Part shown: positions 1-64,000 of the stretch, one piece after another | How positions within the stretch are numbered: the first letter of the stretch is position 1 | Layout: each line of letters starts with the position of its first letter | Assembly: GCF_040954835.1 (NCBI RefSeq) | Contig: NC_090709.1 | Location: 40,590,975-40,654,974 of the forward strand | DNA length: 64,000 nucleotides | Reading direction: 5' to 3' | Source of the DNA: Lepisosteus oculatus | Taxonomy: Eukaryota; Chordata; Actinopteri; Semionotiformes; Lepisosteidae | Notes under the pieces: generated by a model | Told to the model about the DNA's origin: nothing | What the model saw: the letters and a program-made list of their open reading frames with translations, nothing else | Databases searched by the model: none | Made by a program: the position numbers and the translations under genes

Positions 1-2220
1 CCCAGAGACATAAATTTTAGGAGCAGGTGTGTGGAGTCCTACTTTCCCAGACTCCCGGCTTTATCTGAGTTTGAACTGTCCCCTCATACACATGAAACAC
101 CCCGGGATTGTTTGGAAAGAAAAGGGCCAAATGAAGGCAAAGCAGAATCAATAATCAATTCATGCCAACAGTGTTCTTTCAATTCTTATGAGTATTGATT
201 TAGAAACAGCTTAGCAGTATTCATAGTCAGTGTCCTGACCTCATTCCTGGCCGGATCAGAGCTTGAACAGTCTGAGATTTTCGGGTGAACAGTGCCCTCC
301 TATGTGTGAAGCACCTTCGGGTCCTTCAGGAAGAACGATAATGCAGTATTGATAGCTTATTGTTTTTCCTGTACGTATCCAGTAGGAGGTGCTTGAGGAA
401 CATCCCTTCAGGCTGGGGGTGTGTTATGTATCCTGCTCAGTGTTCTGGTCCACAGCTCCCTGTGTTAACAGCAGCTGCTCGGCACTGTCTCCAGACTGAT
501 CCGCGGTGCTGAGGGACGACCCCAGCAGGAGTCTGTGATGGTCTACAGGGTGTGCCGTTCACTGACACAGTACGACACTCTGCCCCCTGACAAGTCTGAC
601 TCCACAGCGACGGTCTTCTGCTCTCCTCCCTCGAATCCTCGTTCTCCTGACTTCCTCAGATCCACCGGTCTGTCAGGCTCAATACCTCCCCCAGTTCCCT
701 GCAGCGCTGATCTTGATCTGGGATGGTGCATTTTACTGACCGTGTCTAGACACTGGAGTATCGGCTCCGCTGTTTTTCAGGAAAGCGTGAGGTACCAGAA
801 GCCTAGATGCCTCTGTGTCCTGTGGGATTTTGGGATTACAGCACTGGAAAAGTTGGAGAGAGAGGGAGCAGAAGACTGTGAGAGGGAACAGGAGTTAGAC
901 CGTTCTCCTGCTCTTTCTGGGAACAGAGCTGAAACCAGAGTTTTGTCGGGTTTAGACAATTCCTTGGAAGTTTATTTTTTTATACAGATGTGTAGCACTC
1001 AGCACTGAATTACTTTTAAAAACTGATCCAGCACCTCTAGATACTGGAAGCATCACACACTCCAGGCTGGATTATGCACTGATGAGAGATGTTTGTCTCT
1101 TTAAATGATGGATTAGTTTGTGCACAGGTTAGTCAGTCTTTTACAGAGTATTAGAGAAATCTGGACCCCTAGGAGTTATTTTTATATTGCTCAAAGAGCT
1201 TTAAAGCACTTTACATATAGAAGTGATTCTGGATACAAAAATCTCAAATGTAAAAAAATACTACAGATTTAAGAGATGGATAAATTAATTTAGAGTTTTA
1301 ATAGAAAATATTTTATGCAAAAAACAATTTATGCATTACCTATTTGAATAAAAAGGATTCTGAATGCAGGTTTTCTGAATAATAAGGGTCACTGCACAAA
1401 GAACCTGCACAGTTTTCTGAAAACATGCAGGACTAGAAAAATATTTGTTTTACTGAAGTAAAACGGAAGACAATAAAAATATTAAACTATATTTGGAAGT
1501 AACTAGATTTAGGAACTGCAATTGAAGGTGATTTTCTACCGGAAGGAAGTAGGGAGTTCATAATCGCAGGGAATTATATTTTTTTGTAATTAAGTAATTA
1601 AGTTTTATCTTATGACTGCATGAAAGACCAGCATTTGCAAAAACTTGGTACGTCTTGAAAGCTGATCAGGGGTTCGAATGGCGGTTCAGTAGTTAAGGGC
1701 CTGTCCTGTTAATTCAGTTCAGGAAATCTGATTCTCTTGCTGCCAGGTACCAGCACTTCATTATAACACTGCCAAAAGATTAGATGCCAAGATGTGATTT
1801 CCCCTGTAGTGTGATGAAAAACATTACCATTTAATATTTTTTTATATATATATTTTTTGTTTTTGTGCCATATGTTTAAAATGTAAGATGTCTTTTGATA
1901 TTTTCATTATTTTAGGACAATAGAAAATGATTTGGGGATGTCCTGTCCACACCGATTTTAAGCTGTATTCTATTACCAACTGGAGGCTGTTGCAGCGATG
2001 CCTGCACAGGGGTGATGTGCGTTCTGTTGTGTCGCAGTGAGAACAAACTGAGCTCAGCCAAAGCTGTGTGTGTACGCCCAGCAACTGAAGCAGTTTTTAC
2101 TCCTGCACTATCAAACTATTAAACTCCCAGCCTCTCTCACCTCTGATCTGAACCTCACCCTGCCTTCTCTCTTACCACAAACTCACACACATTGAAATCT
2201 ACTTCTACCTTACATGTCAA
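1..2220. other. No supported gene; A+T-rich non-coding DNA
   Basis: I see no coding exon with credible borders here. The longest open frame (535-1008, +) has low-complexity composition, no recognisable domain, and is overlapped by open frames on the other strand. From about 1,020 to 1,900 the sequence is A+T-rich with many stops in all frames. Confidence 0.5.
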
Positions 2221-2224
2221 AAAG

Positions 2225-2440
2225 CTCACTCCACATCATTTCTATCCTTTATTTCATTCTGTTGATGTGTTGCACACTGCCTAATGTCTCTGTCTTTGTT
2301 TTATTTTATTATACAATTGTATTGTTGTTTTTTTTTGTACTACTTATCGACTGAGAGCTAGCTAAATAGCATTTCGTTAGACCATAGACCTGTATATGAG
2401 TATAATGACAATGAACTTAAACAATACATTCAGCTCGGAT
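2225..2440 (+). repeat. Possible retroelement 3' tail
   Basis: A T-rich stretch is followed by an ATTTCGTTA motif and ends in an ACAATGAAC-type tail. This resembles the 3' ends of dispersed fish retroelements (…GACAATAAA…). The match is by memory of tail style only, no coding part is seen, and the family cannot be named. Confidence 0.3.
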
Positions 2441-2904
2441 GACAGATTAATTGAAATTGTATTACATTTAGTCTGCTGTTGTGCAAACTGAGGAAAATGT
2501 TCACTGGTTGTAATGAAGGGAAGAACAGACCTAGATGAAGTAAAAGTGTTCTTGGAAAAACTATTTCCTAGAGCTACAGGGCTACTCGTGCACTGAACTG
2601 TGTGAGGTTTTCAGTGTTCATAGTTGTGCTGAGGGAGCTGTCAGATCCATGTGGGGTTTAAAACCTGGTTTCAGCTCTGCTGTCATGGAGTCGGGCACTT
2701 CTTTGTTTTTTATTAATATTATAGTTGTAAGTTGCTACTGTTCCAAAGACATTGACCAAAGGGATGCTGAACTGTGATTGTAGGTTTCCGATCTGTGAAG
2801 GTTTAGTTTTCAATTTGATAGAGATTGCAGGTTGGGTGTTTGTCTTGGTGTGTATATATATGTATGTCATTTCCTGCAGCTGGATAGCGAGTCAGAAGCT
2901 ATTG

Positions 2905-3313
2905 TCTGGAGGGGTGGGGGTGAGGAACAAGCTGCCCAGCCCTGTGGTTGAAGCCGATACCCCGTCTTCTCTCCAGACACAGCTGGGTGAGCTCCTCCAG
3001 TCAGGACAGGAGGCTCTTCTGTACACAGAGGGGGGTGGGGAACAAGCTGCCCAGCCCTGTGGTTGAAGCCGATACCCCGTCTTCTCTCCAGACAAAGCTG
3101 GGTGAGCTCCTCCAGTCAGGACAGGAGGCTCTTCTGTACACAGAGGGGGGTGGGGGTGGGGAACAAGCTGCCCAGCCCTGTGGTTGAAGCCGATACCCTG
3201 GCTTCTCTCCAGACACAGCTGGGTGAGCTCCTCCAGTCAGGACAGGATGCTCTGCTGTACACAGAGAGTGGTGGGGGTGGGGAACAAGCTGCCCAGCCCT
3301 GTTGATGAAGCAG
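2905..3313 (+). repeat. 121-bp LINE-tail minisatellite, cluster 1
   Basis: About 3.4 tandem copies of a ~121-bp unit. In one frame each unit reads a tail with the elements TQR-V-GVGN-LPSPVVEADT followed by QLGELLQSGQ. This looks like the conserved C-terminal tail of non-LTR retrotransposon reverse transcriptases (FFTQR-VV-VWN-LP-VVEA). Here the LINE-sense strand is +. The same family recurs at 37.2, 47.2, 47.8, 50.6, 58.5 and 61.7 kb. Confidence 0.8.
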
Positions 3314-3989
3314 ATCCTTGCCAAAGAGGCCAAGACATCAATGAGCCATTAACTACCAGCATCCTCTTGTTGGTGTTCTTTTATTCCTCAAGCGCTGTCT
3401 TTGTGCACTGGCAGTGTTTACAAGTGCCCGAGATGATAAAAAATGTTGCTTTAATATGGAGACTTGATCAAATTCAGATTCAGAGCAGAAGGAGATGGAA
3501 TGAGCCAAGTTGTAAATGTTTATCACACAGCAGACACTTACAATATGTTCCAGAATATGCAACACTGCTGCTGTGATATTCCAGATACCTTTTCGCCAAA
3601 CCTGAGACGGGGGAGGACACCTGGAACAGTCTTCGTTCAGAATCTTTTAACTTTTATCACTTATTGATGCCGGTTCTGTTTGGACCTTGTACAGTATTTT
3701 TTTATTTTTCAATAAATGAAAAAAGACATGACACAACAGGCTTGTTTGTCCTTTGTCTCCGGAAGGCGTTCTTATTTCGGAAGCTCCCAGTCCCAGTTTT
3801 CCGGTCTCTCTGGGTGGGAGCCCGAGAGCTGCCGTCCCTGGTCCCCGAGCCGAGAAGAGTCGGTCCCCTGGGAGACCTGGGCCTGGGAGCCCGCTCTGTA
3901 CTCGAACCCCGGCCCCCAGGGGCCAGACGCGCTCTCCCTGAGATCTCGGTGGTCTTGACCTCCGTGAGGAGAGTGGGAGTCGTCCGCTC

Positions 3990-4276
3990 GTCCAGACTCC
4001 CGGTCCTGCTGCTCGGAGCCCAGCGGCGCTGTCCTCTCGTCCAGACTCCCGGTCCTGCTGCTCGGAGCCCAGCGGCGCTGTCCTCTCGTCCAGACTCCCG
4101 GTCCTGCTGCTCGGAGCCCAGCGGCGCTGTCCTCTCGTCCAGACTCCCGGTCCTGCTGCTCGGAGCCCGGCGGCGCTGTCCTCTCGTCCAGACTCCCGGT
4201 CCTGCTGCTCGGAGCCCGGCGGCGCTGTCCTCTCGTCCAGACTCCCGGTCCTGCTGCTCGGAGCCCAGCGGCGCCC
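3990..4276. repeat. 49-bp G+C-rich minisatellite, ~6 copies
   Basis: The block beginning TCCAGACTCCCGG recurs at 3991, 4040, 4089, 4138, 4187 and 4236, an exact 49-bp period with only A/G variation at one site. Because 49 is 1 mod 3, all frames cycle through the same words. The overlapping 220-311 aa open frames on both strands are therefore repeat artefacts. Confidence 0.9.
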
Positions 4277-4717
4277 TGCAGACTCGCGCTGCAGAAGGAG
4301 ACAGAGTCCAGGGGAAACGAGACTGACGGGGGGCTGTGGCGTCTCTCCACGTCTCCTGACGGCCGTCCAGCCTGCAGAACCGCACACGCAGGGCGCCCAG
4401 TTCCTGTCCGAGGGGAACTGGTCCTCCATAATCCCCCAGGGAAGGCAGGTGTGATGCTGACACCCCTCCAGGGAAGTGAGGCAGATCCTCCTGCAGGGCA
4501 GTGTGGTGGTGAGACGGATCCTGGGTTTCTGAGTGTAGTGGGATGAGGGCTGTGGTTGGGCGGAGCTGGGATTGGGAAATTAACTGTTGGGCTCAGTGTC
4601 ACTAGTGTTGGGCTTGTGTGTGAAAGGCTCAGAATTAGACAGTGAGAGGGCTGTGACACATTCAGAATGCCTGAAGAGCTCTTATAGGATTGAGTCTTTG
4701 ATAACACTGTAAAACTT

Positions 4718-5156
4718 GGAGCGGATCAGACTGCTGCGCACTGGGAGTCTGACTGACAGCACTGTCACACCTGGAGCGGATCAGACTTCTGCGCACTGGG
4801 AGTCTGACTGACAGCACTGTCACACCTGGAGCGGATCAGACTGCTGCGCACTGGGAGTCTGACTGACAGCACTGTCACACCTGGAGCGGATCAGACTGCT
4901 GCACACTGGGAGATTGACTGACAACACTGTCACACCAGGAGCGGATCAGACTGCTGCGCACTGGGAGTCTGACTGACAGCACTGTCACACCTGGAGCGGA
5001 TCAGACTGCTGCGCACTGGGAGTCTGACTGACAGCACTGTCACACCTGGAGCGGATCAGACTGCTGCGCACTGGGAGTCTGACTGACAGCACTGTCACAC
5101 CTGGAGCGGATCAGACTGCTGCACTGTCACACCTGGAGCGGATCAGACTGCTGGGC
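4718..5156. repeat. 55-bp minisatellite, ~8 copies
   Basis: The unit begins GCGGATCAGACTGCTGCGCA and repeats every 55 bp (4721, 4776, and so on). The last copies are truncated near 5,120-5,155. There is no coding potential. Confidence 0.9.
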
Positions 5157-5479
5157 ACTTACAAGGAGCTGAGTGCAGGCTGGGCTGGGGTCTTGAATTA
5201 AAGAGACCCCATTAGATGATTTAATTGATGTATTATTTTGATGTTGCACCTCACTACTGCTGGTCCTACATGGGGCTTATTTTCAGTTAAAAAAGCGATT
5301 TTACCCTTTTTTTTTACTTGCACGTCTCTGTGTTTTCTCCCAAGTGACTCAAGTTCTGAACTCTACCCCACCGCCGGCTCACACCGATGCTCTCTTCTTA
5401 AAGATGTGTGTTATTCAACTCCTTGTTGCTGCTGCTGTGTGTTTGTGTTTTTGGTGTTTCCTCAATGTCTCTGTCCTGG

Positions 5480-5812
5480 AGCCTACACGCGCACAAGCCT
5501 GTCATCGCACCTGTGCAGGTGACCGTGAGCTGGTCTGAGGTCTTAATGAGAAACAGGCTGGGAAAGCACAGCGGGCGGGTGCGCGATGGAGACCAGTCTC
5601 TGATTGGCCGGAGGTCGCTGAGTGACGGAGGTTTCCACCTGTTAGAGGAGCGGTGTCCACAGCCGGGCTATTTGAGCCGGTGGGAGGTGTGTTCAAGCGA
5701 ACAGGTGCGCTGCTTTTACTGCGAGAACAGACGGGTGGTTTTCCGAGGGGAAGGAAGCCGTTTTGATGCACCTTTAGCAAACCTTTGCTTTAAATGTTAC
5801 CGGTAAGTTATC
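5480..5812 (+). promoter_or_regulatory. Candidate CpG-rich promoter with 5' untranslated first exon
   Basis: This is the only CpG-rich unique stretch in the first 8 kb. It has an inverted CCAAT box (ATTGG, 5603-5607) and a TGAGTGACG element just downstream. A textbook splice donor (CCG then GTAAGT, 5813-5818) follows about 200 bp later. The layout fits a plus-strand promoter with a first exon ending at 5812. The short open frame through it (5408-5806) has a hydrophobic start but no family resemblance, so I treat the exon as probably untranslated. No downstream partner exon was recognised before the palindrome. Confidence 0.4.
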
Positions 5813-5819
5813 GATGTGC

Positions 5820-7290
5820 TCTGTCGTGTTTTAAACTGAAACGCGAGGTGAATATTTCTATTAAAGAGGTTCGTTTGCTCTGTGCGGTTGTATCTGGTGA
5901 CACAACACGGTTCTGCAAAGTCTTGTTTTGTGGTGTTTTGATTTTGCGGGTAAAAATGCATTTTATTTGCCCGTTGCGCAGTTTCTGTCTGAAGTGCCTT
6001 GGTCAGTGTTGACTCGTTTATTGCAAAATAGTTGAATTGTTTTGAAAACAAACTTAATGTTCGTGTTTAGAGGCGTGTGTGTTTAATTTGAGAAACGATT
6101 TCAAAATGTTTGGGGAACTGAGAAGCGTCGCGTTGTAAGCAAATACACACGTGTAGTCGGGTGTGTCTGTTGTGGGCTGTTTAAAGTTAAAGACCCAGCA
6201 GTGTGTGTCTGTGCTTAAAGACATTGGATATTTCAGCTCGGGTCGGTTTTATACACAAATCCATTGTTTGGTTCAGTTTTTTTAATGTGATAAACCGGTG
6301 CTTTAACATGAGGTTTCAAAGCCCATTAAATGCTACAAAGAAAGTATTTTTGTCAAACGCCGTTTACAACCCTGGATATAGTAGTACTGATCCACAAAAA
6401 TATCCAATGAGTTTATAGTAGAAAACTTGTTTACAGCATTAAATAACGAAAGATGCACACAGCTGCTCTTAAAGTAATCATTAAAACGGTTCTGTGACAT
6501 TATTTCTTTAAAAGACCGTGTTTGTGTTATCTGTGCTGGCATAATGTAAATAGTTGATATAATAAAAAACAACCGGAAGGTGAAAGCAGTAGATTTTCTT
6601 TTGTGTAGTATTTGTAAATCCTCGTATTGTTAAACAAAAAATAAATATTTATGCCGAGGCCGCTACATTACACCCTTTCTCAAAAACAAACAAACAGGTT
6701 TTTCTGATGCACATTAACATGAGTGAGAGTGTAGCTGAGACAGAGGGACTGTTCTCAGTTCTGTTTCTGTCTTGAGTCATTTTCACTCCACAGCTTCTCC
6801 CTGAAAACTGAGTCCTGCTGGTTTGTTTTACAGGCTTCTCTTGTAAATGAACACCTAGGCTGTAGATGTGTGCTGTTTCTTCTTACTTCAGGGGGAAATT
6901 TCATCATTTAAAATATTAGTGTATTTGCCAATAAGGTTGCTTCAGTCAGAACCAGTGTTTTCTGTACACCAGGTGGAGTTTTGCACGAATGTCGGTTATT
7001 GTGCGAGACGTCGGTGTGAAATGGCGAGTGTGGAGTGACCAGGACAGGTTGGGGTTCTAGTGATGGATTGGGGTGCACCTGCAGGCAGTGGGCTGGTGAG
7101 GACTGTGTCTGTGGGCTCATGTGGTCGTGTCTGTGGATGGGTGTCTCAGAGGGGCCTTCCAGCAGGTTCTCAAGAAGCTCTTCAGGAAGAGAGCCGGCAG
7201 AGGTCTGAAGTGGATCTCCTGGACTCGCCCCTGACTGGTCTGCTCCCAGTCCTGGCCTGGACTCTGGGATTCACTGTGGGAGGTGAGTCT
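5820..7290. other. No supported gene; A+T-rich intron-like DNA
   Basis: Unique A+T-rich sequence with frequent stops and no exon with matching acceptor, frame and donor. If the 5.5-5.8 kb promoter is real, this would be its first intron. Confidence 0.45.
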
Positions 7291-7297
7291 TGGGTCA

Positions 7298-7350
7298 GGA
7301 GTCGAACCCTGGGCCCTGTCATTGGTGATGGGGGGGAGTTGAGCCAGAGC
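7298..7350 (-). repeat. tRNA-like SINE relic (A and B boxes)
   Basis: On the minus strand a B-box (GGTTCGACTCC, complement of 7298-7308) lies about 43 bp downstream of an A-box-like TGGCTCAACTCC. That is the spacing of a tRNA gene. No cloverleaf was established and the rest is degenerate. Confidence 0.3.
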
Positions 7351-7624
7351 CTCCATTGAGAACCTCAGGGCCACCGTCCTCACAGCAGGAGGAAGAGCCG
7401 GGTTCGAGGAGCTGGCCTGTACCGGATCCTGCACTCTGGGGCTGCAGGGAGCCCTAGCACCTGTACGAGGCCCGTGAGGAGGACCCCAGAGAGGACAGGG
7501 CGAGACCACCGGTGACTCTGACCTCAGGACAGGTCTTCTGCAGGGGGCAGCACAGCTCCGACTGGCCCAGTGTTCCCTGTAATAGAAGATCACTGGCTGT
7601 TCTCTGGGCTGCTTATTCTCTGTG

Positions 7625-8080
7625 ATGGACAGACACTGGACTGGGTATTCAGTATAATCATCACTGTACTGGGTATTTAATATTCACTGGACTGTGATCA
7701 TTGAGGGATGATCACTGTACTGGGTTTTCAGTGTAGTCCATTTACTGGGTATTCACTGTAATAATCACTGCACTGAGTATTATTAATCACTGTACTGGGT
7801 GTTCACTGTAGTCATCACTGCAATGAGTATTAATCATCACTGAACTGTGATCATTGAGGGATGATCACTGTGTTTTCAGGATAGTCAATTTACTGGGTAT
7901 TCACTGTAGTCATCACTGCACTGAGTATTAACCATCACTGTACTGGGTGTTTACTGTAATCATCACTGCACTGAGTTAATTATCACTGTACTGGGTATTA
8001 ATAATCATTGTAATCACTGCACTGAGTATTAATCGCTGCACTGGGTATTCACTGTAATCATCACTGAATGGTTTATTCAG
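7625..8080. repeat. Degenerate ~28-bp array (ACTGGGTATTCACTGTAATCAT type)
   Basis: Many diverged copies of a CACTGTACTGGGTATTCACT word alternate with ATCATCACTGCACTGAG. The complementary word occurs at 30.9-31.6 kb, so this belongs to the repeat family at the outer edges of the palindrome. Confidence 0.7.
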
Positions 8081-8939
8081 AGTGCTGTCTGTTACTCACT
8101 GTACAGATAAATCCTGTTTTTCAGTTGTAGGTGGGCTCCTGAAAAGACTGCTGAGCCCAGAAGCAGGAGTGTGATTAGAGAGGAGGGACAGGTGAGGGGA
8201 GCTGTTTAAATCACCTGTGTGAGGCTGTCAGGGACTGTGGGGCAGGGAGACACTGGGGGGCTGTGGCGCGGGGAGACACTGGGAGGAAGAGCTCAGTTTT
8301 GTCCCCATGAGGTACCTCTCACTCATCCCTGCTGCAGCTCTGTGTGTGATTCACAGGACAGAAGTGTGGAGCTCACAGAGCAGAGGAAGTCAGAAACTCC
8401 TGCTGGAGCTCCTGACTCAATAGTCTGTACAAACAGGCAGAGAAACGACATGGAGCCCTTTTCTTGGATAGGAGCTGTACTATCTAGTTGGTAAACTATT
8501 TTTTCCTTGATTAGTTATTTTGTGATGTTTGCTGTTTATTCAGTGGAACTGTAGTCCCTTACAGTTTATTGAAGTGCTTTACTACATATTCACTGTGCTG
8601 GTCTGTCACATACACATACTCTCTCCTGAATATTTCCTGGAAATTCACTGTACTGGTTAGTCACTTTGACAGATATTCACTGGCATGTTCATCACTCAAC
8701 TAGTTGGTTTCTTTCCTGAGTGATTACTGACTTGACTCTACTGGGTCTTCACCATAACTGTTCAACACTAAGCCAGTGTTTGTCTTCAATGGTTATTGTA
8801 CAAGTTCCCTGTAATTACTAGTCAATCTCTGTCCTGGATATTCAATGTACTCGATGTTTATAGTAATTAATTACTAAGCTAATCATTGTCTTGATGAGAG
8901 CAGGGGGTGTTGGGGTACCAGCTGGCTGAGAGCAAGAGT

Positions 8940-9740
8940 TGGGGTATCAGGCTACCGAATTATTTGTGGGAGAACTTCAAGTCAAGAGGGAGAACAGAAG
9001 CCCCAACATCGGAGCTCTCTCCCAGTCGGACACCAGGAGCCCTGACGCCCTCATCCTCCCCCATCGGCTCCATCTCTCCGGTCGTCTCGTCTGGACGTCG
9101 GGCTCCAGGATCTCAGGGAAGGTTCCCTCCTCCCAGCCCGGCTCAGGCCTGAGGAGTCTGGAAGATCTGGGAGAAGCCAACAGGAAGAAACTCCTCCTGG
9201 ACCTCGGCTCTGGGAGGAGCCCAGCGCCTGGACCCCCTGCAGAGACTCGGGCTGACCAGGAGGAGGAGCCTGGCGCCTGGACACCCAGGGGTGTTGGAAC
9301 AAAGAGGAGGAGGAGGAGGAGCCCAGTTGTGCCACAACAAGGAAGAGGAGCCCAGGGGTGTCAGAACCTCCGCAGGGGGAGAGAGAGCCTGTGGACAACA
9401 CGCCTGTGTTTCTCCAGGACGGGTCTCCAGAACAGCAGCTCTGGACCGGAGCAGTCGGGACTCGGTGGAGCACAGGCTGCCTTCAGGCCTGTTTATTCCC
9501 ACCAGACACAGCTCCTGCAGGAGGAACCTGACCCTGCAGGCAGGGAGAGGTCAGGGAGGCTGTGGGACAGGTGGGGAGGGACTGGGAATGGGGGAGCTGC
9601 CCCCCATGTTGGGAAATGGGACCAGGCAGCCAGGGGTGAAGTGGGGCAACACTGCACCAGGCTGGAGAGGGCACCCCCAGACCTGCAGTTAGAGGACAGG
9701 GGAACAGGGGACCCCCCATCAGCCAGGCAGGTGAGTCTCT
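8940..9740 (+). repeat. Palindrome block C (G-rich), left copy
   Basis: A G+C-rich block with long overlapping open frames in several phases on both strands, none resembling a known protein. Its inverted partner is at 30.11-30.76 kb. The open frames reflect low stop density, because equivalent frames in the partner are interrupted at different places. Confidence 0.75.
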
Positions 9741-10145
9741 CCTTCGCTGGATTTCCCTCACAGGTGATGCTGGTCTTCATCGGTCCTGCAGGGATCCAAT
9801 CAGACCAATCTGGGATTGACGCACTCCCAGGGGGCAGAGCAGGAGTTGTCTTGGGAAGACAGACAGGATGTCCCGACTGCCTTCCTCCTCCTCCCTGCCT
9901 GCTGGAGCCTGTGAGGATGAGGATGATCTTGATTAAGAGCTGCCGATGCCCCTGGTCCAGGTGGAGATCTGGAGCCCCAAGAGGACTCATCCTGTCGGGG
10001 TGTCAGGGGGTGACCCTCAGGGCTGTGTCCTGACCTCCTGCCGTCTCTCGCCCACAAGATCAAGGTCAGTGTGGTGTTGACACTACACTCTCGAACCCGA
10101 GTCCAACACCAGCCTCCAGCACGAGCCCAAGGTCAGGTTAGTCTT
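9740..10145 (+). repeat. Palindrome block D, copy 1
   Basis: About 400 bp beginning CTCCTTCGCTGGATTTCCCT and ending near an ACACTACACTCTCGAACCC word. A second direct copy lies at 11,415-11,850 and a single inverted copy at 29,640-30,110, so the left arm underwent an extra internal duplication after, or independently of, palindrome formation. Confidence 0.8.
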
Positions 10146-11099
10146 GTCACTCCTGTGTCACACTCGGGGCATGAACACACAGCCCTACTAGTGAGAGGAG
10201 AACCGTTAATATTCTACCAGTATTGATATTCGTACTTGAGGAAATATTGTTAGTTTTATTAACAGTATTAATATTAGTTGGCTTTTTATTGGCACCACTT
10301 GTACTAGAAGTAGTGTTATTTTTAGCTGGAGCAAGACCAACAGAAGCAGTATTGCTGTTATTTTCTGCAGGAGCACAACTGATTGAGCCAGTCTTGTGAA
10401 ATACACCTCTTGTGTGTCTCCTGTGTTCTCCACCATTGTCGTTCCAGTCGACCTCCTCTTGAACCCTCACGGGACTGTGCTGGGACTCTTTATCCCGACT
10501 CCTGGGAGCTTGTATCGGGATCTTGTGAAGAGTCCACCAGGATGGGTTCGGTGACTCCTCAGCACTACCCACGGCCAGCCTCGAGCTGGGTCCCTCGGTT
10601 CTGACGGTCCCGTCTCCTTCAGGGTCTTCCTCCTGATCTCCATGACCGCAGCGCAGATCTTCCCAGCGGCTGTGTGCTGTCGGATCTTCCCACAGTCGTC
10701 ACTGGGCGGAGACCCTCCCTGGAGTTAGAGGATCGCTGGTGTCACCTGGGTGAGTCAGGTGTGGGACGTATCAGAGTACCTTTCTCTGGGGGGGACGGGA
10801 CACAAACTGGGGGACTTTCAGTGTCCCTTCTGTCCACATCCAGAGCACACAGGTGCTGTTTCCTTGCTTTCAGGGCCACTGTGGTCTGCAGAGAGCTGCC
10901 CTTCTCCTCTACACTCTACAGAGCAGGTTACCGAGCCCGGGAGCTGTCCAGGTCTGAGGTCAGTGGGCATGTCAGTTCACAACGCGTATGGGTGGAGATC
11001 GGATATAGGCTGGACTCTCTCTACTGGATTATTTTCCTTAATTCTCCAGGATGTCCAGAGACGAACACTAGGAAGACCGGTGCTGGGAAGACTGGGTAA

Positions 11100-13600
11100 T
11101 TGGAATTGAAGTGGGATACTCTCTTGTCCCGTATTTTCCATGATGTCCAGAGGGTGACCGTAGGAAGACCGGTGTGTGTGTGTGGGAAAATTATACCCTC
11201 CCCTGTATTTTCCTTAATTTTCCAAGCTGTCCAGAGGCTGCCGGTGAAGAGCCAGGTATGGATGGGAAGATAAATTGGGAGTTGGGTGCTTCCTTCTGTC
11301 TCTTTTCCTAGTTTTCCAGGATGTTGGTATTGACATTGGACTGTTATTAATTCATTTTCCAGGCTGGCCAGTGGGAAGATGGGTATGGCTGGGAGTTGGG
11401 ATGGAGGTGAGGCTCTCCTTCACTGGCTGTCCCTCGCAGGTGACGCTGGTCTTGCATGATTGGTGCTGATTGGACCAATCTGGATCCACAGACTCCGAGG
11501 GGACAGAGCAGGAGTCGTCTCGAGGAGACATCCAGGGTGTCCTGTTCTCCTGCCTAACGGAGCTTGTGAGGATGACCATGATGACGAAGAGCTGCAGGTG
11601 ACCCTGATTCAGGCTGCTCCTTAGAGACGAGCTCCAGGCGGAGAGCCAGTGGACTCCTCCGATCGGGGCTCCAGGGGGTGACCCTCAGGGCTGTGTCCTG
11701 ACCTCCTGCTGTCTCTCGCCCACAAGATCCTGGTCAGTGTGCTGTTGACACTACACTCTCGAACCCGAGTCCAGCTCGAGCACAAGGTCAGGTTAGTCCT
11801 GTCACTCCTGTGTCCCACTCAGGACATGAACACACAGCCCTACTAGTGAGAGGAGTACAGTTATAAAGTTACTAGTATCGATATTGGAGCCTGGTGAAGT
11901 ATTATTGTTGAATTAACACACAATGTTGAGTGACAGGTGAACGCTGGGCTGAAGACAGATGACCAGGCACAGAGAGACTGCAGAGCCAGACTGCTGCCCT
12001 CAGACACACGAACCAGCTGTCACAGCTGTGCAGCCTACAGCAGCGTGTCCTGGGATGGAGGTGGGATGCTCTCTCCTGGCTCTTTTCCCTTTTCCATTTT
12101 CCAGTAAGTCCGGCGGCTGACACTGGGGAGACATGTATGTATGAAGACTGAACCCTCTCCTGTTTTCTGTTCCTTAATTTTCCAAGATCTCCAGGGGCAG
12201 ACAGTGGAGAGACAAGCATGGCTGGGATAGAGGTTGGATGTTCTCTTATCTTTTCCCTGATTTTCTAGGATGCCCGTAAAAATAACAGTATGGAAGGGGA
12301 GTTGGAATGGAGGTTGACGTTCTCTCCTGTCTCTTTTCCCTAATTTTCCAGGATGTCCAGTGGGAAGACGGGTATGGATAGGAAGATAGAATGGGGATTG
12401 ATGGTCTCTCCTGTCTCCAGCAGCGTCTCCTGCTCTCTGAGGTCAAACACCAAAATGTCAGGGGTCAAAGGTTAAGATGGACTCCAATGCAGGGACAGAC
12501 AGTGGGGGGGACTAGTGTGGATGGAGGATGATGCTCTATCTTGTGTTCATTGCTGTAGTTTTCCAGAATGGCCAGAGGCAGACAGATGAGTTGTCCAGTG
12601 GCTGACAGTGGGAAGACTGGTATGGATGAAGAGTTGGGATAGAGGTGGGATGCTCTCTCCTGTGATCTTTTCCATTTTCCAGGCTGGCCAGAGGCTGCCA
12701 CTGGGAAGATGGGTATGGCTGGCAGTTGGGATAGAGGTTGGTTACCCTCTCCTGTAATCTTTTTCTCTTCTTTTCTGGGATATCCAAAAGAATTGAAAGT
12801 GGGGAAAATGGATTGGAGTTTGGATTTGGAGGTTGACGTTTTGTCCTGTGATCATTTCTGTTGTTTTCCAGATTGTCCAGTGGCTGACAGTGGGAAGACG
12901 GTATGAAAGAGGTGTTGGGATTGACACTGGACTCATTGGACTGTATTTCCCTTAATTGGCCAGAGACTGATAGTGGGAAGACTGGTATGGATGGAGATTG
13001 AACCCTCTCCTGTAGTCTCGTTCCCTCATTTTCCAGGATATTCTGAGGAAGACTGGAATAGATGGGGTGGTAGACTGGGGTTTGGATGCCGTCTCCTGTT
13101 TCTTTCCCTAATTTTCCGGGATGTCCAGAAAAGTCATTGGGAACACCAGTGTGGTTGGAGGTTGATGCTCAGTCCTGTTCATTTCTGTGGCTTTCCAGAA
13201 TGTCCTGAGGCTGCCAGTGGGAAGACGGGTATGCATGAGGTGTTGGGATAGTGGTTAGCTGCTCTCTCCCTGTTTTTTTTTTCCTTAATTTCCAGGAAAA
13301 GTGCAGAGTCTGACATTGTGTATGAAGCTTGAACCCTGTCCCTAATTTTCCAGGATGTCCACAAGCAGACAGTCGAGAGGCAGGTGTGGTGTTGGGATTG
13401 ATGCTGAACTCTCTCTCCTGTATTGTTGTCCAGAGGCTGCCAGTGGGAAGATGGGTATGGCTGGGAGTTGGGATGGAGGTGAGAAGCTCTTTCCTGTCTT
13501 TCTCTTCCTCCTTGTGGTGGTCTCTCTGCCTGTCTCTGGAGCTGTGTCTTTCTCTCAGTCCAGCTGCTTGTGCTCTGTAAAACACTACACTTTTGCAGTA
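11100..13600 (+). repeat. Degenerate minisatellite (TTTTCCAGGATGTCCAG unit), left arm
   Basis: Repeating words are TTTTCC-AGGATGTCCAG, GTGGGAAGACGGGTATGGATG and TCTCTCCTGT, at about 80-100 bp spacing. TTTTCCAG resembles a splice acceptor, but it is part of the repeat. The inverted counterpart is at 27.88-29.45 kb. Confidence 0.8.
11415..11850 (+). repeat. Palindrome block D, copy 2
   Basis: Direct repeat of 9,740-10,145. It shares the GCAGGTGACGCTGGTCTT-type start, the GAGCAGGAGTYGTC region and the CTCTCGAACCCGAGTCCA end. The copy extends toward an ACACAGCCCTACTAGTGAGAGGAG word, also seen at 10,175-10,200 and, inverted, near 29,655. Confidence 0.8.
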
Positions 13601-13649
13601 TTAAACAGGGCTTTTTGACTGTGGGTTGCAGGTTTGATTCCAGAGGGGG

Positions 13650-16600
13650 ACACAGCCATGATCAGAACAGTCCATCTGAGCAAAGTACCTCACTCTGGGG
13701 TACAAGACTATCAGTGGCTGTACTGTAGGGAGTGGAGTGTTGACAATGGTGTACTCAATTCTCAAGAGTATTGTACCTTAATACACTGACACGTCTGTGT
13801 GTTGAACTGTCACCTGTACTGAGCTTTGTTACTCCCTGAAATAGACCAGGGTGCTGGAGTCTTTCCTATATAATACTTGAACACCCAAACCTGCGTACTG
13901 TACTCCCATCTGCACTGAGCGTTAATACTGGTAATCCTCACACTTGTATAAGTAACTCTCTCCTGTCCTGAGCTTTAATTCTCAATGACAGACCTGTGTG
14001 CTGAGCTATCCTGTGGACTGTGCTGTAATACTGAAACCAGTGTGCTGAACTTGTACTTAATTTAATTCTCACATTGACACACGAGTGCTCAACTCTCACC
14101 TTTACTGTGCTTTCATAGTCAAGTGTGTACTGACCCCTCATGTGGACTGGACTATCATACTTAAACCAGTGTGATACACCTGTGTGCTAAACTCTCACCT
14201 TGACTGTGCTTTAATACTCAAACTCTGTGCTCAGCTCCCACCTGGACTGGACTAAAATAATTAACCCACTGTGCTGATCTCTACCTTGTAAGTGAGCTTT
14301 AATATTCTGTGACACCAGTATGCTTAACTTGAACCTGCAGTGTTCTTTAAATCTCAAATCTGTGTGCTACACTCTTACCTTGATTTGAGTTTTAATACTC
14401 TGCCACACCTGTGGGCTTTTACTCTTGTTTTAATTTTTTTTTTTAATTCTCAGATCTGTGTGGTCAGCTCTGGACTAAAAAACTTAAACCAGTGCTCTTT
14501 CCTGTGCGTCAGTACTGATACCTGTGTGCTCCTCTCAGCTGGAGTTTACTCGACAGAATGGGTACTTTTTTTGTGTTTTTAAATACTTTAACCTGTGTTC
14601 TGAACTCTCGTCTCCACTCCACTGTAATGCGTGGTAATACTTAAACCTGTAAACTTAACTTAATTGTGCTTTTGTACTTCAATCAGTGTCATCAGGTCTC
14701 ACCTGGACTGTACTGAAATACTTAAACCAGGGAGGTGAGATTGTACTGAGCTTTAGTATTCAGAGATGTGTATGCTGAGCCTTCATCTGTAGTGAATTTC
14801 AATACTCAAATCTGTGTGCTACACTCTTACCTCTACTGAGTTTTAATCAATGACACACCTGTACTATAAAAGTGAAACCAGTGTGCTGATCCTTAACTTG
14901 TTAGTGAGCTTTAATCCTCAGTGCCACAGATGTATGCTAAACCTTCACAAGCAGTGTATTTTAATACTCAAATCTGTGTGCTGGAGTGTCAACTGTACTA
15001 TTAGAATACTCAGCCCTGTGTGATGAACTGTAACCTGTACTGTATTGTAATACTCAGGTCTGTGACCTCGCATGTCTGACTGGTACTATTTTGCAATGTA
15101 CTGAGCTTTAATACTTTAAACCAGTGTGCTGATCTCTCACTTGTGTGGATGTGTAATTTTTCAGTGACGTGTATACTGGACCTTCATCTATAGTGTACTT
15201 CAATACTCAAATGTGTGTGTGCTACACTCTTACCTTGACTGAGTTTCAATACTCAACGACACACCTGTGTGCTTTACTCTCACCTTTTTTAAAAAAAAGA
15301 AATCTCAGATCTGTGGTCAGCTCTCAGGTGAACAGTACTAAAATACTTCAGGTGTGCTGAACTCTCCCCTTTACTGTGCTTTAATACTCAAACCTGTGTT
15401 CTCTACTCTCACTGGGCTGTACTGAACTACTTCAGCCAGTGTACTGATCTCTTGTTCAGACTGAACTTCAATACTCAGTGATACAACCATTGCTGAAACC
15501 TTCACCTGCAGTGTACTTGAATACTCAAGTCTCGGTGCTGAAATTTCAACTGTCCTATTATAATACTCAGCCCTGTGTACTGTACTGTGTTGTAATATAT
15601 GGTGTAGTGCAGTGTCACTTGTACACTGTTGTAACAGTCACCCTCTGTCCTGTATTTCAGTGTAACAGTCAGACTTCTGACCACAACTGTCACCTGTGCT
15701 CTAGAGGAATACTCAGCCCTGTGTACTGTGCTGTTCTGTTAAATGTTTCCTATATTGTTGTAATACCCAGACCTGTGAACTGTAGAGTGATGTGGACTGT
15801 CACTTGTATTGTTGCAACAGCCTTGTCTGTTGTATGACAGTGTAATAAACACAGCAGTGTGCCAAACTGTCACCTGTAATCTACTGTAGTACTCAGACCT
15901 GTCTTCTGTGTTGTAATATCTAGCCATGGGTACTGTACTACAAAGTAATAATACACCCAGTGTGCCAAACTGAAACCTGTACTCTACTCTAATACTGAAC
16001 TATCAAACCACAGCTGAAATATTGTTTCCTTTCTTCTCTTTTCAGCAGGGAAGAAACCTGGACTTGTTCCTGTGCTGCCTACAGCTGCTGATGTAGGTTC
16101 CTACTTAAACTGTTGAAACCTTCAGCCCTGTGTACTGTGCTGCTGTAAAATTAAGACTGGGGTGTTGAACTGTCATCTGTACTGTTTGTTAATACTCAGA
16201 CCTCTGTAGTGTATGGTGTTGTAATAGATGGACTAGTCTAGTGAACTGTCACTTGTACTATAATGTAACATTTCTTCTGTACTGTATTTCAGTGTTAAAC
16301 AGGCATTGTGGATTATAGGACAATGTCATCTGTACCCGATTGTAATACTTGGCCTTGTGTACTGTATTATGTGAACGGTTACCATTGTGGGGTTGTAATA
16401 CTTAAAACAGTCACCTGTGCTGTTCTGTAATACTTAACCTGTGTATTGTAAAATGTGGACTAGTCTTCTGAACTGTCACTTTTACACTGTTGTAATTACT
16501 CTTTACCATATTGGTGAGTAAAAGATGATTTTTGATCTGACAATGTCATCTGTACTTGATTGTAATACTCAGCCCTGTGTACTGTTGTAAAATTGACTGG

Positions 16601-17450
16601 TGTCAGTGTCATCTGTACTGTTCCATAGTACTCTGACTGCTGTAGTGTATGGTGTTAAAATGGATAGACTGCTGTACTGAACTGTCACTTGTACTATAAT
16701 GTAACATTTCTTCTGTACTATATTTCAGTGTTAAACAGGCATTGTGGATTATAGGACAATGTCATCTGTATGTGACTGTAATACACAACCCTGTGTGCTG
16801 TATTATGTGAACCATTACTGCTGTGGGCTTGTTATACTCACTTTTGTCTAAACCTGACACCAGTGCTGTTCAGTCTTACTTAAGCCTGTGGAATTTACGA
16901 GTGCAATACATGGACTAGTCTACTAGACCGTCACTTTTACGATGTAATCATTCTCTTTACTGTTTTTGAGTGTAACAGATTTCCATCTGAAACTGTCATC
17001 TGTCGTTGATTAATTGTAAGTCTTAGCCCTGTGTCCTGTACTCCCCTCTGATTGGCTATCTGGATTGTGCTATAATACCCTGGTCTGTGCTTCAGTGTAA
17101 TACTCACCTATGTCTAAAACTGTCACCACACCAGTGTTTATTGTATTGCAGTGTAAGATGCAGACTTGTCCCAAACTGTCACCTGTAGTTGACTGATTGT
17201 AATAGTCAAATGTCTATAATGTACTGTGGTTTGCTGCCTGAGCTCAGGGCTGCTGTTGTAAAACCCCACCTGTCTGCTGTACTCTGAACTGTTATCTGTA
17301 CTGTAGAACAGTTGGGGACTGTTCTATTGGGAAGGGGTTAGACATCTGTACTAAACTCTTACTAGTATTTTAATCCTCCATTCTCTATTCATCAGTATGG
17401 TGCTGGAATGGACTAACTGGCCTTTTTTTTAAGCTTTAGCTTTTGAGATG
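13650..17450 (+). repeat. Long degenerate ~55-60-bp array, left arm
   Basis: Roughly 60 diverged copies built from CTGTGTGCTGAACTGTCACC, TGTACTGT and TTTAATACTCA words. The copy around 15.9-16.1 kb contains a TTCTCTTTTCAGCAGGGAAGAAACC insert that is mirrored near 25.49 kb. Inverted partner at 24.38-27.72 kb. No coding potential. Confidence 0.85.
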
Positions 17451-17469
17451 TTGACCTGTTCCTGGGTAC

Positions 17470-18480
17470 TATATTGTGAACAGTTGGTGTTTTACATCAC
17501 TGCTTGGTGAGGCTTCAACTGCAGCCTCTTTTTCCCCACCCCTGGGTGCTGCACGTTAATAAAACCACTGTGCTGGAGCTGTTCAAACAGGGAACAGGAG
17601 ACCACACAGGCCCACCCCTGAGAGGTGGGATGGGGGAATGAAGTCAGGTAAGTGTGTTTCAGAGAGGGGGAGGTGTTTTCAGGTTTGGTTGGTGTAGAGG
17701 GAGAGACTTTGTCTGGTACAGTCTTGGTGTTCAGGCACAATTCCTTTTTTTCTGGTTGAGGATTATCGCATTTTGTTTTTTTGCCTCATTTTTCCCTACC
17801 CAATGGGAACAGGAACACGCACGGCCACAGTTCTGTTCTGTGGTCATCAGGAAGTGGACTTGTTTCCAGGGGGCACTCCGATCTCTTGGGTGTTCTTTTG
17901 TGTTGTGTGGGGGGTGGGGATGGACCCTAGATGTGTTTTTAAGGTCATAACGCTCCCTGATTTAACTGCTCTGAGCTGTGACAGGGTTATTGGAGAGGTG
18001 TGTGACTCCTGGCTGGAGTTGTGCTCCAGGACAGAGCTCTGCGTGGGGTCTATGTGCCGGGAGAAGGAATAGGTCTCCTGGAGGAAACGTAGCCTGTGAG
18101 CAGCAGGAGCTGTATACAAACACACCACCCCTCTGTCTGAAAGGTGAGAGAGCTGACTGAGCTGTGCGTGAAGCCAGTAAGTACGGGGGAGACTGAATAT
18201 TAATCCACCTGCTGCCTCTGGATACGAGCGATAGAGGTTGAGCAGGAGCTCTTAACTGTTCAAGAGGGAGAGAGCAGGTCACTATTCCACCGAGACAGTC
18301 TGCTTTCTTTATAATCTAACACACCACCTTGATCTTGGCTCCCTGTTGCAGTCATCCACTCCAGGCTGGACTGGTCTTGCACTGAGAGATACAGGTGCGG
18401 CAGTGGAGGAGTGTTTAAACTGGGCCAAGGGAGGGGTACAGTCTCCACCCTCTGTTACTCTCTCACTGGGACTGTCCTGC
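17470..18480. repeat. Palindrome unique block, outer part, left arm
   Basis: Non-repetitive sequence mirrored at about 23.28-24.24 kb. It contains the 60-aa open frame (17,978-18,160, +) that is kept in the other arm. Stops and indels in the surrounding frames make a protein doubtful, and no domain is recognisable. Confidence 0.65.
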
Positions 18481-18495
18481 TGCAGGACTTCATGA

Positions 18496-18606
18496 ACTAC
18501 ATTTCCCAGCAGGCACTGAGGATGATGGTAGCCAATAGGCTGCCTCCCCTGGGTTAATGAGGCTCAGCTGTTCTCCAGGTGGAGCCTGCAGCTGGTGTAT
18601 ATAAGG
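18496..18606 (+). promoter_or_regulatory. Promoter-like module P1 (ZNF143-type, CCAAT, TATA), left arm
   Basis: ACTACATTTCCCAGCAGGC at 18496-18514 is close to the ZNF143/Staf-binding consensus (ACTACAATTCCCAG…). A CCAAT box follows at 18532-18536 and a TATATAAG box at 18598-18605. Order and spacing fit a plus-strand pol II promoter pointing at the palindrome centre. All three elements are kept in the right-arm copy. Confidence 0.55.
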
Positions 18607-18609
18607 AGG

Positions 18610-19460
18610 GCTCAGCTCCTGCAGAGGGGTGGAAGGTGGAGGCAGGGGTCTGTTCAGGTAGTTGGACTTGTTGGTGGGAAGAGGACATCTGAGCTGCAGA
18701 GAAACTGGCAGCAGTTTTAAGAAAGGAAGAGATGGAGGGACAAGCTGGGTGGTTCTTGGCAAACTAGGAGCTGTGATGGGGGCTGGGTTCAGGTTTTATT
18801 AATCTCTTCCTGAATCAGTCCTCACCCCTGGTAGCAGGATCTGTGTTCCTGCTGTTTGAAGGCCAGTGGGGGGGGCTCTGGGGTGAAGGCAGGGCCAGTG
18901 TTTCTCTTTCCTCTCAGTGGAGGCTCAGCAGGAGCCCTCATGAACCTCTAGAACTAGACTGGGCAGGGGCCCTTATTTCTTCCTGGGCTTGTTTCTCAGG
19001 GACGAGGGATGGATGTGTGCTGGTGACCCTCTCTCATTTGACACCCACCCTGTAGTCAGACCCTCAGGAAGAGGGCTCAGCCGGAGACTCATCACTGGTT
19101 TTTCTCCCCATCTTTTTTAGCTGGGAGGGGTCGAGGGGCTCACCTGGGCCCAGTCCTCCAGTGCAGGAGGCCCAGCGGGGCAGCTCTGGGCACAAACACT
19201 CACAGCCACAAGGTGAGGGATCGCAGTGCTCTTTATTCACAGCGAGGGACCCAGCAGGCCAGAAGCCACAAGACAGACCCTCGCTCTTACCTGGAGCCAC
19301 CACCAGCTTCAAACCAGGCCTGTGGCAAGAAAGCCAGCACTCCCAGTTCAGACCTTCTCCTCTTCCGACACAGCAGCAGAGCTCTGAAGCTCTTCTCTCC
19401 TGCTCTGCTCAGCACAACCACTCTCTTCCCCAGCCAAGGCCGGACTGAAGGGCTCTGCTG
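18610..19460. other. Region between convergent promoter-like modules, left arm
   Basis: About 850 bp of unique sequence between P1 and P2, mirrored at 22.56-23.19 kb with indels. No exon of recognisable family is present. Confidence 0.5.
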
Positions 19461-19467
19461 CCTGCTT

Positions 19468-19545
19468 TTTAAATGTCTCCCGACCAATGGGCTTCCACCA
19501 ATGAGCCAGGTAATTGTTTGGCGTGGCCTGCTGGGAAATGGAGTT
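19468..19545 (-). promoter_or_regulatory. Promoter-like module P2 (ZNF143-type, inverted CCAAT, TATA-like), left arm
   Basis: On the minus strand: AACTCCATTTCCCAGCAGGC (19526-19545), two inverted CCAAT boxes (plus-strand CCAAT at 19484-19488 and 19498-19502), then an ATTTAAAAAGC TATA-like element (19468-19474 region). It points outward, toward P1, so P1 and P2 are convergent about 0.9 kb apart. A ~100-aa open frame on the same strand (19,348-19,650) overlaps it and is kept in the other arm. Confidence 0.45.
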
Positions 19546-19734
19546 GACATCTTGCTGCCTGAACCTGCTACCCCTCACAGCGTCCAGAGCGAGTGGCACA
19601 GAAGCTGTTCCTGAAGTAGCTGAGCCCGTCGGCGAGGGAAATAAATCCAATTCAAATAAAAAAGAGCAAGTAGTCTTCTGGGATGAGTAAAATAATCATT
19701 GTTAACGTTTGTGAGAATTCAATGTAAAACACTT

Positions 19735-20310
19735 GTCCCTTGGAGGATTTGAACCTGCAGGCTGGAGGGGAGCAGGCGAGAGCTCTTCCACAGAGCCACC
19801 ATGTCTCTCTGCAGGCTGGGGCTCCTGTGGGCTCTTGCTCTTCCCGGCTCAGGGTTCCAGACTGAGCAGTAAAAGGCAGAGCGATGGCGTCTCCTCTCAG
19901 GGCAGGAGCAGGTGGAGGAGTGGAGATGGTGCTGCGCTCATGACTGGGAGGTTGTGAGTTTGAATCCCAGGTGGGACCTGAGGTTGATAAGAAAAGTACA
20001 TGATCTCAGTGTCTCTATCAACATGTCTCTGTTTTCAAGAATTAAATTGAATAAAACAAGCTAGTTTCTCCCTGGATTTGAACCCACAACCTCTCTGGTA
20101 CAGAGGCAGAGCTCTTCCACTGAGCCACCGTGTCTCTGTTGGGCTGGGGCTCCTGTGGGCTCTTGGTCTTCTTCCCAGTTCAGGGCTGAAATGGAGGGAT
20201 AAGAGCCGGACCGAATCCCTCTCCCCTTGGGCCTGGAGCAGGTGGAGGAGTGGAGACGGTGTTGCGCTCATGACCAGGAGGTTGTGGGTTCAAGTCCTGG
20301 CTGATCCCTG
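19735..20310 (-). repeat. tRNA-like SINE block, left arm
   Basis: Two minus-strand tRNA-like modules (complement of GGATTTGAACC at ~19,745 and GGATTTGAACCC at ~20,075) alternate with two plus-strand modules bearing GAGTTTGAATCCC (~19,957) and GGGTTCAAGTCC (~20,286). They are separated by short unique linkers. The same arrangement is mirrored at 21.72-22.29 kb. Confidence 0.6.
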
Positions 20311-20329
20311 GTAAGTAAACCAAGGTGAG

Positions 20330-20870
20330 TATCGGAGGTGAGTATGTGGGCAGGATGATGGGGAGGGGCTATTACTGGGGGGTAGTGGGGGGGTGGAGGA
20401 GGCAGAGCAGGGCTAGGGGGAGAGGCAGGTAGTGGGGTGGGCTAGGTAGGGCAGGGCAGTTACTGGGTTAGATTAGAGGGGTGGAGGAGTGGGCTAGGGG
20501 GAGCTGTAGAGTAGGGCTAGGTTAGACAGGGGTAGTGGTGGGGTGGAGGAGGTAGGGCTAGGGTGAGGTGGAGGGTAGTCAAGAGTAGTGGTGGGGTGGA
20601 GGAGGTAGGGCTAGGGTGAGGTGGTGAGGTGGAGGTGAGAGGAGAGGAGGAGTGGCAGGTGGCCTGGGCCTGAGGGGCAGCAAGAGGAGTTGGGAGGGGG
20701 GCCCAGGCCAAGGTGGGGGGTGGAGGCAGGGCTAGGAGGAGAGTGGGGGGGGCAGAGTGCAGGTGGGCAGGAGGCAGGAGAATAGGGGGGTGGGCAGAGT
20801 GGAGGTGGAGGTGGTGGTGGTGGCAGCAGTGGGGGGGGGGAGGGGCACCTCCACTTTTCGCTATCTTCCC
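20330..20870 (+). repeat. Purine-rich core, left arm
   Basis: Strongly G+A-skewed sequence of GGGTGGAGGAGG, GGGCTAGG and GGCAGAG words. Its pyrimidine-rich complement lies at 20.94-21.69 kb and is about 220 bp longer. The homopurine character gives stop-free frames of no coding meaning. Confidence 0.85.
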
Positions 20871-20876
20871 CCCCAT

Positions 20877-20922
20877 GTAGTCTCAGAGAAGGGAGGCCCC
20901 TCCCCAATGAGTCTGAGACTAC
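20877..20922. repeat. Palindrome centre: 10-bp perfect stem, 26-bp loop
   Basis: GTAGTCTCAG at 20877-20886 is exactly complementary to CTGAGACTAC at 20913-20922. The spacer 20887-20912 is 26 bp and itself contains GGGAGGCCCCTCCCC-type self-complementarity. Outside the stem the arms continue with TCTTCCCCCC / GGGGGGAAGA and CACCTCCACTTTTC / GAAAAGTGGAGGTG. Confidence 0.92.
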
Positions 20923-20939
20923 AGGAGAGGGGGGGGGGG

Positions 20940-21700
20940 GGAAGATAGGAAAAGTGGAGGTGCCCCTCCCCCCCCACTGCTGCCACCACCACCACCTCCA
21001 CTCTGCCCACCCCCCTATTCTCCTGCCCCCTGCCCACCTGCACTCTGCCCCCCCTACTCTCCTCCCTCATGCCCCCCCCCTACTCTCCTCCTAGCCCTGC
21101 CTCCACCCCCCACCTTGGCCTGGGCCCCCCTCCCAACTCCTCTTGCTGCCCCTCAGGCCCAGGCCACCTGCCACTCCTCCTCTCCTCTCACCTCCACCTA
21201 GCCCTGCCCCTGCCTCCTCCACCCCACCACTACCCCTGTCTAACCTAGCCCACTCCTCCATCTAACCCAGTAACTGCTCTGCCCTACCTAGCCCACCCCA
21301 CTACCTGCCTCCTCCACCCCACCTCACCCTAGCCCTACCCCTGTCTACCCTACACCTCACCCCACCCCTGTCTAACCTAGCCCTACTCTACCCTACAGCT
21401 CCCCCTAGCCCACTCCTCCACCCCTCTAATCTAACCCAGTAACTGCCCTGCCCTACCTAGCCCACCCCACTACCTGCCTCTCCCACTAGCCCTGCTCTGC
21501 CTCCTCCACCCCTCCCTTCCTAGCCCACCCCACTACCTGCCTCTCCCCCTAGCCCTGCTCTGCCTCCTTCACCCCTCCCTTCCTAGCCCACCCCACTACC
21601 TGTTCCTGGCCCTGCTCTGCCTCCTCCACCCCCCCACTACCCCCCAGTAATAGCCCCTCCCCATCATCCTGCCCACATACTCACCTCCGATACTCACCTT
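20940..21700 (-). repeat. Pyrimidine-rich core, right arm
   Basis: Complementary partner of the purine-rich core, with CCACCCCACTACC, CCTAGCCC and CTCTGCC words. Extra copies of the CTAGCCCACC unit make it longer than the left core. Confidence 0.85.
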
Positions 21701-21894
21701 GGTTTACTTACCAGGGATCAGCCAGGACTTGAACCCACAACCTCCTGGTCATGAGCGCAGCACCATCTCCACTCCTCCACCTGCTCCAGGCCCAAGGGGA
21801 GAGGGATTCGGTCCGGCTCTTATCCCTCCGTTTCAGCCCTGAACTGGGAAGAAGACCAAGAGCCCACAGGAGCCCCAGACCAACAGAGACACGG

Positions 21895-21948
21895 TGGCTC
21901 AGTGGAAGAGCTCTGCCTCTGTACCAGAGAGGTTGTGGGTTCAAATCC
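21895..21948 (+). repeat. tRNA-like SINE head with intact A and B boxes
   Basis: A-box TGGCTCAGTGG (21895-21905) and B-box GGTTCAAATCC (21938-21948) both match the pol III consensus, with 43-bp start-to-start spacing as in a tRNA gene. A mature tRNA is not claimed because the anticodon stem is irregular. A relative at 22228-22281 has TGGCTCTGTGG and the same B-box at the same spacing. Confidence 0.6.
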
Positions 21949-22227
21949 AGGGAGAAACTAGCTTGTTTTATTCAATTTAATTCTTGAAAACAGAGACATG
22001 TTGATAAATAGAGACACTGAGATCATGTACTTTTCTTACCAACCTCAGGTCCCACCTGGGATTCGAACTCACAACCTCCCAGTCACGAGCACAGCACCAT
22101 CTCCACTCCTCCACCTGCTCCTGTCCTGAGAGGGGATGCCATCGCTCTGCCTTTTACTGCTCAGTCTGGAACCCTGAGCCGGGAAGAGCAAGAGCCCACA
22201 GGAGCCCCAGCCTGCAGAGAGACACGG

Positions 22228-22281
22228 TGGCTCTGTGGAAGAGCTCTCGCCTGCTCCCCTCCAGCCTGCAGGTTCAAATCC
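22228..22281 (+). repeat. tRNA-like SINE head, second copy
   Basis: A-box-like TGGCTCTGTGG (22228-22238) and B-box GGTTCAAATCC (22271-22281), 43 bp apart. Mirrored on the minus strand at about 19,740-19,800 in the left arm. Confidence 0.55.
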
Positions 22282-22481
22282 TCCACAGGACAAGTGTTTT
22301 ACATTGAATTCTCACAAACGTTAACAATGATTATTTTACTCATCCCAGAAGACTATTTGCTCTTTTTTATTTGAATTGGATTTATTTCCCTCGCCGACGG
22401 GCTCAGCTACTTCAGGAACAGCTTCTGTGCCACTCGCTCTGGACGCTGTGAGAGGCAGCAGGTTCAGGCAGCAAGATGTCA

Positions 22482-22560
22482 ACTCCATTTCCCAGCAGGC
22501 CACGCCAAACAATTACCTGGCTAACTGGTGGAAGCCCATTGGTCAGGAGACATTTAAAAA
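22482..22560 (+). promoter_or_regulatory. Promoter-like module P2', right arm
   Basis: ACTCCATTTCCCAGCAGGC (22482-22500), an inverted CCAAT box (22538-22542) and CATTTAAAAA (22551-22560). Mirror copy of P2, pointing away from the palindrome centre. One of the two CCAAT boxes of the left copy is mutated here (CTAACTGG instead of CTCATTGG). Confidence 0.45.
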
Positions 22561-23189
22561 GCAGGCAGCGGAGCCCTTCAGTCCAGCCTTGGCTGGGGAA
22601 GAGAGTGGTTGTGCTGAGCAGAGCAGGAGAAAAGAGCTTCAGAGCTGTTTTGCTGCTGTTGCTGTGTCGGAAGAGGAGAAGGTCTGAACTGGGAGTGCTG
22701 GGAGGACTGGGCCCAGGTGAGAACCTCGACCCCTCCCAGCTAAAAAAGATGGGGAGAACAACCAGTGATGAGTCTCCAAATGAGAGAGGGTCACCAGCAC
22801 ACATCCATCCCCTGTCCCTGAGAAACAAGCCCAGGAAGAAATAAGGGCCCCTGTCCAGTCTAGTTCTAGAGGTTCATGAGGGCTCCTGCTGAGCCTCCAC
22901 GGTGAGAAAAGAGAAACACTGGCCCTGCCTGCACCCCAGGGCCCCCCCCCACTGGCCTTCAAACAGCCGGAACACAGATCCTGCTCCCAGGGGAGAGGAC
23001 TGATTCAGGAAGAGATGAATAAAATCTGAACCCAGCCCCCAGCTTGTCCTTCCATCTCTTCCTTTCTTAAAACTGCTGCCAGTTTCTCTGCAGCTCAGAT
23101 GTCCTCTTCCCACCCCCAAGTCCAACTACCTGAACAGACCCCTGCCTCCACCTTCCACCCCTCTGCAGGAGCTGAGCTCCCGTACCCTC

Positions 23190-23275
23190 CTTATATACAG
23201 CAGCTGAGCCTCATTAACCCAGGGGAGGCAGCCTATTGGCCACCACCATCCTCATGGCCTGCTGGGAAATGTAGT
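23190..23275 (-). promoter_or_regulatory. Promoter-like module P1', right arm
   Basis: Minus-strand copy of P1: the ZNF143-type motif is the complement of 23257-23275, CCAAT the complement of 23235-23239, and TATATAAG the complement of 23190-23197. It points to the palindrome centre, converging on P2'. All three core elements are unmutated relative to the left arm. Confidence 0.55.
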
Positions 23276-23284
23276 TCATGAAGT

Positions 23285-24240
23285 CCTGAAGCAGGACAGT
23301 CCCAGTGAGAGAGTAACAGAGGGTTGAGACTGTACCCCTCCCTTGGCCCATCTTAAACACACTCCTCCACTGCCCCACCTGCATCTCTCAGTGTAAGACC
23401 AGTCCAGCCTGGAGCAGATGACTGCACCAGGGAGCCAAGAGCAAGGTGGTGTGTTATATTGAAAAGAAAGCAGACTGTTGTCTCTGTGGAATAGTAACCT
23501 GCTCTCTCCCTCTTGAACAGTTAAGAGCTCCTGCTCAACCTCTATCGCTCGTATCCAGAGGCAGCAGGTGGATTAATATTCAGTCTCCCCAGTACTTACT
23601 GGCTTCAGTCACAGCTCAGTCAGCTCTCTCCCCTTTCAGATAGAGGGGTGGTGTGTTTGTACACAGCTCCTGCTGCTCACAGGCTACATCTCCTCCAGGA
23701 GACCTATTCCTTCTACCGGCACACAGACACCACGCAGAGCTCTGTCCTGGAGCACAACTCCAGCCAGGAGTCACACACCTCTCCCATAACCCTGTCACAG
23801 CTCAGAGCAGTTAAATCAGGGCGCATTACAACCTTAAAAACACATCTAGGAGCCCCCACACAGTCACAACACAAAAGAGCACCCAAGAGCTGGGACTGGT
23901 CCCTCAATACACAAGTCCACTTCATGATGACCACAGAACAGGAGAACTCTGGACGTGCATGTTCCTAATCCGTTAGGAAAGGAAAAATGAAGCCAAACGG
24001 AACCCAAAGATGGGCTAGAACTGGAAAAAAGGGAGTTGTGCCCAAACAGTAGGACTGTTCCAAAAAGAGTCTTCCTCCTCTCTCTGAGACACCACTCCCC
24101 TGCCTCCATTCCCCCACCCCACCTCACAGGGGGGCCCTGGGGGGTCTCATGTTCCCTGTTTGAACACCTCTATCACCTGTGGGGAAAAAACAGAAGGACT
24201 CCAGCTCCAGCCTCACCCAGTGAGAGGGTGTAAAACACAG
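23285..24240. repeat. Palindrome unique block, outer part, right arm
   Basis: Mirror of 17.47-18.48 kb, including the minus-strand 60-aa open frame at 23,616-23,798. No recognisable protein domain. Confidence 0.65.
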
Positions 24241-24379
24241 GAACAAGCTCAGGCTCAAAGAGGCTCAAGCTTAGGAAAGGACATTGTCCACTGCAGCACC
24301 ATACTGGGGAGTGGACAGGTAGGGATTAAAATAGTAAGAGTAGTACAGCCGTCTGACCCATTCACAACAGAACAGTCCC

Positions 24380-27300
24380 CCAGTGGAGTGTGACAGTACA
24401 GGAGCCAGGTGTGATATTAGAACAGCAGTCCTGAGCCAAGGCAGCAAATCACAGTATTACATTACATACCTTTACATCTTACAATCAGGTACAGGTGAGA
24501 GTTTGGGTCATATATCTGAGTATTACACTACAATACAAATTATAAAGGTGACAGTTCACATGACACTATTGACAGTAGACTAGTATAGACAGTATTGAGT
24601 ACAGGTGACAGATTTAGACAGAAGTGAGTATTACACTGCAGCACAGTCCACAGGTTTAGGTCTTACAACACAATACAGGTAACAGAGCACAGGGCAGTAC
24701 AGGACACAGGGCTGTGTATTACAACACAATACAGGTAACAAAGCAGTACTGTACTCTAGGCTAAGAATTACAATCAACTACAGGTGACATTTTCATATAG
24801 AAATCTGTTACACTCAAATACAGTAGAGAGGGTGATTGTTACATGGTGAAAGTGACAGTTCAATAGAATAGTCCATATCTTACAGTAGTACAATACCCAG
24901 GCATGAGTAAGAGAACAGGACAGATAACAGTTCCAAACAAAAGTGAGTATTACAACACACCAGAGGTAACAGTTCACATAATACAGTACAGAGGGCTGAG
25001 TATTACAGTCAAGTACCAGTGATGTTTTCTGTTAGTCCACACTCCATATGTCACACTGAAATACAGTACAGAGCAAGTGTTACATTATAGTACAGGTGAC
25101 AGTTCAGTATGCCAGTCCATCTGTTACAACACCATACACTACAGAGGTCTGAGTATTAACAAACAGTACAGTTGACAGTTCAACACACCAGTCTTAATTT
25201 TACAATAGTCCACAGGACAGTGTTACAGTTAAGCACAGATGACATTGTCAGATAGTTCACTCTGCATGTGTTACACTGAAACAGTACAGAGATCTGAGTG
25301 TTACAACGTTGGACAAGTGACAGTTCAGTATACAACACCGTACACTAGAGCAGGCTGCATCCTGAAAAACAGTACAGATGACAGTTCAATACCCCAGTCT
25401 TAATTTTACAACAGCACAGTGTTACAACACAGTTGAAGTAGGAATCTACATCAGCAGCTGTAGGCAGCACAGGAACAAGTCCAGGGTTCTCCCCTGCTGA
25501 AAAGACAAGAAAGGAAACATTTCAGCTGTGGCATAACAGTTCAGTCTTTTAATGATTACAGGTGACCGTTTGTACTACCATATAATAACCTGACCCGTGT
25601 ACCAGTTAATATGGAGGATATTACAACAATACAGATGACAGATACAGTGCTGATGTTTACAATAGATTACAGGTGACAGTTGACATTACAGAACAAAAGG
25701 GTATTATTACACACAAGAAGTAACAGTTCACAAATTCTAATGTGGAGTACAGCTCATTTTTTGTTTGATCAGTTTTAGAGAAAGTTTGTTTTTAAGCCTT
25801 AAAATCCCGACCAGGTTTTCGGTGTGCTTTTTGCCCTCAGTCTAGTTCTACGCCATCAACTTGCTGTTAAAGTAACATACAACACAGAGGTCTGGTATTA
25901 CCATCAAGTACAGCTGAATGTGTCGAGCAGAAGTCTGAATTTTACACTGAAATACAGGTTGACGAGGGACTGTTACAAAAGGGTACAAGTGACAGTTCAG
26001 TACACCACTCCCTCTACTCTAACAGCACAGTACACAGGGCTGAGTATTAGAATAGGACAGTTGAAGTTTCAGCACCCAGCCTTGTGTATTAAAGTACACT
26101 GCCAGTGAAGGTCTCAGTAATGGTTGTAGTACGGAGTAATAAAGTTCAGTCTGAACAAGAGATCAGCACACTAGGTTAAGTACTTTAGTACAGTCCAAGT
26201 GAGGAGTTGAGCACACAGATCTGAGAATTATTTATTTTTATTTTTTTTAAAGGTGAGAGGTGTGTCAATGACTACTGAAACCCAGGCAAGGTAAGAGTGT
26301 AGTACAGATGAGTATACAAGTACTCTATAGATGAAGGTTCAGCATACACGTCCCTGAATATTACAGATCCGTACAAGTGAGTTCAGCAGACTGGTTTAAG
26401 TATTAAAGCTCAGTACTGGTTAGAGTTCAGAACAAGTCTGAGCACTGTAAAATAGTACCAGTCAGACATGCGAGGTCACAGACCTGAGTATTACAACAGT
26501 ACAGGTTACAGTTCATCCCACAGGGCTGAGTATTCTAATAGTACAGTTGACAGTCCAGCACACATACTTGAGTATAAAAATACACTGCTTGTGAAGGTTT
26601 AGCATACATGTGTGTACAAGTGAGTATTAAAGCTCAATTACAGTACAAGTTAGGGATCAGCACACTGGTTTCACATTTATAGTACAGCAAAGATGAGTAA
26701 AGCACACAGGTGTGTCATTGAACACAACTCCATAGAGGTAGGAGTGTAGCACACACGAGTATTGAAGTACACTACAGATGAAGGCTCAGCATACACATCT
26801 CTGAGTATTGAAGCTCAATACAAGCACACCTCCCTGGTTTAAGTATTTCAGTACAGTCCAGGTGAGATCTGACGACAGATTGAAGTATTAAAGTACAGTC
26901 AATGTAAGAGTTAAGTTTACAGGTTTAAGTATTACCACACATTACAGCTCAGTGGAGAGGAGATTTCAGAACACAGGTTTCAGTATTTAAAACACAGAAA
27001 AAAGCACTGGTTTAAGTTTTTTAGTCCAGAACTGACCACACCGATCTGAGAATTAAAAAAATTTAAAACACGAGTGTAAAGCACACAGGCACAACATGAA
27101 GTATTAAAACTCAATCAAGGTAAGAATGTAGCACACAGATTCAAGTATTGAAGTACGCTACAGATGAAGGTTCAGCATACACGTCTCTGAAAATTAAAGC
27201 TCACTTACAAGTTAAGGTTCAGCACAGTGGTTTAAGTATTTTAGTCCAGTCCAGGTGAGAGCTGAGCACAGAGTTTGAGTATTAAAGCCCACTTACAACT

Positions 27301-27725
27301 TGGAGTTCAGCACACTGGTTTAAGTATGATAGTCCAGTCCACATGAGGGGTCAGTACACACTTGAGTATTAAAGCACAGTAAAAGGTCACAGTTCAGCAC
27401 TCATGTGTCAATGTGAGAATTAAATTAAGTACAAGTTCAGCACCCTGGTTTCAGTATTCCAGCACAGTCCACAGGATAGCTCAGCACACAGGTCTGTCAT
27501 TGAGAATTAAAGCTCAGGACAGGAGAGAGTTACTTATACAAGTGTGAGGATTACCAGTATTAACGCTCAGTGCAGATAGGAGTACAGTACACAGGATTAA
27601 GTGTTCAAGTGTTATATAGGAAAGACTTCAGCACACTGGTATTTATCATTGAGTAACAAGGCTCAGTACAGGTGAAAGTTCAACACAGACACGTCAATGT
27701 ATTAAGGTGCAATACTCTTGAATTG
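24380..27725 (-). repeat. Long degenerate ~55-60-bp array, right arm
   Basis: Complement of the 13.65-17.45 kb array: GAGTATTA, CAGTACAGGTGACAGTT and CAGCACACAGG words. It is about 450 bp shorter than its partner. Confidence 0.85.
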
Positions 27726-27879
27726 AGTACACCATTGTCAGCACTCCACTCCCTACAGTACAGCCACTGATAACCATGATCAGAACAGTCCATCTGAGCA
27801 AAGTACCTCACTCTGGGGATACAAGACTGTGTCCCCTCTGGAATCAAACCTGCAACCCACAGTCAAAAAGCCCTGAAAA

Positions 27880-29450
27880 ATAGACAGGAGAGGTTTCAAG
27901 TCTTCATGCATACCCGTCTTCCCACTGGCCGCCTCTGGGCAGCCCGGAAAATACAGGATCAATCCCAACACCACATCCATACCTGCCTCTTGACTGTCTG
28001 CTTGTGGACATCATGGAAAATTAGGGAACAAGAACACAGGACAGGGTTCAAACTTCATACAAACCCGTCTTCCACAATGTCAGGCTCTGCACTTTTCCTG
28101 GAAAATAAGGAAAAAAAACAGGGAGAGAGCAGCTAACCTCTATCCCAACTCCTCATACATACCTGTCTTCCCACTGGCAGCCTCTGGACATCCTGGAAAA
28201 CTACAGAAATGAAAACGGGAGAGAGCATCAACCTCCATCCACACTGGTCTTCCCACTGGCTGTTTTCTGGACATCTCTAGGATGTCTAGCTAGACATCTG
28301 TCTAGCAGCATCTGAACTCCAATCCGTCTTCCCACTGTCAATTCTTTTGGATATCCTGGAAGTTAGGGAAAAAATACAGGAGAGGGTAACCAACCTCTAT
28401 CCCAACTCTTCATCCATACTGGTCTTCCCACTGTCAGCCACTGGACATTCTGGAAAACTACAGCAATGATCACAGGACAGAGCATCAACCTCCATCCACA
28501 CTGGTCTCCCCACTGTCTGCCCCTGCATTGGAGTCCATCTTGACCTTTGACCCCTGACTTGTATATGAGCTCAGAGAGCAGGAGACGCTGCTGGAGACAG
28601 GAGAGCATCAATCCCCATTCTGTCTTGCTCATCCACACTGGTCTTCCCACTGTCAGCCACTGGACATGCTGGAAAATAAGAAAAGAGACAGGAGAGAGTA
28701 TCAACCTCCATTCCAACTCCTATTCCATACCAGTCTCTCCACTGGTAATTTTACAGGCATCCTAGAAAATCAGGGAAAAGATTATAGGAGAAAACATCCA
28801 ACCTCTATCCCAGCCATGCTTGTCTCTCCACTGTCTGCCCCTGGACACCCTGGAAAATAAGGAAAAGAAACGGGAGAGGGTTTAATCTTCATACAGCCCA
28901 TCATCTTCCCACTGCCTGCCACTGGACAGCCTGTCTTCCCATTGGATATTCTGGAAAACCACAGAAATGATCACAGGACTTCATCCACACTGGTCTTCCC
29001 ACTGACTTCCCCTGGATTGAAGTCCACCTTGACCTTTGACCCCTGACTGTTTGACCTCAGAGAGCAGGAGACGCTGCTGGAGACAATGGGGATTGATGGT
29101 CTCCTCTATTCATACCCATCTTCCCACTGGCAGCCCCTGAACATCCTGGAAAATGAGAAAAGAGAGACAGGAGTGAGCATCCAACATCCATTCCAACTCC
29201 TCCTCCATACCCGTCTTCCCACTGTCCATTTTATGGACATCCTAGAAAATCAGGGAAAAGATTCTAGGAGAGAACATCCAACCTCTATCCCAGCCATACC
29301 CATCTCTCCACTGTCTGCCCCTGGACATCCTGGAAAAATAGAGGGAAAAAAAAACAAGGGTTCAATCTTCATACATGCATGTCTTCCCAGTGTAAGCCGC
29401 TGGACTTACTGGAAAATGGAAAAGGGAAGAGAGACAGGAGAGAGCATCCC
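27880..29450 (-). repeat. Degenerate minisatellite (CTGGAAAAT unit), right arm
   Basis: Complement of the 11.1-13.6 kb array: CATACCCGTCTTCCCACTG, GGACATCCTGGAAAAT and GACAGGAGAGAGCATC words. Confidence 0.8.
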
Positions 29451-29639
29451 ACCTCCATCCCAGGACACGCTGCTGTAGGCTGCACAACTGTGACAACTGG
29501 TTCCTGTGTCTGAGGGCAGCAGTCTGGCTCTGCAGTCTCTCTGTGCCTGGTCATCTGGCTTCAGCCCAGCGCTCACCTCTCACTCAAGATTGTGTTAATT
29601 CAACAATAACATACTTCACCAGGCTCTTATCAACTAGTA

Positions 29640-30110
29640 ACTTTATAACAGTTCTCCTCTCTCACTAGTAGGGTTGTGTGTTCATGCCCTGAGTGTGACA
29701 CAGGAGTGACAGGACTAACCTGACCTTGTGCTCGAGCTGGACTCGGGTTCGAAAGTGTAGTGTCAACAGCACACTGACCAGGATCTTGTGGGCAAGAGAC
29801 AGCAGGAGGTCAGGACACAGCCCTGAGGGTCACCCCCTGGAGCCCCGATAGGAGGAGAGCCAGTGGACTCCTCGCCTGGAGCTCATCTCTAAGGAGCAGC
29901 CTGAATCAGGGTCGTCTGCAGCTTTTCGTCATCATGGTCATCCTCACAGGCTTCGGTAGGCAGGAGATCAGGACACCCTGGATGTCTCCTCGAGACGACT
30001 CCTGCTCTGTCCCCTCGGAGTCTGTGGATCCAGATTGGTCCGATCAGCACCGATCATGTAAGACCAGCGTCACCTGCGAGGGACAGCCAGTGAAGGAGAG
30101 ACTCACCTGG
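29640..30110 (-). repeat. Palindrome block D, right-arm copy
   Basis: Single inverted copy of the block that is present twice in the left arm. It begins at the ACTAGTAGGGTTGTGTGTTCATG word and ends at GACAGCCAGTGAAGGAGAG. Confidence 0.8.
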
Positions 30111-30760
30111 TCTGCACTCACCTGCCTGGCACCTCGTGCCCTTCGGTGCCGATGGGGTACCCTGTATCCTGCGCTGACCAGTCAAGAACATCCTCTTGTC
30201 CTCTACCCGCAGGTCTGGGGGTGCCCTCTCGTGCCTGGTACAGGGTCTGACCTGGCTCCTGGTGGGAATAAACATGCCTGAAGGCAGCCTGTGCTCCACC
30301 AAGTCCCGACTGCTCCGGTCCAGAGCTGCTGTTCTGGTGACCCGTCCTGGAGAAACACAGATGTGTTGTCCACAAGTGTGTCGTCTCCCCTTCCTCACCT
30401 CGTTCAGAGGTTCCGAGACCCCTGGGCTCCTCCTCCTCCTCCTGGCCAGCCCGAGTCTCCGGGGGGGGGTCCAGGCGCTGGGCTCCTCCCAGAGTCGAGG
30501 TCCAGGAGGAGTTTCTTCCTGTTGGCTTCTCCCAGATCTTCCAGACTCCTCAGGCCTGAGCCAGGCTGGGAGGAGGGAACCTTCCCTGAGATCCTGGAGA
30601 CCGACGTCCAGACGAGACGACCGGAGAGATGGAGCCGATGGGGGAGGATGAGGGCGTCAGGGCTCCTGGTGTCTGACTGGGAGAGAGCTCCAATGTTGGG
30701 GCATCTGTCCTCCCTCTTGAATTTTCCTCCTTCAGGATCCCACAGATCATGGTTGAGTGT
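30110..30760 (-). repeat. Palindrome block C, right copy
   Basis: Inverted counterpart of 8.94-9.74 kb. The minus-strand frame 30,550-30,750 repeats nearly the same residues as the plus-strand frame at 8,939-9,150. Confidence 0.75.
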
Positions 30761-30829
30761 GTTCAGTGTCACACAGGAATGTTCTTTGGCTTCAACTGTC
30801 TGGTACCCAACTCCTCCAGCTCTCACCTG

Positions 30830-31620
30830 GCTGGTTCCCCACTCCTCTCACCTTTACAGTGAACACGGAGAGACCCACTGGTTTAGTGACTCACCATTGC
30901 AGTGAACACCCAGCACAGAGACTATGTAGTAAAATAATTAATCACAAAATAAACTGAAGTTTTTTTGGATGGCCATTGCTGAACACCCAGCATAGTGAAG
31001 ATGCAATAATTATTCGTAGAAGGCAGTGACTGGTTTAGTGTCCACCCATTACAGTGAACATTCTGTACAGAAAATATTTAATGAAATGATAAACAATGAC
31101 ATCAACAGGTGTAGTGACTTACCATTTTAGAGAATATCTTGTAAACCATTACTGTGAATTTCCAACACAGAAAGTTATCGATGACAGTGAATACCCAGTA
31201 CAGGGCCTATCAGTCACAGAGAATAATTACAGTGCTTATCTGTTACAGTGAATACCAGTTAGTGAATAATTGTAATTATCTTTTACAACAAGATACCAGT
31301 AACAGTGACTGGCCATTACAGTGAATAAGAGTGAGTATTCAGGACAAAGACTGTTGTGACTAACCATTACTATCCAGTAAACTGAATATCCAACAAAAAC
31401 TGCCTGGATCAGTGACTAACCATTAGAGAGAAACTCCAGCACAGTGAAGACACAAAAAGATATTTAGGAAAGAAACTGGTTTAGTGACCTACCATCCCAG
31501 TGCATTCCCAGCATGGGAAATAGGCAAATGAACTAATTATTCAGGAAGCAGACTGGAGAGACTGTCTGGTTTAGTGGTTAACAAGTACAGAGAATATCCA
31601 GAAAAGGAGTCCTTGTTAAT
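30830..31620 (-). repeat. Degenerate array at outer end of right arm
   Basis: Diverged words complementary to TTCACTGTACTGG (for example CAGTGAATACCCAGTACAG). This matches the arrays at 7.6-8.1 and 8.5-8.9 kb and marks the approximate limit of detectable symmetry. Confidence 0.65.
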
Positions 31621-31884
31621 TCTGTCAGGTTTTCAGTCGTTTTGGTACAAAATCGTCCTTCATGAAGCAACACCTGCAGACTTCCACTGATCTGGTCCAA
31701 ACTTCCATCTCCGTTCTCCAGGGAATCATGTGGGCTTGTGAGGAGAATCGGAGTTGAACAATAATAAACTTTGACATATTCATACCTGGTCGGATATTAA
31801 AATTATCATATGCTCAGTATAGCTGGTAATACTCAAACTTACGTCCACACTAAACCCGACAGTGAAGTAGCTGTCTCTGCGACT

Positions 31885-32036
31885 CTGGACTGTATAAATA
31901 AATACAGGACAGGTGTGTCTCTAGACTGTATAAATAAATACAGGACAGGTGTGTCTCTAGACTGTATAAATAAATACAGGACAGGTGTGTCTCTGGACCG
32001 CGCGCCTCTAGACTGTATAAATACAGGACAGGTGCA
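31885..32036 (+). repeat. 36-bp repeat carrying four TATAAATA boxes
   Basis: TATAAATA occurs at 31893, 31929 and 31965 (36-bp period) and at 32016. It sits inside a unit CTAGACTGTATAAATA…GGACAGGTGTGT. Whether it acts as a core promoter is unknown, and no downstream gene on + was recognised. Confidence 0.8.
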
Positions 32037-32389
32037 CCTCACTCAGCTCTCTCTCCTGCTCCGTGACTGAGCTAGTGGAGACACATGCAGAAAGAGAGCA
32101 GAGAACAGGGTGAAGATCAGACTCACTTGTGCTGTGGTCAACACATCAGGGTGGGCTCTTCTTCCTTTCCCTGTAAATTTCAAGACCAGAAACCCTTCAG
32201 CACAGGCAGCGAGTTCTCCTCCTCAGTGTCATTACTAATGTCATGCTCCTGCCCAGCTTTAATCAGCAAACAGGAACATGAGGGTGGATGAGACTGAGGA
32301 AGAACTACAATGAGTTGTTTTTCCTACAACAGACAAGACAGATCACAAAGAGGAGGAGTCATCTGGCCCATCTTACCCTCTGGCAGTTA

Positions 32390-32510
32390 GGAGTTACAAG
32401 TCTGGAGGATCTTGAGAGAAGCCAGGGTTCAACAACATGGCCGGGCAGCTTGTTCCCCACCTCCACCAGCCTCTGTGTAATGAAGTGTAGATATGACCCA
32501 TCCAAGAGCA
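32390..32510 (-). repeat. Single LINE reverse-transcriptase C-terminal remnant
   Basis: A minus-strand frame reads HFITQRLVEVGNKLPGHVVEP, the same conserved tail (TQR-V-VGN-LP-VVE) as the 121-bp minisatellite but as one unexpanded copy. It supports a LINE origin for that minisatellite. Confidence 0.6.
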
Positions 32511-33033
32511 AGCTCCAACTTCCACCCACCTGCTGGGAATAAACACTTCCACAAGGAAGTAATGCAACCAACGTCTCCATTTTTCCCCAGAGGATTTAAA
32601 GACTGAACACACCTCCTTCATCTGCCCTTGACCCACCATCAGGATGTCCCACACAGAGCACAAGCAGCCTCACAGGACCACTGCTCTTGCCTCCTCGAGG
32701 TATCAGTCTGGCTCTCTTCCCAGTTTGAACTCACCCCCACACAGCTGCAAGAAAATATTTTCATCTCTCAACACTGAGATCACATCCCGCCACACCCTAG
32801 ATAAAGAAGAGAGTGGGATTTGTCCCACCTGTAAGCAGTCTGGTGCCTCTTCTGATGGGGATCTCTCCTCCGTCTCTGGTGGTGCAGTAGGACAGTCCGT
32901 CTCTCTGAGCCTCTCAATTCTCAGACCGGGAGAGTGAGTGGAGCTGGAAGACCAACAGGACTGAGAACGATACAAGAACCCCCTCTGTCAGGAGTGGAGA
33001 CCCCTCTAGTCCCCCTGCTGTAGACCTGCTCAC

Positions 33034-33318
33034 CCTCCACAGTGACGATCGCAGTGCTGATGGTGTTTCCCTGAAGATCCCTCACTGTGTAGCTCCCCTG
33101 ATCAGACGCCCTCAGCTCCTGCAGCCTGAGCTCCTGATTGTCCACTGACACTCTGTCTCTGTACTGGGGGACACAGCTGGCTGTGCTGCTCTGGACAGAA
33201 CACACTGAGGTCCAGTCTCCTGAGCCTGCAGGGTCAAACAGCACCTCCACCGGCTCTCCAGTGAACAGGGGGACAGACAGAGAGGCTCCAGTCTTCAGGG
33301 TAACATTGTCTCTGCGAG
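33034..33318 (-). pseudogene. Lone Ig-like domain exon (non-canonical, C-x8-C)
   Basis: A 285-bp phase-1 exon with intact borders: acceptor GATTGTCTTCCAG before 33318 and donor G|GTGAGC after 33034. It is open throughout and encodes one Ig-like domain. The DQGSYTV motif replaces the usual D-x-G-x-Y-x-C, so the canonical cysteine is absent, and a CSVQSSTASC pair is present instead. It is nearly identical to the fourth domain exon of the receptor gene at 57,971-64,000. I find no signal exon upstream, where satellite DNA interrupts, and no transmembrane exon downstream. It is therefore probably a fragment of a duplicated receptor gene, although an exon of a larger gene cannot be excluded. Confidence 0.75.
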
Positions 33319-33409
33319 CTGGAAGACAATCAGGACAGAGAGCGATATAAGAACCCCCCTCTGTCAGGAGTGGAGACCCCTGTAGTCCCCCTACTGTAGA
33401 CCTGCTCAC

Positions 33410-33492
33410 CCTCCACAGTGACGATCGCAGTGCTGATGGTTTTTCCCTGAAGGTCCCTCACTGTGTAGCTCCCCTGATCAGACGCCCTCAGG
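33410..33492 (-). pseudogene. Truncated Ig exon copy
   Basis: The 3' third of the same exon (from the DQGSYTV codons to the donor) is repeated, then cut off abruptly at ~33,492 by satellite sequence. Together with the 91-bp intron 33319-33409 this shows that exon plus intron had been tandemly duplicated before one copy was truncated. A similar residual splice-site scrap follows at about 32,940 on the other side. Confidence 0.75.
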
Positions 33493-33493
33493 T

Positions 33494-35290
33494 CCGTGCA
33501 GACACATACAACCGAAAAATAAAACCGTTCATCACTGCAAATAAGAATCGCTATAATTGGATTCGCGTTCAGATCACATTCAAACCCGCAACTACTGCTG
33601 TGGTTTGTTCAACGACTAATTGCACTTGAAGTCTCATCTGGTCTAATTTAGCATGAATAACCCTCTTAAAAACAGGAACATCCCGCTACACATCAACACG
33701 ACACAAAGTAATGATTCTACATATTCATTTACGGTTTAAATGAATTGAAATGCTCCGACTCAGAGCGTCTGGTAGTTCGTGCTAATGAGCACAACAATGC
33801 GGAGCCCTTTGTGTATTAAGCACGAGTCCAGCTGGTCTCTAACTTGACACACATTAAAAACAAACTTGGATAAAGTGCAACACGTCGCCCCTCAATGTGC
33901 AGAAGACCTGTGCAGACACAAATGTATATATGATACAGGCAACCGAAAAAAACGTTCGCTTACATATGAATCTGTATCATTTCTCAGTGCAAATAAAACC
34001 CGCTTCAATAGGATTCGCGTTCAAATTCAAACCCGCAGCTGCTGCTCTCGGTGGTGTCGTGGTTAATTGCACTTGAGTATGGCGTTAGTCATCTCGGACC
34101 CTCATCTGGTCTAATTTAGCATGAATGATCCTCTTAAATTAAAAACAGGAACATCCCGATATACATAAACACGGCACAAAGTAATAGTTCTATATTAACC
34201 TGACCAGCATATTCATTTACGGTTTAAATGAATTGAAATGCTCCGACTCAGAGCGTCTTGTAGTTCGTGCTAATGAGCACAACAACGCGGAGCCCCTTGT
34301 GTATTAAGCACAAGTTCAGCTGGTCTCCAACTTAACACACATTAAAAACAAACAGATTAAAGTACATTACATGTTGCTGCTTAAAGTGCTGAAGCCTGTT
34401 CAGACACAAATGTATACATGATACACACAACCGAGAAAAACGTTCGCCTACATATGAAGGATCTCCGGATGAATCATTATTTATCAGTGCACATAAAAGC
34501 CTCTTTAATAGGATTCGCGTTAAAATTCAAACGCAGTAGGCTCGTACCTCATCTGGTTTAATTTAACACGAATGACCCTCTTAAATTAAGAACAGGAACA
34601 TCACGTTATATATAAACACGACACAAAGTCATAGTTCTATTAACCTGACCAGCATATCCATTTACGGTTTAAATGAATTGAAATGCTCCGACTCAGAGCG
34701 TCTTGTAGTTCGTGTTAATCCGGACAACAATGCGGAGCCCCTTGTGTATTAAGCACAAGTTCAGCTGGTCTCCAATTTTACACACATTAAAAACAAAGTA
34801 AGATAAAGTGCAACACTTCGCCCCTAAATGTGCAGAAGACTTGTGTGCGCGCACACACACAAATGTATATATCATACATACAACCGCGAAAAACGTTCGC
34901 TTACCTATGAAGGATCTCCGTATGAATCTTCATACAAATAAAAGCAAATAAAAGCCTCTTCAATAGGATTCGCGTTCAAATTCAAACCCGCAGCTGCTGC
35001 TCTCGTTGGTGTCGTGATTAATTGCACTTGAGTATGGCGTTAGTCATCTCGGACCCTCATCTGGTCTAATTGAGCATGACTGACCTTAAATTAAAAAGAA
35101 CCTCCCGATATACATAAATACCACACAAAGTAATAATTCTACATATTCATTTACGGTTTAAATGAATTGAAATGCTCCGACCCTGTCCAGAGCGTCTTGT
35201 AGTTCGTGCTAATTAGGACAACAATACTGAGCCCTTTGTGTATTAAGCACGAGTTCAGCTGGTCTCCAGCTTCACTCCTCACGGGTTTTT
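33494..35290. repeat. ~445-489-bp satellite, 4 copies
   Basis: The anchor TGAATTGAAATGCTCCGA occurs at 33741, 34229, 34674 and 35163. That gives periods of 488, 445 and 489 bp, so one copy carries a ~44-bp deletion. Each unit also has TTCGCGTTCAAATTCAAAC and ACGGTTTAAATGAATTG. The array directly abuts the truncated Ig exon on its left and CpG-containing unique sequence on its right. No coding potential. Confidence 0.88.
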
Positions 35291-35770
35291 CGTAGCATTG
35301 AGCTCAGAGCTGTAGCTCTTCTCCAGACAGCAACGTGCTCTCCGAGAGCTCGTTATAACTGACCCACAGCGGTCAGTATGAAGTTTGCGCTGAACACTGT
35401 ACATCACCCACACGCGGTACCTCTGCTTCCGAGCCCAGTCAGCTCTGCTGTGTTCACGACAGGACCTCCGCTCTCTCTCTCTCTCCGGTGATCTGATCCG
35501 ACAAATGACATTTCCCTCCGCTCTGGGCCCCAGACCTCTCTCACACCACCTGGGTGCGATCGCACCCCGGCCAATCAGGAGACTCCGTCAATTAAGCAAT
35601 TAAGAGTCCAGAAAACTTGATTGAAAACGTTCAGTTCAGTTTCCGAAGAATGCATCTGAAAATAGTTATAATATAGATTTAAAAGGCACTTGTGTGACAA
35701 GGATAAGAAGCAGCAAACAGTACGTATAAGTGAATTCGGTTTAAAAATAAGATTTCCTAAAGCCGACATT
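35290..35770. other. Unique sequence between satellite and CCAAT array; no gene seen
   Basis: Contains a CT microsatellite (~35,470-35,490) and a further CCAATCAGG (35,571-35,579). No exon with usable borders was found. Confidence 0.5.
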
Positions 35771-35799
35771 CGATCAACTCAGGAAAGAGCTGGTCCAGA

Positions 35800-36095
35800 G
35801 AGCGGCCAATGGGAAAATTCCTTTGGCCGCTCTCTGGACCAATCAGGAGTGTGTTGCTGAACACTCTCTGGACCAATGGGAAAATTCCCCTGACCGCCCT
35901 CTGGACCAATGGAAAAATTCCCTTGGCCGCTCTCTGGACCAATCAGGAGTGTGTTGCTGACCGCTCTCTGGACCAATGGGAAAATTCCCTTGGCCGCTCT
36001 GTGAACCAATCAGGAGCCTCCGCCGTCTTCTCCCCCGCCCCATGAACCAGTCAGGTGTGTCCCTCGTCGCCTGCCTCTGCGCCAATCGGGCGTGG
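35800..36095 (+). promoter_or_regulatory. CCAAT-box array, ~33-bp phasing
   Basis: CCAAT pentamers occur at 35806, 35839, 35873, 35906, 35939, 35973 and 36006, with steps of 33-34 bp. A CCAGT follows at 36047 and a CCAAT at 36082. Alternate copies are CCAATCAG (the optimal NF-Y core) and CCAATGGGAAAATTCCC, the latter adding a palindromic GGGAAAATTCCC that resembles a kappaB site. The spacing is close to three helical turns, so all boxes face the same side of the DNA. This could be an enhancer or retroviral-LTR-like regulatory region, or simply a minisatellite that happens to contain CCAAT. Function is inferred, not shown. Confidence 0.6.
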
Positions 36096-36204
36096 CCGTG
36101 GTCTTCCCTGTGTGCCGATCACTCCCGCTGCCTGCCTGAGCTACACGCGGGCAGGTCCTGCAGGGCACGCTAGAGGGCGGTCAACACCCGCAACACCCGT
36201 TCAA

Positions 36205-36300
36205 GAATCGGGCTCACACCTGACGAAGCGCTGTGTTTTCTTTCTTCTCTTTTCAGCACCGGAATAAAGAATAAACCTGCTACTTGTTACTTGTTAAAAA
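36205..36300 (+). repeat. Dispersed element 3' end (CTCTTTTCAGCA…GGAATAAA)
   Basis: A TTTCTTTCTTCTCTTTTCAG run followed by CACCGGAATAAAGAATAAACC. The same arrangement appears degraded at 16,030-16,065 (+), 25,490-25,525 (-), 37,965-38,015 (-) and ~46,490 (+). It is therefore a repeat-family end with built-in polyadenylation signals rather than a splice acceptor. Confidence 0.5.
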
Positions 36301-36399
36301 GCCCGTCTCAGTTGAATGTTTGGAGACAGGAGGGAACCTGGCGAGACGGAGCCTAGCCAGACCGGCATAGGGCAGGACTGCTCACAGGGACTGCCAGTG

Positions 36400-36805
36400 G
36401 ACGACACACACACACCCTGGACAGGACAGCAGTCCATCACAGGACACACACACACACACCCTGGACAGGACAGCAGTCCATCACAGGACACACACACACT
36501 CACACACCCTGGACAGGACACCAGTCCATCACAGGACACACTCACACACCCTGGACAGGACACCAGTCCATCACAGGACACACTCACACACTCACACACC
36601 CTGGACAGGACACCAGTCCATCACAGGACACACACACACTCACACACCCTGGACAGGACACCAGTCCATCACAGGACACACACACACACCCTGGACAGGA
36701 CACCAGTCCATCACAGGACACACACACACTCACACACCCTGGACAGGACACCAGTCCATCACAGGACACACACACACACCCTGGACAGGACACCAGTCCA
36801 TCACA

Positions 36806-36861
<56 letters not shown>

Positions 36862-36955
36862 GGACAGGACACCAGTCCATCACAGGACACACACACACAC
36901 ACACACACCCTGGACAGGACACCAGTCCATCACAGGACACACACACACACAATAG
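36400..36955 (+). repeat. CA-rich minisatellite (CCCTGGACAGGACACCAGTC unit)
   Basis: Tandem copies of CCTGGACAGGACACCAGTC-CATCACAGGACA joined by (CA)n and CTCACA linkers of variable length. This is a common fish-type minisatellite. Other clusters are at 38.35 kb (inverted), 48.97-50.07 and 60.75-61.17 kb. The open frames are repeat-driven. Confidence 0.9.
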
Positions 36956-37199
36956 GTGGCCTTTAGGACCTCACTTAACCTGTATTAGCACGTGGAAACA
37001 GCTGATATGCTTTTATCAACAAACTTCATTTCCTTAGCAGGAATTTGTTCGCTGCATCTCGCTGCATCTCACTCACCCCAAAAAGTGCAGATTTATTCCA
37101 TTTTCCTTGTAAGAACAGTCATTTAAAATTGTGTTTCAGATTTGTTTGTTTTTTTAAAAAGACTAAGAGCTTGGACAATGATGTTTTGGACATCCACTG

Positions 37200-37790
37200 A
37201 TACAAGGAGCTCACCCAGCTGTGTCTGGAGAGAAGCCCCAGGGTATCAGCTTCAACCACAGGGCTGGGCAGCTTGTTCCCCACCCCCACCCCCCTCTGTG
37301 TACAGAAGAGCCCCCTGTCCTGACTGGATGAGCTCACCCAGCTGTGTCTGGAGAGAAGCCCCAGGGTATCGGCTTCAACAACATCACCAGGCAGCTTGTT
37401 CCCCACCCCCACCACCCTCTGTGTACAGAAGAGCCTCCTGTCCTGACTGGAGGAGCTCACCCAGCTGTGTCTGGAGAGAAGCCAGGGTATCGGCTTCAAC
37501 CACAGGGCTGGGCAGCTTGTTCCCCACCCCCACCCCCCTCTGTGTACAGAAGAACCTCCTGTCCTGACTGGAGGAGCTCAACCAGCTGTGTCTGGAGAGA
37601 AGCCAGGGTATCGGCTTCAACCACAGGGCTGGACAGCTTGTTCCCCACCACCACCACCCTCTGTGTACAGAAGAGCCTCCTGTCCTGACTGGAGGAGCTC
37701 ACCCAGCTGTGTCTGGAAAGAAGCCAGGATATCGGCTTCAACCACAGGGCTGGGCAGCCTGTTCCCCACCCCCACCCCCCTCTGTGTAAA
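37200..37790 (-). repeat. 121-bp LINE-tail minisatellite, cluster 2
   Basis: About five copies with the LINE-sense on the minus strand. Units differ by the presence of CCCCAGG versus CCAGG and by an ACATCACC variant. Confidence 0.85.
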
Positions 37791-38339
37791 TTGCAAATAT
37801 AAGCAATTTGGTTCTTCTGATGCTTAGCAAATGCTTCCCGTGCCTCTTAACTAGGGAGGTCATCAGTCTCCCAAGAAGAAAACCATCTCCTGAAGGCAAA
37901 ACAGGATTTTGAAGTGGCCACTGTGAGCAATCCTAGTGTCAGGACAGATCTGAGGGACAGGTAAAGGTTTATTCCCTGCTGAAAAGAAACTTTCTCTTCC
38001 TTTCAGCCGGGACTAAACCTTTGCCGGAGACACTCCAATCAAAACGCACAAGGTCACTCGTAAAAATGTGCGTCCCCAGCACAGATGAAGGTCTGTCCAG
38101 GTCCGAGCGGCACCGTGTTCTGCGATTCAGAAGGAGGGACACGAAACTCCCACTGAGACACGGCCCCCGTGTCGCGTGGTACACGCCCAAACCCAGCGGA
38201 CCGCGCACAAGTGGGAGTGGGAGGCAATCGGTCGGGCTGCGCGTGCCTCGGGGATCGTGGGCGTACTTTGAGACAATCGTCCCGATCCGGTGTGTTTAAA
38301 ACCCAGACTCCGGCTTCCTCTCGCAGTCTAGAGACAGGC

Positions 38340-38535
38340 TGCAGGGTGCTGTCCAGGGTGTGTGAGTGTGTGTGTGTGTCCTGTGATGGACTGGTGTCCT
38401 GTCCAGGGTGTGTGAGTGTGTGTGTGTCCTGTGATGGACTGGTGTCCTGTCCAGGGTGTGTGAGTGTGTGTGTGTCCTGTGATGGACTGCTGTCCTGTCC
38501 AGGGTGTGTGAGTGTGTGTGTGTCCTTTGATGGAT
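38340..38535 (-). repeat. CA-rich minisatellite, inverted cluster
   Basis: Four copies of the complement of CCTGGACAGGACACCAGTC (TGATGGACTGGTGTCCTGTCC) with (TG)n linkers. Confidence 0.9.
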
Positions 38536-38774
38536 GGAGGGGGTGTGATTGGATTGTGTTACTGAAGTGAAACGTCCTCAAACACTCCCCCCAACCGCCG
38601 CCACCAGCCACAACAGAAATCACTTCACCCCCACAGTCACCTCCTGCGCAGAGCCCAGGCCACAGAGAGGAGACGATCTCTAGCAGAGCTGGATGGAAAG
38701 TCCCCACAGCGTGTGTGTGTGTGTGAGAGAGAGAGAGAGTGGGGGTTTACGATTCCGATTGCAAGAAAAGTCTC

Positions 38775-41700
38775 TCCTCCCAGAACACACACAGTCCCCC
38801 CAAAACACACACTCTCCTCCCAGAACACACACAGTCCCCCCAAAACACACACTCTCCTCTCAGAACACACACACTCCCCCCAAAACACACACTCTCCTGT
38901 CAGAACACACACAGTCCCCCCAAAACACACACTCTCCTCTCAGAACACACACAGTCCCCCCAAAACACACACTCTCCTCCCAGAACACACACAGTCCCCC
39001 CAAAACACACACTCTCCTCCCAGAACACACACAGTCCCCCCAAAACACACACTCTCCTCTCAGAACACACACACTCCCCCCAAAACACACACTCTCCTCT
39101 CAGAACACACACACTCCCCCCAAAACACACACTCTCCTCTCAGAACACACACAGTCCCCCCAAAACACACACTCTCCTCCCAGAACACACACAGTCCCCC
39201 CAAAACACACACTCTCCTCCCAGAACACACACAGTCCCCCCAAAACACACACTCTCCTCTCAGAACACACACACTCCCCCCAAAACACACACTCTCCTGT
39301 CAGAACACACACAGTCCCCCCAAAACACACACTCTCCTCTCAGAACACACACAGTCCCCCCAAAACACACACTCTCCTCCCAGAACACACACAGTCCCCC
39401 CAAAACACACACTCTCCTCTCAGAACACACACACTCCCCCCAAAACACACACTCTCCTGTCAGAACACACACAGTCCCCCCAAAACACACACAGTCCCCC
39501 CAAAACACACACTCTCCTCTCAGAACACACACAGTCCCCCCAAAACACACACTCTCCTCCCAGAACACACACTCCCCCCAAAACACACACTCTCCTCTCA
39601 GAACACACACAGTCCCCCCAAAACACACACTCTCCTCTCAGAACACACACAGTCTCCCCAAAACACACACTCTCCTCTCAGAACACACACAGTCCCCCCA
39701 AAACACACACTCTCCTCCCAGAACACACACAGTCCCCCCAAAACACACACTCTCCTCTCAGAACACACACAGTCCCCCCAAAACACACACTCTCCTCCCA
39801 GAACACACACAGTCCCCCCAAAACACACACTGTCCTCCCAGAACACACACAGTCCCCCCAAAACACACACTCTCCTCCCAGAACACACACAGTCCCCCCA
39901 AAACACACACTCTCCTCTCAGAACACACACAGTCCCCCCAAAACACACACTCTCCTCCCAGAACACACACAGTCCCCCCAAAACACACACTCTCCTCCCA
40001 GAACACACACTCCCCCCAAAACACACACTCTGCTCCCAGAACACACACAGTCCCCCCAAAACACACACTCTCCTCTCAGAACACACACAGTCCCCCCAAA
40101 ACACACACTGTCCTCTCAGAACACACACAGTCCCCCCAAAACACACACTCTCCTCCCAGAACACACACAGTCCCCCCAAAACACCCACTCTCCTCTCAGA
40201 ACACACACAGTCCCCCCAAAACACACACTCTCCTGTCAGAACACACACAGTCCCCCCAAAACACACACTCTCCTCTCAGAACACACACAGTCCCCCCAAA
40301 ACACACACTCTCCTCTCAGAACACACACAGTCCCCCCAAAACACACACTCTGCTCCCAGAACACACACTCCCCCCAAAACACACACTCTCCTCTCAGAAC
40401 ACACACAGTCCCCCCAAAACACACACTCTCCTCTCAGAACACACACAGTCCCCCCAAAACACACACTCTGCTCCCAGAACACACACTCCCCCCCAAAACA
40501 CACACTCTCCTCTCAGAACACACACAGTCCCCCCAAAACACACACTCTGCTCCCAGAACACACACAGTCCCCCCAAAACACACACTCTCCTCTCAGAACA
40601 CACACAGTCCCCCCAAAACACACACTCTCCTCTCAGAACACACACAGTCCCCCCAAAACACACACTCTGCTCCCAGAACACACACAGTCCCCCCAAAACA
40701 CACACTCTCCTCTCAGAACACACACAGTCCCCCCAAAACACACACTCTCCTCTCAGAACACACACAGTCCCCCCAAAACACACACTCTCCTCTCAGAACA
40801 CACACAGCCCCCCCAAAACACACACTCTCCTCTCAGAACACACACAGCCCCCCCAAAACACACACTCTCCTCTCAGAACACACACAGTCCCCCCAAAACA
40901 CACACTCTCCTCCCAGAACACACACAGTCCCCCAAAAACACACACTCTCCTCCCAGAACACACACAGTCCCCCCAAAACACACACTCTCCTCTCAGAACA
41001 CACACAGTCCCCCCAAAACACACACTCTCCTCCCAGAACACACACAGTCCCCCCAAAACACACACTCTCCTCTCAGAACACACACTCCCCCCCAAAACAC
41101 ACACTCTCCTCCCAGAACACACACAGTCCCCCCAAAACACACACTTTCCTCTCAGAACACACACAGTCCCCCCAAAACACACACTTTCCTCTCAGAACAC
41201 ACACAGTCCCCCAAAAACACACACTCTCCTCCCAGAACACACACAGTCCCCCCAAAACACACACTCTGCTCCCAGAACAAACACAGTCCCCCCAAAACAC
41301 ACACTCTCCTCCCAGAACACACACAGTCCCCCCAAAACACACACTCTGCTCCCAGAACAAACACAGTCCCCCCAAAAACACACACTCTCCTCCCAGAACG
41401 CACACAGCCCCCCCAAAACACACACTCTCCTCTCAGAACACACACAGTCCCCCCAAAACACACACTCTCCTCTCAGAACACACACAGTCCCCCCAAAAAC
41501 ACACACTCTCCTCTCAGAACACACACAGTCCCCCCAAAACACACACTCTGCTCCCAGAACACACACAGTCCCCCCAAAACACACACTCTCCTCTCAGAAC
41601 ACACACAGTCCCCCCAAAACACACACAGTCCCCCCAAAACACACACTCTCCTCCCAGAACACACACAGTCCCCCCAAAACACACACTCTGCTCCCAGAAC

Positions 41701-44330
41701 ACACACAGTCCCCCAAAACACACACTCTCCTCTCAGAACACACACAGTCCCCCCAAAACACACACTCTGCTCTCAGAACACACACAGTCCCCCCAAAACA
41801 CACACTCTCCTCTCAGAACACACACAGTCCCCCCAAAACACACACTCTCCTCTCAGAACACACACAGTCCCCCCAAAACACACACTCTCCTCTCAGAACA
41901 CACACACTCCCCCCAAAACACACACTCTCCTCTCAGAACACACACAGTCCCCCCAAAACACACACTCTCCTCTCAGAACACACACTCCCCCCAAAACACA
42001 CACTCTCCTCCCAGAACACACACAGTCCCCCCAAAACACACACTCTCCTCTCAGAACACACACAGTCCCCCCAAAACACACACTCTCCTCCCAGAACACA
42101 CACAGTCCCCCCAAAACACACACTCTGCTCCCAGAACACACACAGTCCCCCCAAAACACACACTCTCCTCTCAGAACACACACTCCCCCCAAAACACACA
42201 CTCTCCTCTCAGAACACACACAGTCCCCCCAAAACACACACTCTCCTCCCAGAACACACACAGTCCCCCCAAAACACACACTCTCCTCTCAGAACACACA
42301 CAGTCCCCCCAAAACACACACTCTCCTCTCAGAACACACAGAGTCCCCCCAAAACACACACTCTGCTCCCAGAACACACACAGTCCCCCCAAAACACACA
42401 CTCTCCTCTCAGAACACACACAGTCCCCCCAAAACACACACTCTGCTCTCAGAACACACAGAGTCCCCCCAAAACACACACTCTGCTCCCAGAACACACA
42501 CAGTCCCCCCAAAACACACACTCTCCTCCCAGAACACACACAGTCCCCCCAAAACACACACTCTCCTCTCAGAACACACACAGTCCCCCCAAAACACACA
42601 CTCTCCTCCCAGAACACACACAGTCCCCCCAAAACACACACTCTCCTCCCAGAACACACACAGTCCCCCCAAAACACACACTCTCCTCTCAGAACACACA
42701 CAGTCCCCCCAAAACACACACTCTCCTCCCAGAACACACACAGTCCCCCCAAAACACCCACTCTCCTCTCAGAACACACACAGTCCCCCCAAAACACACA
42801 CTCTCCTCTCAGAACACACACAGTCCCCCCAAAACACACACTCTCCTCTCAGAACACACACAGTCCCCCCAAAACACACACTCTCCTCCCAGAACACACA
42901 CAGTCCCCCCAAAACACACACTCTCCTCCCAGAACACACACAGTCACCCCAAAACACACACTCTCCTCTCAGAACACACACAGTCCCCCCAAAACACACA
43001 CTCTCCTCTCAGAACACACACAGTCCCCCCAAAACACACACTCTCCTCCCAGAACACACACAGTCCCCCCAAAACACACACTCTCCTCCCAGAACACACA
43101 CAGTCCCCCCAAAACACACACTCTCCTCTCAGAACACACACTCCCCCCCAAAACACACACTCTCCTCTCAGAACACACACAGTCCCCCCAAAACACACAC
43201 TCTCCTCTCAGAACACACACAGTCCCCCCAAAACACCCACTCTCCTCTCAGAACACACACAGTCCCCCCAAAACACACACTCTCCTCCCAGAACACACAC
43301 AGTCCCCCCAAAACACACACTCTCCTCTCAGAACACACACAGTCCCCCCAAAACACACACTCTCCTCCCAGAACACACACAGTCCCCCCAAAACACACAC
43401 TCTCCTCTCAGAACACACACAGTCCCCCCAAAACACACACTCTCCTCTCAGAACACACACAGTCCCCCCAAAACACACACTCTCCTCCCAGAACACACAC
43501 AGTCACCCCAAAACACACACTCTCCTCCCAGAACACACACAGTCACCCCAAAACACACACTCTCCTCTCAGAACACACACAGTCCCCCCAAAACACACAC
43601 TCTCCTCCCAGAACACACACAGTCCCCCCAAAACACACACTCTCCTCTCAGAACACACACAGTCCCCCCAAAACACACACTCTCCTCTCAGAACACACAC
43701 AGTCCCCCCAAAACACACACTCTCCTCTCAGAACACACACAGTCCCCCCAAAACACACACTCTCCTCCCAGAACACACACAGTCCCCCCAAAACACACAC
43801 TCTCCTCTCAGAACACACACTCCCCCCCAAAACACACACTCTCCTCTCAGAACACACACAGTCCCCCCAAAACACACACTCTCCTCTCGGAACACACACT
43901 CCCCCCAAAACACACACTCTGCTCTCAGAACACACACAGTCCCCGAAAAACACACACTCTCCTCTCAGAACACACACAGCCCCCACAAAACACACACAGT
44001 CCCCCCAAAACACACACTCTCCTCTCAAAACACACACAGTCCCCCCAAAACACACACTCTGCTCCCAGAACACACACAGTCCCCCCAAAACACACACTCT
44101 CCTCCCAGAACACACACAGTCCCCCCAAAACACACACTCTCCTCTCAGAACACACACAGCCCCCACAAAACACACACTCTCCTCCCAGAACACACACAGT
44201 CCCCCCAAAACACACACTCTCCTCTCAGAACACACACAGTCCCCGAAAAACACACACTCTCCTCCCAGAACACACACAGTCCCCAACAAAAACACACACT
44301 CTCCTCCCAGAACACGCACAGTCCCCCAGA
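38775..44330. repeat. 5.5-kb minisatellite, 40-bp unit, ~138 copies
   Basis: The unit is CTCTCCTCTCAGAACACACA plus CAGTCCCCCCAAAACACACA, 40 bp, with variant sites (CTCC / CTCT / CTGT / GCTCC and AGTC / ACTC). Local 200-bp (five-unit) higher-order repeats are visible near 38.86-39.29 kb. Rare variants such as AAACACCCACTC (40,185; 42,755; 43,230) mark internal duplications. Some units are shortened (ACACACTCCCC). The unit has no stop in any plus frame, so three overlapping frames of 1,867-1,985 codons exist. They are artefacts, since 40 is 1 mod 3 and each frame cycles through the same 40 codons. Confidence 0.97.
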
Positions 44331-44339
44331 AAGCGCTTC

Positions 44340-45000
44340 TAAGACGATGCGGTGTGTGTGTGTGTTTGTGTGTGTGTCTACGCGTCCTTCGGTTTTCACT
44401 TACAAACCGCCGAGTCAATCTCACAATTAACCTCGCGGAGTTTCTATCTGCTGTAAGTGCGACAGCGAGCGTCTTGGTTCCGGGCGCCGGAAGCAGCGCC
44501 GTCACACCTGTCTGCCCAGACGGCACACGGCCACAGGTGGACCACCTAACCTTCCGAGCAGAACGACGGGCACAACACAACAAACACAACCGCCCCCCCG
44601 TCCCCCGTCCCGTGTGGAAGCTCCTGTCTTCTGCTGTCCCCGGTGTGTGACTCCGGTTTCAGCCAGTGACGCGTTCCCGATCCCTACCGTTGGCACACAG
44701 CACGCAAGAGCCGTTTTCAAAAAAAACAAAAACAAAACCAAACCCCCCCATCATTAGCGGAAAACCCGCGGCGGCACCGCTGACTTCCGAGAACTGGGGA
44801 CGTTTGCTCCTTGTTGTTGTTGACTCAGAGGCAGAGCCGTCTCCGCGGACACTCGGCTCGCTGATCAGAAAACCCACACCCGCCAGCCCTGCGCCAACGG
44901 CGGCTTGTTTCGGTTCCAGATCGGGGTGACGTTTGCAGGAGATTTAGCGGGGGGTTTGGAGACCCCGGATCTGCGTTGGAGGCTCTGAAACTCGTGTTTT
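44340..45000. other. CpG-rich unique sequence, no gene identified
   Basis: A short (TG)n tract (44,350-44,380) is followed by CpG-containing unique DNA with no recognisable exon. It could be a CpG island shore or old retroelement 5' sequence. Confidence 0.4.
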
Positions 45001-45053
45001 TTTTTGGGGGGTGGGTGGGGGACTGGAGGACAGAGGTTTTGGGGGGGGTTGGA

Positions 45054-46150
45054 GATGAGGAGTCCGAGGTTGTTGGGGGTAGACATGTTGTGCGTTTTTG
45101 AGGCGCAGGTTTTGAGGTTGTGAGTGTGAGGTTGTTGGGGGTAGGCATGTTGTGCGTTTTTGAGACGCAGGTTGTGAGTCCGAGGTTGTTGGGGGTAGAC
45201 ATGTTGTGCATTTTTGAGGCGCAGGTTTTGAGGTTGTGATTCCAAGGTTTTGGGGGTAGACATGTTGTGCGTTTTTGGGGCACAGGTTTTGAGGTTGTGA
45301 GTCCAAGGTTTTGGGGGTAGACATCTTGTGCGTTTTTGAGACACAGGTTTTGAGGTTGTGAGTCCGAGGTTGTTGGGGGTAGACATGTTGTGCGTTTTTG
45401 AGGCGCAGGTTTTGAGGTTGTGAGGTTGTGAGTCCGAGGTTGCTGGGGGTAGACGTGCGTTTTTGAGACGCAGTTTGTGAGTCTGAGGTTGTTGGCGGTA
45501 GACATGTTGTGCGTTTTTGAGACCCAGGTTGTGAGTCCGAGGTTGTTGGGGGTAGACATCTTGTGCGTTTTTGAGACGCAGGTTTTGGGGTTTTGAGGTT
45601 GTGAGTCCGAGGTTGCTGGGGGTAGACATGTTGTGCGTTTTTGAGACGCAGGTTTTGGGGTTTTGAGGTTGTGAGTCCAAGGTTTTGGGGGTAGACATGT
45701 TGTGTGTTTTTGAGGCGCAGGTTTTGAGGTTGTGAGGTTGTGAGTCCGAGGTTGCTGGGGGTAGACACCTTGTGTGTTTTTGAGACGCGGGTTTGGAGAC
45801 GAGGACTTGTGAAGCACGGAGACAGGGTTTTGGGGGGACAACGCCTTCGAAACTGCCGGTACAAAAGCACATGTTCCTTGTTTTAAGGATGGTGATGGTG
45901 AGATGGTGAGTCTGAGGTTGTTGGGGGTAGACATGTTGTGCGTTTTTGAGGCGCAGGTTTTGAGGTTGTGAGTGTGAGGTTGTTGGGGGTAGACATGTTG
46001 TGCGTTTTTGAGGCGCAGGTTTTGAGGTTGTGAGTGTGAGGTTGTTGGGGGTAGACATGTTGTGCGTTTTCGAGACCCAGGTTGTGAGTCCGAGGTTGCT
46101 GGGGGTAGACATCTTGTGCGTTTTTGAGACGCGGGTTTGGAGACGAGGAC
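45054..46150 (-). repeat. ~62-bp minisatellite (GGTTGTTGGGGGTAGACATG unit)
   Basis: About 17 copies with a modal period of 62 bp (45081 to 45143) and variants of 54-73 bp caused by gain or loss of a TTTTGAGGTTGTGAG segment. The near absence of stops on the minus strand gives overlapping 308-510 codon frames in all phases (words such as STPNNLGLTT and QKRTTCLPP). With period lengths mixed relative to 3, a conserved protein is very unlikely. Confidence 0.9.
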
Positions 46151-46649
46151 TTGTGAAGCATGGAGACAGGGTTTCGGGGGGACAACACCTTCGAAACTGC
46201 CGGTAGCGATTCGGCGACGGGCAGCCTGCACTCCGAGGTTTGGGGTGGTCTTGAGGTGCGACGTTCTGGGGGGGGACGCTGGTCGCACCCGCCAAAACAC
46301 CCCCCGAAGATCACTCCCCTCCCGAAAGAGCAAAAGGCGCCAGCCCTCTGCGCCCATTCATCGTCTCCAAAAGCACATGGTCCTTGTTTTAAAAAAGCAA
46401 AAAACAAAACACTTTTGGCAGAATTAAACACGCGAGTCCTGACAGGACGTGCTCTCATCTCCTGTGGGTCAGGCCCTCTGTGAGCTGCGCATTCTTCCTT
46501 TTCAGACACTGGAATCAAATCGTAAAAGTTATGATAGAGTGGCGAGGTCTCCCTGTGTTTCTGGGCCCCCACAAGAAATGTACGAGTCCCGTTTCTTTCT
46601 CGACCCAGGGACATCAATTCTCCAGAGTCGGACCCTCGATCAACACCTC

Positions 46650-47095
46650 ACCCTCACGTTGATCTATAGGGCTCTGCCTGGCCGGGCGCCTCAGTACCTG
46701 TCTGGGCTATCATCGCCCTGCTCCCCACCTCGCAACCTTCGCTCCTCCATTTCTGCTCTCCTGTCTGTCCCCCCAGCCCGTCTACACTCTGGGGGGCGAC
46801 AGGGCCTTCTCCTGCTGCGCCCCTCAAGCTCTGGAACTCTCTGCCCCAGGATATCAGAGAGCCTCCTTCTCTCAACTCCTTCAGATCCAGACTCCAAACC
46901 CTCTCCTTCAGAAGAGCCTCTCCTGAACTGGTCTCATCCTTCACCCCTCTGCTTCTCCTAGTGCCACCACCCCCGGTCTCCTCCGTGTGCTGTCATTGTG
47001 TTTGATCTGGTGTAGTCTTCTTATTTAGTGTTGTGGTCGTCCTGTAAAGCGCTTGGAGAAGCCACCTTTAAGGGCGCTATATAAAATAAAGCTTA
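46650..47095 (+). repeat. LINE 3' end (L2-like) with reverse-transcriptase tail
   Basis: One frame reads LIYRALPGRAPQYLSGL followed by NLRSS, the conserved C-terminus of L2-type reverse transcriptases (ALHGLAPxYLxxL…LRSS). A frameshift then moves the next part (GDRAF…APQALELS, matching GxRAFSxxAPxLWNxLP) to another phase. It ends in the typical TGTAAAGCGCTTGGAGAAG…GCGCTATATAAAATAAA tail. This is a dead copy truncated at its 5' end. Confidence 0.8.
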
Positions 47096-47149
47096 GGGGT
47101 TATTACAACACCGCGAGCGGAACCTTTTAGCCCACCACAGATCAATCCG

Positions 47150-47430
47150 GCTGGGCAGCTTGTTCCCCACCCCCACCCCCACCCCCCTCTGTGTACAGAA
47201 GAGCCTCCTGTCCTGACTGGAGGAGCTCACCCAGCTGTGTCTGGAGAGAAGCCCCAGGGTATCGGCTTCAACCACAGGGCTGGGCAGCCTGTTCCCCACC
47301 CTCGCCACCCTCTGTGTACAGAAGAGCCCCCTGTCCTGACTGGAGGAGCTCACCCAGCTGTGTCTGGAGAGGAGCCGGGGTATCGGCTTCAACCACAGGG
47401 CTGGGCAGCTTGTTCCCCACCCCCTATGCG
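47150..47430 (-). repeat. 121-bp LINE-tail minisatellite, cluster 3
   Basis: About 2.3 copies, LINE-sense on minus, directly after the L2-like LINE end. Confidence 0.85.
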
Positions 47431-47830
47431 CATTTCGAGGAATGGGCGTAACACGGGAGGTCTACATCCGCTCTAAAAAGTAGGGCCCCAGTTCCGTTCA
47501 TCGCGGTACTGTTCTCAATAACGCAACGTTCCGGTTAGGAGCATAGCTGTAGGCCCCTACGTTCTCCCCGGAGATGGTAACAAAACCTGACGTGGGCAAA
47601 GCCACCGGAGTTAAAACAGAAACTGTATTACATCTTCTCTTTAAGATATCTGACCTATATCTACGTCAAAAGGCCTTTGAAACTGGCCTCGTAGCACATG
47701 ACTGAAACGTCTGAGTCACCAGCAGCAACAGGCCGATCTCCCCCAAGTTTACTGGCATTGAGCACAGGAGTCACGATGGTCTGACTGATTTAACACAGAC
47801 TATAAAAAAGTGGATTTAAATCTGAAAAGT
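47430..47830. other. Unique sequence, no gene seen
   Basis: No tandem repeat, exon or retroelement tail was recognised in this 400-bp stretch. Confidence 0.5.
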
Positions 47831-47831
47831 G

Positions 47832-48015
47832 CAGGCTCTTCTGTACACAGAGGGGGGTGGGGGTGGGGAACAGGCCGCCCAGTCCATGTGGTTGAAGCCG
47901 ATACCCCGGCGTCTCTCCAGACACAGCTGGGTGAGCTCCTCCAGTCAGGACAGGGGGCTCTTCTGTACACAGAGGGTGGTGGGGGTGGGGAACAGGCTGC
48001 CCAGCCCTGAGGTTC
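47832..48015 (+). repeat. 121-bp LINE-tail minisatellite, cluster 4 (opposite orientation)
   Basis: About 1.5 copies with the LINE-sense on +, opposite to the neighbouring clusters at 47.2 and 50.6 kb. A fragment of the CA-rich minisatellite follows (48,020-48,090). Confidence 0.8.
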
Positions 48016-48223
48016 CACAGTTACACACACACACAGTTATCACAGGACACACACACACCCTGGACAGGACACCAGTCACAGCAAGGACTTTGGACTGTGG
48101 AAGGAAACCCACACAAACGCATGTCAACGTCGATAATTATTTAATACTCTTAACACTTAAAAGAATAAAGAGAAACTGGCTCACACCCAATCAAACTGAG
48201 AATCCTTCAGTGCAATTAAAAGG

Positions 48224-48245
48224 GTTTTATTACCTTTTTTATTAT
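48224..48245 (-). terminator. Candidate polyadenylation signals for gene B
   Basis: Two AATAAA hexamers on the minus strand (complements of 48226-48231 and 48238-48243) lie about 520 bp beyond the stop codon of gene B. They are the first such cluster downstream in unique sequence. The 3' UTR assignment is inferred. Confidence 0.4.
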
Positions 48246-48761
48246 ATAGAATTTGGTTAAAAAAAAAACTCTTAACAGTGCAAAATACAAGATATGTTAC
48301 AAAAATAAAGTTCTGCAAGCCCACCCCCACAAATCTCATACAAAAAAGTGCTTTGCTATATGGCACTGGAGGGACGGAGCTCTCCTGATCACGAACGGGG
48401 TGCTCCCAGCCCCATCGTTTTAAAGTGCTTCACGGGGACCCGTGCTGTAGAGACACCCCACTGCTCTTTAGTCTCTGGGGGGGGGTCAGGCTAAACGACA
48501 CCCCCGAAAAAAACGCAGATAGTGTCACGCCTATCAAGAGACAGCCCCGCCCTCCTGTGCCCAGCCTGGAAGCTTCAAGTCAATCCGGTAAGAGCTGTGC
48601 CACCACCCAGTGGATTCGAACTCGAAACCGCCCTGGTGGTGGTGGGGGGGGTTACCAGCCCAGAATCGCCCCCCCCCCACAGCTCGGCTCGGGATCAGGT
48701 GCGAACTCCGCACCGGAAGAACAGAGGAACCCGCCAGTCCGCAGGAGCCCGGCTCCGGTTC

Positions 48762-48892
48762 TCACACGGCGCGGGCTCGGCGACGCAGGACGACGGCCAC
48801 CGTCACGCCGACGAGGAAGAGGAAGAGGGCGCCCGAGAGGTAGGCCGGGACACGCCCCCGGGTTCCGGAGGGTTCTGTCTGAGCCTTGGGAT
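48762..48892 (-). CDS. Gene B exon 4: transmembrane segment and stop
   Basis: 131 bp after acceptor CCTGCCCTCCCCAG, ending at TGA (48764-48762). Residues 212-254: a polar stalk (DPKAQTEPSGTRGR), a hydrophobic stretch with core LSGALFLFLVGVTVAVVL, then RRRARAV and stop. The phase-1 start fits the domain 2 donor (G + AT = Asp). Confidence 0.8.
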
Positions 48893-49500
48893 CTGGGGAG
48901 GGCAGGGAGACGGAGAGAGAAAGACACACCACTGTTAATACAGTCCAGTCACACCCCCTCCGACCATCACACACACACACACCCTGGACAGGACAGCAGT
49001 CCATCACAGGACACACACACACACACTCACACACCCTGGACAGGACACCAGTCCATCACAGGACACACACACACACTCACACACACCCTGGACAGGACAC
49101 CAGTCCATCACAGGACACACACACTCACACACCCTGGACAGGACACCAGTCCATCACAGGACACACACACACACACACTCACACACCCTGGACAGGACAC
49201 CAGTCCATCACAGGACACACACACTCACACACCCTGGACAGGACACCAGTCCATCACAGGACACACACACACACTCACACACACCCTGGACAGGACACCA
49301 GTCCATCACAGACACACACACACACACTCACACACCCTGGACAGGACACCAGTCCATCACAGGACACACACACACTCACACACACACACACACACACACC
49401 CTGGACAGGACAGGAGTCCATCACAGGACACACACACACTCACACACACACACACACACACCCTGGACAGGACAGGAGTCCATCACAGGACACACACACA

Positions 49501-49533
<33 letters not shown>

Positions 49534-52500
49534 GACAGGACAGGAGTCCATCACAGGACACACTCACACACCCTGGACAGGACAGGAGTCCATCACAGGA
49601 CACACTCACACACTCACACACCCTGGACAGGACACCAGTCCATCACAGGACACACACACACTCACACACCCTGGACAGGACACCAGTCCATCACAGGACA
49701 CACACACTCACACACCCTGGACAGGACACCAGTCCATCACAGGACACACACACACTCACACACCCTGGACAGGACACCAGTCCATCACAGGACACACACA
49801 CACTCACACACCCTGGACAGGACACCAGTCCATCACAGGACACACACACACTCACACACCCTGGACAGGACACCAGTCCATCACAGGACACACTCACACA
49901 CCCTGGACAGGACACCAGTCCATCACAGGACACACACACACACTCACACGCCCTGGACAGGACAGCAGTCCATCACAGGACACACACACACTCACACACC
50001 CCGGACAGGACACTAGTCCATCACAGGACACACACACACACACACACACCCTGGACAGGACACCAGTCCATCACAGATCCCCATGACCTGGAAAGAGCTC
50101 TGAGAGGAGGGTCTGGAAAGGCGCTATATATTAACAACAACCACAGCAAGGGCACTGCTCACTAACAGAGGGCCGGATTCGGGGGGGACAGGACCCATCC
50201 ACAGAGCAACACCCCTCCTCCTCCTCCTCCTCCTCACCTTCCAAGCTCACGGCCAGCTCCACGGTCCCGATGTCCCTGCCCGTGTCCGGGTACCTCAGGG
50301 TGTAGAGCCCGGCGTCCTCCGGCCCCAGGGGCCCCAGCACCAGGTGGCCGTCCCGCGCCGACACCCTGCCCCCGTACGGCGGGGGGCAGCTGGGCAGGCC
50401 GTCCCGGACGGAGCAGAGCGGGCCGGGCGCCCCCCCCGCCGCGGGCCGGAACAGCAGCTCCGCGGGCCGCTCCGTGAAGAGGGGCAGGGACACGCTGGCC
50501 CCGCCGGCCGCCCTGAGGGACCGGCGGTACGCTGCGGCGGGAGAGAGGATCGGGTCACTGGCAGGTTGTTCGACACCCCCGCCACCCCTCTGTGTACAGA
50601 AGAGCCCCCCCTGTCCTGACTGGAGGAGCTCACCCAGCTGTGTCTGGAGAGAAGCCGGGGTATCGGCTTCAACCACAGGGCTGGGCAGCCTGTTCCCCAC
50701 CCCCACCCCCCTCTGTGTACAGAAGAGCCCCTCCCTGTCCTGACTGGAGGAGCTCACCCAGCTGTGTCTGGAGAGAAGCCAGGGTATCGGCTTCAACCAC
50801 AGGGCTGGGCAGCCTGTTCCCCACCCCCACCCCCCTCTGTGTACAGTAGAGCCCCCTGTCCTGACTGGAGGAGCTCACCCAGCTGTGTCTGGAGAGGAGC
50901 CAGGGTATCGGCTTCAACCACAGGGCTGGGCAGCTTGTTCCCCACCCCCACCCCCCTCTGTGTACAGAAGAGCCTCCTGTCCTGACTGGAGGAGCTCACC
51001 CAGCTGTGTCTGGAGAGAAGCCGGGGTATCGGCTTCAACCACAGGGCTGGGCAGCCTGTTCCCCACCCCCACCCCCCTCTGTGTACAGTAGAGCCTCCTG
51101 TCCTGACTGGAGGAGCTCACCCAGCTGTGTCTGGAGAGGAGCCAGGGTATCGGCTTCAACCACAGGGCTGGGCGGCTTGTTCCCCACCCCCACCCCCCTC
51201 TGTGTACAGCAGAGCCTCCTGTCCTGACTGGAGGAGCTCACCCAGCTGTGTCTGGAGAGAAGCCAGGGTCTTGAAGCCTTGAAGATGATGTACTGCGAAA
51301 ACCGGTTATGACGTCTCAAGGGACGCTCGACTGTCTCTTCCCCTGACCCTCACCTCTTTCTCAATCAGTCAGGAGCCCCTTCATGCAATACCCCCTCACA
51401 TCCAGAGCAGCAATAAGCTAGCGAGGAAAAACCGTCCTTCGGATGAGACGTCAAACCGAGGTCCTGACTCTCTGTGCTCATTAACAATCCCGGGGTGTCT
51501 CTGGAGAAGAGTAGGGGTGTTACCCCAGTGTCCTGGCCTGATTCCCCCCCCTGGTCTTGACCCATCATGGCCTCCTAATCACCCCCCACTCTCTGAACTG
51601 GCTCCATCCCTCTGCTCTCCTCCCCACTGAGAGCTGCTGTGTGCTGAGCGGACTGGAGCATCATCCAGGTGGGGTACACACTGGTGGGGGTGGAGGGGAT
51701 CCCCCTGACCTGGGAAGAGCTCAGAGGGGAGGGTCCAGCAAGGCGCTATATAAGAGCAAGGAATCACACACTGACTACCCTGCTGTGTGCTGAGCGGACT
51801 GGAGCATCATCCAGGTGGGGTACACACTGGGGGGGCTGGAGGGGATCCCCCTGACCCGGGAAGAGCTCCGAGTGGAGGGTCCGGCAAGGCGCTATATAAG
51901 TGTAAGGATCTCTTCTGAGAGCGATCAGTGCCTCCTCACCTTCCACCTTCAGCCCGTAGGTGGCGCCGCTGTGCTCGCCTCCCGCCTCCCGGTGCCAGGT
52001 GGTGTACTGCCCCTCGTCCGCCGCCGTCACCCTGTGCAGCACCAGGGCCCCCGCCCGGACCCCCGCCCGGGCGCCGAGCCCGTCCGGAGGGGAGCTCAGC
52101 GTCCAGTTCCTGACCCGGAAGTGCCGGGTCGCCCCCTCGTCGCCCCGGAACTCCACCTCCGAGTCGCCGGCCCGCAGGGGCAGGGCGAGGTCGTCTCCGT
52201 GGCCGACGGTGAGAGCCGCACTGCAGCAGGCTGACACGGGGCGGGGTTATTACACAGGTCGACACAACACACAACACACAACACACAACACACAACACAC
52301 AACACACAACACACAACACACAACACACAACACACAACACACAACACACAACACACAACACACAACACACAACACACAACACACAACACACAACACACCA
52401 GCCAGCAGCCATATCCCCCTGCAACTCACAACGACTGGAGCCCCAGCAGGTGTGAGCCTGGCCAGTACCTGGAGGGGAGACTCCTGGGAGGAGAGCTGAG

Positions 52501-53056
52501 GCTGCTGCTGGAGGAGGTGTGAGTGGGGCCAGCAGGGGGCGCTCTCACCCTGCGGTCTGTGTGGGTCCTGATGCCCCCAGTATAGTGACGGGGGACACTG
52601 GACTGTAAACAGGCGCCGTCCTTCGGATGAGACGTCAAACCGAGGTCCTGACTCTCTGTGCTCATTAACAATCCCGGGGTGTCTCTCGAGAAGAGTAGGG
52701 GTGTTACCCCAGTCTCCTGGTCAAATACCCCCCCTGGTCTTGACCCATCATGGCCTCCTAATAATCCCCCTCTCTGAACTGGCTCCATCCCTCTGCTCTC
52801 CTCCCCACTGAGAGCTGCTGTGTGGGGGAGCGTTCTGGCGCACTATGGCCCCAGGTGGGGCTGCACACTGGTGGGGGTGGAGGGGAGTCCCCATTGCCTG
52901 TAAAGCGCTTTGAGTGGAGTGTCCAGAAAAGCGCTATATAAGTGTAAGCAATTATTATTATTATTATATATTATACATATATATAATAAATAAAAGCTCT
53001 AACTCACCACGATCAGTGCAAGACAGAGCGCACAGGATGAAAAGCCATCTTGTCAT
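48762..53056 (-). CDS. Gene B: two-domain Ig-superfamily membrane receptor (4 exons)
   Basis: Predicted join on the minus strand: 53056-53008, 52230-51940, 50531-50238, 48892-48762; 765 bp, 254 residues plus stop. All junctions are phase 1 and every border is GT/AG. Layout: signal peptide (1-16), Ig domain 1 (17-113), Ig domain 2 (114-211), transmembrane segment (about 228-247) and a tiny basic tail RRRARAV. Neither Ig domain has the canonical B/F-strand cysteine pair. Domain 2 has C153 and C162 (C-x8-C). The F-strand motifs are DEGQYTT and DAGLYTL. Loss of the canonical disulfide with a kept D-x-G-x-Y motif is known for the distal domains of CD2/SLAM proteins, so a cell-surface adhesion or immune-recognition role is likely. 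The tail has no ITIM or ITAM, so signalling would need a partner. No exact family name is justified. Confidence 0.8.
48970..50075 (+). repeat. CA-rich minisatellite in gene B intron 3
   Basis: About 24 copies of the CCTGGACAGGACACCAGTC unit with variable (CA)n linkers, including a CAGGAGTCC sub-family at 49,400-49,590. It fills most of the 1,345-bp intron. Confidence 0.92.
50080..50140 (+). repeat. SINE/L2-type 3' tail fragment
   Basis: GAAAGAGCTCTGAGAGGAGGGTC followed by AAGGCGCTATATATTAA, the same tail as the elements at 51.7, 51.9 and 52.95 kb. Confidence 0.6.
50238..50531 (-). CDS. Gene B exon 3: Ig domain 2 with C-x8-C
   Basis: 294 bp. Acceptor CTCCCGCCGCAG, donor GAAG|GTGAGG. Residues 114-211. 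It aligns well with the lone 33-kb exon and with gene A domain 4: ASVSLPLFTE / ASLSVPLFTG, PLCSVRDGLPSC / SVCSVQSSTASC, GRVS…DAGLYTL / DRVS…DQGSYTV. This shows common ancestry and conservation of the unusual cysteine pair. Confidence 0.83.
50580..51270 (-). repeat. 121-bp LINE-tail minisatellite, cluster 5 (gene B intron 2)
   Basis: About 5.7 copies at an exact 121-bp step (for example 50991 to 51112), LINE-sense on the same strand as gene B. Each unit carries CAGCTGGGTGAGCTCC, a donor look-alike, on the gene-sense strand. Confidence 0.92.
51395..51765 (+). repeat. SINE/L2-tail element, copy 1
   Basis: Begins CCGTCCTTCGGATGAGACGTC (51,431) and continues through TGACTCTCTGTGCTCATTAA and GACCCATCATGGCCTCCTAA, ending GGCGCTATATAAGAGCAAGG. 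This is a widespread fish element sharing the L2-like 3' tail. Confidence 0.75.
51783..51910 (+). repeat. SINE/L2-tail element, duplicated 3' part
   Basis: A second copy of GTGTGCTGAGCGGACTGGAGC…CAAGGCGCTATATAAG immediately follows copy 1 (step ~140 bp). The 3' end of the element was therefore tandemly duplicated. It ends ~30 bp from the splice donor of gene B exon 2. Confidence 0.75.
51940..52230 (-). CDS. Gene B exon 2: non-canonical Ig domain 1
   Basis: 291 bp. Acceptor GCCCCGTGTCAG, donor GAAG|GTGAGG. Residues 17-113. B-strand-like DDLALPL, a glycosylation sequon N58-W-T, E-strand ALVLHRV and F-strand ADEGQYTTW. The usual cysteines at B and F are replaced (L/P and T). Two adjacent cysteines (18-19) lie at the mature N-terminus. 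Very G+C-rich. An upstream intronic (ACACAACA)n microsatellite begins only ~27 bp from the acceptor. Confidence 0.8.
52257..52398. repeat. (ACACAACA)n microsatellite
   Basis: 8-bp period, about 17 copies, almost uninterrupted, in gene B intron 1 just upstream of the exon 2 acceptor. Confidence 0.95.
52605..52960 (+). repeat. SINE/L2-tail element, copy 2
   Basis: Same element as 51.4 kb, from CGCCGTCCTTCGGATGAGACG to CCTGTAAAGCGCTTTGAGTG and AAAGCGCTATATAAGTGTAA, followed by (ATT)n. Better preserved than copy 1. It lies in gene B intron 1, ~45 bp from the exon 1 donor. Confidence 0.8.
53008..53056 (-). CDS. Gene B exon 1: signal peptide
   Basis: 49 bp from the ATG at 53056 to a perfect donor G|GTGAGTT. 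It encodes MTRWLFILCALSCTDR plus one base. There is a basic residue near the start, a hydrophobic core WLFILCALSC and a polar end, so this is a short signal peptide. It is preceded by GTAGGTGGCGCGAGG, in a CpG-containing stretch that may hold the promoter. Confidence 0.78.
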
Positions 53057-53139
53057 CCTCGCGCCACCTACGGAGAGAACAGATTCACACCCGTCACGAC
53101 CCAGAGGAAACTCTGAGGAAATGCGCTGGAAACGACGGA

Positions 53140-53345
53140 CAACGGGCTCTTCTTTACACTAGGGGTGGCGGGGGTGGGGAACAAGCTGCCCAGCCCACGT
53201 CGTTTAAAGACGATACGCTCGCTGACTTCACTCAAGACCCTCCAGTCAGGACGGGAGACGGTTTTTTTTTTTTTTTTTTTACGCGAAGGGTGGTGGGGGT
53301 GTGGCACAAGCCTGCTCCGCAGACGCCCTGGTTTCTTCTAAGCAA
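53140..53345 (+). repeat. LINE reverse-transcriptase tail remnants (two degenerate units)
   Basis: Frames read LFFTLGVAGVGNKLPSP and, after an 18-T tract, FFFTRRVVGVWHK. Both match the FFTQRVVGVWN-LP tail. The second keeps the W that the 121-bp minisatellite has lost, so these are closer to the LINE ancestor. Confidence 0.6.
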
Positions 53346-53349
53346 GGGC

Positions 53350-54095
53350 TGGGTTAATTCCTCGCCTCCTTGAGCCGCCGACGACCCAAGGGGGCGTCAC
53401 CGGCTCTGACTGGAAAGAGGAGAACAGGGCGGCGGTCTCGCCCACCGCGGCGGGAGAACCCCCCTCCTTCCTTCTGAAGAAAAGCCGCCACACGCGCGCT
53501 CGCGCGATTCGAGGAAACTGTCACCCCCCACCCCACGCACACGCCAGGTCTCTCAACGGGCAAGTCCAGAAAGTCTAGCAAAATAAACACTCGGGTTTCC
53601 GGCGCAACCCACAGAGCCTCGCACACGCTTTCCAGTAGCGAACATAAACATCACAGCTCTCATTCTCCCACCTCCCTCCGCCCAAGAACATCTCCTGAAC
53701 ATCCACAGCGCTTCAGCGCCTCAAAACGGCGCGAACGAACCGCCAACGGGTGTGGAACGATCCTGCGTGCGGACCGAAAAAACACGTTTTATTCAACTCA
53801 ACCGGCCCCACCGCTACCACGCTGCTTCGGAGGTCCTAGAACTCCGCCGGTCCCCTAATATTGACGACATTGAGAGGCCCAAACAAAAGCCGTGCGAGGA
53901 GGAGGAGAAGACGCCAAAAAAAAAAAAGATTGAACTCCTCGGCGATGTACTTTACAACTCCCCCACCACCCCCAAGATACAGTTAAAATAATATAAATAA
54001 AATGTACCCCCCCCGTCCTCGCAGGCGTCGCTCGGGTGCGACGTCATCAAGGGGCGACGGGAAGTGTAGTTTTCAACCACTTTTGGACGCCTGGA
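53350..54095. other. CpG-rich upstream region of gene B; no exon seen
   Basis: G+C- and CpG-rich unique sequence (53.39-53.60 kb especially, CGCGCGCTCGCGCG) upstream of the gene B start. It could include its promoter or a CpG island. No TATA box or exon with good borders was recognised. Confidence 0.4.
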
Positions 54096-54097
54096 CT

Positions 54098-54205
54098 GCG
54101 GGAGCGATCTCCGTCTTAACTTGCGAGATCATTAAAGCCAAGTCGGTATACTGGCGGGTGAACCGTGAGCACAGACGATCGAGATCAGAGCGTTATTTTT
54201 TCTAC
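54098..54205 (+). repeat. ~107-bp direct repeat, copy 1
   Basis: GCGATCTCCGTCTTAACTTG … GATCGAGATCAGAGCG recurs at ~54,505-54,610 with ATCTCCGTCTTCTTGCGAGACC and minor changes. Origin unknown. It resembles no RNA gene I can name. Confidence 0.6.
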
Positions 54206-54504
54206 TGTAGAAACCAACAACGACAAAAAAAAAGCCACATTTCCCGGCTGAAAGTGGACGATGAAAAGGCCCCAGCTCTTCGCCTTTTGACGCGCCGAAT
54301 GATGCGCTAACAGCACCAGCGATGATATTTCTATGCAGCTCTGTTTCATATGACAGGAGCGGGTCTCCAAACCGACTCTTTTTACCGTCCAGCTCTCCAT
54401 CGCACCCGGGGCCGGCCCGTCCCCATTTCTTCTCTTCTCCAGGAAGAAAAAGACGCAAGATATCCGAACCCTTTCCGTCCCCGCCTCCTCCAGAGAGAGT
54501 GAGA

Positions 54505-54610
54505 GTAACGATCTCCGTCTTCTTGCGAGACCATTAGAGCCAAGTCCCTATACTGTCGGGTGAATCGTGAACACAGGCTATCGAGATCAGAGCGCTAATT
54601 ATTTCTACTG
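54505..54610 (+). repeat. ~107-bp direct repeat, copy 2
   Basis: Second copy of the 54.1-kb unit, directly preceding a LINE 3' end. The unit could be part of a retroelement 5' or 3' untranslated region. Confidence 0.6.
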
Positions 54611-54611
54611 A

Positions 54612-54705
54612 ATTTCATTATTTTATTTGCTGTGGCAACACTGATTGTACCCATCGGTCATGCTAATAAAGCACCTCGACTTGAATTGAATTGAATTGTA
54701 AGAGA
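54612..54705 (+). repeat. Tx1/L1-type LINE 3' end
   Basis: TTTGCTGTGGCAACACTGATTG, then CATGCTAATAAAGCACCTCG and a (GAATT)n end. The same terminus recurs at 57,530-57,600, marking two LINE 3' ends in tandem. Confidence 0.7.
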
Positions 54706-54981
54706 GAGAGACAGGCAGACCTGACTGTCCAGAGAGGACAGGCTGTGCTCCCACTGCCAGCGGGGAGAAACAGAGACAGAGGTGCACTTCCTACTGCACT
54801 GTGACAGATACTCTGGGATTAGAGAAACATTCTTCCCGAAATTCAGAAATCTAATCCCAGAGTTCCCACACCTGCCAGAATCACAACGGGTCCCATTCCT
54901 ACTGGGAGAGGGAGGAGGGAACTCAGTTGAACTGGCAGCCCAGTATGTGATCTCCTGTCCCAGCCTGAGGAACAGACAGTG
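54706..54981 (+). repeat. LINE (Tx1/L1-type) reverse-transcriptase C-terminus, 5'-truncated
   Basis: One open frame reads HFLLHCDRYSGIRETFFPKF, then FLLGEG, then AAQYVISC and a TGA at 54979-54981. This is the characteristic C-terminal end of Tx1-like LINE polymerases (H-FLL-C-Y-IR…LLGEG…AAQYI). It is a truncated inactive fragment. Its stop codon and flanking sequence seed the 66-bp minisatellite that follows. Confidence 0.8.
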
Positions 54982-57410
54982 AGCCTGTCTCTCAATAATA
55001 ATAATCCAGTGTGTGATCTCCTGTCCCAGCCTGAGGAACAGACAGTGAGCCTGTCTCTCAATAATAATAATACAGTGTGTGATCTCCTGTCCCAGCCTGA
55101 GGAACAGACAGTGAGCCTGTCTCTCAATAATAATAATACAGTGTGTGATCTCCTGTCCCAGCCTGAGGAACAGACAGTGAGCCTGTCTCTCAATAATAAT
55201 AATCCAGTGTGTGATCTCCTGTCCCAGCCTGAGGAACAGACAGTGAGCCTGTCTCTCAATAATAATAATACAGTGTGTGATCTCCTGTCCCAGCCTGAGG
55301 AACAGACAGTGAGCCTGTCTCTCAATAATAATAATACAGTGTGTGATCTCCTGTCCCAGCCTGAGGAACAGACAGTGAGCCTGTCTCTCAATAATAATAA
55401 TCCAGTGTGTGATCTCCTGTCCCAGCCTGAGGAACAGACAGTGAGCCTGTCTCTCAATAATAATAATACAGTGTGTGATCTCCTGTCCCAGCCTGAGGAA
55501 CAGTGAGCCTGTCTCTCAATAATAATAATACAGTGTGTGATCTCCTGTCCCAGCCTGAGGAACAGACAGTGAGCCTGTCTCTCAATAATAATAATACAGT
55601 GTGTGATCTCCTGTCCCAGCCTGAGGAACAGTGAGTCTGTCTCCCAATAATAATAATACAGTGTGTGATCTCCTGTCCCAGCCTGAGGAACAGACAGTGA
55701 GCCCGTCTCTCAGTAATAATAATACAGTGTGTGATCTCCTGTCCCAGCCTGAGGAACAGACAGTGAGCCTGTCTCTCAATAATAATAATACAGTGTGTGA
55801 TCTCCTGTCCCAGCCTGAGGAACAGACAGTGAGCCCGTCTCTCAATAATAATAATACAGTGTGTGATCTCCTGTCCCAGCCTGAGGAACAGACAGTGAGC
55901 CCGTCTCTCAATAATAATAATCCAGTGTGTGATCTCCTGTCCCAGCCTGAGGAACAGTGAGCCCGTCTCTCAATAATAATAATACAGTGTGTGATCTCCT
56001 GTCCCAGCCTGAGGAACAGACAGTGAGCCCGTCTCTCAATAATAATAATAGTGTGTGATCTCCTGTCCCAGCCTGAGGAACAGACAGTGAGCCTGTCTCT
56101 CAATAATAATAATACAGTGTGTGATCTCCTGCCCAGCCTGAGGAACAGACAGTGAGCCTGTCTCTCAATAATAATAATCCAGTGTGTGATCTCCTGTCCC
56201 AGCCTGAGGAACAGACAGTGAGCCTGTCTCTCAATAATAATAATACAGTGTGTGATCTCCTGTCCCAGCCTGAGGAACAGTGAGCCTGTCTCTCAATAAT
56301 AATAATACAGTGTGTGATCTCCTGTCCCAGCCTGAGGAACAGACAGTGAGCCCGTCTCTCAATAATAATAATACAGTGTGTGATCTCCTGTCCCAGCCTG
56401 AGGAACAGACAGTGAGCCTGTCTCTCAATAATAATAATACAGTGTGTGATCTCCTGTCCCAGCCTGAGGAACAGACAGTGAGCCTGTCTCTCAATAATAA
56501 TAATCCAGTGTGTGATCTCCTGTCCCAGCCTGAGGAACAGACAGTGAGCCTGTCTCTCAATAATAATAATCCAGTGTGTGATCTCCTGTCCCAGCCTGAG
56601 GAACAGACAGTGAGCCTGTCTCTCAATAATAATAATCCAGTGTGTGATCTCCTGTCCCAGCCTGAGGAACAGACAGTGAGCCTGTCTCTCAATAATAATA
56701 CTACAGTGTGTGATCTCCTGTCCCAGCCTGAGGAACAGACAGTGAGCCTGTCTCTCAATAATAATAATACAGTGTGTGATCTCCTGTCCCAGCCTGAGGA
56801 ACAGACAGTGAGCCTGTCTCTCAATAATAATAATACAGTGTGTGATCTCCTGTCCCAGCCTGAGGAACAGTGAGTCTGTCTCCCAATAATAATAATACAG
56901 TGTGTGATCTCCTGTCCCAGCCTGAGGAACAGACAGTGAGCCCGTCTCTCAGTAATAATAATACAGTGTGTGATCTCCTGTCCCAGCCTGAGGAACAGAC
57001 AGTGAGCCTGTCTCTCAATAATAATAATACAGTGTGTGACCTCCTGTCCCAGCCTGAGGAACAGACAGTGAGTCTGTCTCTCAATAATAATAATACAGTG
57101 TGTGATCTCCTGTCCCAGCCTGAGTAACAGTGAGTCTGTCTCCCAATAATAATAATACAGTGTGTGATCTCCTGTCCCAGCCTGAGGAACAGACAGTGAG
57201 CCTGTCTCTCAATAATAATAATACAGTGTGTGATCTCCTGTCCCAGCCTGAGGAACAGACAGTGCGCCTGTCTCTCAATAATAATAATAATACAGTGTGT
57301 GACCTCCTGTCCCAGCCTGAGGAACAGACAGTGAGCCTGTCTCTCAATAATAATAATACAGTGTGTGACCTCCTGTCCCAGCCTGAGTAACAGTGAGTCT
57401 GTCTCCCAAT
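54940..57410 (+). repeat. 66-bp minisatellite born from a LINE stop-codon region, ~37 copies
   Basis: The unit CAGTGTGTGATCTCCTGTCC…CAGACAGTGAGCCTG…CAATAATAATAAT repeats every 66 bp (54964 to 55030). A 60-bp variant lacks ACAGAC. The first copy is continuous with the LINE coding end (AAQYVISCPSLRNRQ-stop), so each unit contains the LINE's last ~14 codons, its stop and early 3' UTR. After the array the LINE 3' UTR resumes (57,410-57,600). The long frames on both strands are artefacts of a period divisible by 3. Confidence 0.93.
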
Positions 57411-57615
57411 AATGCTCCAGCCGTCTACAGTATATGTCAATATTTTATAATACATCTTTGTTGTAAATGTCTGTGAATTTTATTTTACTATTATTTTATG
57501 TTTTGTTCCATGTCCATGTTATTATTTTTATTTGCTTTGGCAACACTGATTGTACCCATCGGTCATGCGAAAAAAAGCACCTCGAATTGAATTGAATTGT
57601 AAGAGAGAGAGAGAG
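57410..57615 (+). repeat. LINE 3' UTR and terminus after the array
   Basis: TTTGCTTTGGCAACACTGATTG, CATCGGTCATGCGAAAAAAAGC and (GAATT)n, matching the terminus at 54.62-54.70 kb. It completes the LINE interrupted by the 66-bp expansion. Confidence 0.75.
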
Positions 57616-57619
57616 ACAC

Positions 57620-57965
57620 ACGAGGAAAACAACAACAACGAAACCAAAGTAAACAACAACAAAGAAAAACGGGTTCTGAGTTCTGGAATCGCTGGGCCCG
57701 ACCTGGGCTCGGAGATCCCAGACCGGATCGGACCGGACCGACCCGGGCAGTGCGGCGTTTTGCTCTCCAACCACTTAGCCCGGTTCGGATGGGGCTGATC
57801 GCGACACTCTTTCAAAACAAAAACAATGTTCCTCGTCAGAAGAGACCTTGTTATGCTAATCACCCCCAAACTGCCAGCTACTCCACAACTATCGATTAGT
57901 AGTAGCATGCGCTGCACTAGCAGTTGATCACTAATCAATTACTCAAGTAAGGACTTGTAATTTAT
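57620..57965. other. Unique sequence, probable 3' flank of gene A
   Basis: An (GAGA)n tract and A-rich sequence. No exon was recognised. It would hold the gene A 3' UTR and poly(A) site on the minus strand, but no clear AATAAA was found close to the stop codon. Confidence 0.4.
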
Positions 57966-57970
57966 CGGCT

Positions 57971-58278
57971 TCAGCCACAGGGCTGGGCTGCTTGTTCCCC
58001 ACCCCTGCCCCCCTCTGTGGAAAGAAGAGCCCCCTGTCCTGACTGGATCCCAGCAAGGGGATCCCCCTGACCCCGGTGCTCTGCCTCCGCGGAGAGCTCC
58101 TCTTCCTGGTCCGGAGACGCCCTGCACTGCAGCCTGAAATCGGGGCGCTTGGCCTTCTCCGCCCTCCTCCTCCTCCTCCTCCCCCACAGCAGCAGGCCCC
58201 CGGCCACCAGCACGAGGAGGATCAGGACTCCCACGACCGTCCCGGCGACCAGCCCACTGGACTGACCTGGAGGGGGGG
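57971..58278 (-). CDS. Gene A exon 6: transmembrane segment and tail ending in repeat
   Basis: Acceptor TGTCTCCCCCCAG; stop TGA at 57973-57971. Residues 415-516: APPPGQSSG, a hydrophobic helix GLVAGTVVGVLILLVLVAGG and LLLW, RRRRRR, then a tail KAKRPDFRLQCRASPDQEEE. From about residue 486 (QSGQGALLSTEGG…GEQAAQPCG) the sequence is a 121-bp repeat unit (57,971-58,045), so the predicted C-terminus and stop codon are repeat-derived. No ITIM is visible. A donor upstream that skips the repeat cannot be excluded. Confidence 0.72.
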
Positions 58279-60931
58279 CTGGGGGGAGACACACAGAGAG
58301 CAGGTTAGAGATCGGGGAGACTGGGGTGTATAAGACCCCGAGGGGCAGAGGCAGGGCCCAGCTCGCAGGGGATCAGAAACAAGAGAGGAAAAACACGCGC
58401 AGAAAAAAAAACAAAACAATTCAACCACCAGAGGTTATAAATGTAGTAAATGATGTGATTGGCTTCAACCACCGGGCCGGGCGGCCTGTTCCCCACCCCC
58501 GCCCCCCTCTGTGTACAGTAGAGCCTCCTGTCCTGACTGGAGGAGCTCACCCAGCTGTGTCTGGAGAGAAGCCAGGGTATCGGCTTCGACCACAGGGCTG
58601 GGCGGCCTGTTCCCCACCCCCACCCCCCTCTGTGTACAGAAGAGCCTCCTGTCCTGACTGGAGGAGCTCACCCAGCTGTGTCTGGAGAGAAGCCAGGGTA
58701 TCGGCTTCGACCACAGGGCTGGGCAGCTTGTTCCCCACCCCCACCACCCTCTGTGTACAGAAACGCCCCCTGTCCTGACTGTCACCCAGCTGACAGTCAG
58801 GAGCCCCCTGTCACCCAGCTCTCACTCCAGCAGTGAAATAACACGGGGTCACGACAGGGAAAGTTAAAAAGAGAATTAATGTAGGACGGAGATGAGGAAA
58901 TGATTCTTTACACAAAGAGCTGTGGGTGTCTGGAACAGCCTTCCCAGGCAGGCGGGGGGGGACCCTACATTAGGACTTCAGCGAAATGAGTAAACGCTCA
59001 AAATTCACAGTCATGTGACCCTCTAGTCCCCCTGCTGTAGACCTGCTCACCCTCCACAGTGACGATCACAGTGCTGATGGTGTTTCCCTGAAGGTCCCTC
59101 ACTGTGTAGCTCCCCTGATCAGACGCCCTCAGCTCCTGCAGCCTGAGCTCCTGATTGTCCACTGACACTCTGTCTCTGTACTGGGGGACACAGCTGGCTG
59201 TGCTGCTCTGGACAGAACACACTGAGGTCCAGTCTCCTGAGCCTGCAGGGTCAAACAGCACCTCCACCGGCTCTCCAGTGAGCAGGGGGACAGACAGAGA
59301 GGCTCCAGCCTGCAGAGTGACAGTGTCTCTGCGAGCTGGAAGACAATCAGGACAGAGAGCGATATAAGAACCCCCCTCTGTCAGGAGTGGAGACGCCTCT
59401 AGTCCCCCTGCTGTAGACCTGCTCACCCTCCACAGTGCCTCTGTGAACTTAGTAGAATGATAATTTTCATAATAACAATAATACAACTGTAAAAATTCAG
59501 TGTTAATTCATGCTACTTCTCATAACAACACTAAAGCACAGCTGTCCAGTCCTCGTCCTGGAGGGGTCAGTGTGTGTGTGCGTCTGCAGAGTCTCCAGGG
59601 GTCTTTAAAGCAGGGCTGTCCAGTCCTGGTCCTGGAGGGGTCAGTGTGTGTGTGTCTGCAGAGACTCCAGGGGTCTTTAAAGCAGGGCTGTCCAGTCCTG
59701 GTCCTGGAGGGGTCAGTGTGTGTGTGTGTCTGCAGAGTCTCCAGGGGTCTTTAAAGCAGGGCTGTCCAGTCCTGGTCCTGGAGGGGTCAGTGTGTGTGTG
59801 TGTCTGCAGAGTCTCCAGGGGTCTTTAAAGCAGGGCTGTCCAGTCCTGGTCCTGGAGGGGTCAGTGTGTGTGTGTGTCTGCAGAGTCTCCAGGGGTCTTT
59901 AAAGCAGGGCTGTCCAGTCCTGGTCCTGGAGGGGTCAGTGTGTGTGTGTGTCTGCAGAGTCTCCAGGGGTCTTTAAAGCAGGGCTGTCCAGTCCTGGTCC
60001 TGGAGGGGTCAGTGTGTGTGTGTGTCTGCAGAGTCTCCAGGGGTCTTTAAAGCAGGGCTGTCCAGTCCTGGTCCTGGAGGGGTCAGTGTGTGTGTGTGTC
60101 TGCAGAGTCTCCAGGGGTCTTTAAAGCAGGGCTGTCCAGTCCTGGTCCTGGAGGGGTCAGTGTGTGTGCAGAGTCTCCAGGGGTCTTTAAAGCAGGGCTG
60201 TCCAGTCCTGGTCCTGGAGGGGTCAGTGTGTGTGTCTGCAGAGTCTCCAGGGGTCTTTAAAGCAGGGCTGTCCAGTCCTGGTCCTGGAGGGGTCAGTGTG
60301 TGTGTGCAGAGTCTCCAGGGGTCTTTAAAGCAGGGCTGTCCAGTCCTGGTCCTGGCTCACCCTCCACAGACAGCTGGACGGAGCTCAGCAGCCTCTCGGT
60401 GTCCATCTGCCACAGGGAGTACGTGCCCTGGTCGGCCGGGGTCACGCCGGACAGCAGCAGGGCGCCGGGCTGGCGCCTGACCCGCAGCTGGTACTGCAGC
60501 CTGAGCCGCACCCGGCCCCCCCGCAGGGCGAACACGGGCTCGGCCACGCCCCCCGCCCCCGCGGGCTCGAAGCGCACCTGCGCGTCGCCGGCGCCGGACA
60601 GCAGCGGGATGGAGAGATCGGCGCCCGCCGGCAGAGTGGCGTTCTCCCTGCGGGCTGGGGGGACAGGATCCGGGATGAGGAGCCCAGCTCTGGAAGGAAA
60701 CTATCCGTCCACTTCCTCCAGTCCAGGGTCACGGGGGGGAGCGGGAGTCACACACCCTGGACAGGACAGCAGTCCATCACAGGACACACACACACACTCA
60801 CACACCCTGGACAGGACACCAGTCCATCACAGGACACACACACACTCACACACCCTGGACAGGACAGCAGTCCATCACAGGACACACACACACACACACA
60901 CACACTGGACAGGACAGCAGTCCATCACAGG

Positions 60932-60963
<32 letters not shown>

Positions 60964-63900
60964 ACCCTGGACAGGACACCAGTCCATCACAGGACACACA
61001 CACACTCACACACCCTGGACAGGACACCAGTCTATCACAGGACACACACACACACACTCACACACCCTGGACAGGACACCAGTCTATCACAGGATACACA
61101 CACACCCTGGACAGGACACCCGTCCATCACAGGACACACACACACTCACACACCCTGGACAGGACCTGGACAGAGCGGGTCTCGCGCTGGCCTACCGTGC
61201 ACAGTGAGCTGGACGGTGCTGAGGGCCCTTCTGGTGTCCAGCTGCAGGACGGTGTAGGTGCCCTGGTCAGCCGGGGTCAGGCCGTAGAGGGTCATGACCT
61301 CGTGCTTCACCAGCACGCGGGTGTGGTACTGGGGTTCGAACGACACCCAGCCGCGCTCCAGGGTGAGGACTGTGATGGGCCCCCTGCCTCCCTCAGGATT
61401 CGAGAGCACCTCCACTGGCTCCCCGGAGGGCAGTGGGACCGACAGGGGCAGCCCGGGATACAGGGAGAGGTTCAGGCTGTGAGCTGAGGACAGGGAGAAG
61501 GAGAAGGAACGTCAGGAAGTATCCGGGAGAGACGGCGATTCCCTTCCCAGCAACACAAAGTTCTGAGCGACTCCTGTTCACCGTCCCTTGTTTGTCCAAA
61601 CTGTATGCACTGGCTTGTTCCCCACCCCCGCCCCCCCTCTGTGTACAGAAGAGCCCCCCTGTCCTGACTGGAGGAGCTCACCCAGCTGTGTCTGGAGAGA
61701 AGCCAGGGTATCGGCTTCAACCACAGGGGCTGGGCGGCTTGTTCCCCACCCCCACCCCCCTCTGTGTACAGCAGAGCCTCCTGTCCTGACTGGAGGAGCT
61801 CACCCAGCTGTGTCTGGAGAGAAGCCGGGGTATCGGCTTCAACCACAGGGCTGGGCAGCCTGTTCCCCACCCCCACCCCTCTCTGTGTACAGAAGAGCCC
61901 CCCTGTCCTGACTGGAGGAGCTCACCCAGCTGTGTCTGGAGAGAAGCCAGGGTATCGGCTTCAACCACAGGGCTGGGCAGCCTGTTCCCCACCCCCACCC
62001 CTCTCTGTGTAGAGTCCTCAATGGTGCTACAGTGTCACACTCACACCAGCCGCTGGAGCCCAGGTTCTGTTGCTACGGAAACGGACGCGACGAGCCGTTA
62101 CCCACGACGGTGAGCCGCACGTCGCCCAGAAACGTCCGGGAGCCGTCCTCTCCCTCCCTGAAGCACTCGTACGTGTCCTCGTCGGACAGCCGCGCGCGAT
62201 GGAGGCTCAGGGAGAAGTCCCCCCGGGGGAGCCCGTCCCGGGACACCTCCGTGCGGTTCTCGAACCCGGGGCCGGGGGCGGCCCTGCCCTGGCGGAACGC
62301 CCACACGCGTCTGGTGGGGGTCTGCCAGAGGAGGCTCAGGGAGCCCACAGGGGCCCCCCTGTAGGCAGATCCGTCACAGGGGAGAGAGACTGAGCCCCCA
62401 AACCTCACCGACACAGAGACAGGAGCCGCCGAGACTGAGGGAGACAGCAACACAACACTCTAGTACACACAGCAACACAACACTCTAATACACACAACAC
62501 AGCACCCCTGTAGGCAGATCCGTCACAGGGGAGAGAGACTGAGCCCCCAAACCTCACCGACACAGAGACAGGAGCCGCCGAGACTGAGGGAGACAGCAAC
62601 ACAACACTCTAGTACACACAACAACACAACACAGCAACACGACACACTAATACACACAACACAGCAACACGACACTCTAGTACACACAGCAACACAACAC
62701 TCTAATACACACAGCAACACAACACTCATACACACAGCAACACAACACAGCACCCCTGTAGGCAGATCCGTCACAGGGGAGAGAGACTGAGCCCCCAAAC
62801 CTCACCGACACGGAGACAGGAGCCGCTGAGACTGAGGGAGACAGCAACACAACACTGTAGTACACACAACACAGCAACACAACACTCTAGTACACACAGC
62901 AACACAACACAGCAACACGACACTCTAATACACACAGCAACACAACACTCTAGTACACACAGCAACACAACACTCTCATACACACAACACAGCAACACAA
63001 CACTCTAGTACACACAGCAACACAACACAGCAACACGACACTCTTATACACACAACACAGCAACACAACACTCTAGTACACACAGCAACACAACACAGCA
63101 ACACGACACTCTTATACACACAACACAGCAACACGACACTCTAATACACACAGCAACACAACACTCTTATACACACAACACAACACAACACTCTAATACA
63201 CACAACAACACAACACTCTTATACACACAGCAACACAACACTCTAATACACACAACACAGCAACACGACACTAATACTCACAACAATACAACACTCTCAT
63301 ACACACACAGCACAACACAGCACACTCTTATACACACACACAACACAACACTCCTATACACACAACAATACAACACTCTTATACACACACAACACAACAG
63401 ACAGTAACACAACACTCTAATACACACAACAACACAACTCTCTCATACACACAACACAGCAACACAACACTGACACACAACAGACAGTGGACACCCTTCT
63501 AGACACACCCCGGAGAGAGACTGTGACCCACCTGTGGGACAGAATTACATGTCTGTCCCCTGACTGAATCCCACACAGGTGAGTTAGAGGAGAGCTCACC
63601 TCCAGACAGGACGGACAACAGCAGCCCAGCCCAGAGCATCATGGGATTGGACGCCCTTTTTGACACCGAGACAGGAGCTGAAGGGGCCGTGGAGAGAGAC
63701 TGTGACCCACCTGTGGGACAGAATTACATGTCTGTCCCCTGACTGAATCCCACAGAGGTTAGTTAGAGGAGAGCTCACCTCCAGACAGGACGGACAACAG
63801 CAGCCCAGCCCAGAGCATCATGGGATTGGACGCCCTTTTTGACACCGAGACAGGAGCTGAAGGGGCCGTGGAGAGAGACTGTGACCCACCTGTGGGACAG

Positions 63901-64000
63901 AATTACATGTCTGTCCCCTGACTGAATCCCACAGAGGTTAGTTAGAGGAGAGCTCACCTCCAGACAGGACGGACAACAGCAGCCCAGCCCAGAGCATCAT
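57971..64000 (-). CDS. Gene A: four-domain Ig-superfamily membrane receptor (6 exons)
   Basis: Predicted join on minus: 63642-63600 (or an upstream duplicate), 62434-62102, 61483-61196, 60654-60361, 59335-59051, 58278-57971; 1,551 bp, 516 residues. All junctions are phase 1 and GT/AG. Signal peptide (1-14), canonical V-set (15-125; C34, W51, C105), three non-canonical Ig domains (126-221, 222-319, 320-414), transmembrane (about 424-446), then R x6 and a cytoplasmic tail. Domain 1 resembles B7/butyrophilin V-sets (FENRTEVSRD…LSDEDTYECF). Domains 2-4 start with AHSL or ARR-[ED] and have F-strand motifs DQGTYTV, DQGTYSL and DQGSYTV without the canonical cysteine, as in CD2/SLAM distal domains. 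Only domain 4 has C-x8-C (359/368). A role in leukocyte recognition is inferred. The gene extends to the window edge, so promoter and further signal-exon copies may lie outside. Confidence 0.78.
58455..58790 (-). repeat. 121-bp LINE-tail minisatellite, cluster 6 (gene A intron 5)
   Basis: About 2.7 copies, LINE-sense on the gene-sense strand, with TCGGCTTCGACC variants shared by adjacent units. Confidence 0.9.
58840..58985 (+). repeat. LINE reverse-transcriptase tail, less degraded copy
   Basis: A plus-strand frame reads FFTQRAVGVWNSLP, the intact W-N-x-L-P form of the conserved non-LTR retrotransposon C-terminus, flanked by a stop and frameshifts. It is the best ancestral match in the window for the 121-bp minisatellite. 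Confidence 0.65.
59051..59335 (-). CDS. Gene A exon 5: Ig domain 4 (C-x8-C)
   Basis: 285 bp. Acceptor GATTGTCTTCCAG, donor GAGG|GTGAGC. Residues 320-414, with SVCSVQSSTASC and ASDQGSYTVRD. Almost identical to the lone exon at 33,034-33,318, which also shares the flanking 91-bp intron. Residual exon scraps lie on the acceptor side (59,427-59,439) and donor side (59,022-59,050), so this exon once existed in tandem copies here too. Confidence 0.83.
59540..60357. repeat. 74-bp minisatellite in gene A intron 4, ~11 copies
   Basis: Unit: GGTCCTGGAGGGGTCAGTG, (TG)n, TCTGCAGAGTCTCCAGG, GGTCTTTAAAGCAGGGCTGT. The modal period is 74 bp, and shorter variants result from (TG)n contraction. The core GGGCTGTCCAGTCCTGGTCC is a widespread fish dispersed repeat that has expanded here. 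Confidence 0.95.
60361..60654 (-). CDS. Gene A exon 4: Ig domain 3, no disulfide cysteines
   Basis: 294 bp. Acceptor PyCCCCCAG at 60655, donor GAGG|GTGAGCC. Residues 222-319, with a glycosylation sequon at N226, ADLSIPLL, LLLSGVTPADQGTYSLWQ and SVQLSVEG. No cysteine anywhere in the domain. Extremely G+C-rich. The 74-bp minisatellite begins within 6 bp of the donor. Confidence 0.8.
60748..61170 (+). repeat. CA-rich minisatellite in gene A intron 3
   Basis: About nine copies of CCTGGACAGGACACCAGTC with (CA)n linkers, including CAGTCTATCACAGG variants. It fills nearly all of the 541-bp intron. Confidence 0.92.
61196..61483 (-). CDS. Gene A exon 3: Ig domain 2, no disulfide cysteines
   Basis: 288 bp. 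Acceptor GTCCTCAG, donor CACG|GTAGGCC. Residues 126-221, with AHSLNLSLYPG (sequon N130), LSVPLPSGEPVEVL, LTPADQGTYTVLQLDTR and STVQLTVHG. Its GEPVEVL word links it to domain 4 and to the 33-kb exon, and TPADQGTY links it to domain 3. Confidence 0.8.
61610..62015 (-). repeat. 121-bp LINE-tail minisatellite, cluster 7 (gene A intron 2)
   Basis: About 3.3 copies between domains 1 and 2, LINE-sense on the gene-sense strand. Confidence 0.9.
62102..62434 (-). CDS. Gene A exon 2: canonical V-set domain
   Basis: 333 bp. Acceptor TGTCTCCCTCAG, donor GTGG|GTAACG. Residues 15-125, with SVSLPC (C34), LLWQ (W51), a sequon NRT, RGDFSLSLHRARLSDEDTYEC (C105) shown by its parts RGDFSLSL and DEDTYEC, and DVRLTVVG. 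Cysteine separation of 71 residues fits a V-set. It is closest in style to B7/butyrophilin/MOG V domains. Confidence 0.85.
62504..62583 (-). pseudogene. Truncated V-set exon copy 2
   Basis: The acceptor and first ~80 bp of exon 2 (through the SVSLPC codons) are duplicated, then break at GGGGTGCTGTG into the microsatellite. The acceptor (TCCCTCAG) is intact. Confidence 0.85.
62752..62831 (-). pseudogene. Truncated V-set exon copy 3
   Basis: A second such fragment with the same break point and one or two substitutions (for example GCCGCT for GCCGCC). The acceptor is intact, but there is no donor and no second cysteine. Confidence 0.85.
63600..63642 (-). CDS. Gene A exon 1, copy 1: signal peptide
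   Basis: 43 bp. ATGATG start (63642), peptide MMLWAGLLLSVLSG, donor GGAG|GTGAGC. Phase 1, joining V-set exon 2 as Gly-Val. Too short for ordinary ORF calling but with signal peptide, start and splice site all coherent. Confidence 0.78.
63779..63821 (-). CDS. Gene A exon 1, copy 2 (tandem duplicate)
   Basis: Identical signal-peptide exon 179 bp further upstream, with the same ATGATG and donor. It could be an alternative first exon or a silent duplicate. Confidence 0.7.
63958..64000 (-). CDS. Gene A exon 1, copy 3 (at window edge)
   Basis: Third identical copy, again 179 bp upstream. The start codon falls on the last bases of the window, so more copies may follow outside. Confidence 0.7.

What the first reader, a model, noticed from the sequence alone, without database searches (positions are those of the whole stretch)
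8500..31620. A ~23-kb palindrome with ~11-12 kb arms and only a 26-bp spacer
The two arms are collinear in opposite orientation all the way from a 10-bp perfect stem at the centre. They carry substitutions and indels, and the left arm has a private ~1.7-kb internal duplication. Palindromes this long with so short a spacer are usually unstable, and divergence of the arms implies it has persisted. If transcribed through, it would give a very long hairpin RNA. The palindrome contains none of the 121-bp or CA-rich repeats that crowd both flanks, so it is a distinct unit, perhaps a giant foldback-type element or an inverted segmental duplication. An assembly artefact from hairpin reads is the main rival, but independent divergence argues against it.
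Basis: seen in the sequence. Interest (0 to 1): 0.88.

Follow-up and report, generated by a model that had tools for sequence, protein, structure and literature searches.

The report
Family of giant palindromes beside immune-receptor genes
The 22-kb mirror-image stretch of DNA is real and is one of at least 22 related palindromes between immune-receptor genes on one spotted gar chromosome, apparently kept mirror-symmetric by copying of sequence between their arms.

Summary
The palindrome is real: arms 8979-20899 and 20900-30723 align at 89.5% over 8,903 columns around a 12-bp stem and 24-bp spacer. Weaker collinear homology continues outward. The genome is spotted gar, chromosome C14.

It is not alone. 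Core searches gave 22 (+,-) pairs on C14 at 38.9-42.3 Mb, plus three incomplete relatives. Two of these searches scored 40 of 63 and 40 of 55 candidates, so counts are lower bounds. Arms come in two types about 77% alike: 12 B/B, 6 A/A, 4 A/B palindromes. Arms of one palindrome diverge from another palindrome in step, and divergence along an arm is patchy.

Best reading: one old inverted duplication near convergent Ig-receptor genes, spread by segmental duplication, kept palindromic by arm-to-arm gene conversion and shuffled between palindromes. A foldback transposon is unlikely: flanks are shared too and no transposase was found. An assembly artefact is unlikely, but no reads were seen. The left arm's extra 1.7 kb is not private: 5 of 7 measured palindromes have one long and one short arm. 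Function is unproven.

The parts
8979..20899 (+). Left arm of palindrome P1
   Evidence: Global alignment with the right arm, 89.5% over 8,903 columns
20900..30723 (-). Right arm of palindrome P1
   Evidence: Same alignment; the split at 20899/20900 is nominal, inside the spacer
20876..20887 (+). Central 12-bp stem, left half
   Evidence: Exact inverted match
20888..20911 (.). 24-bp central spacer
   Evidence: Between the two stem halves
20912..20923 (-). Central 12-bp stem, right half
   Evidence: Exact inverted match
19334..20456 (+). Core segment, left arm (type A); the query that found the family
   Evidence: 95.8% to 21573-22701; 77 matches, all listed on C14
21573..22701 (-). Core segment, right arm (type A)
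20457..21340 (.). Centre: G-rich purine strand on the left flips to C-rich on the right
   Evidence: GC skew +0.64 / -0.60 in the 500 bp either side; same sign pattern in 7 of 7 palindromes read
8979..9268 (+). Outer module of the left arm, sharply bounded at 8979 and strongly conserved in other palindromes
   Evidence: 95.5% to 30433-30723; many matches start at query position 880-881 = 8979; alignment of 7 arms
30433..30723 (-). Outer module of the right arm
9729..11404 (+). Extra 1.7-kb segment of the left (long) arm, bounded by direct copies at 9729-10264 and 11405-11918
13656..13709 (+). 54-bp micro-inversion in the left arm relative to the right arm and other palindromes
   Evidence: Reverse complement matches the right arm with one 1-bp gap; opposite-strand hits in many other arms
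8575..8951 (+). Decayed outward continuation of the left arm
   Evidence: 67% over 332 columns with 30799-31148, 0 of 400 background segments as good
30799..31148 (-). Decayed outward continuation of the right arm
32924..33457 (-). Ig-like exon of the flanking receptor gene, pointing towards the palindrome
   Evidence: tblastn to the other Ig exons; weak sub-threshold Pfam V-set
62076..62459 (-). Ig V-set exon of the flanking receptor gene
   Evidence: Pfam V-set E 5.8e-9, above cut-off
57974..58372 (-). Putative transmembrane exon of the receptor gene
   Evidence: Hydrophobic stretch in the open frame; no Pfam family over its cut-off

Best explanation
P1 is one member of a family of at least 22 homologous palindromes on spotted gar chromosome C14, lying among Ig-superfamily receptor genes. 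SHOWN by sequence: the mirrored anatomy, the common centre region and outer module, two arm types, A/B hybrids, patchy arm divergence, homologous and mirrored flanks. INFERRED: (1) an inverted duplication in the 3' intergenic region of convergent Ig-receptor genes made the ancestral palindrome once; (2) segmental duplications and inversions within the cluster copied it, with its flanks, many times; (3) arm-to-arm gene conversion kept the two arms of each palindrome alike while different palindromes drifted apart; (4) conversion or crossover between palindromes swapped arm segments, giving A/B hybrids and mosaics such as P1, whose left mid-arm is closer to arms of two other palindromes than to its own right arm; (5) central asymmetry (short unequal spacers, indels, centre loss at 45.55 Mb) may be what keeps the copies tolerable. 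The palindromes thus act as repeated recombination substrates in an immune gene cluster; no selected function is shown.
For: 22 core pairs: 19 of 19 pairs in (+,-) order, 3 more with the type-B query. 29 of 29 outer-end hits lying near those 19 centres are on the expected side and strand (39 of 91 listed matches entered). All five further cores fetched give +/- arms. Arm types: 12 B/B, 6 A/A, 4 A/B; 10.4 mixed pairs expected by shuffling, 4 seen, P 0.0053 (palindromes are related, so nominal). Mid-arm of P2 against the genome, all 22 candidates scored: own other arm 94%, then arm pairs 89/85, 74/74, 73/74. P1/P2 inner 3.1 kb: 329 sites join the arms of one palindrome, 5 and 2 the alternatives. 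Divergence in columns free of self-repeats is not uniform: P1 chi2 118, P2 239, 12 df each. P1 left mid-arm 95% to 45549921+ and 40462731- but 85% to P1R. Flanks shared and mirrored. Ig gene blocks within 20 kb of a centre: 7 of 7 point inward. Long/short arm asymmetry shared by 5 of 7 palindromes.
Against: In the core the arms of P1 and of P2 do not group together; sister arms group in 4 of the 7 palindromes read, so conversion inside a palindrome is not the only or always the strongest force. The fall of identity with distance from the centre is not significant in unique columns (P1 rho -0.53 p 0.06; P2 -0.34 p 0.25). Gene blocks 20-60 kb away show no orientation bias (12 inward, 12 outward) and one of 7 palindromes with V-set genes on both sides has them in the same direction. 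The four-arm site counts include stretches where P1 and P2 hardly align (45-50%). Six of the 19 centres have no outer-end hit. Independent inverted duplications at one fragile centre would give some of the same patterns. No reads, other individuals or other gar species were available.
Confidence: 0.78

Rival explanations
1. Giant foldback-type transposable element with about 10-kb inverted repeats that inserted many times.
For: Arms are 63-70% self-repetitive, as in Foldback/Galileo/Tetris elements (recalled, and paper listing); many copies share a core and an outer module whose edge lies at 8979.
Against: Sequence outside the ends is shared and mirrored too; the ends of P1 and P2 differ by about 500 bp; listed copies of core, mid-arm and outer end are on one chromosome; no protein family over its cut-off in 10 arm ORFs and no codon signal in the core; I saw no target-site duplication by eye at the P1 ends.
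Confidence: 0.06
2. Each palindrome arose separately by an inverted duplication at the same fragile centre (hairpin or template-switch hotspot), without gene conversion.
For: Centres are G-rich and quasi-palindromic; arm pairs are equally distant from other palindromes, which separate origins also predict; central spacers of A-type palindromes keep one orientation.
Against: At least 22 repeats of one event needed; long/short asymmetry shared between palindromes; divergence patchy within an arm pair, 98.7% against 81% in unique P2 columns; A/B hybrids.
Confidence: 0.1
3. Assembly artefact (hairpin/missed-adapter reads or collapsed haplotypes).
For: Palindromes are a known long-read error; no reads could be checked here.
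Against: Arms differ at about 10% of aligned sites with hundreds of indels, far above read-polish error or usual heterozygosity (general knowledge); 22 palindromes with different arm divergences and hybrids; the 264-kb region holds no N.
Confidence: 0.04

Closest known systems
Long inverted repeats of Caenorhabditis kept by gene conversion (Zhao et al. 2007, PMC1803023; abstract, Results part 1 of 2 and Discussion read)
   Same: Inverted repeats between oppositely oriented paralogous genes; the repeat structure is better conserved than its sequence; pairs duplicate as units.
   Different: There: arms of a few hundred bp to about 2 kb, three worm species. Here: about 10-12-kb arms, 22 or more paralogous copies in one vertebrate gene cluster, two arm types with hybrids.
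Arm-to-arm converted palindromes of mammalian sex chromosomes (listings and abstract starts; otherwise recalled)
   Same: Large inverted repeats whose arms stay alike by conversion; ectopic exchange between palindromes.
   Different: Those arms are usually above 99% identical, on sex chromosomes, with testis genes; here arms are 76-99% by stretch, beside Ig-receptor genes; sex linkage of C14 not tested.
Palindrome of the mammalian IgH 3' regulatory region (D'Addabbo et al. 2011, PMC3068965; abstract read)
   Same: Palindrome 3' of immune genes whose self-matching, not sequence, persists between species.
   Different: About 3-kb arms with a 3-kb spacer carrying enhancer HS1.2; no homology tested or claimed; here spacers of 24-35 bp in P1 and P2 and no known enhancer.
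Inverted repeats of the amphioxus VCBP2/5 Ig V-type cluster (PMC2632668; 12 of 20 passages seen)
   Same: Haplotype-specific inverted repeats and large palindromes enriched in an Ig V-domain gene cluster.
   Different: No family of homologous palindromes with a common centre was described in the passages seen.
Foldback / Galileo / Tetris transposons (listing; details recalled)
   Same: Long, internally repetitive inverted arms.
   Different: No transposase, common ends or target-site duplication found; flanks co-duplicated.

Membership tests
Gene-conversion palindrome (as on mammalian sex chromosomes) | Long inverted arms about a short spacer | tested here: met
   P2
Gene-conversion palindrome (as on mammalian sex chromosomes) | Arms of one palindrome more alike than to homologous palindromes | tested here: inconclusive
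   Met outside the core for P1/P2 and for the P2 subfamily mid-arm; in the core met for 4 of 7 palindromes; not met for the P1 left mid-arm and outer end
Gene-conversion palindrome (as on mammalian sex chromosomes) | Patchy arm divergence with long identical tracts | tested here: met
   Heterogeneity chi2 118 and 239 (12 df); longest identical runs 155 and 342 against 99th percentiles of 100 and 120 in shuffles
Gene-conversion palindrome (as on mammalian sex chromosomes) | Concerted evolution between individuals or species | not testable with these tools
   No second individual or gar species is held
Foldback-type transposon | Common defined ends with target-site duplication | tested here: not met
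   Ends of P1 and P2 differ; flanks homologous beyond the end; no duplication seen by eye at P1
Foldback-type transposon | Internally repetitive long inverted repeats | tested here: met
   63-70% of each arm self-similar
Foldback-type transposon | Transposase in some copy | tested here: inconclusive
   No family over cut-off in 10 P1 ORFs; other copies not scanned
IgH 3'RR-like regulatory palindrome | Enhancer in or beside the palindrome | not testable with these tools
   No expression or chromatin data

The most novel reading that the evidence does not exclude
The palindromic form itself is maintained for a purpose. Convergent Ig-receptor genes are transcribed towards a centre where the non-template strand is G-rich on both sides (skew flips from about +0.65 to -0.65 in 7 of 7 palindromes read), so R-loops or cruciforms there would stop converging polymerases and invite breaks that are repaired from the other arm or another palindrome. 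The cluster would carry 20 or more built-in, self-renewing recombination hubs that invert, duplicate and shuffle immune receptor genes, a germline counterpart in form to switch regions and the IgH 3' palindrome. Transcription through the centres is assumed, not shown.
Probability: 0.15. Interest if true: 0.93.

Novelty: new variant of a known kind. Interest (0 to 1): 0.8.

Why it matters
Palindromes with arms this long and spacers this short are held to be unstable outside special settings such as sex chromosomes. A family of at least 22 copies in one vertebrate receptor cluster, with A/A, B/B and A/B arm pairings in one genome, gives a natural series for measuring arm-to-arm conversion, exchange between palindromes, decay and centre loss, and for asking whether such palindromes drive the growth of immune gene clusters. 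In the held library the search 'spotted gar' + 'palindrome' gave 2 papers, one mention each; searches returned mostly sex-chromosome work. Subscription papers are not held.

Tried and rejected
Coding arms: 10 arm ORFs against Pfam gave no family over its cut-off, two weak matches below it; no codon periodicity in the core (A 27/37/39, B 39/35/35; indels 32 not and 23 multiples of three). Structured RNA: no Rfam match at gathering scores and no tRNA in the window. Steady fall of arm identity from the centre: suggested by raw profiles, not significant in unique columns. One ~121-kb tandem duplication carrying P1 and P2: not supported, since at that offset only the palindromes match collinearly and other matches are scattered cluster repeats. 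My first idea that 8979 is a conversion-tract edge is weakened because many palindromes share the same edge; a conserved module is as likely. My first reading of the 1.7-kb segment as a plain right-arm deletion was dropped. In one search one V-set hit within 60 kb had been left out; one search corrects 12/11 to 12/12.
Full report
Where it is. The window is G000:C14:40590975-40654974 of a 1.2-Gb, 813-contig assembly. A search with chained Ig exon translations found proteins named Lepisosteus oculatus on a contig of 60,006,905 bases, the length of C14, so this is spotted gar. The right flank carries Ig-like exons on the minus strand (33-62 kb), one with a Pfam V-set match above cut-off (62076-62459, E 5.8e-9); the others score below cut-off. 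Named relatives are 'CD276 antigen-like' and 'uncharacterized protein'.

The observation. The palindrome is there. Identity along the arms is 97-99% beside the core, 95-97% at 18-20 kb, 76-84% in repeat-rich stretches and 97% at 9.0-9.25 kb. In columns without self-repeats divergence is still not uniform (P1 chi2 118, P2 239, 12 df) and the longest identical runs exceed shuffles. Outside 8979/30723 collinear homology at 67% continues, though part of that flank is an old repeat also seen at 114-115 kb.

A second palindrome. In 264 kb of C14 the arms match a second palindrome, P2, about 121 kb away, arms 130797-142265 and 142266-152278 in window-relative coordinates, 90.5% over 9,134 columns, spacer about 35 bp. 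In the inner 3.1 kb P1L-P1R is 94.9%, P2L-P2R 98.0% and the four cross pairs 83-84%; within about 0.2-2.2 kb of the centre all four arms are about 97% with star-like differences, and beyond that P1 and P2 part quickly while each stays palindromic; 329 sites join arms of one palindrome, 5 and 2 the alternatives, many of them where P1 and P2 hardly align. In a better aligned mid-arm piece of 294 columns, P1L-P1R is 94%, P2L-P2R 78%, cross pairs 70-74%, 36 sites within and 2 across.

The family. The core query found 77 matches, those listed all on C14 (40 of 63 candidates scored); 38 of its 40 long matches form 19 pairs, each (+,-), about 1-2 kb apart. A type-B query (40 of 55 scored) added three pairs, one of them completing a piece unpaired. 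The outer end (40 of 54 scored) and a mid-arm piece (40 of 56) also lie on C14 around these centres; 29 of 29 outer hits near the 19 centres have the expected strand, while 6 of the 19 centres have none. Incomplete relatives: near 45.55 Mb (outer and mid-arm pieces, no listed core: centre probably lost), near 58.18 Mb (outer and mid-arm pairs, one listed core arm) and near 43.24 Mb (one core arm and flank). Only one search scored every candidate (22 of 22), again all on C14; unscored candidates elsewhere are not excluded.

Arm types. Fourteen arms of seven palindromes fall into type A (95-99%) and type B (89-99%), 76-79% apart; 41.924 Mb has one of each. By the identities the 22 pairs are 12 B/B, 6 A/A and 4 A/B. 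Shuffling predicts 10.4 mixed pairs, P(4 or fewer) 0.0053, nominal because copies are related. Sister arms group in 4 of the 7 trees; P1, P2 and the hybrid do not. P1's left mid-arm is 95% like arms of the 45.55- and 40.456-Mb palindromes but 85% like its own right arm, and its outer end behaves alike (96 and 94% against 81%). A mid-arm query from P2 shows arm pairs moving together: 94 (own other arm), 89/85, 74/74, 73/74. Together these fit conversion inside palindromes plus exchange between them.

Not a transposon. The flank outside the palindrome (5200-7500) matches many of the same sites in mirrored orientation, for example 45544230+ and 45556380- at 91 and 90%; a short part of that query is a repeat found on other contigs too. 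So the units copied were larger than the palindrome. The outer module starts at 8979 in many copies, with 72-80% homology outside it in several and 92% in others: a conserved module of unknown role.

Setting. Seven of seven Ig gene blocks within 20 kb of a centre point inward; from 20 to 60 kb it is 12 in, 12 out. Of seven palindromes with V-set hits within 60 kb on both sides six are mirrored, four convergent and two divergent. In seven of seven centres read the plus strand is G-rich on the left and C-rich on the right. Five of seven palindromes with both arms measured have one long and one short arm, which favours one ancestral palindrome copied as a unit.

Verdict. Known kind (a palindrome held by gene conversion), new variant: a dispersed, mosaic family in an immune-receptor cluster. 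Mechanism steps are inferred; function is open.

Noticed in passing
C14, whole length: A 66-residue part (23-88) of the Ig exon at window 59019-59438 occurs in scores of copies from 3.5 to 58 Mb; all 150 scored matches (of 396 candidates) are on C14, as if the chromosome carried its own dispersed Ig-like repeat.
   Followed up: no
C14 43.88/43.94, 53.71/53.77, 55.36/55.41, 57.76/57.82, 58.51/58.57 Mb: Five near-identical divergent V-set gene pairs, each 58-62 kb apart, repeated along C14.
   Followed up: no
window 13656-13709: 54-bp micro-inversion in the left arm relative to the right arm and many other arms, like a template-switch event.
   Followed up: partly
window 8979-9268 and copies: A GC-rich block of about 225-290 bp nearly invariant in 7 arms, with sharp edges and no shared open frame.
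   Followed up: partly
window 61884-62483 and 68560-69158 to the right: A second inverted Ig gene pair: V-set exons 100% identical in protein on opposite strands about 6.6 kb apart.
   Followed up: no
window 38772-44277 and 54941-57393: Very large tandem arrays of 40-bp (138 copies) and 66-bp (37 copies) units in the right flank.
   Followed up: no
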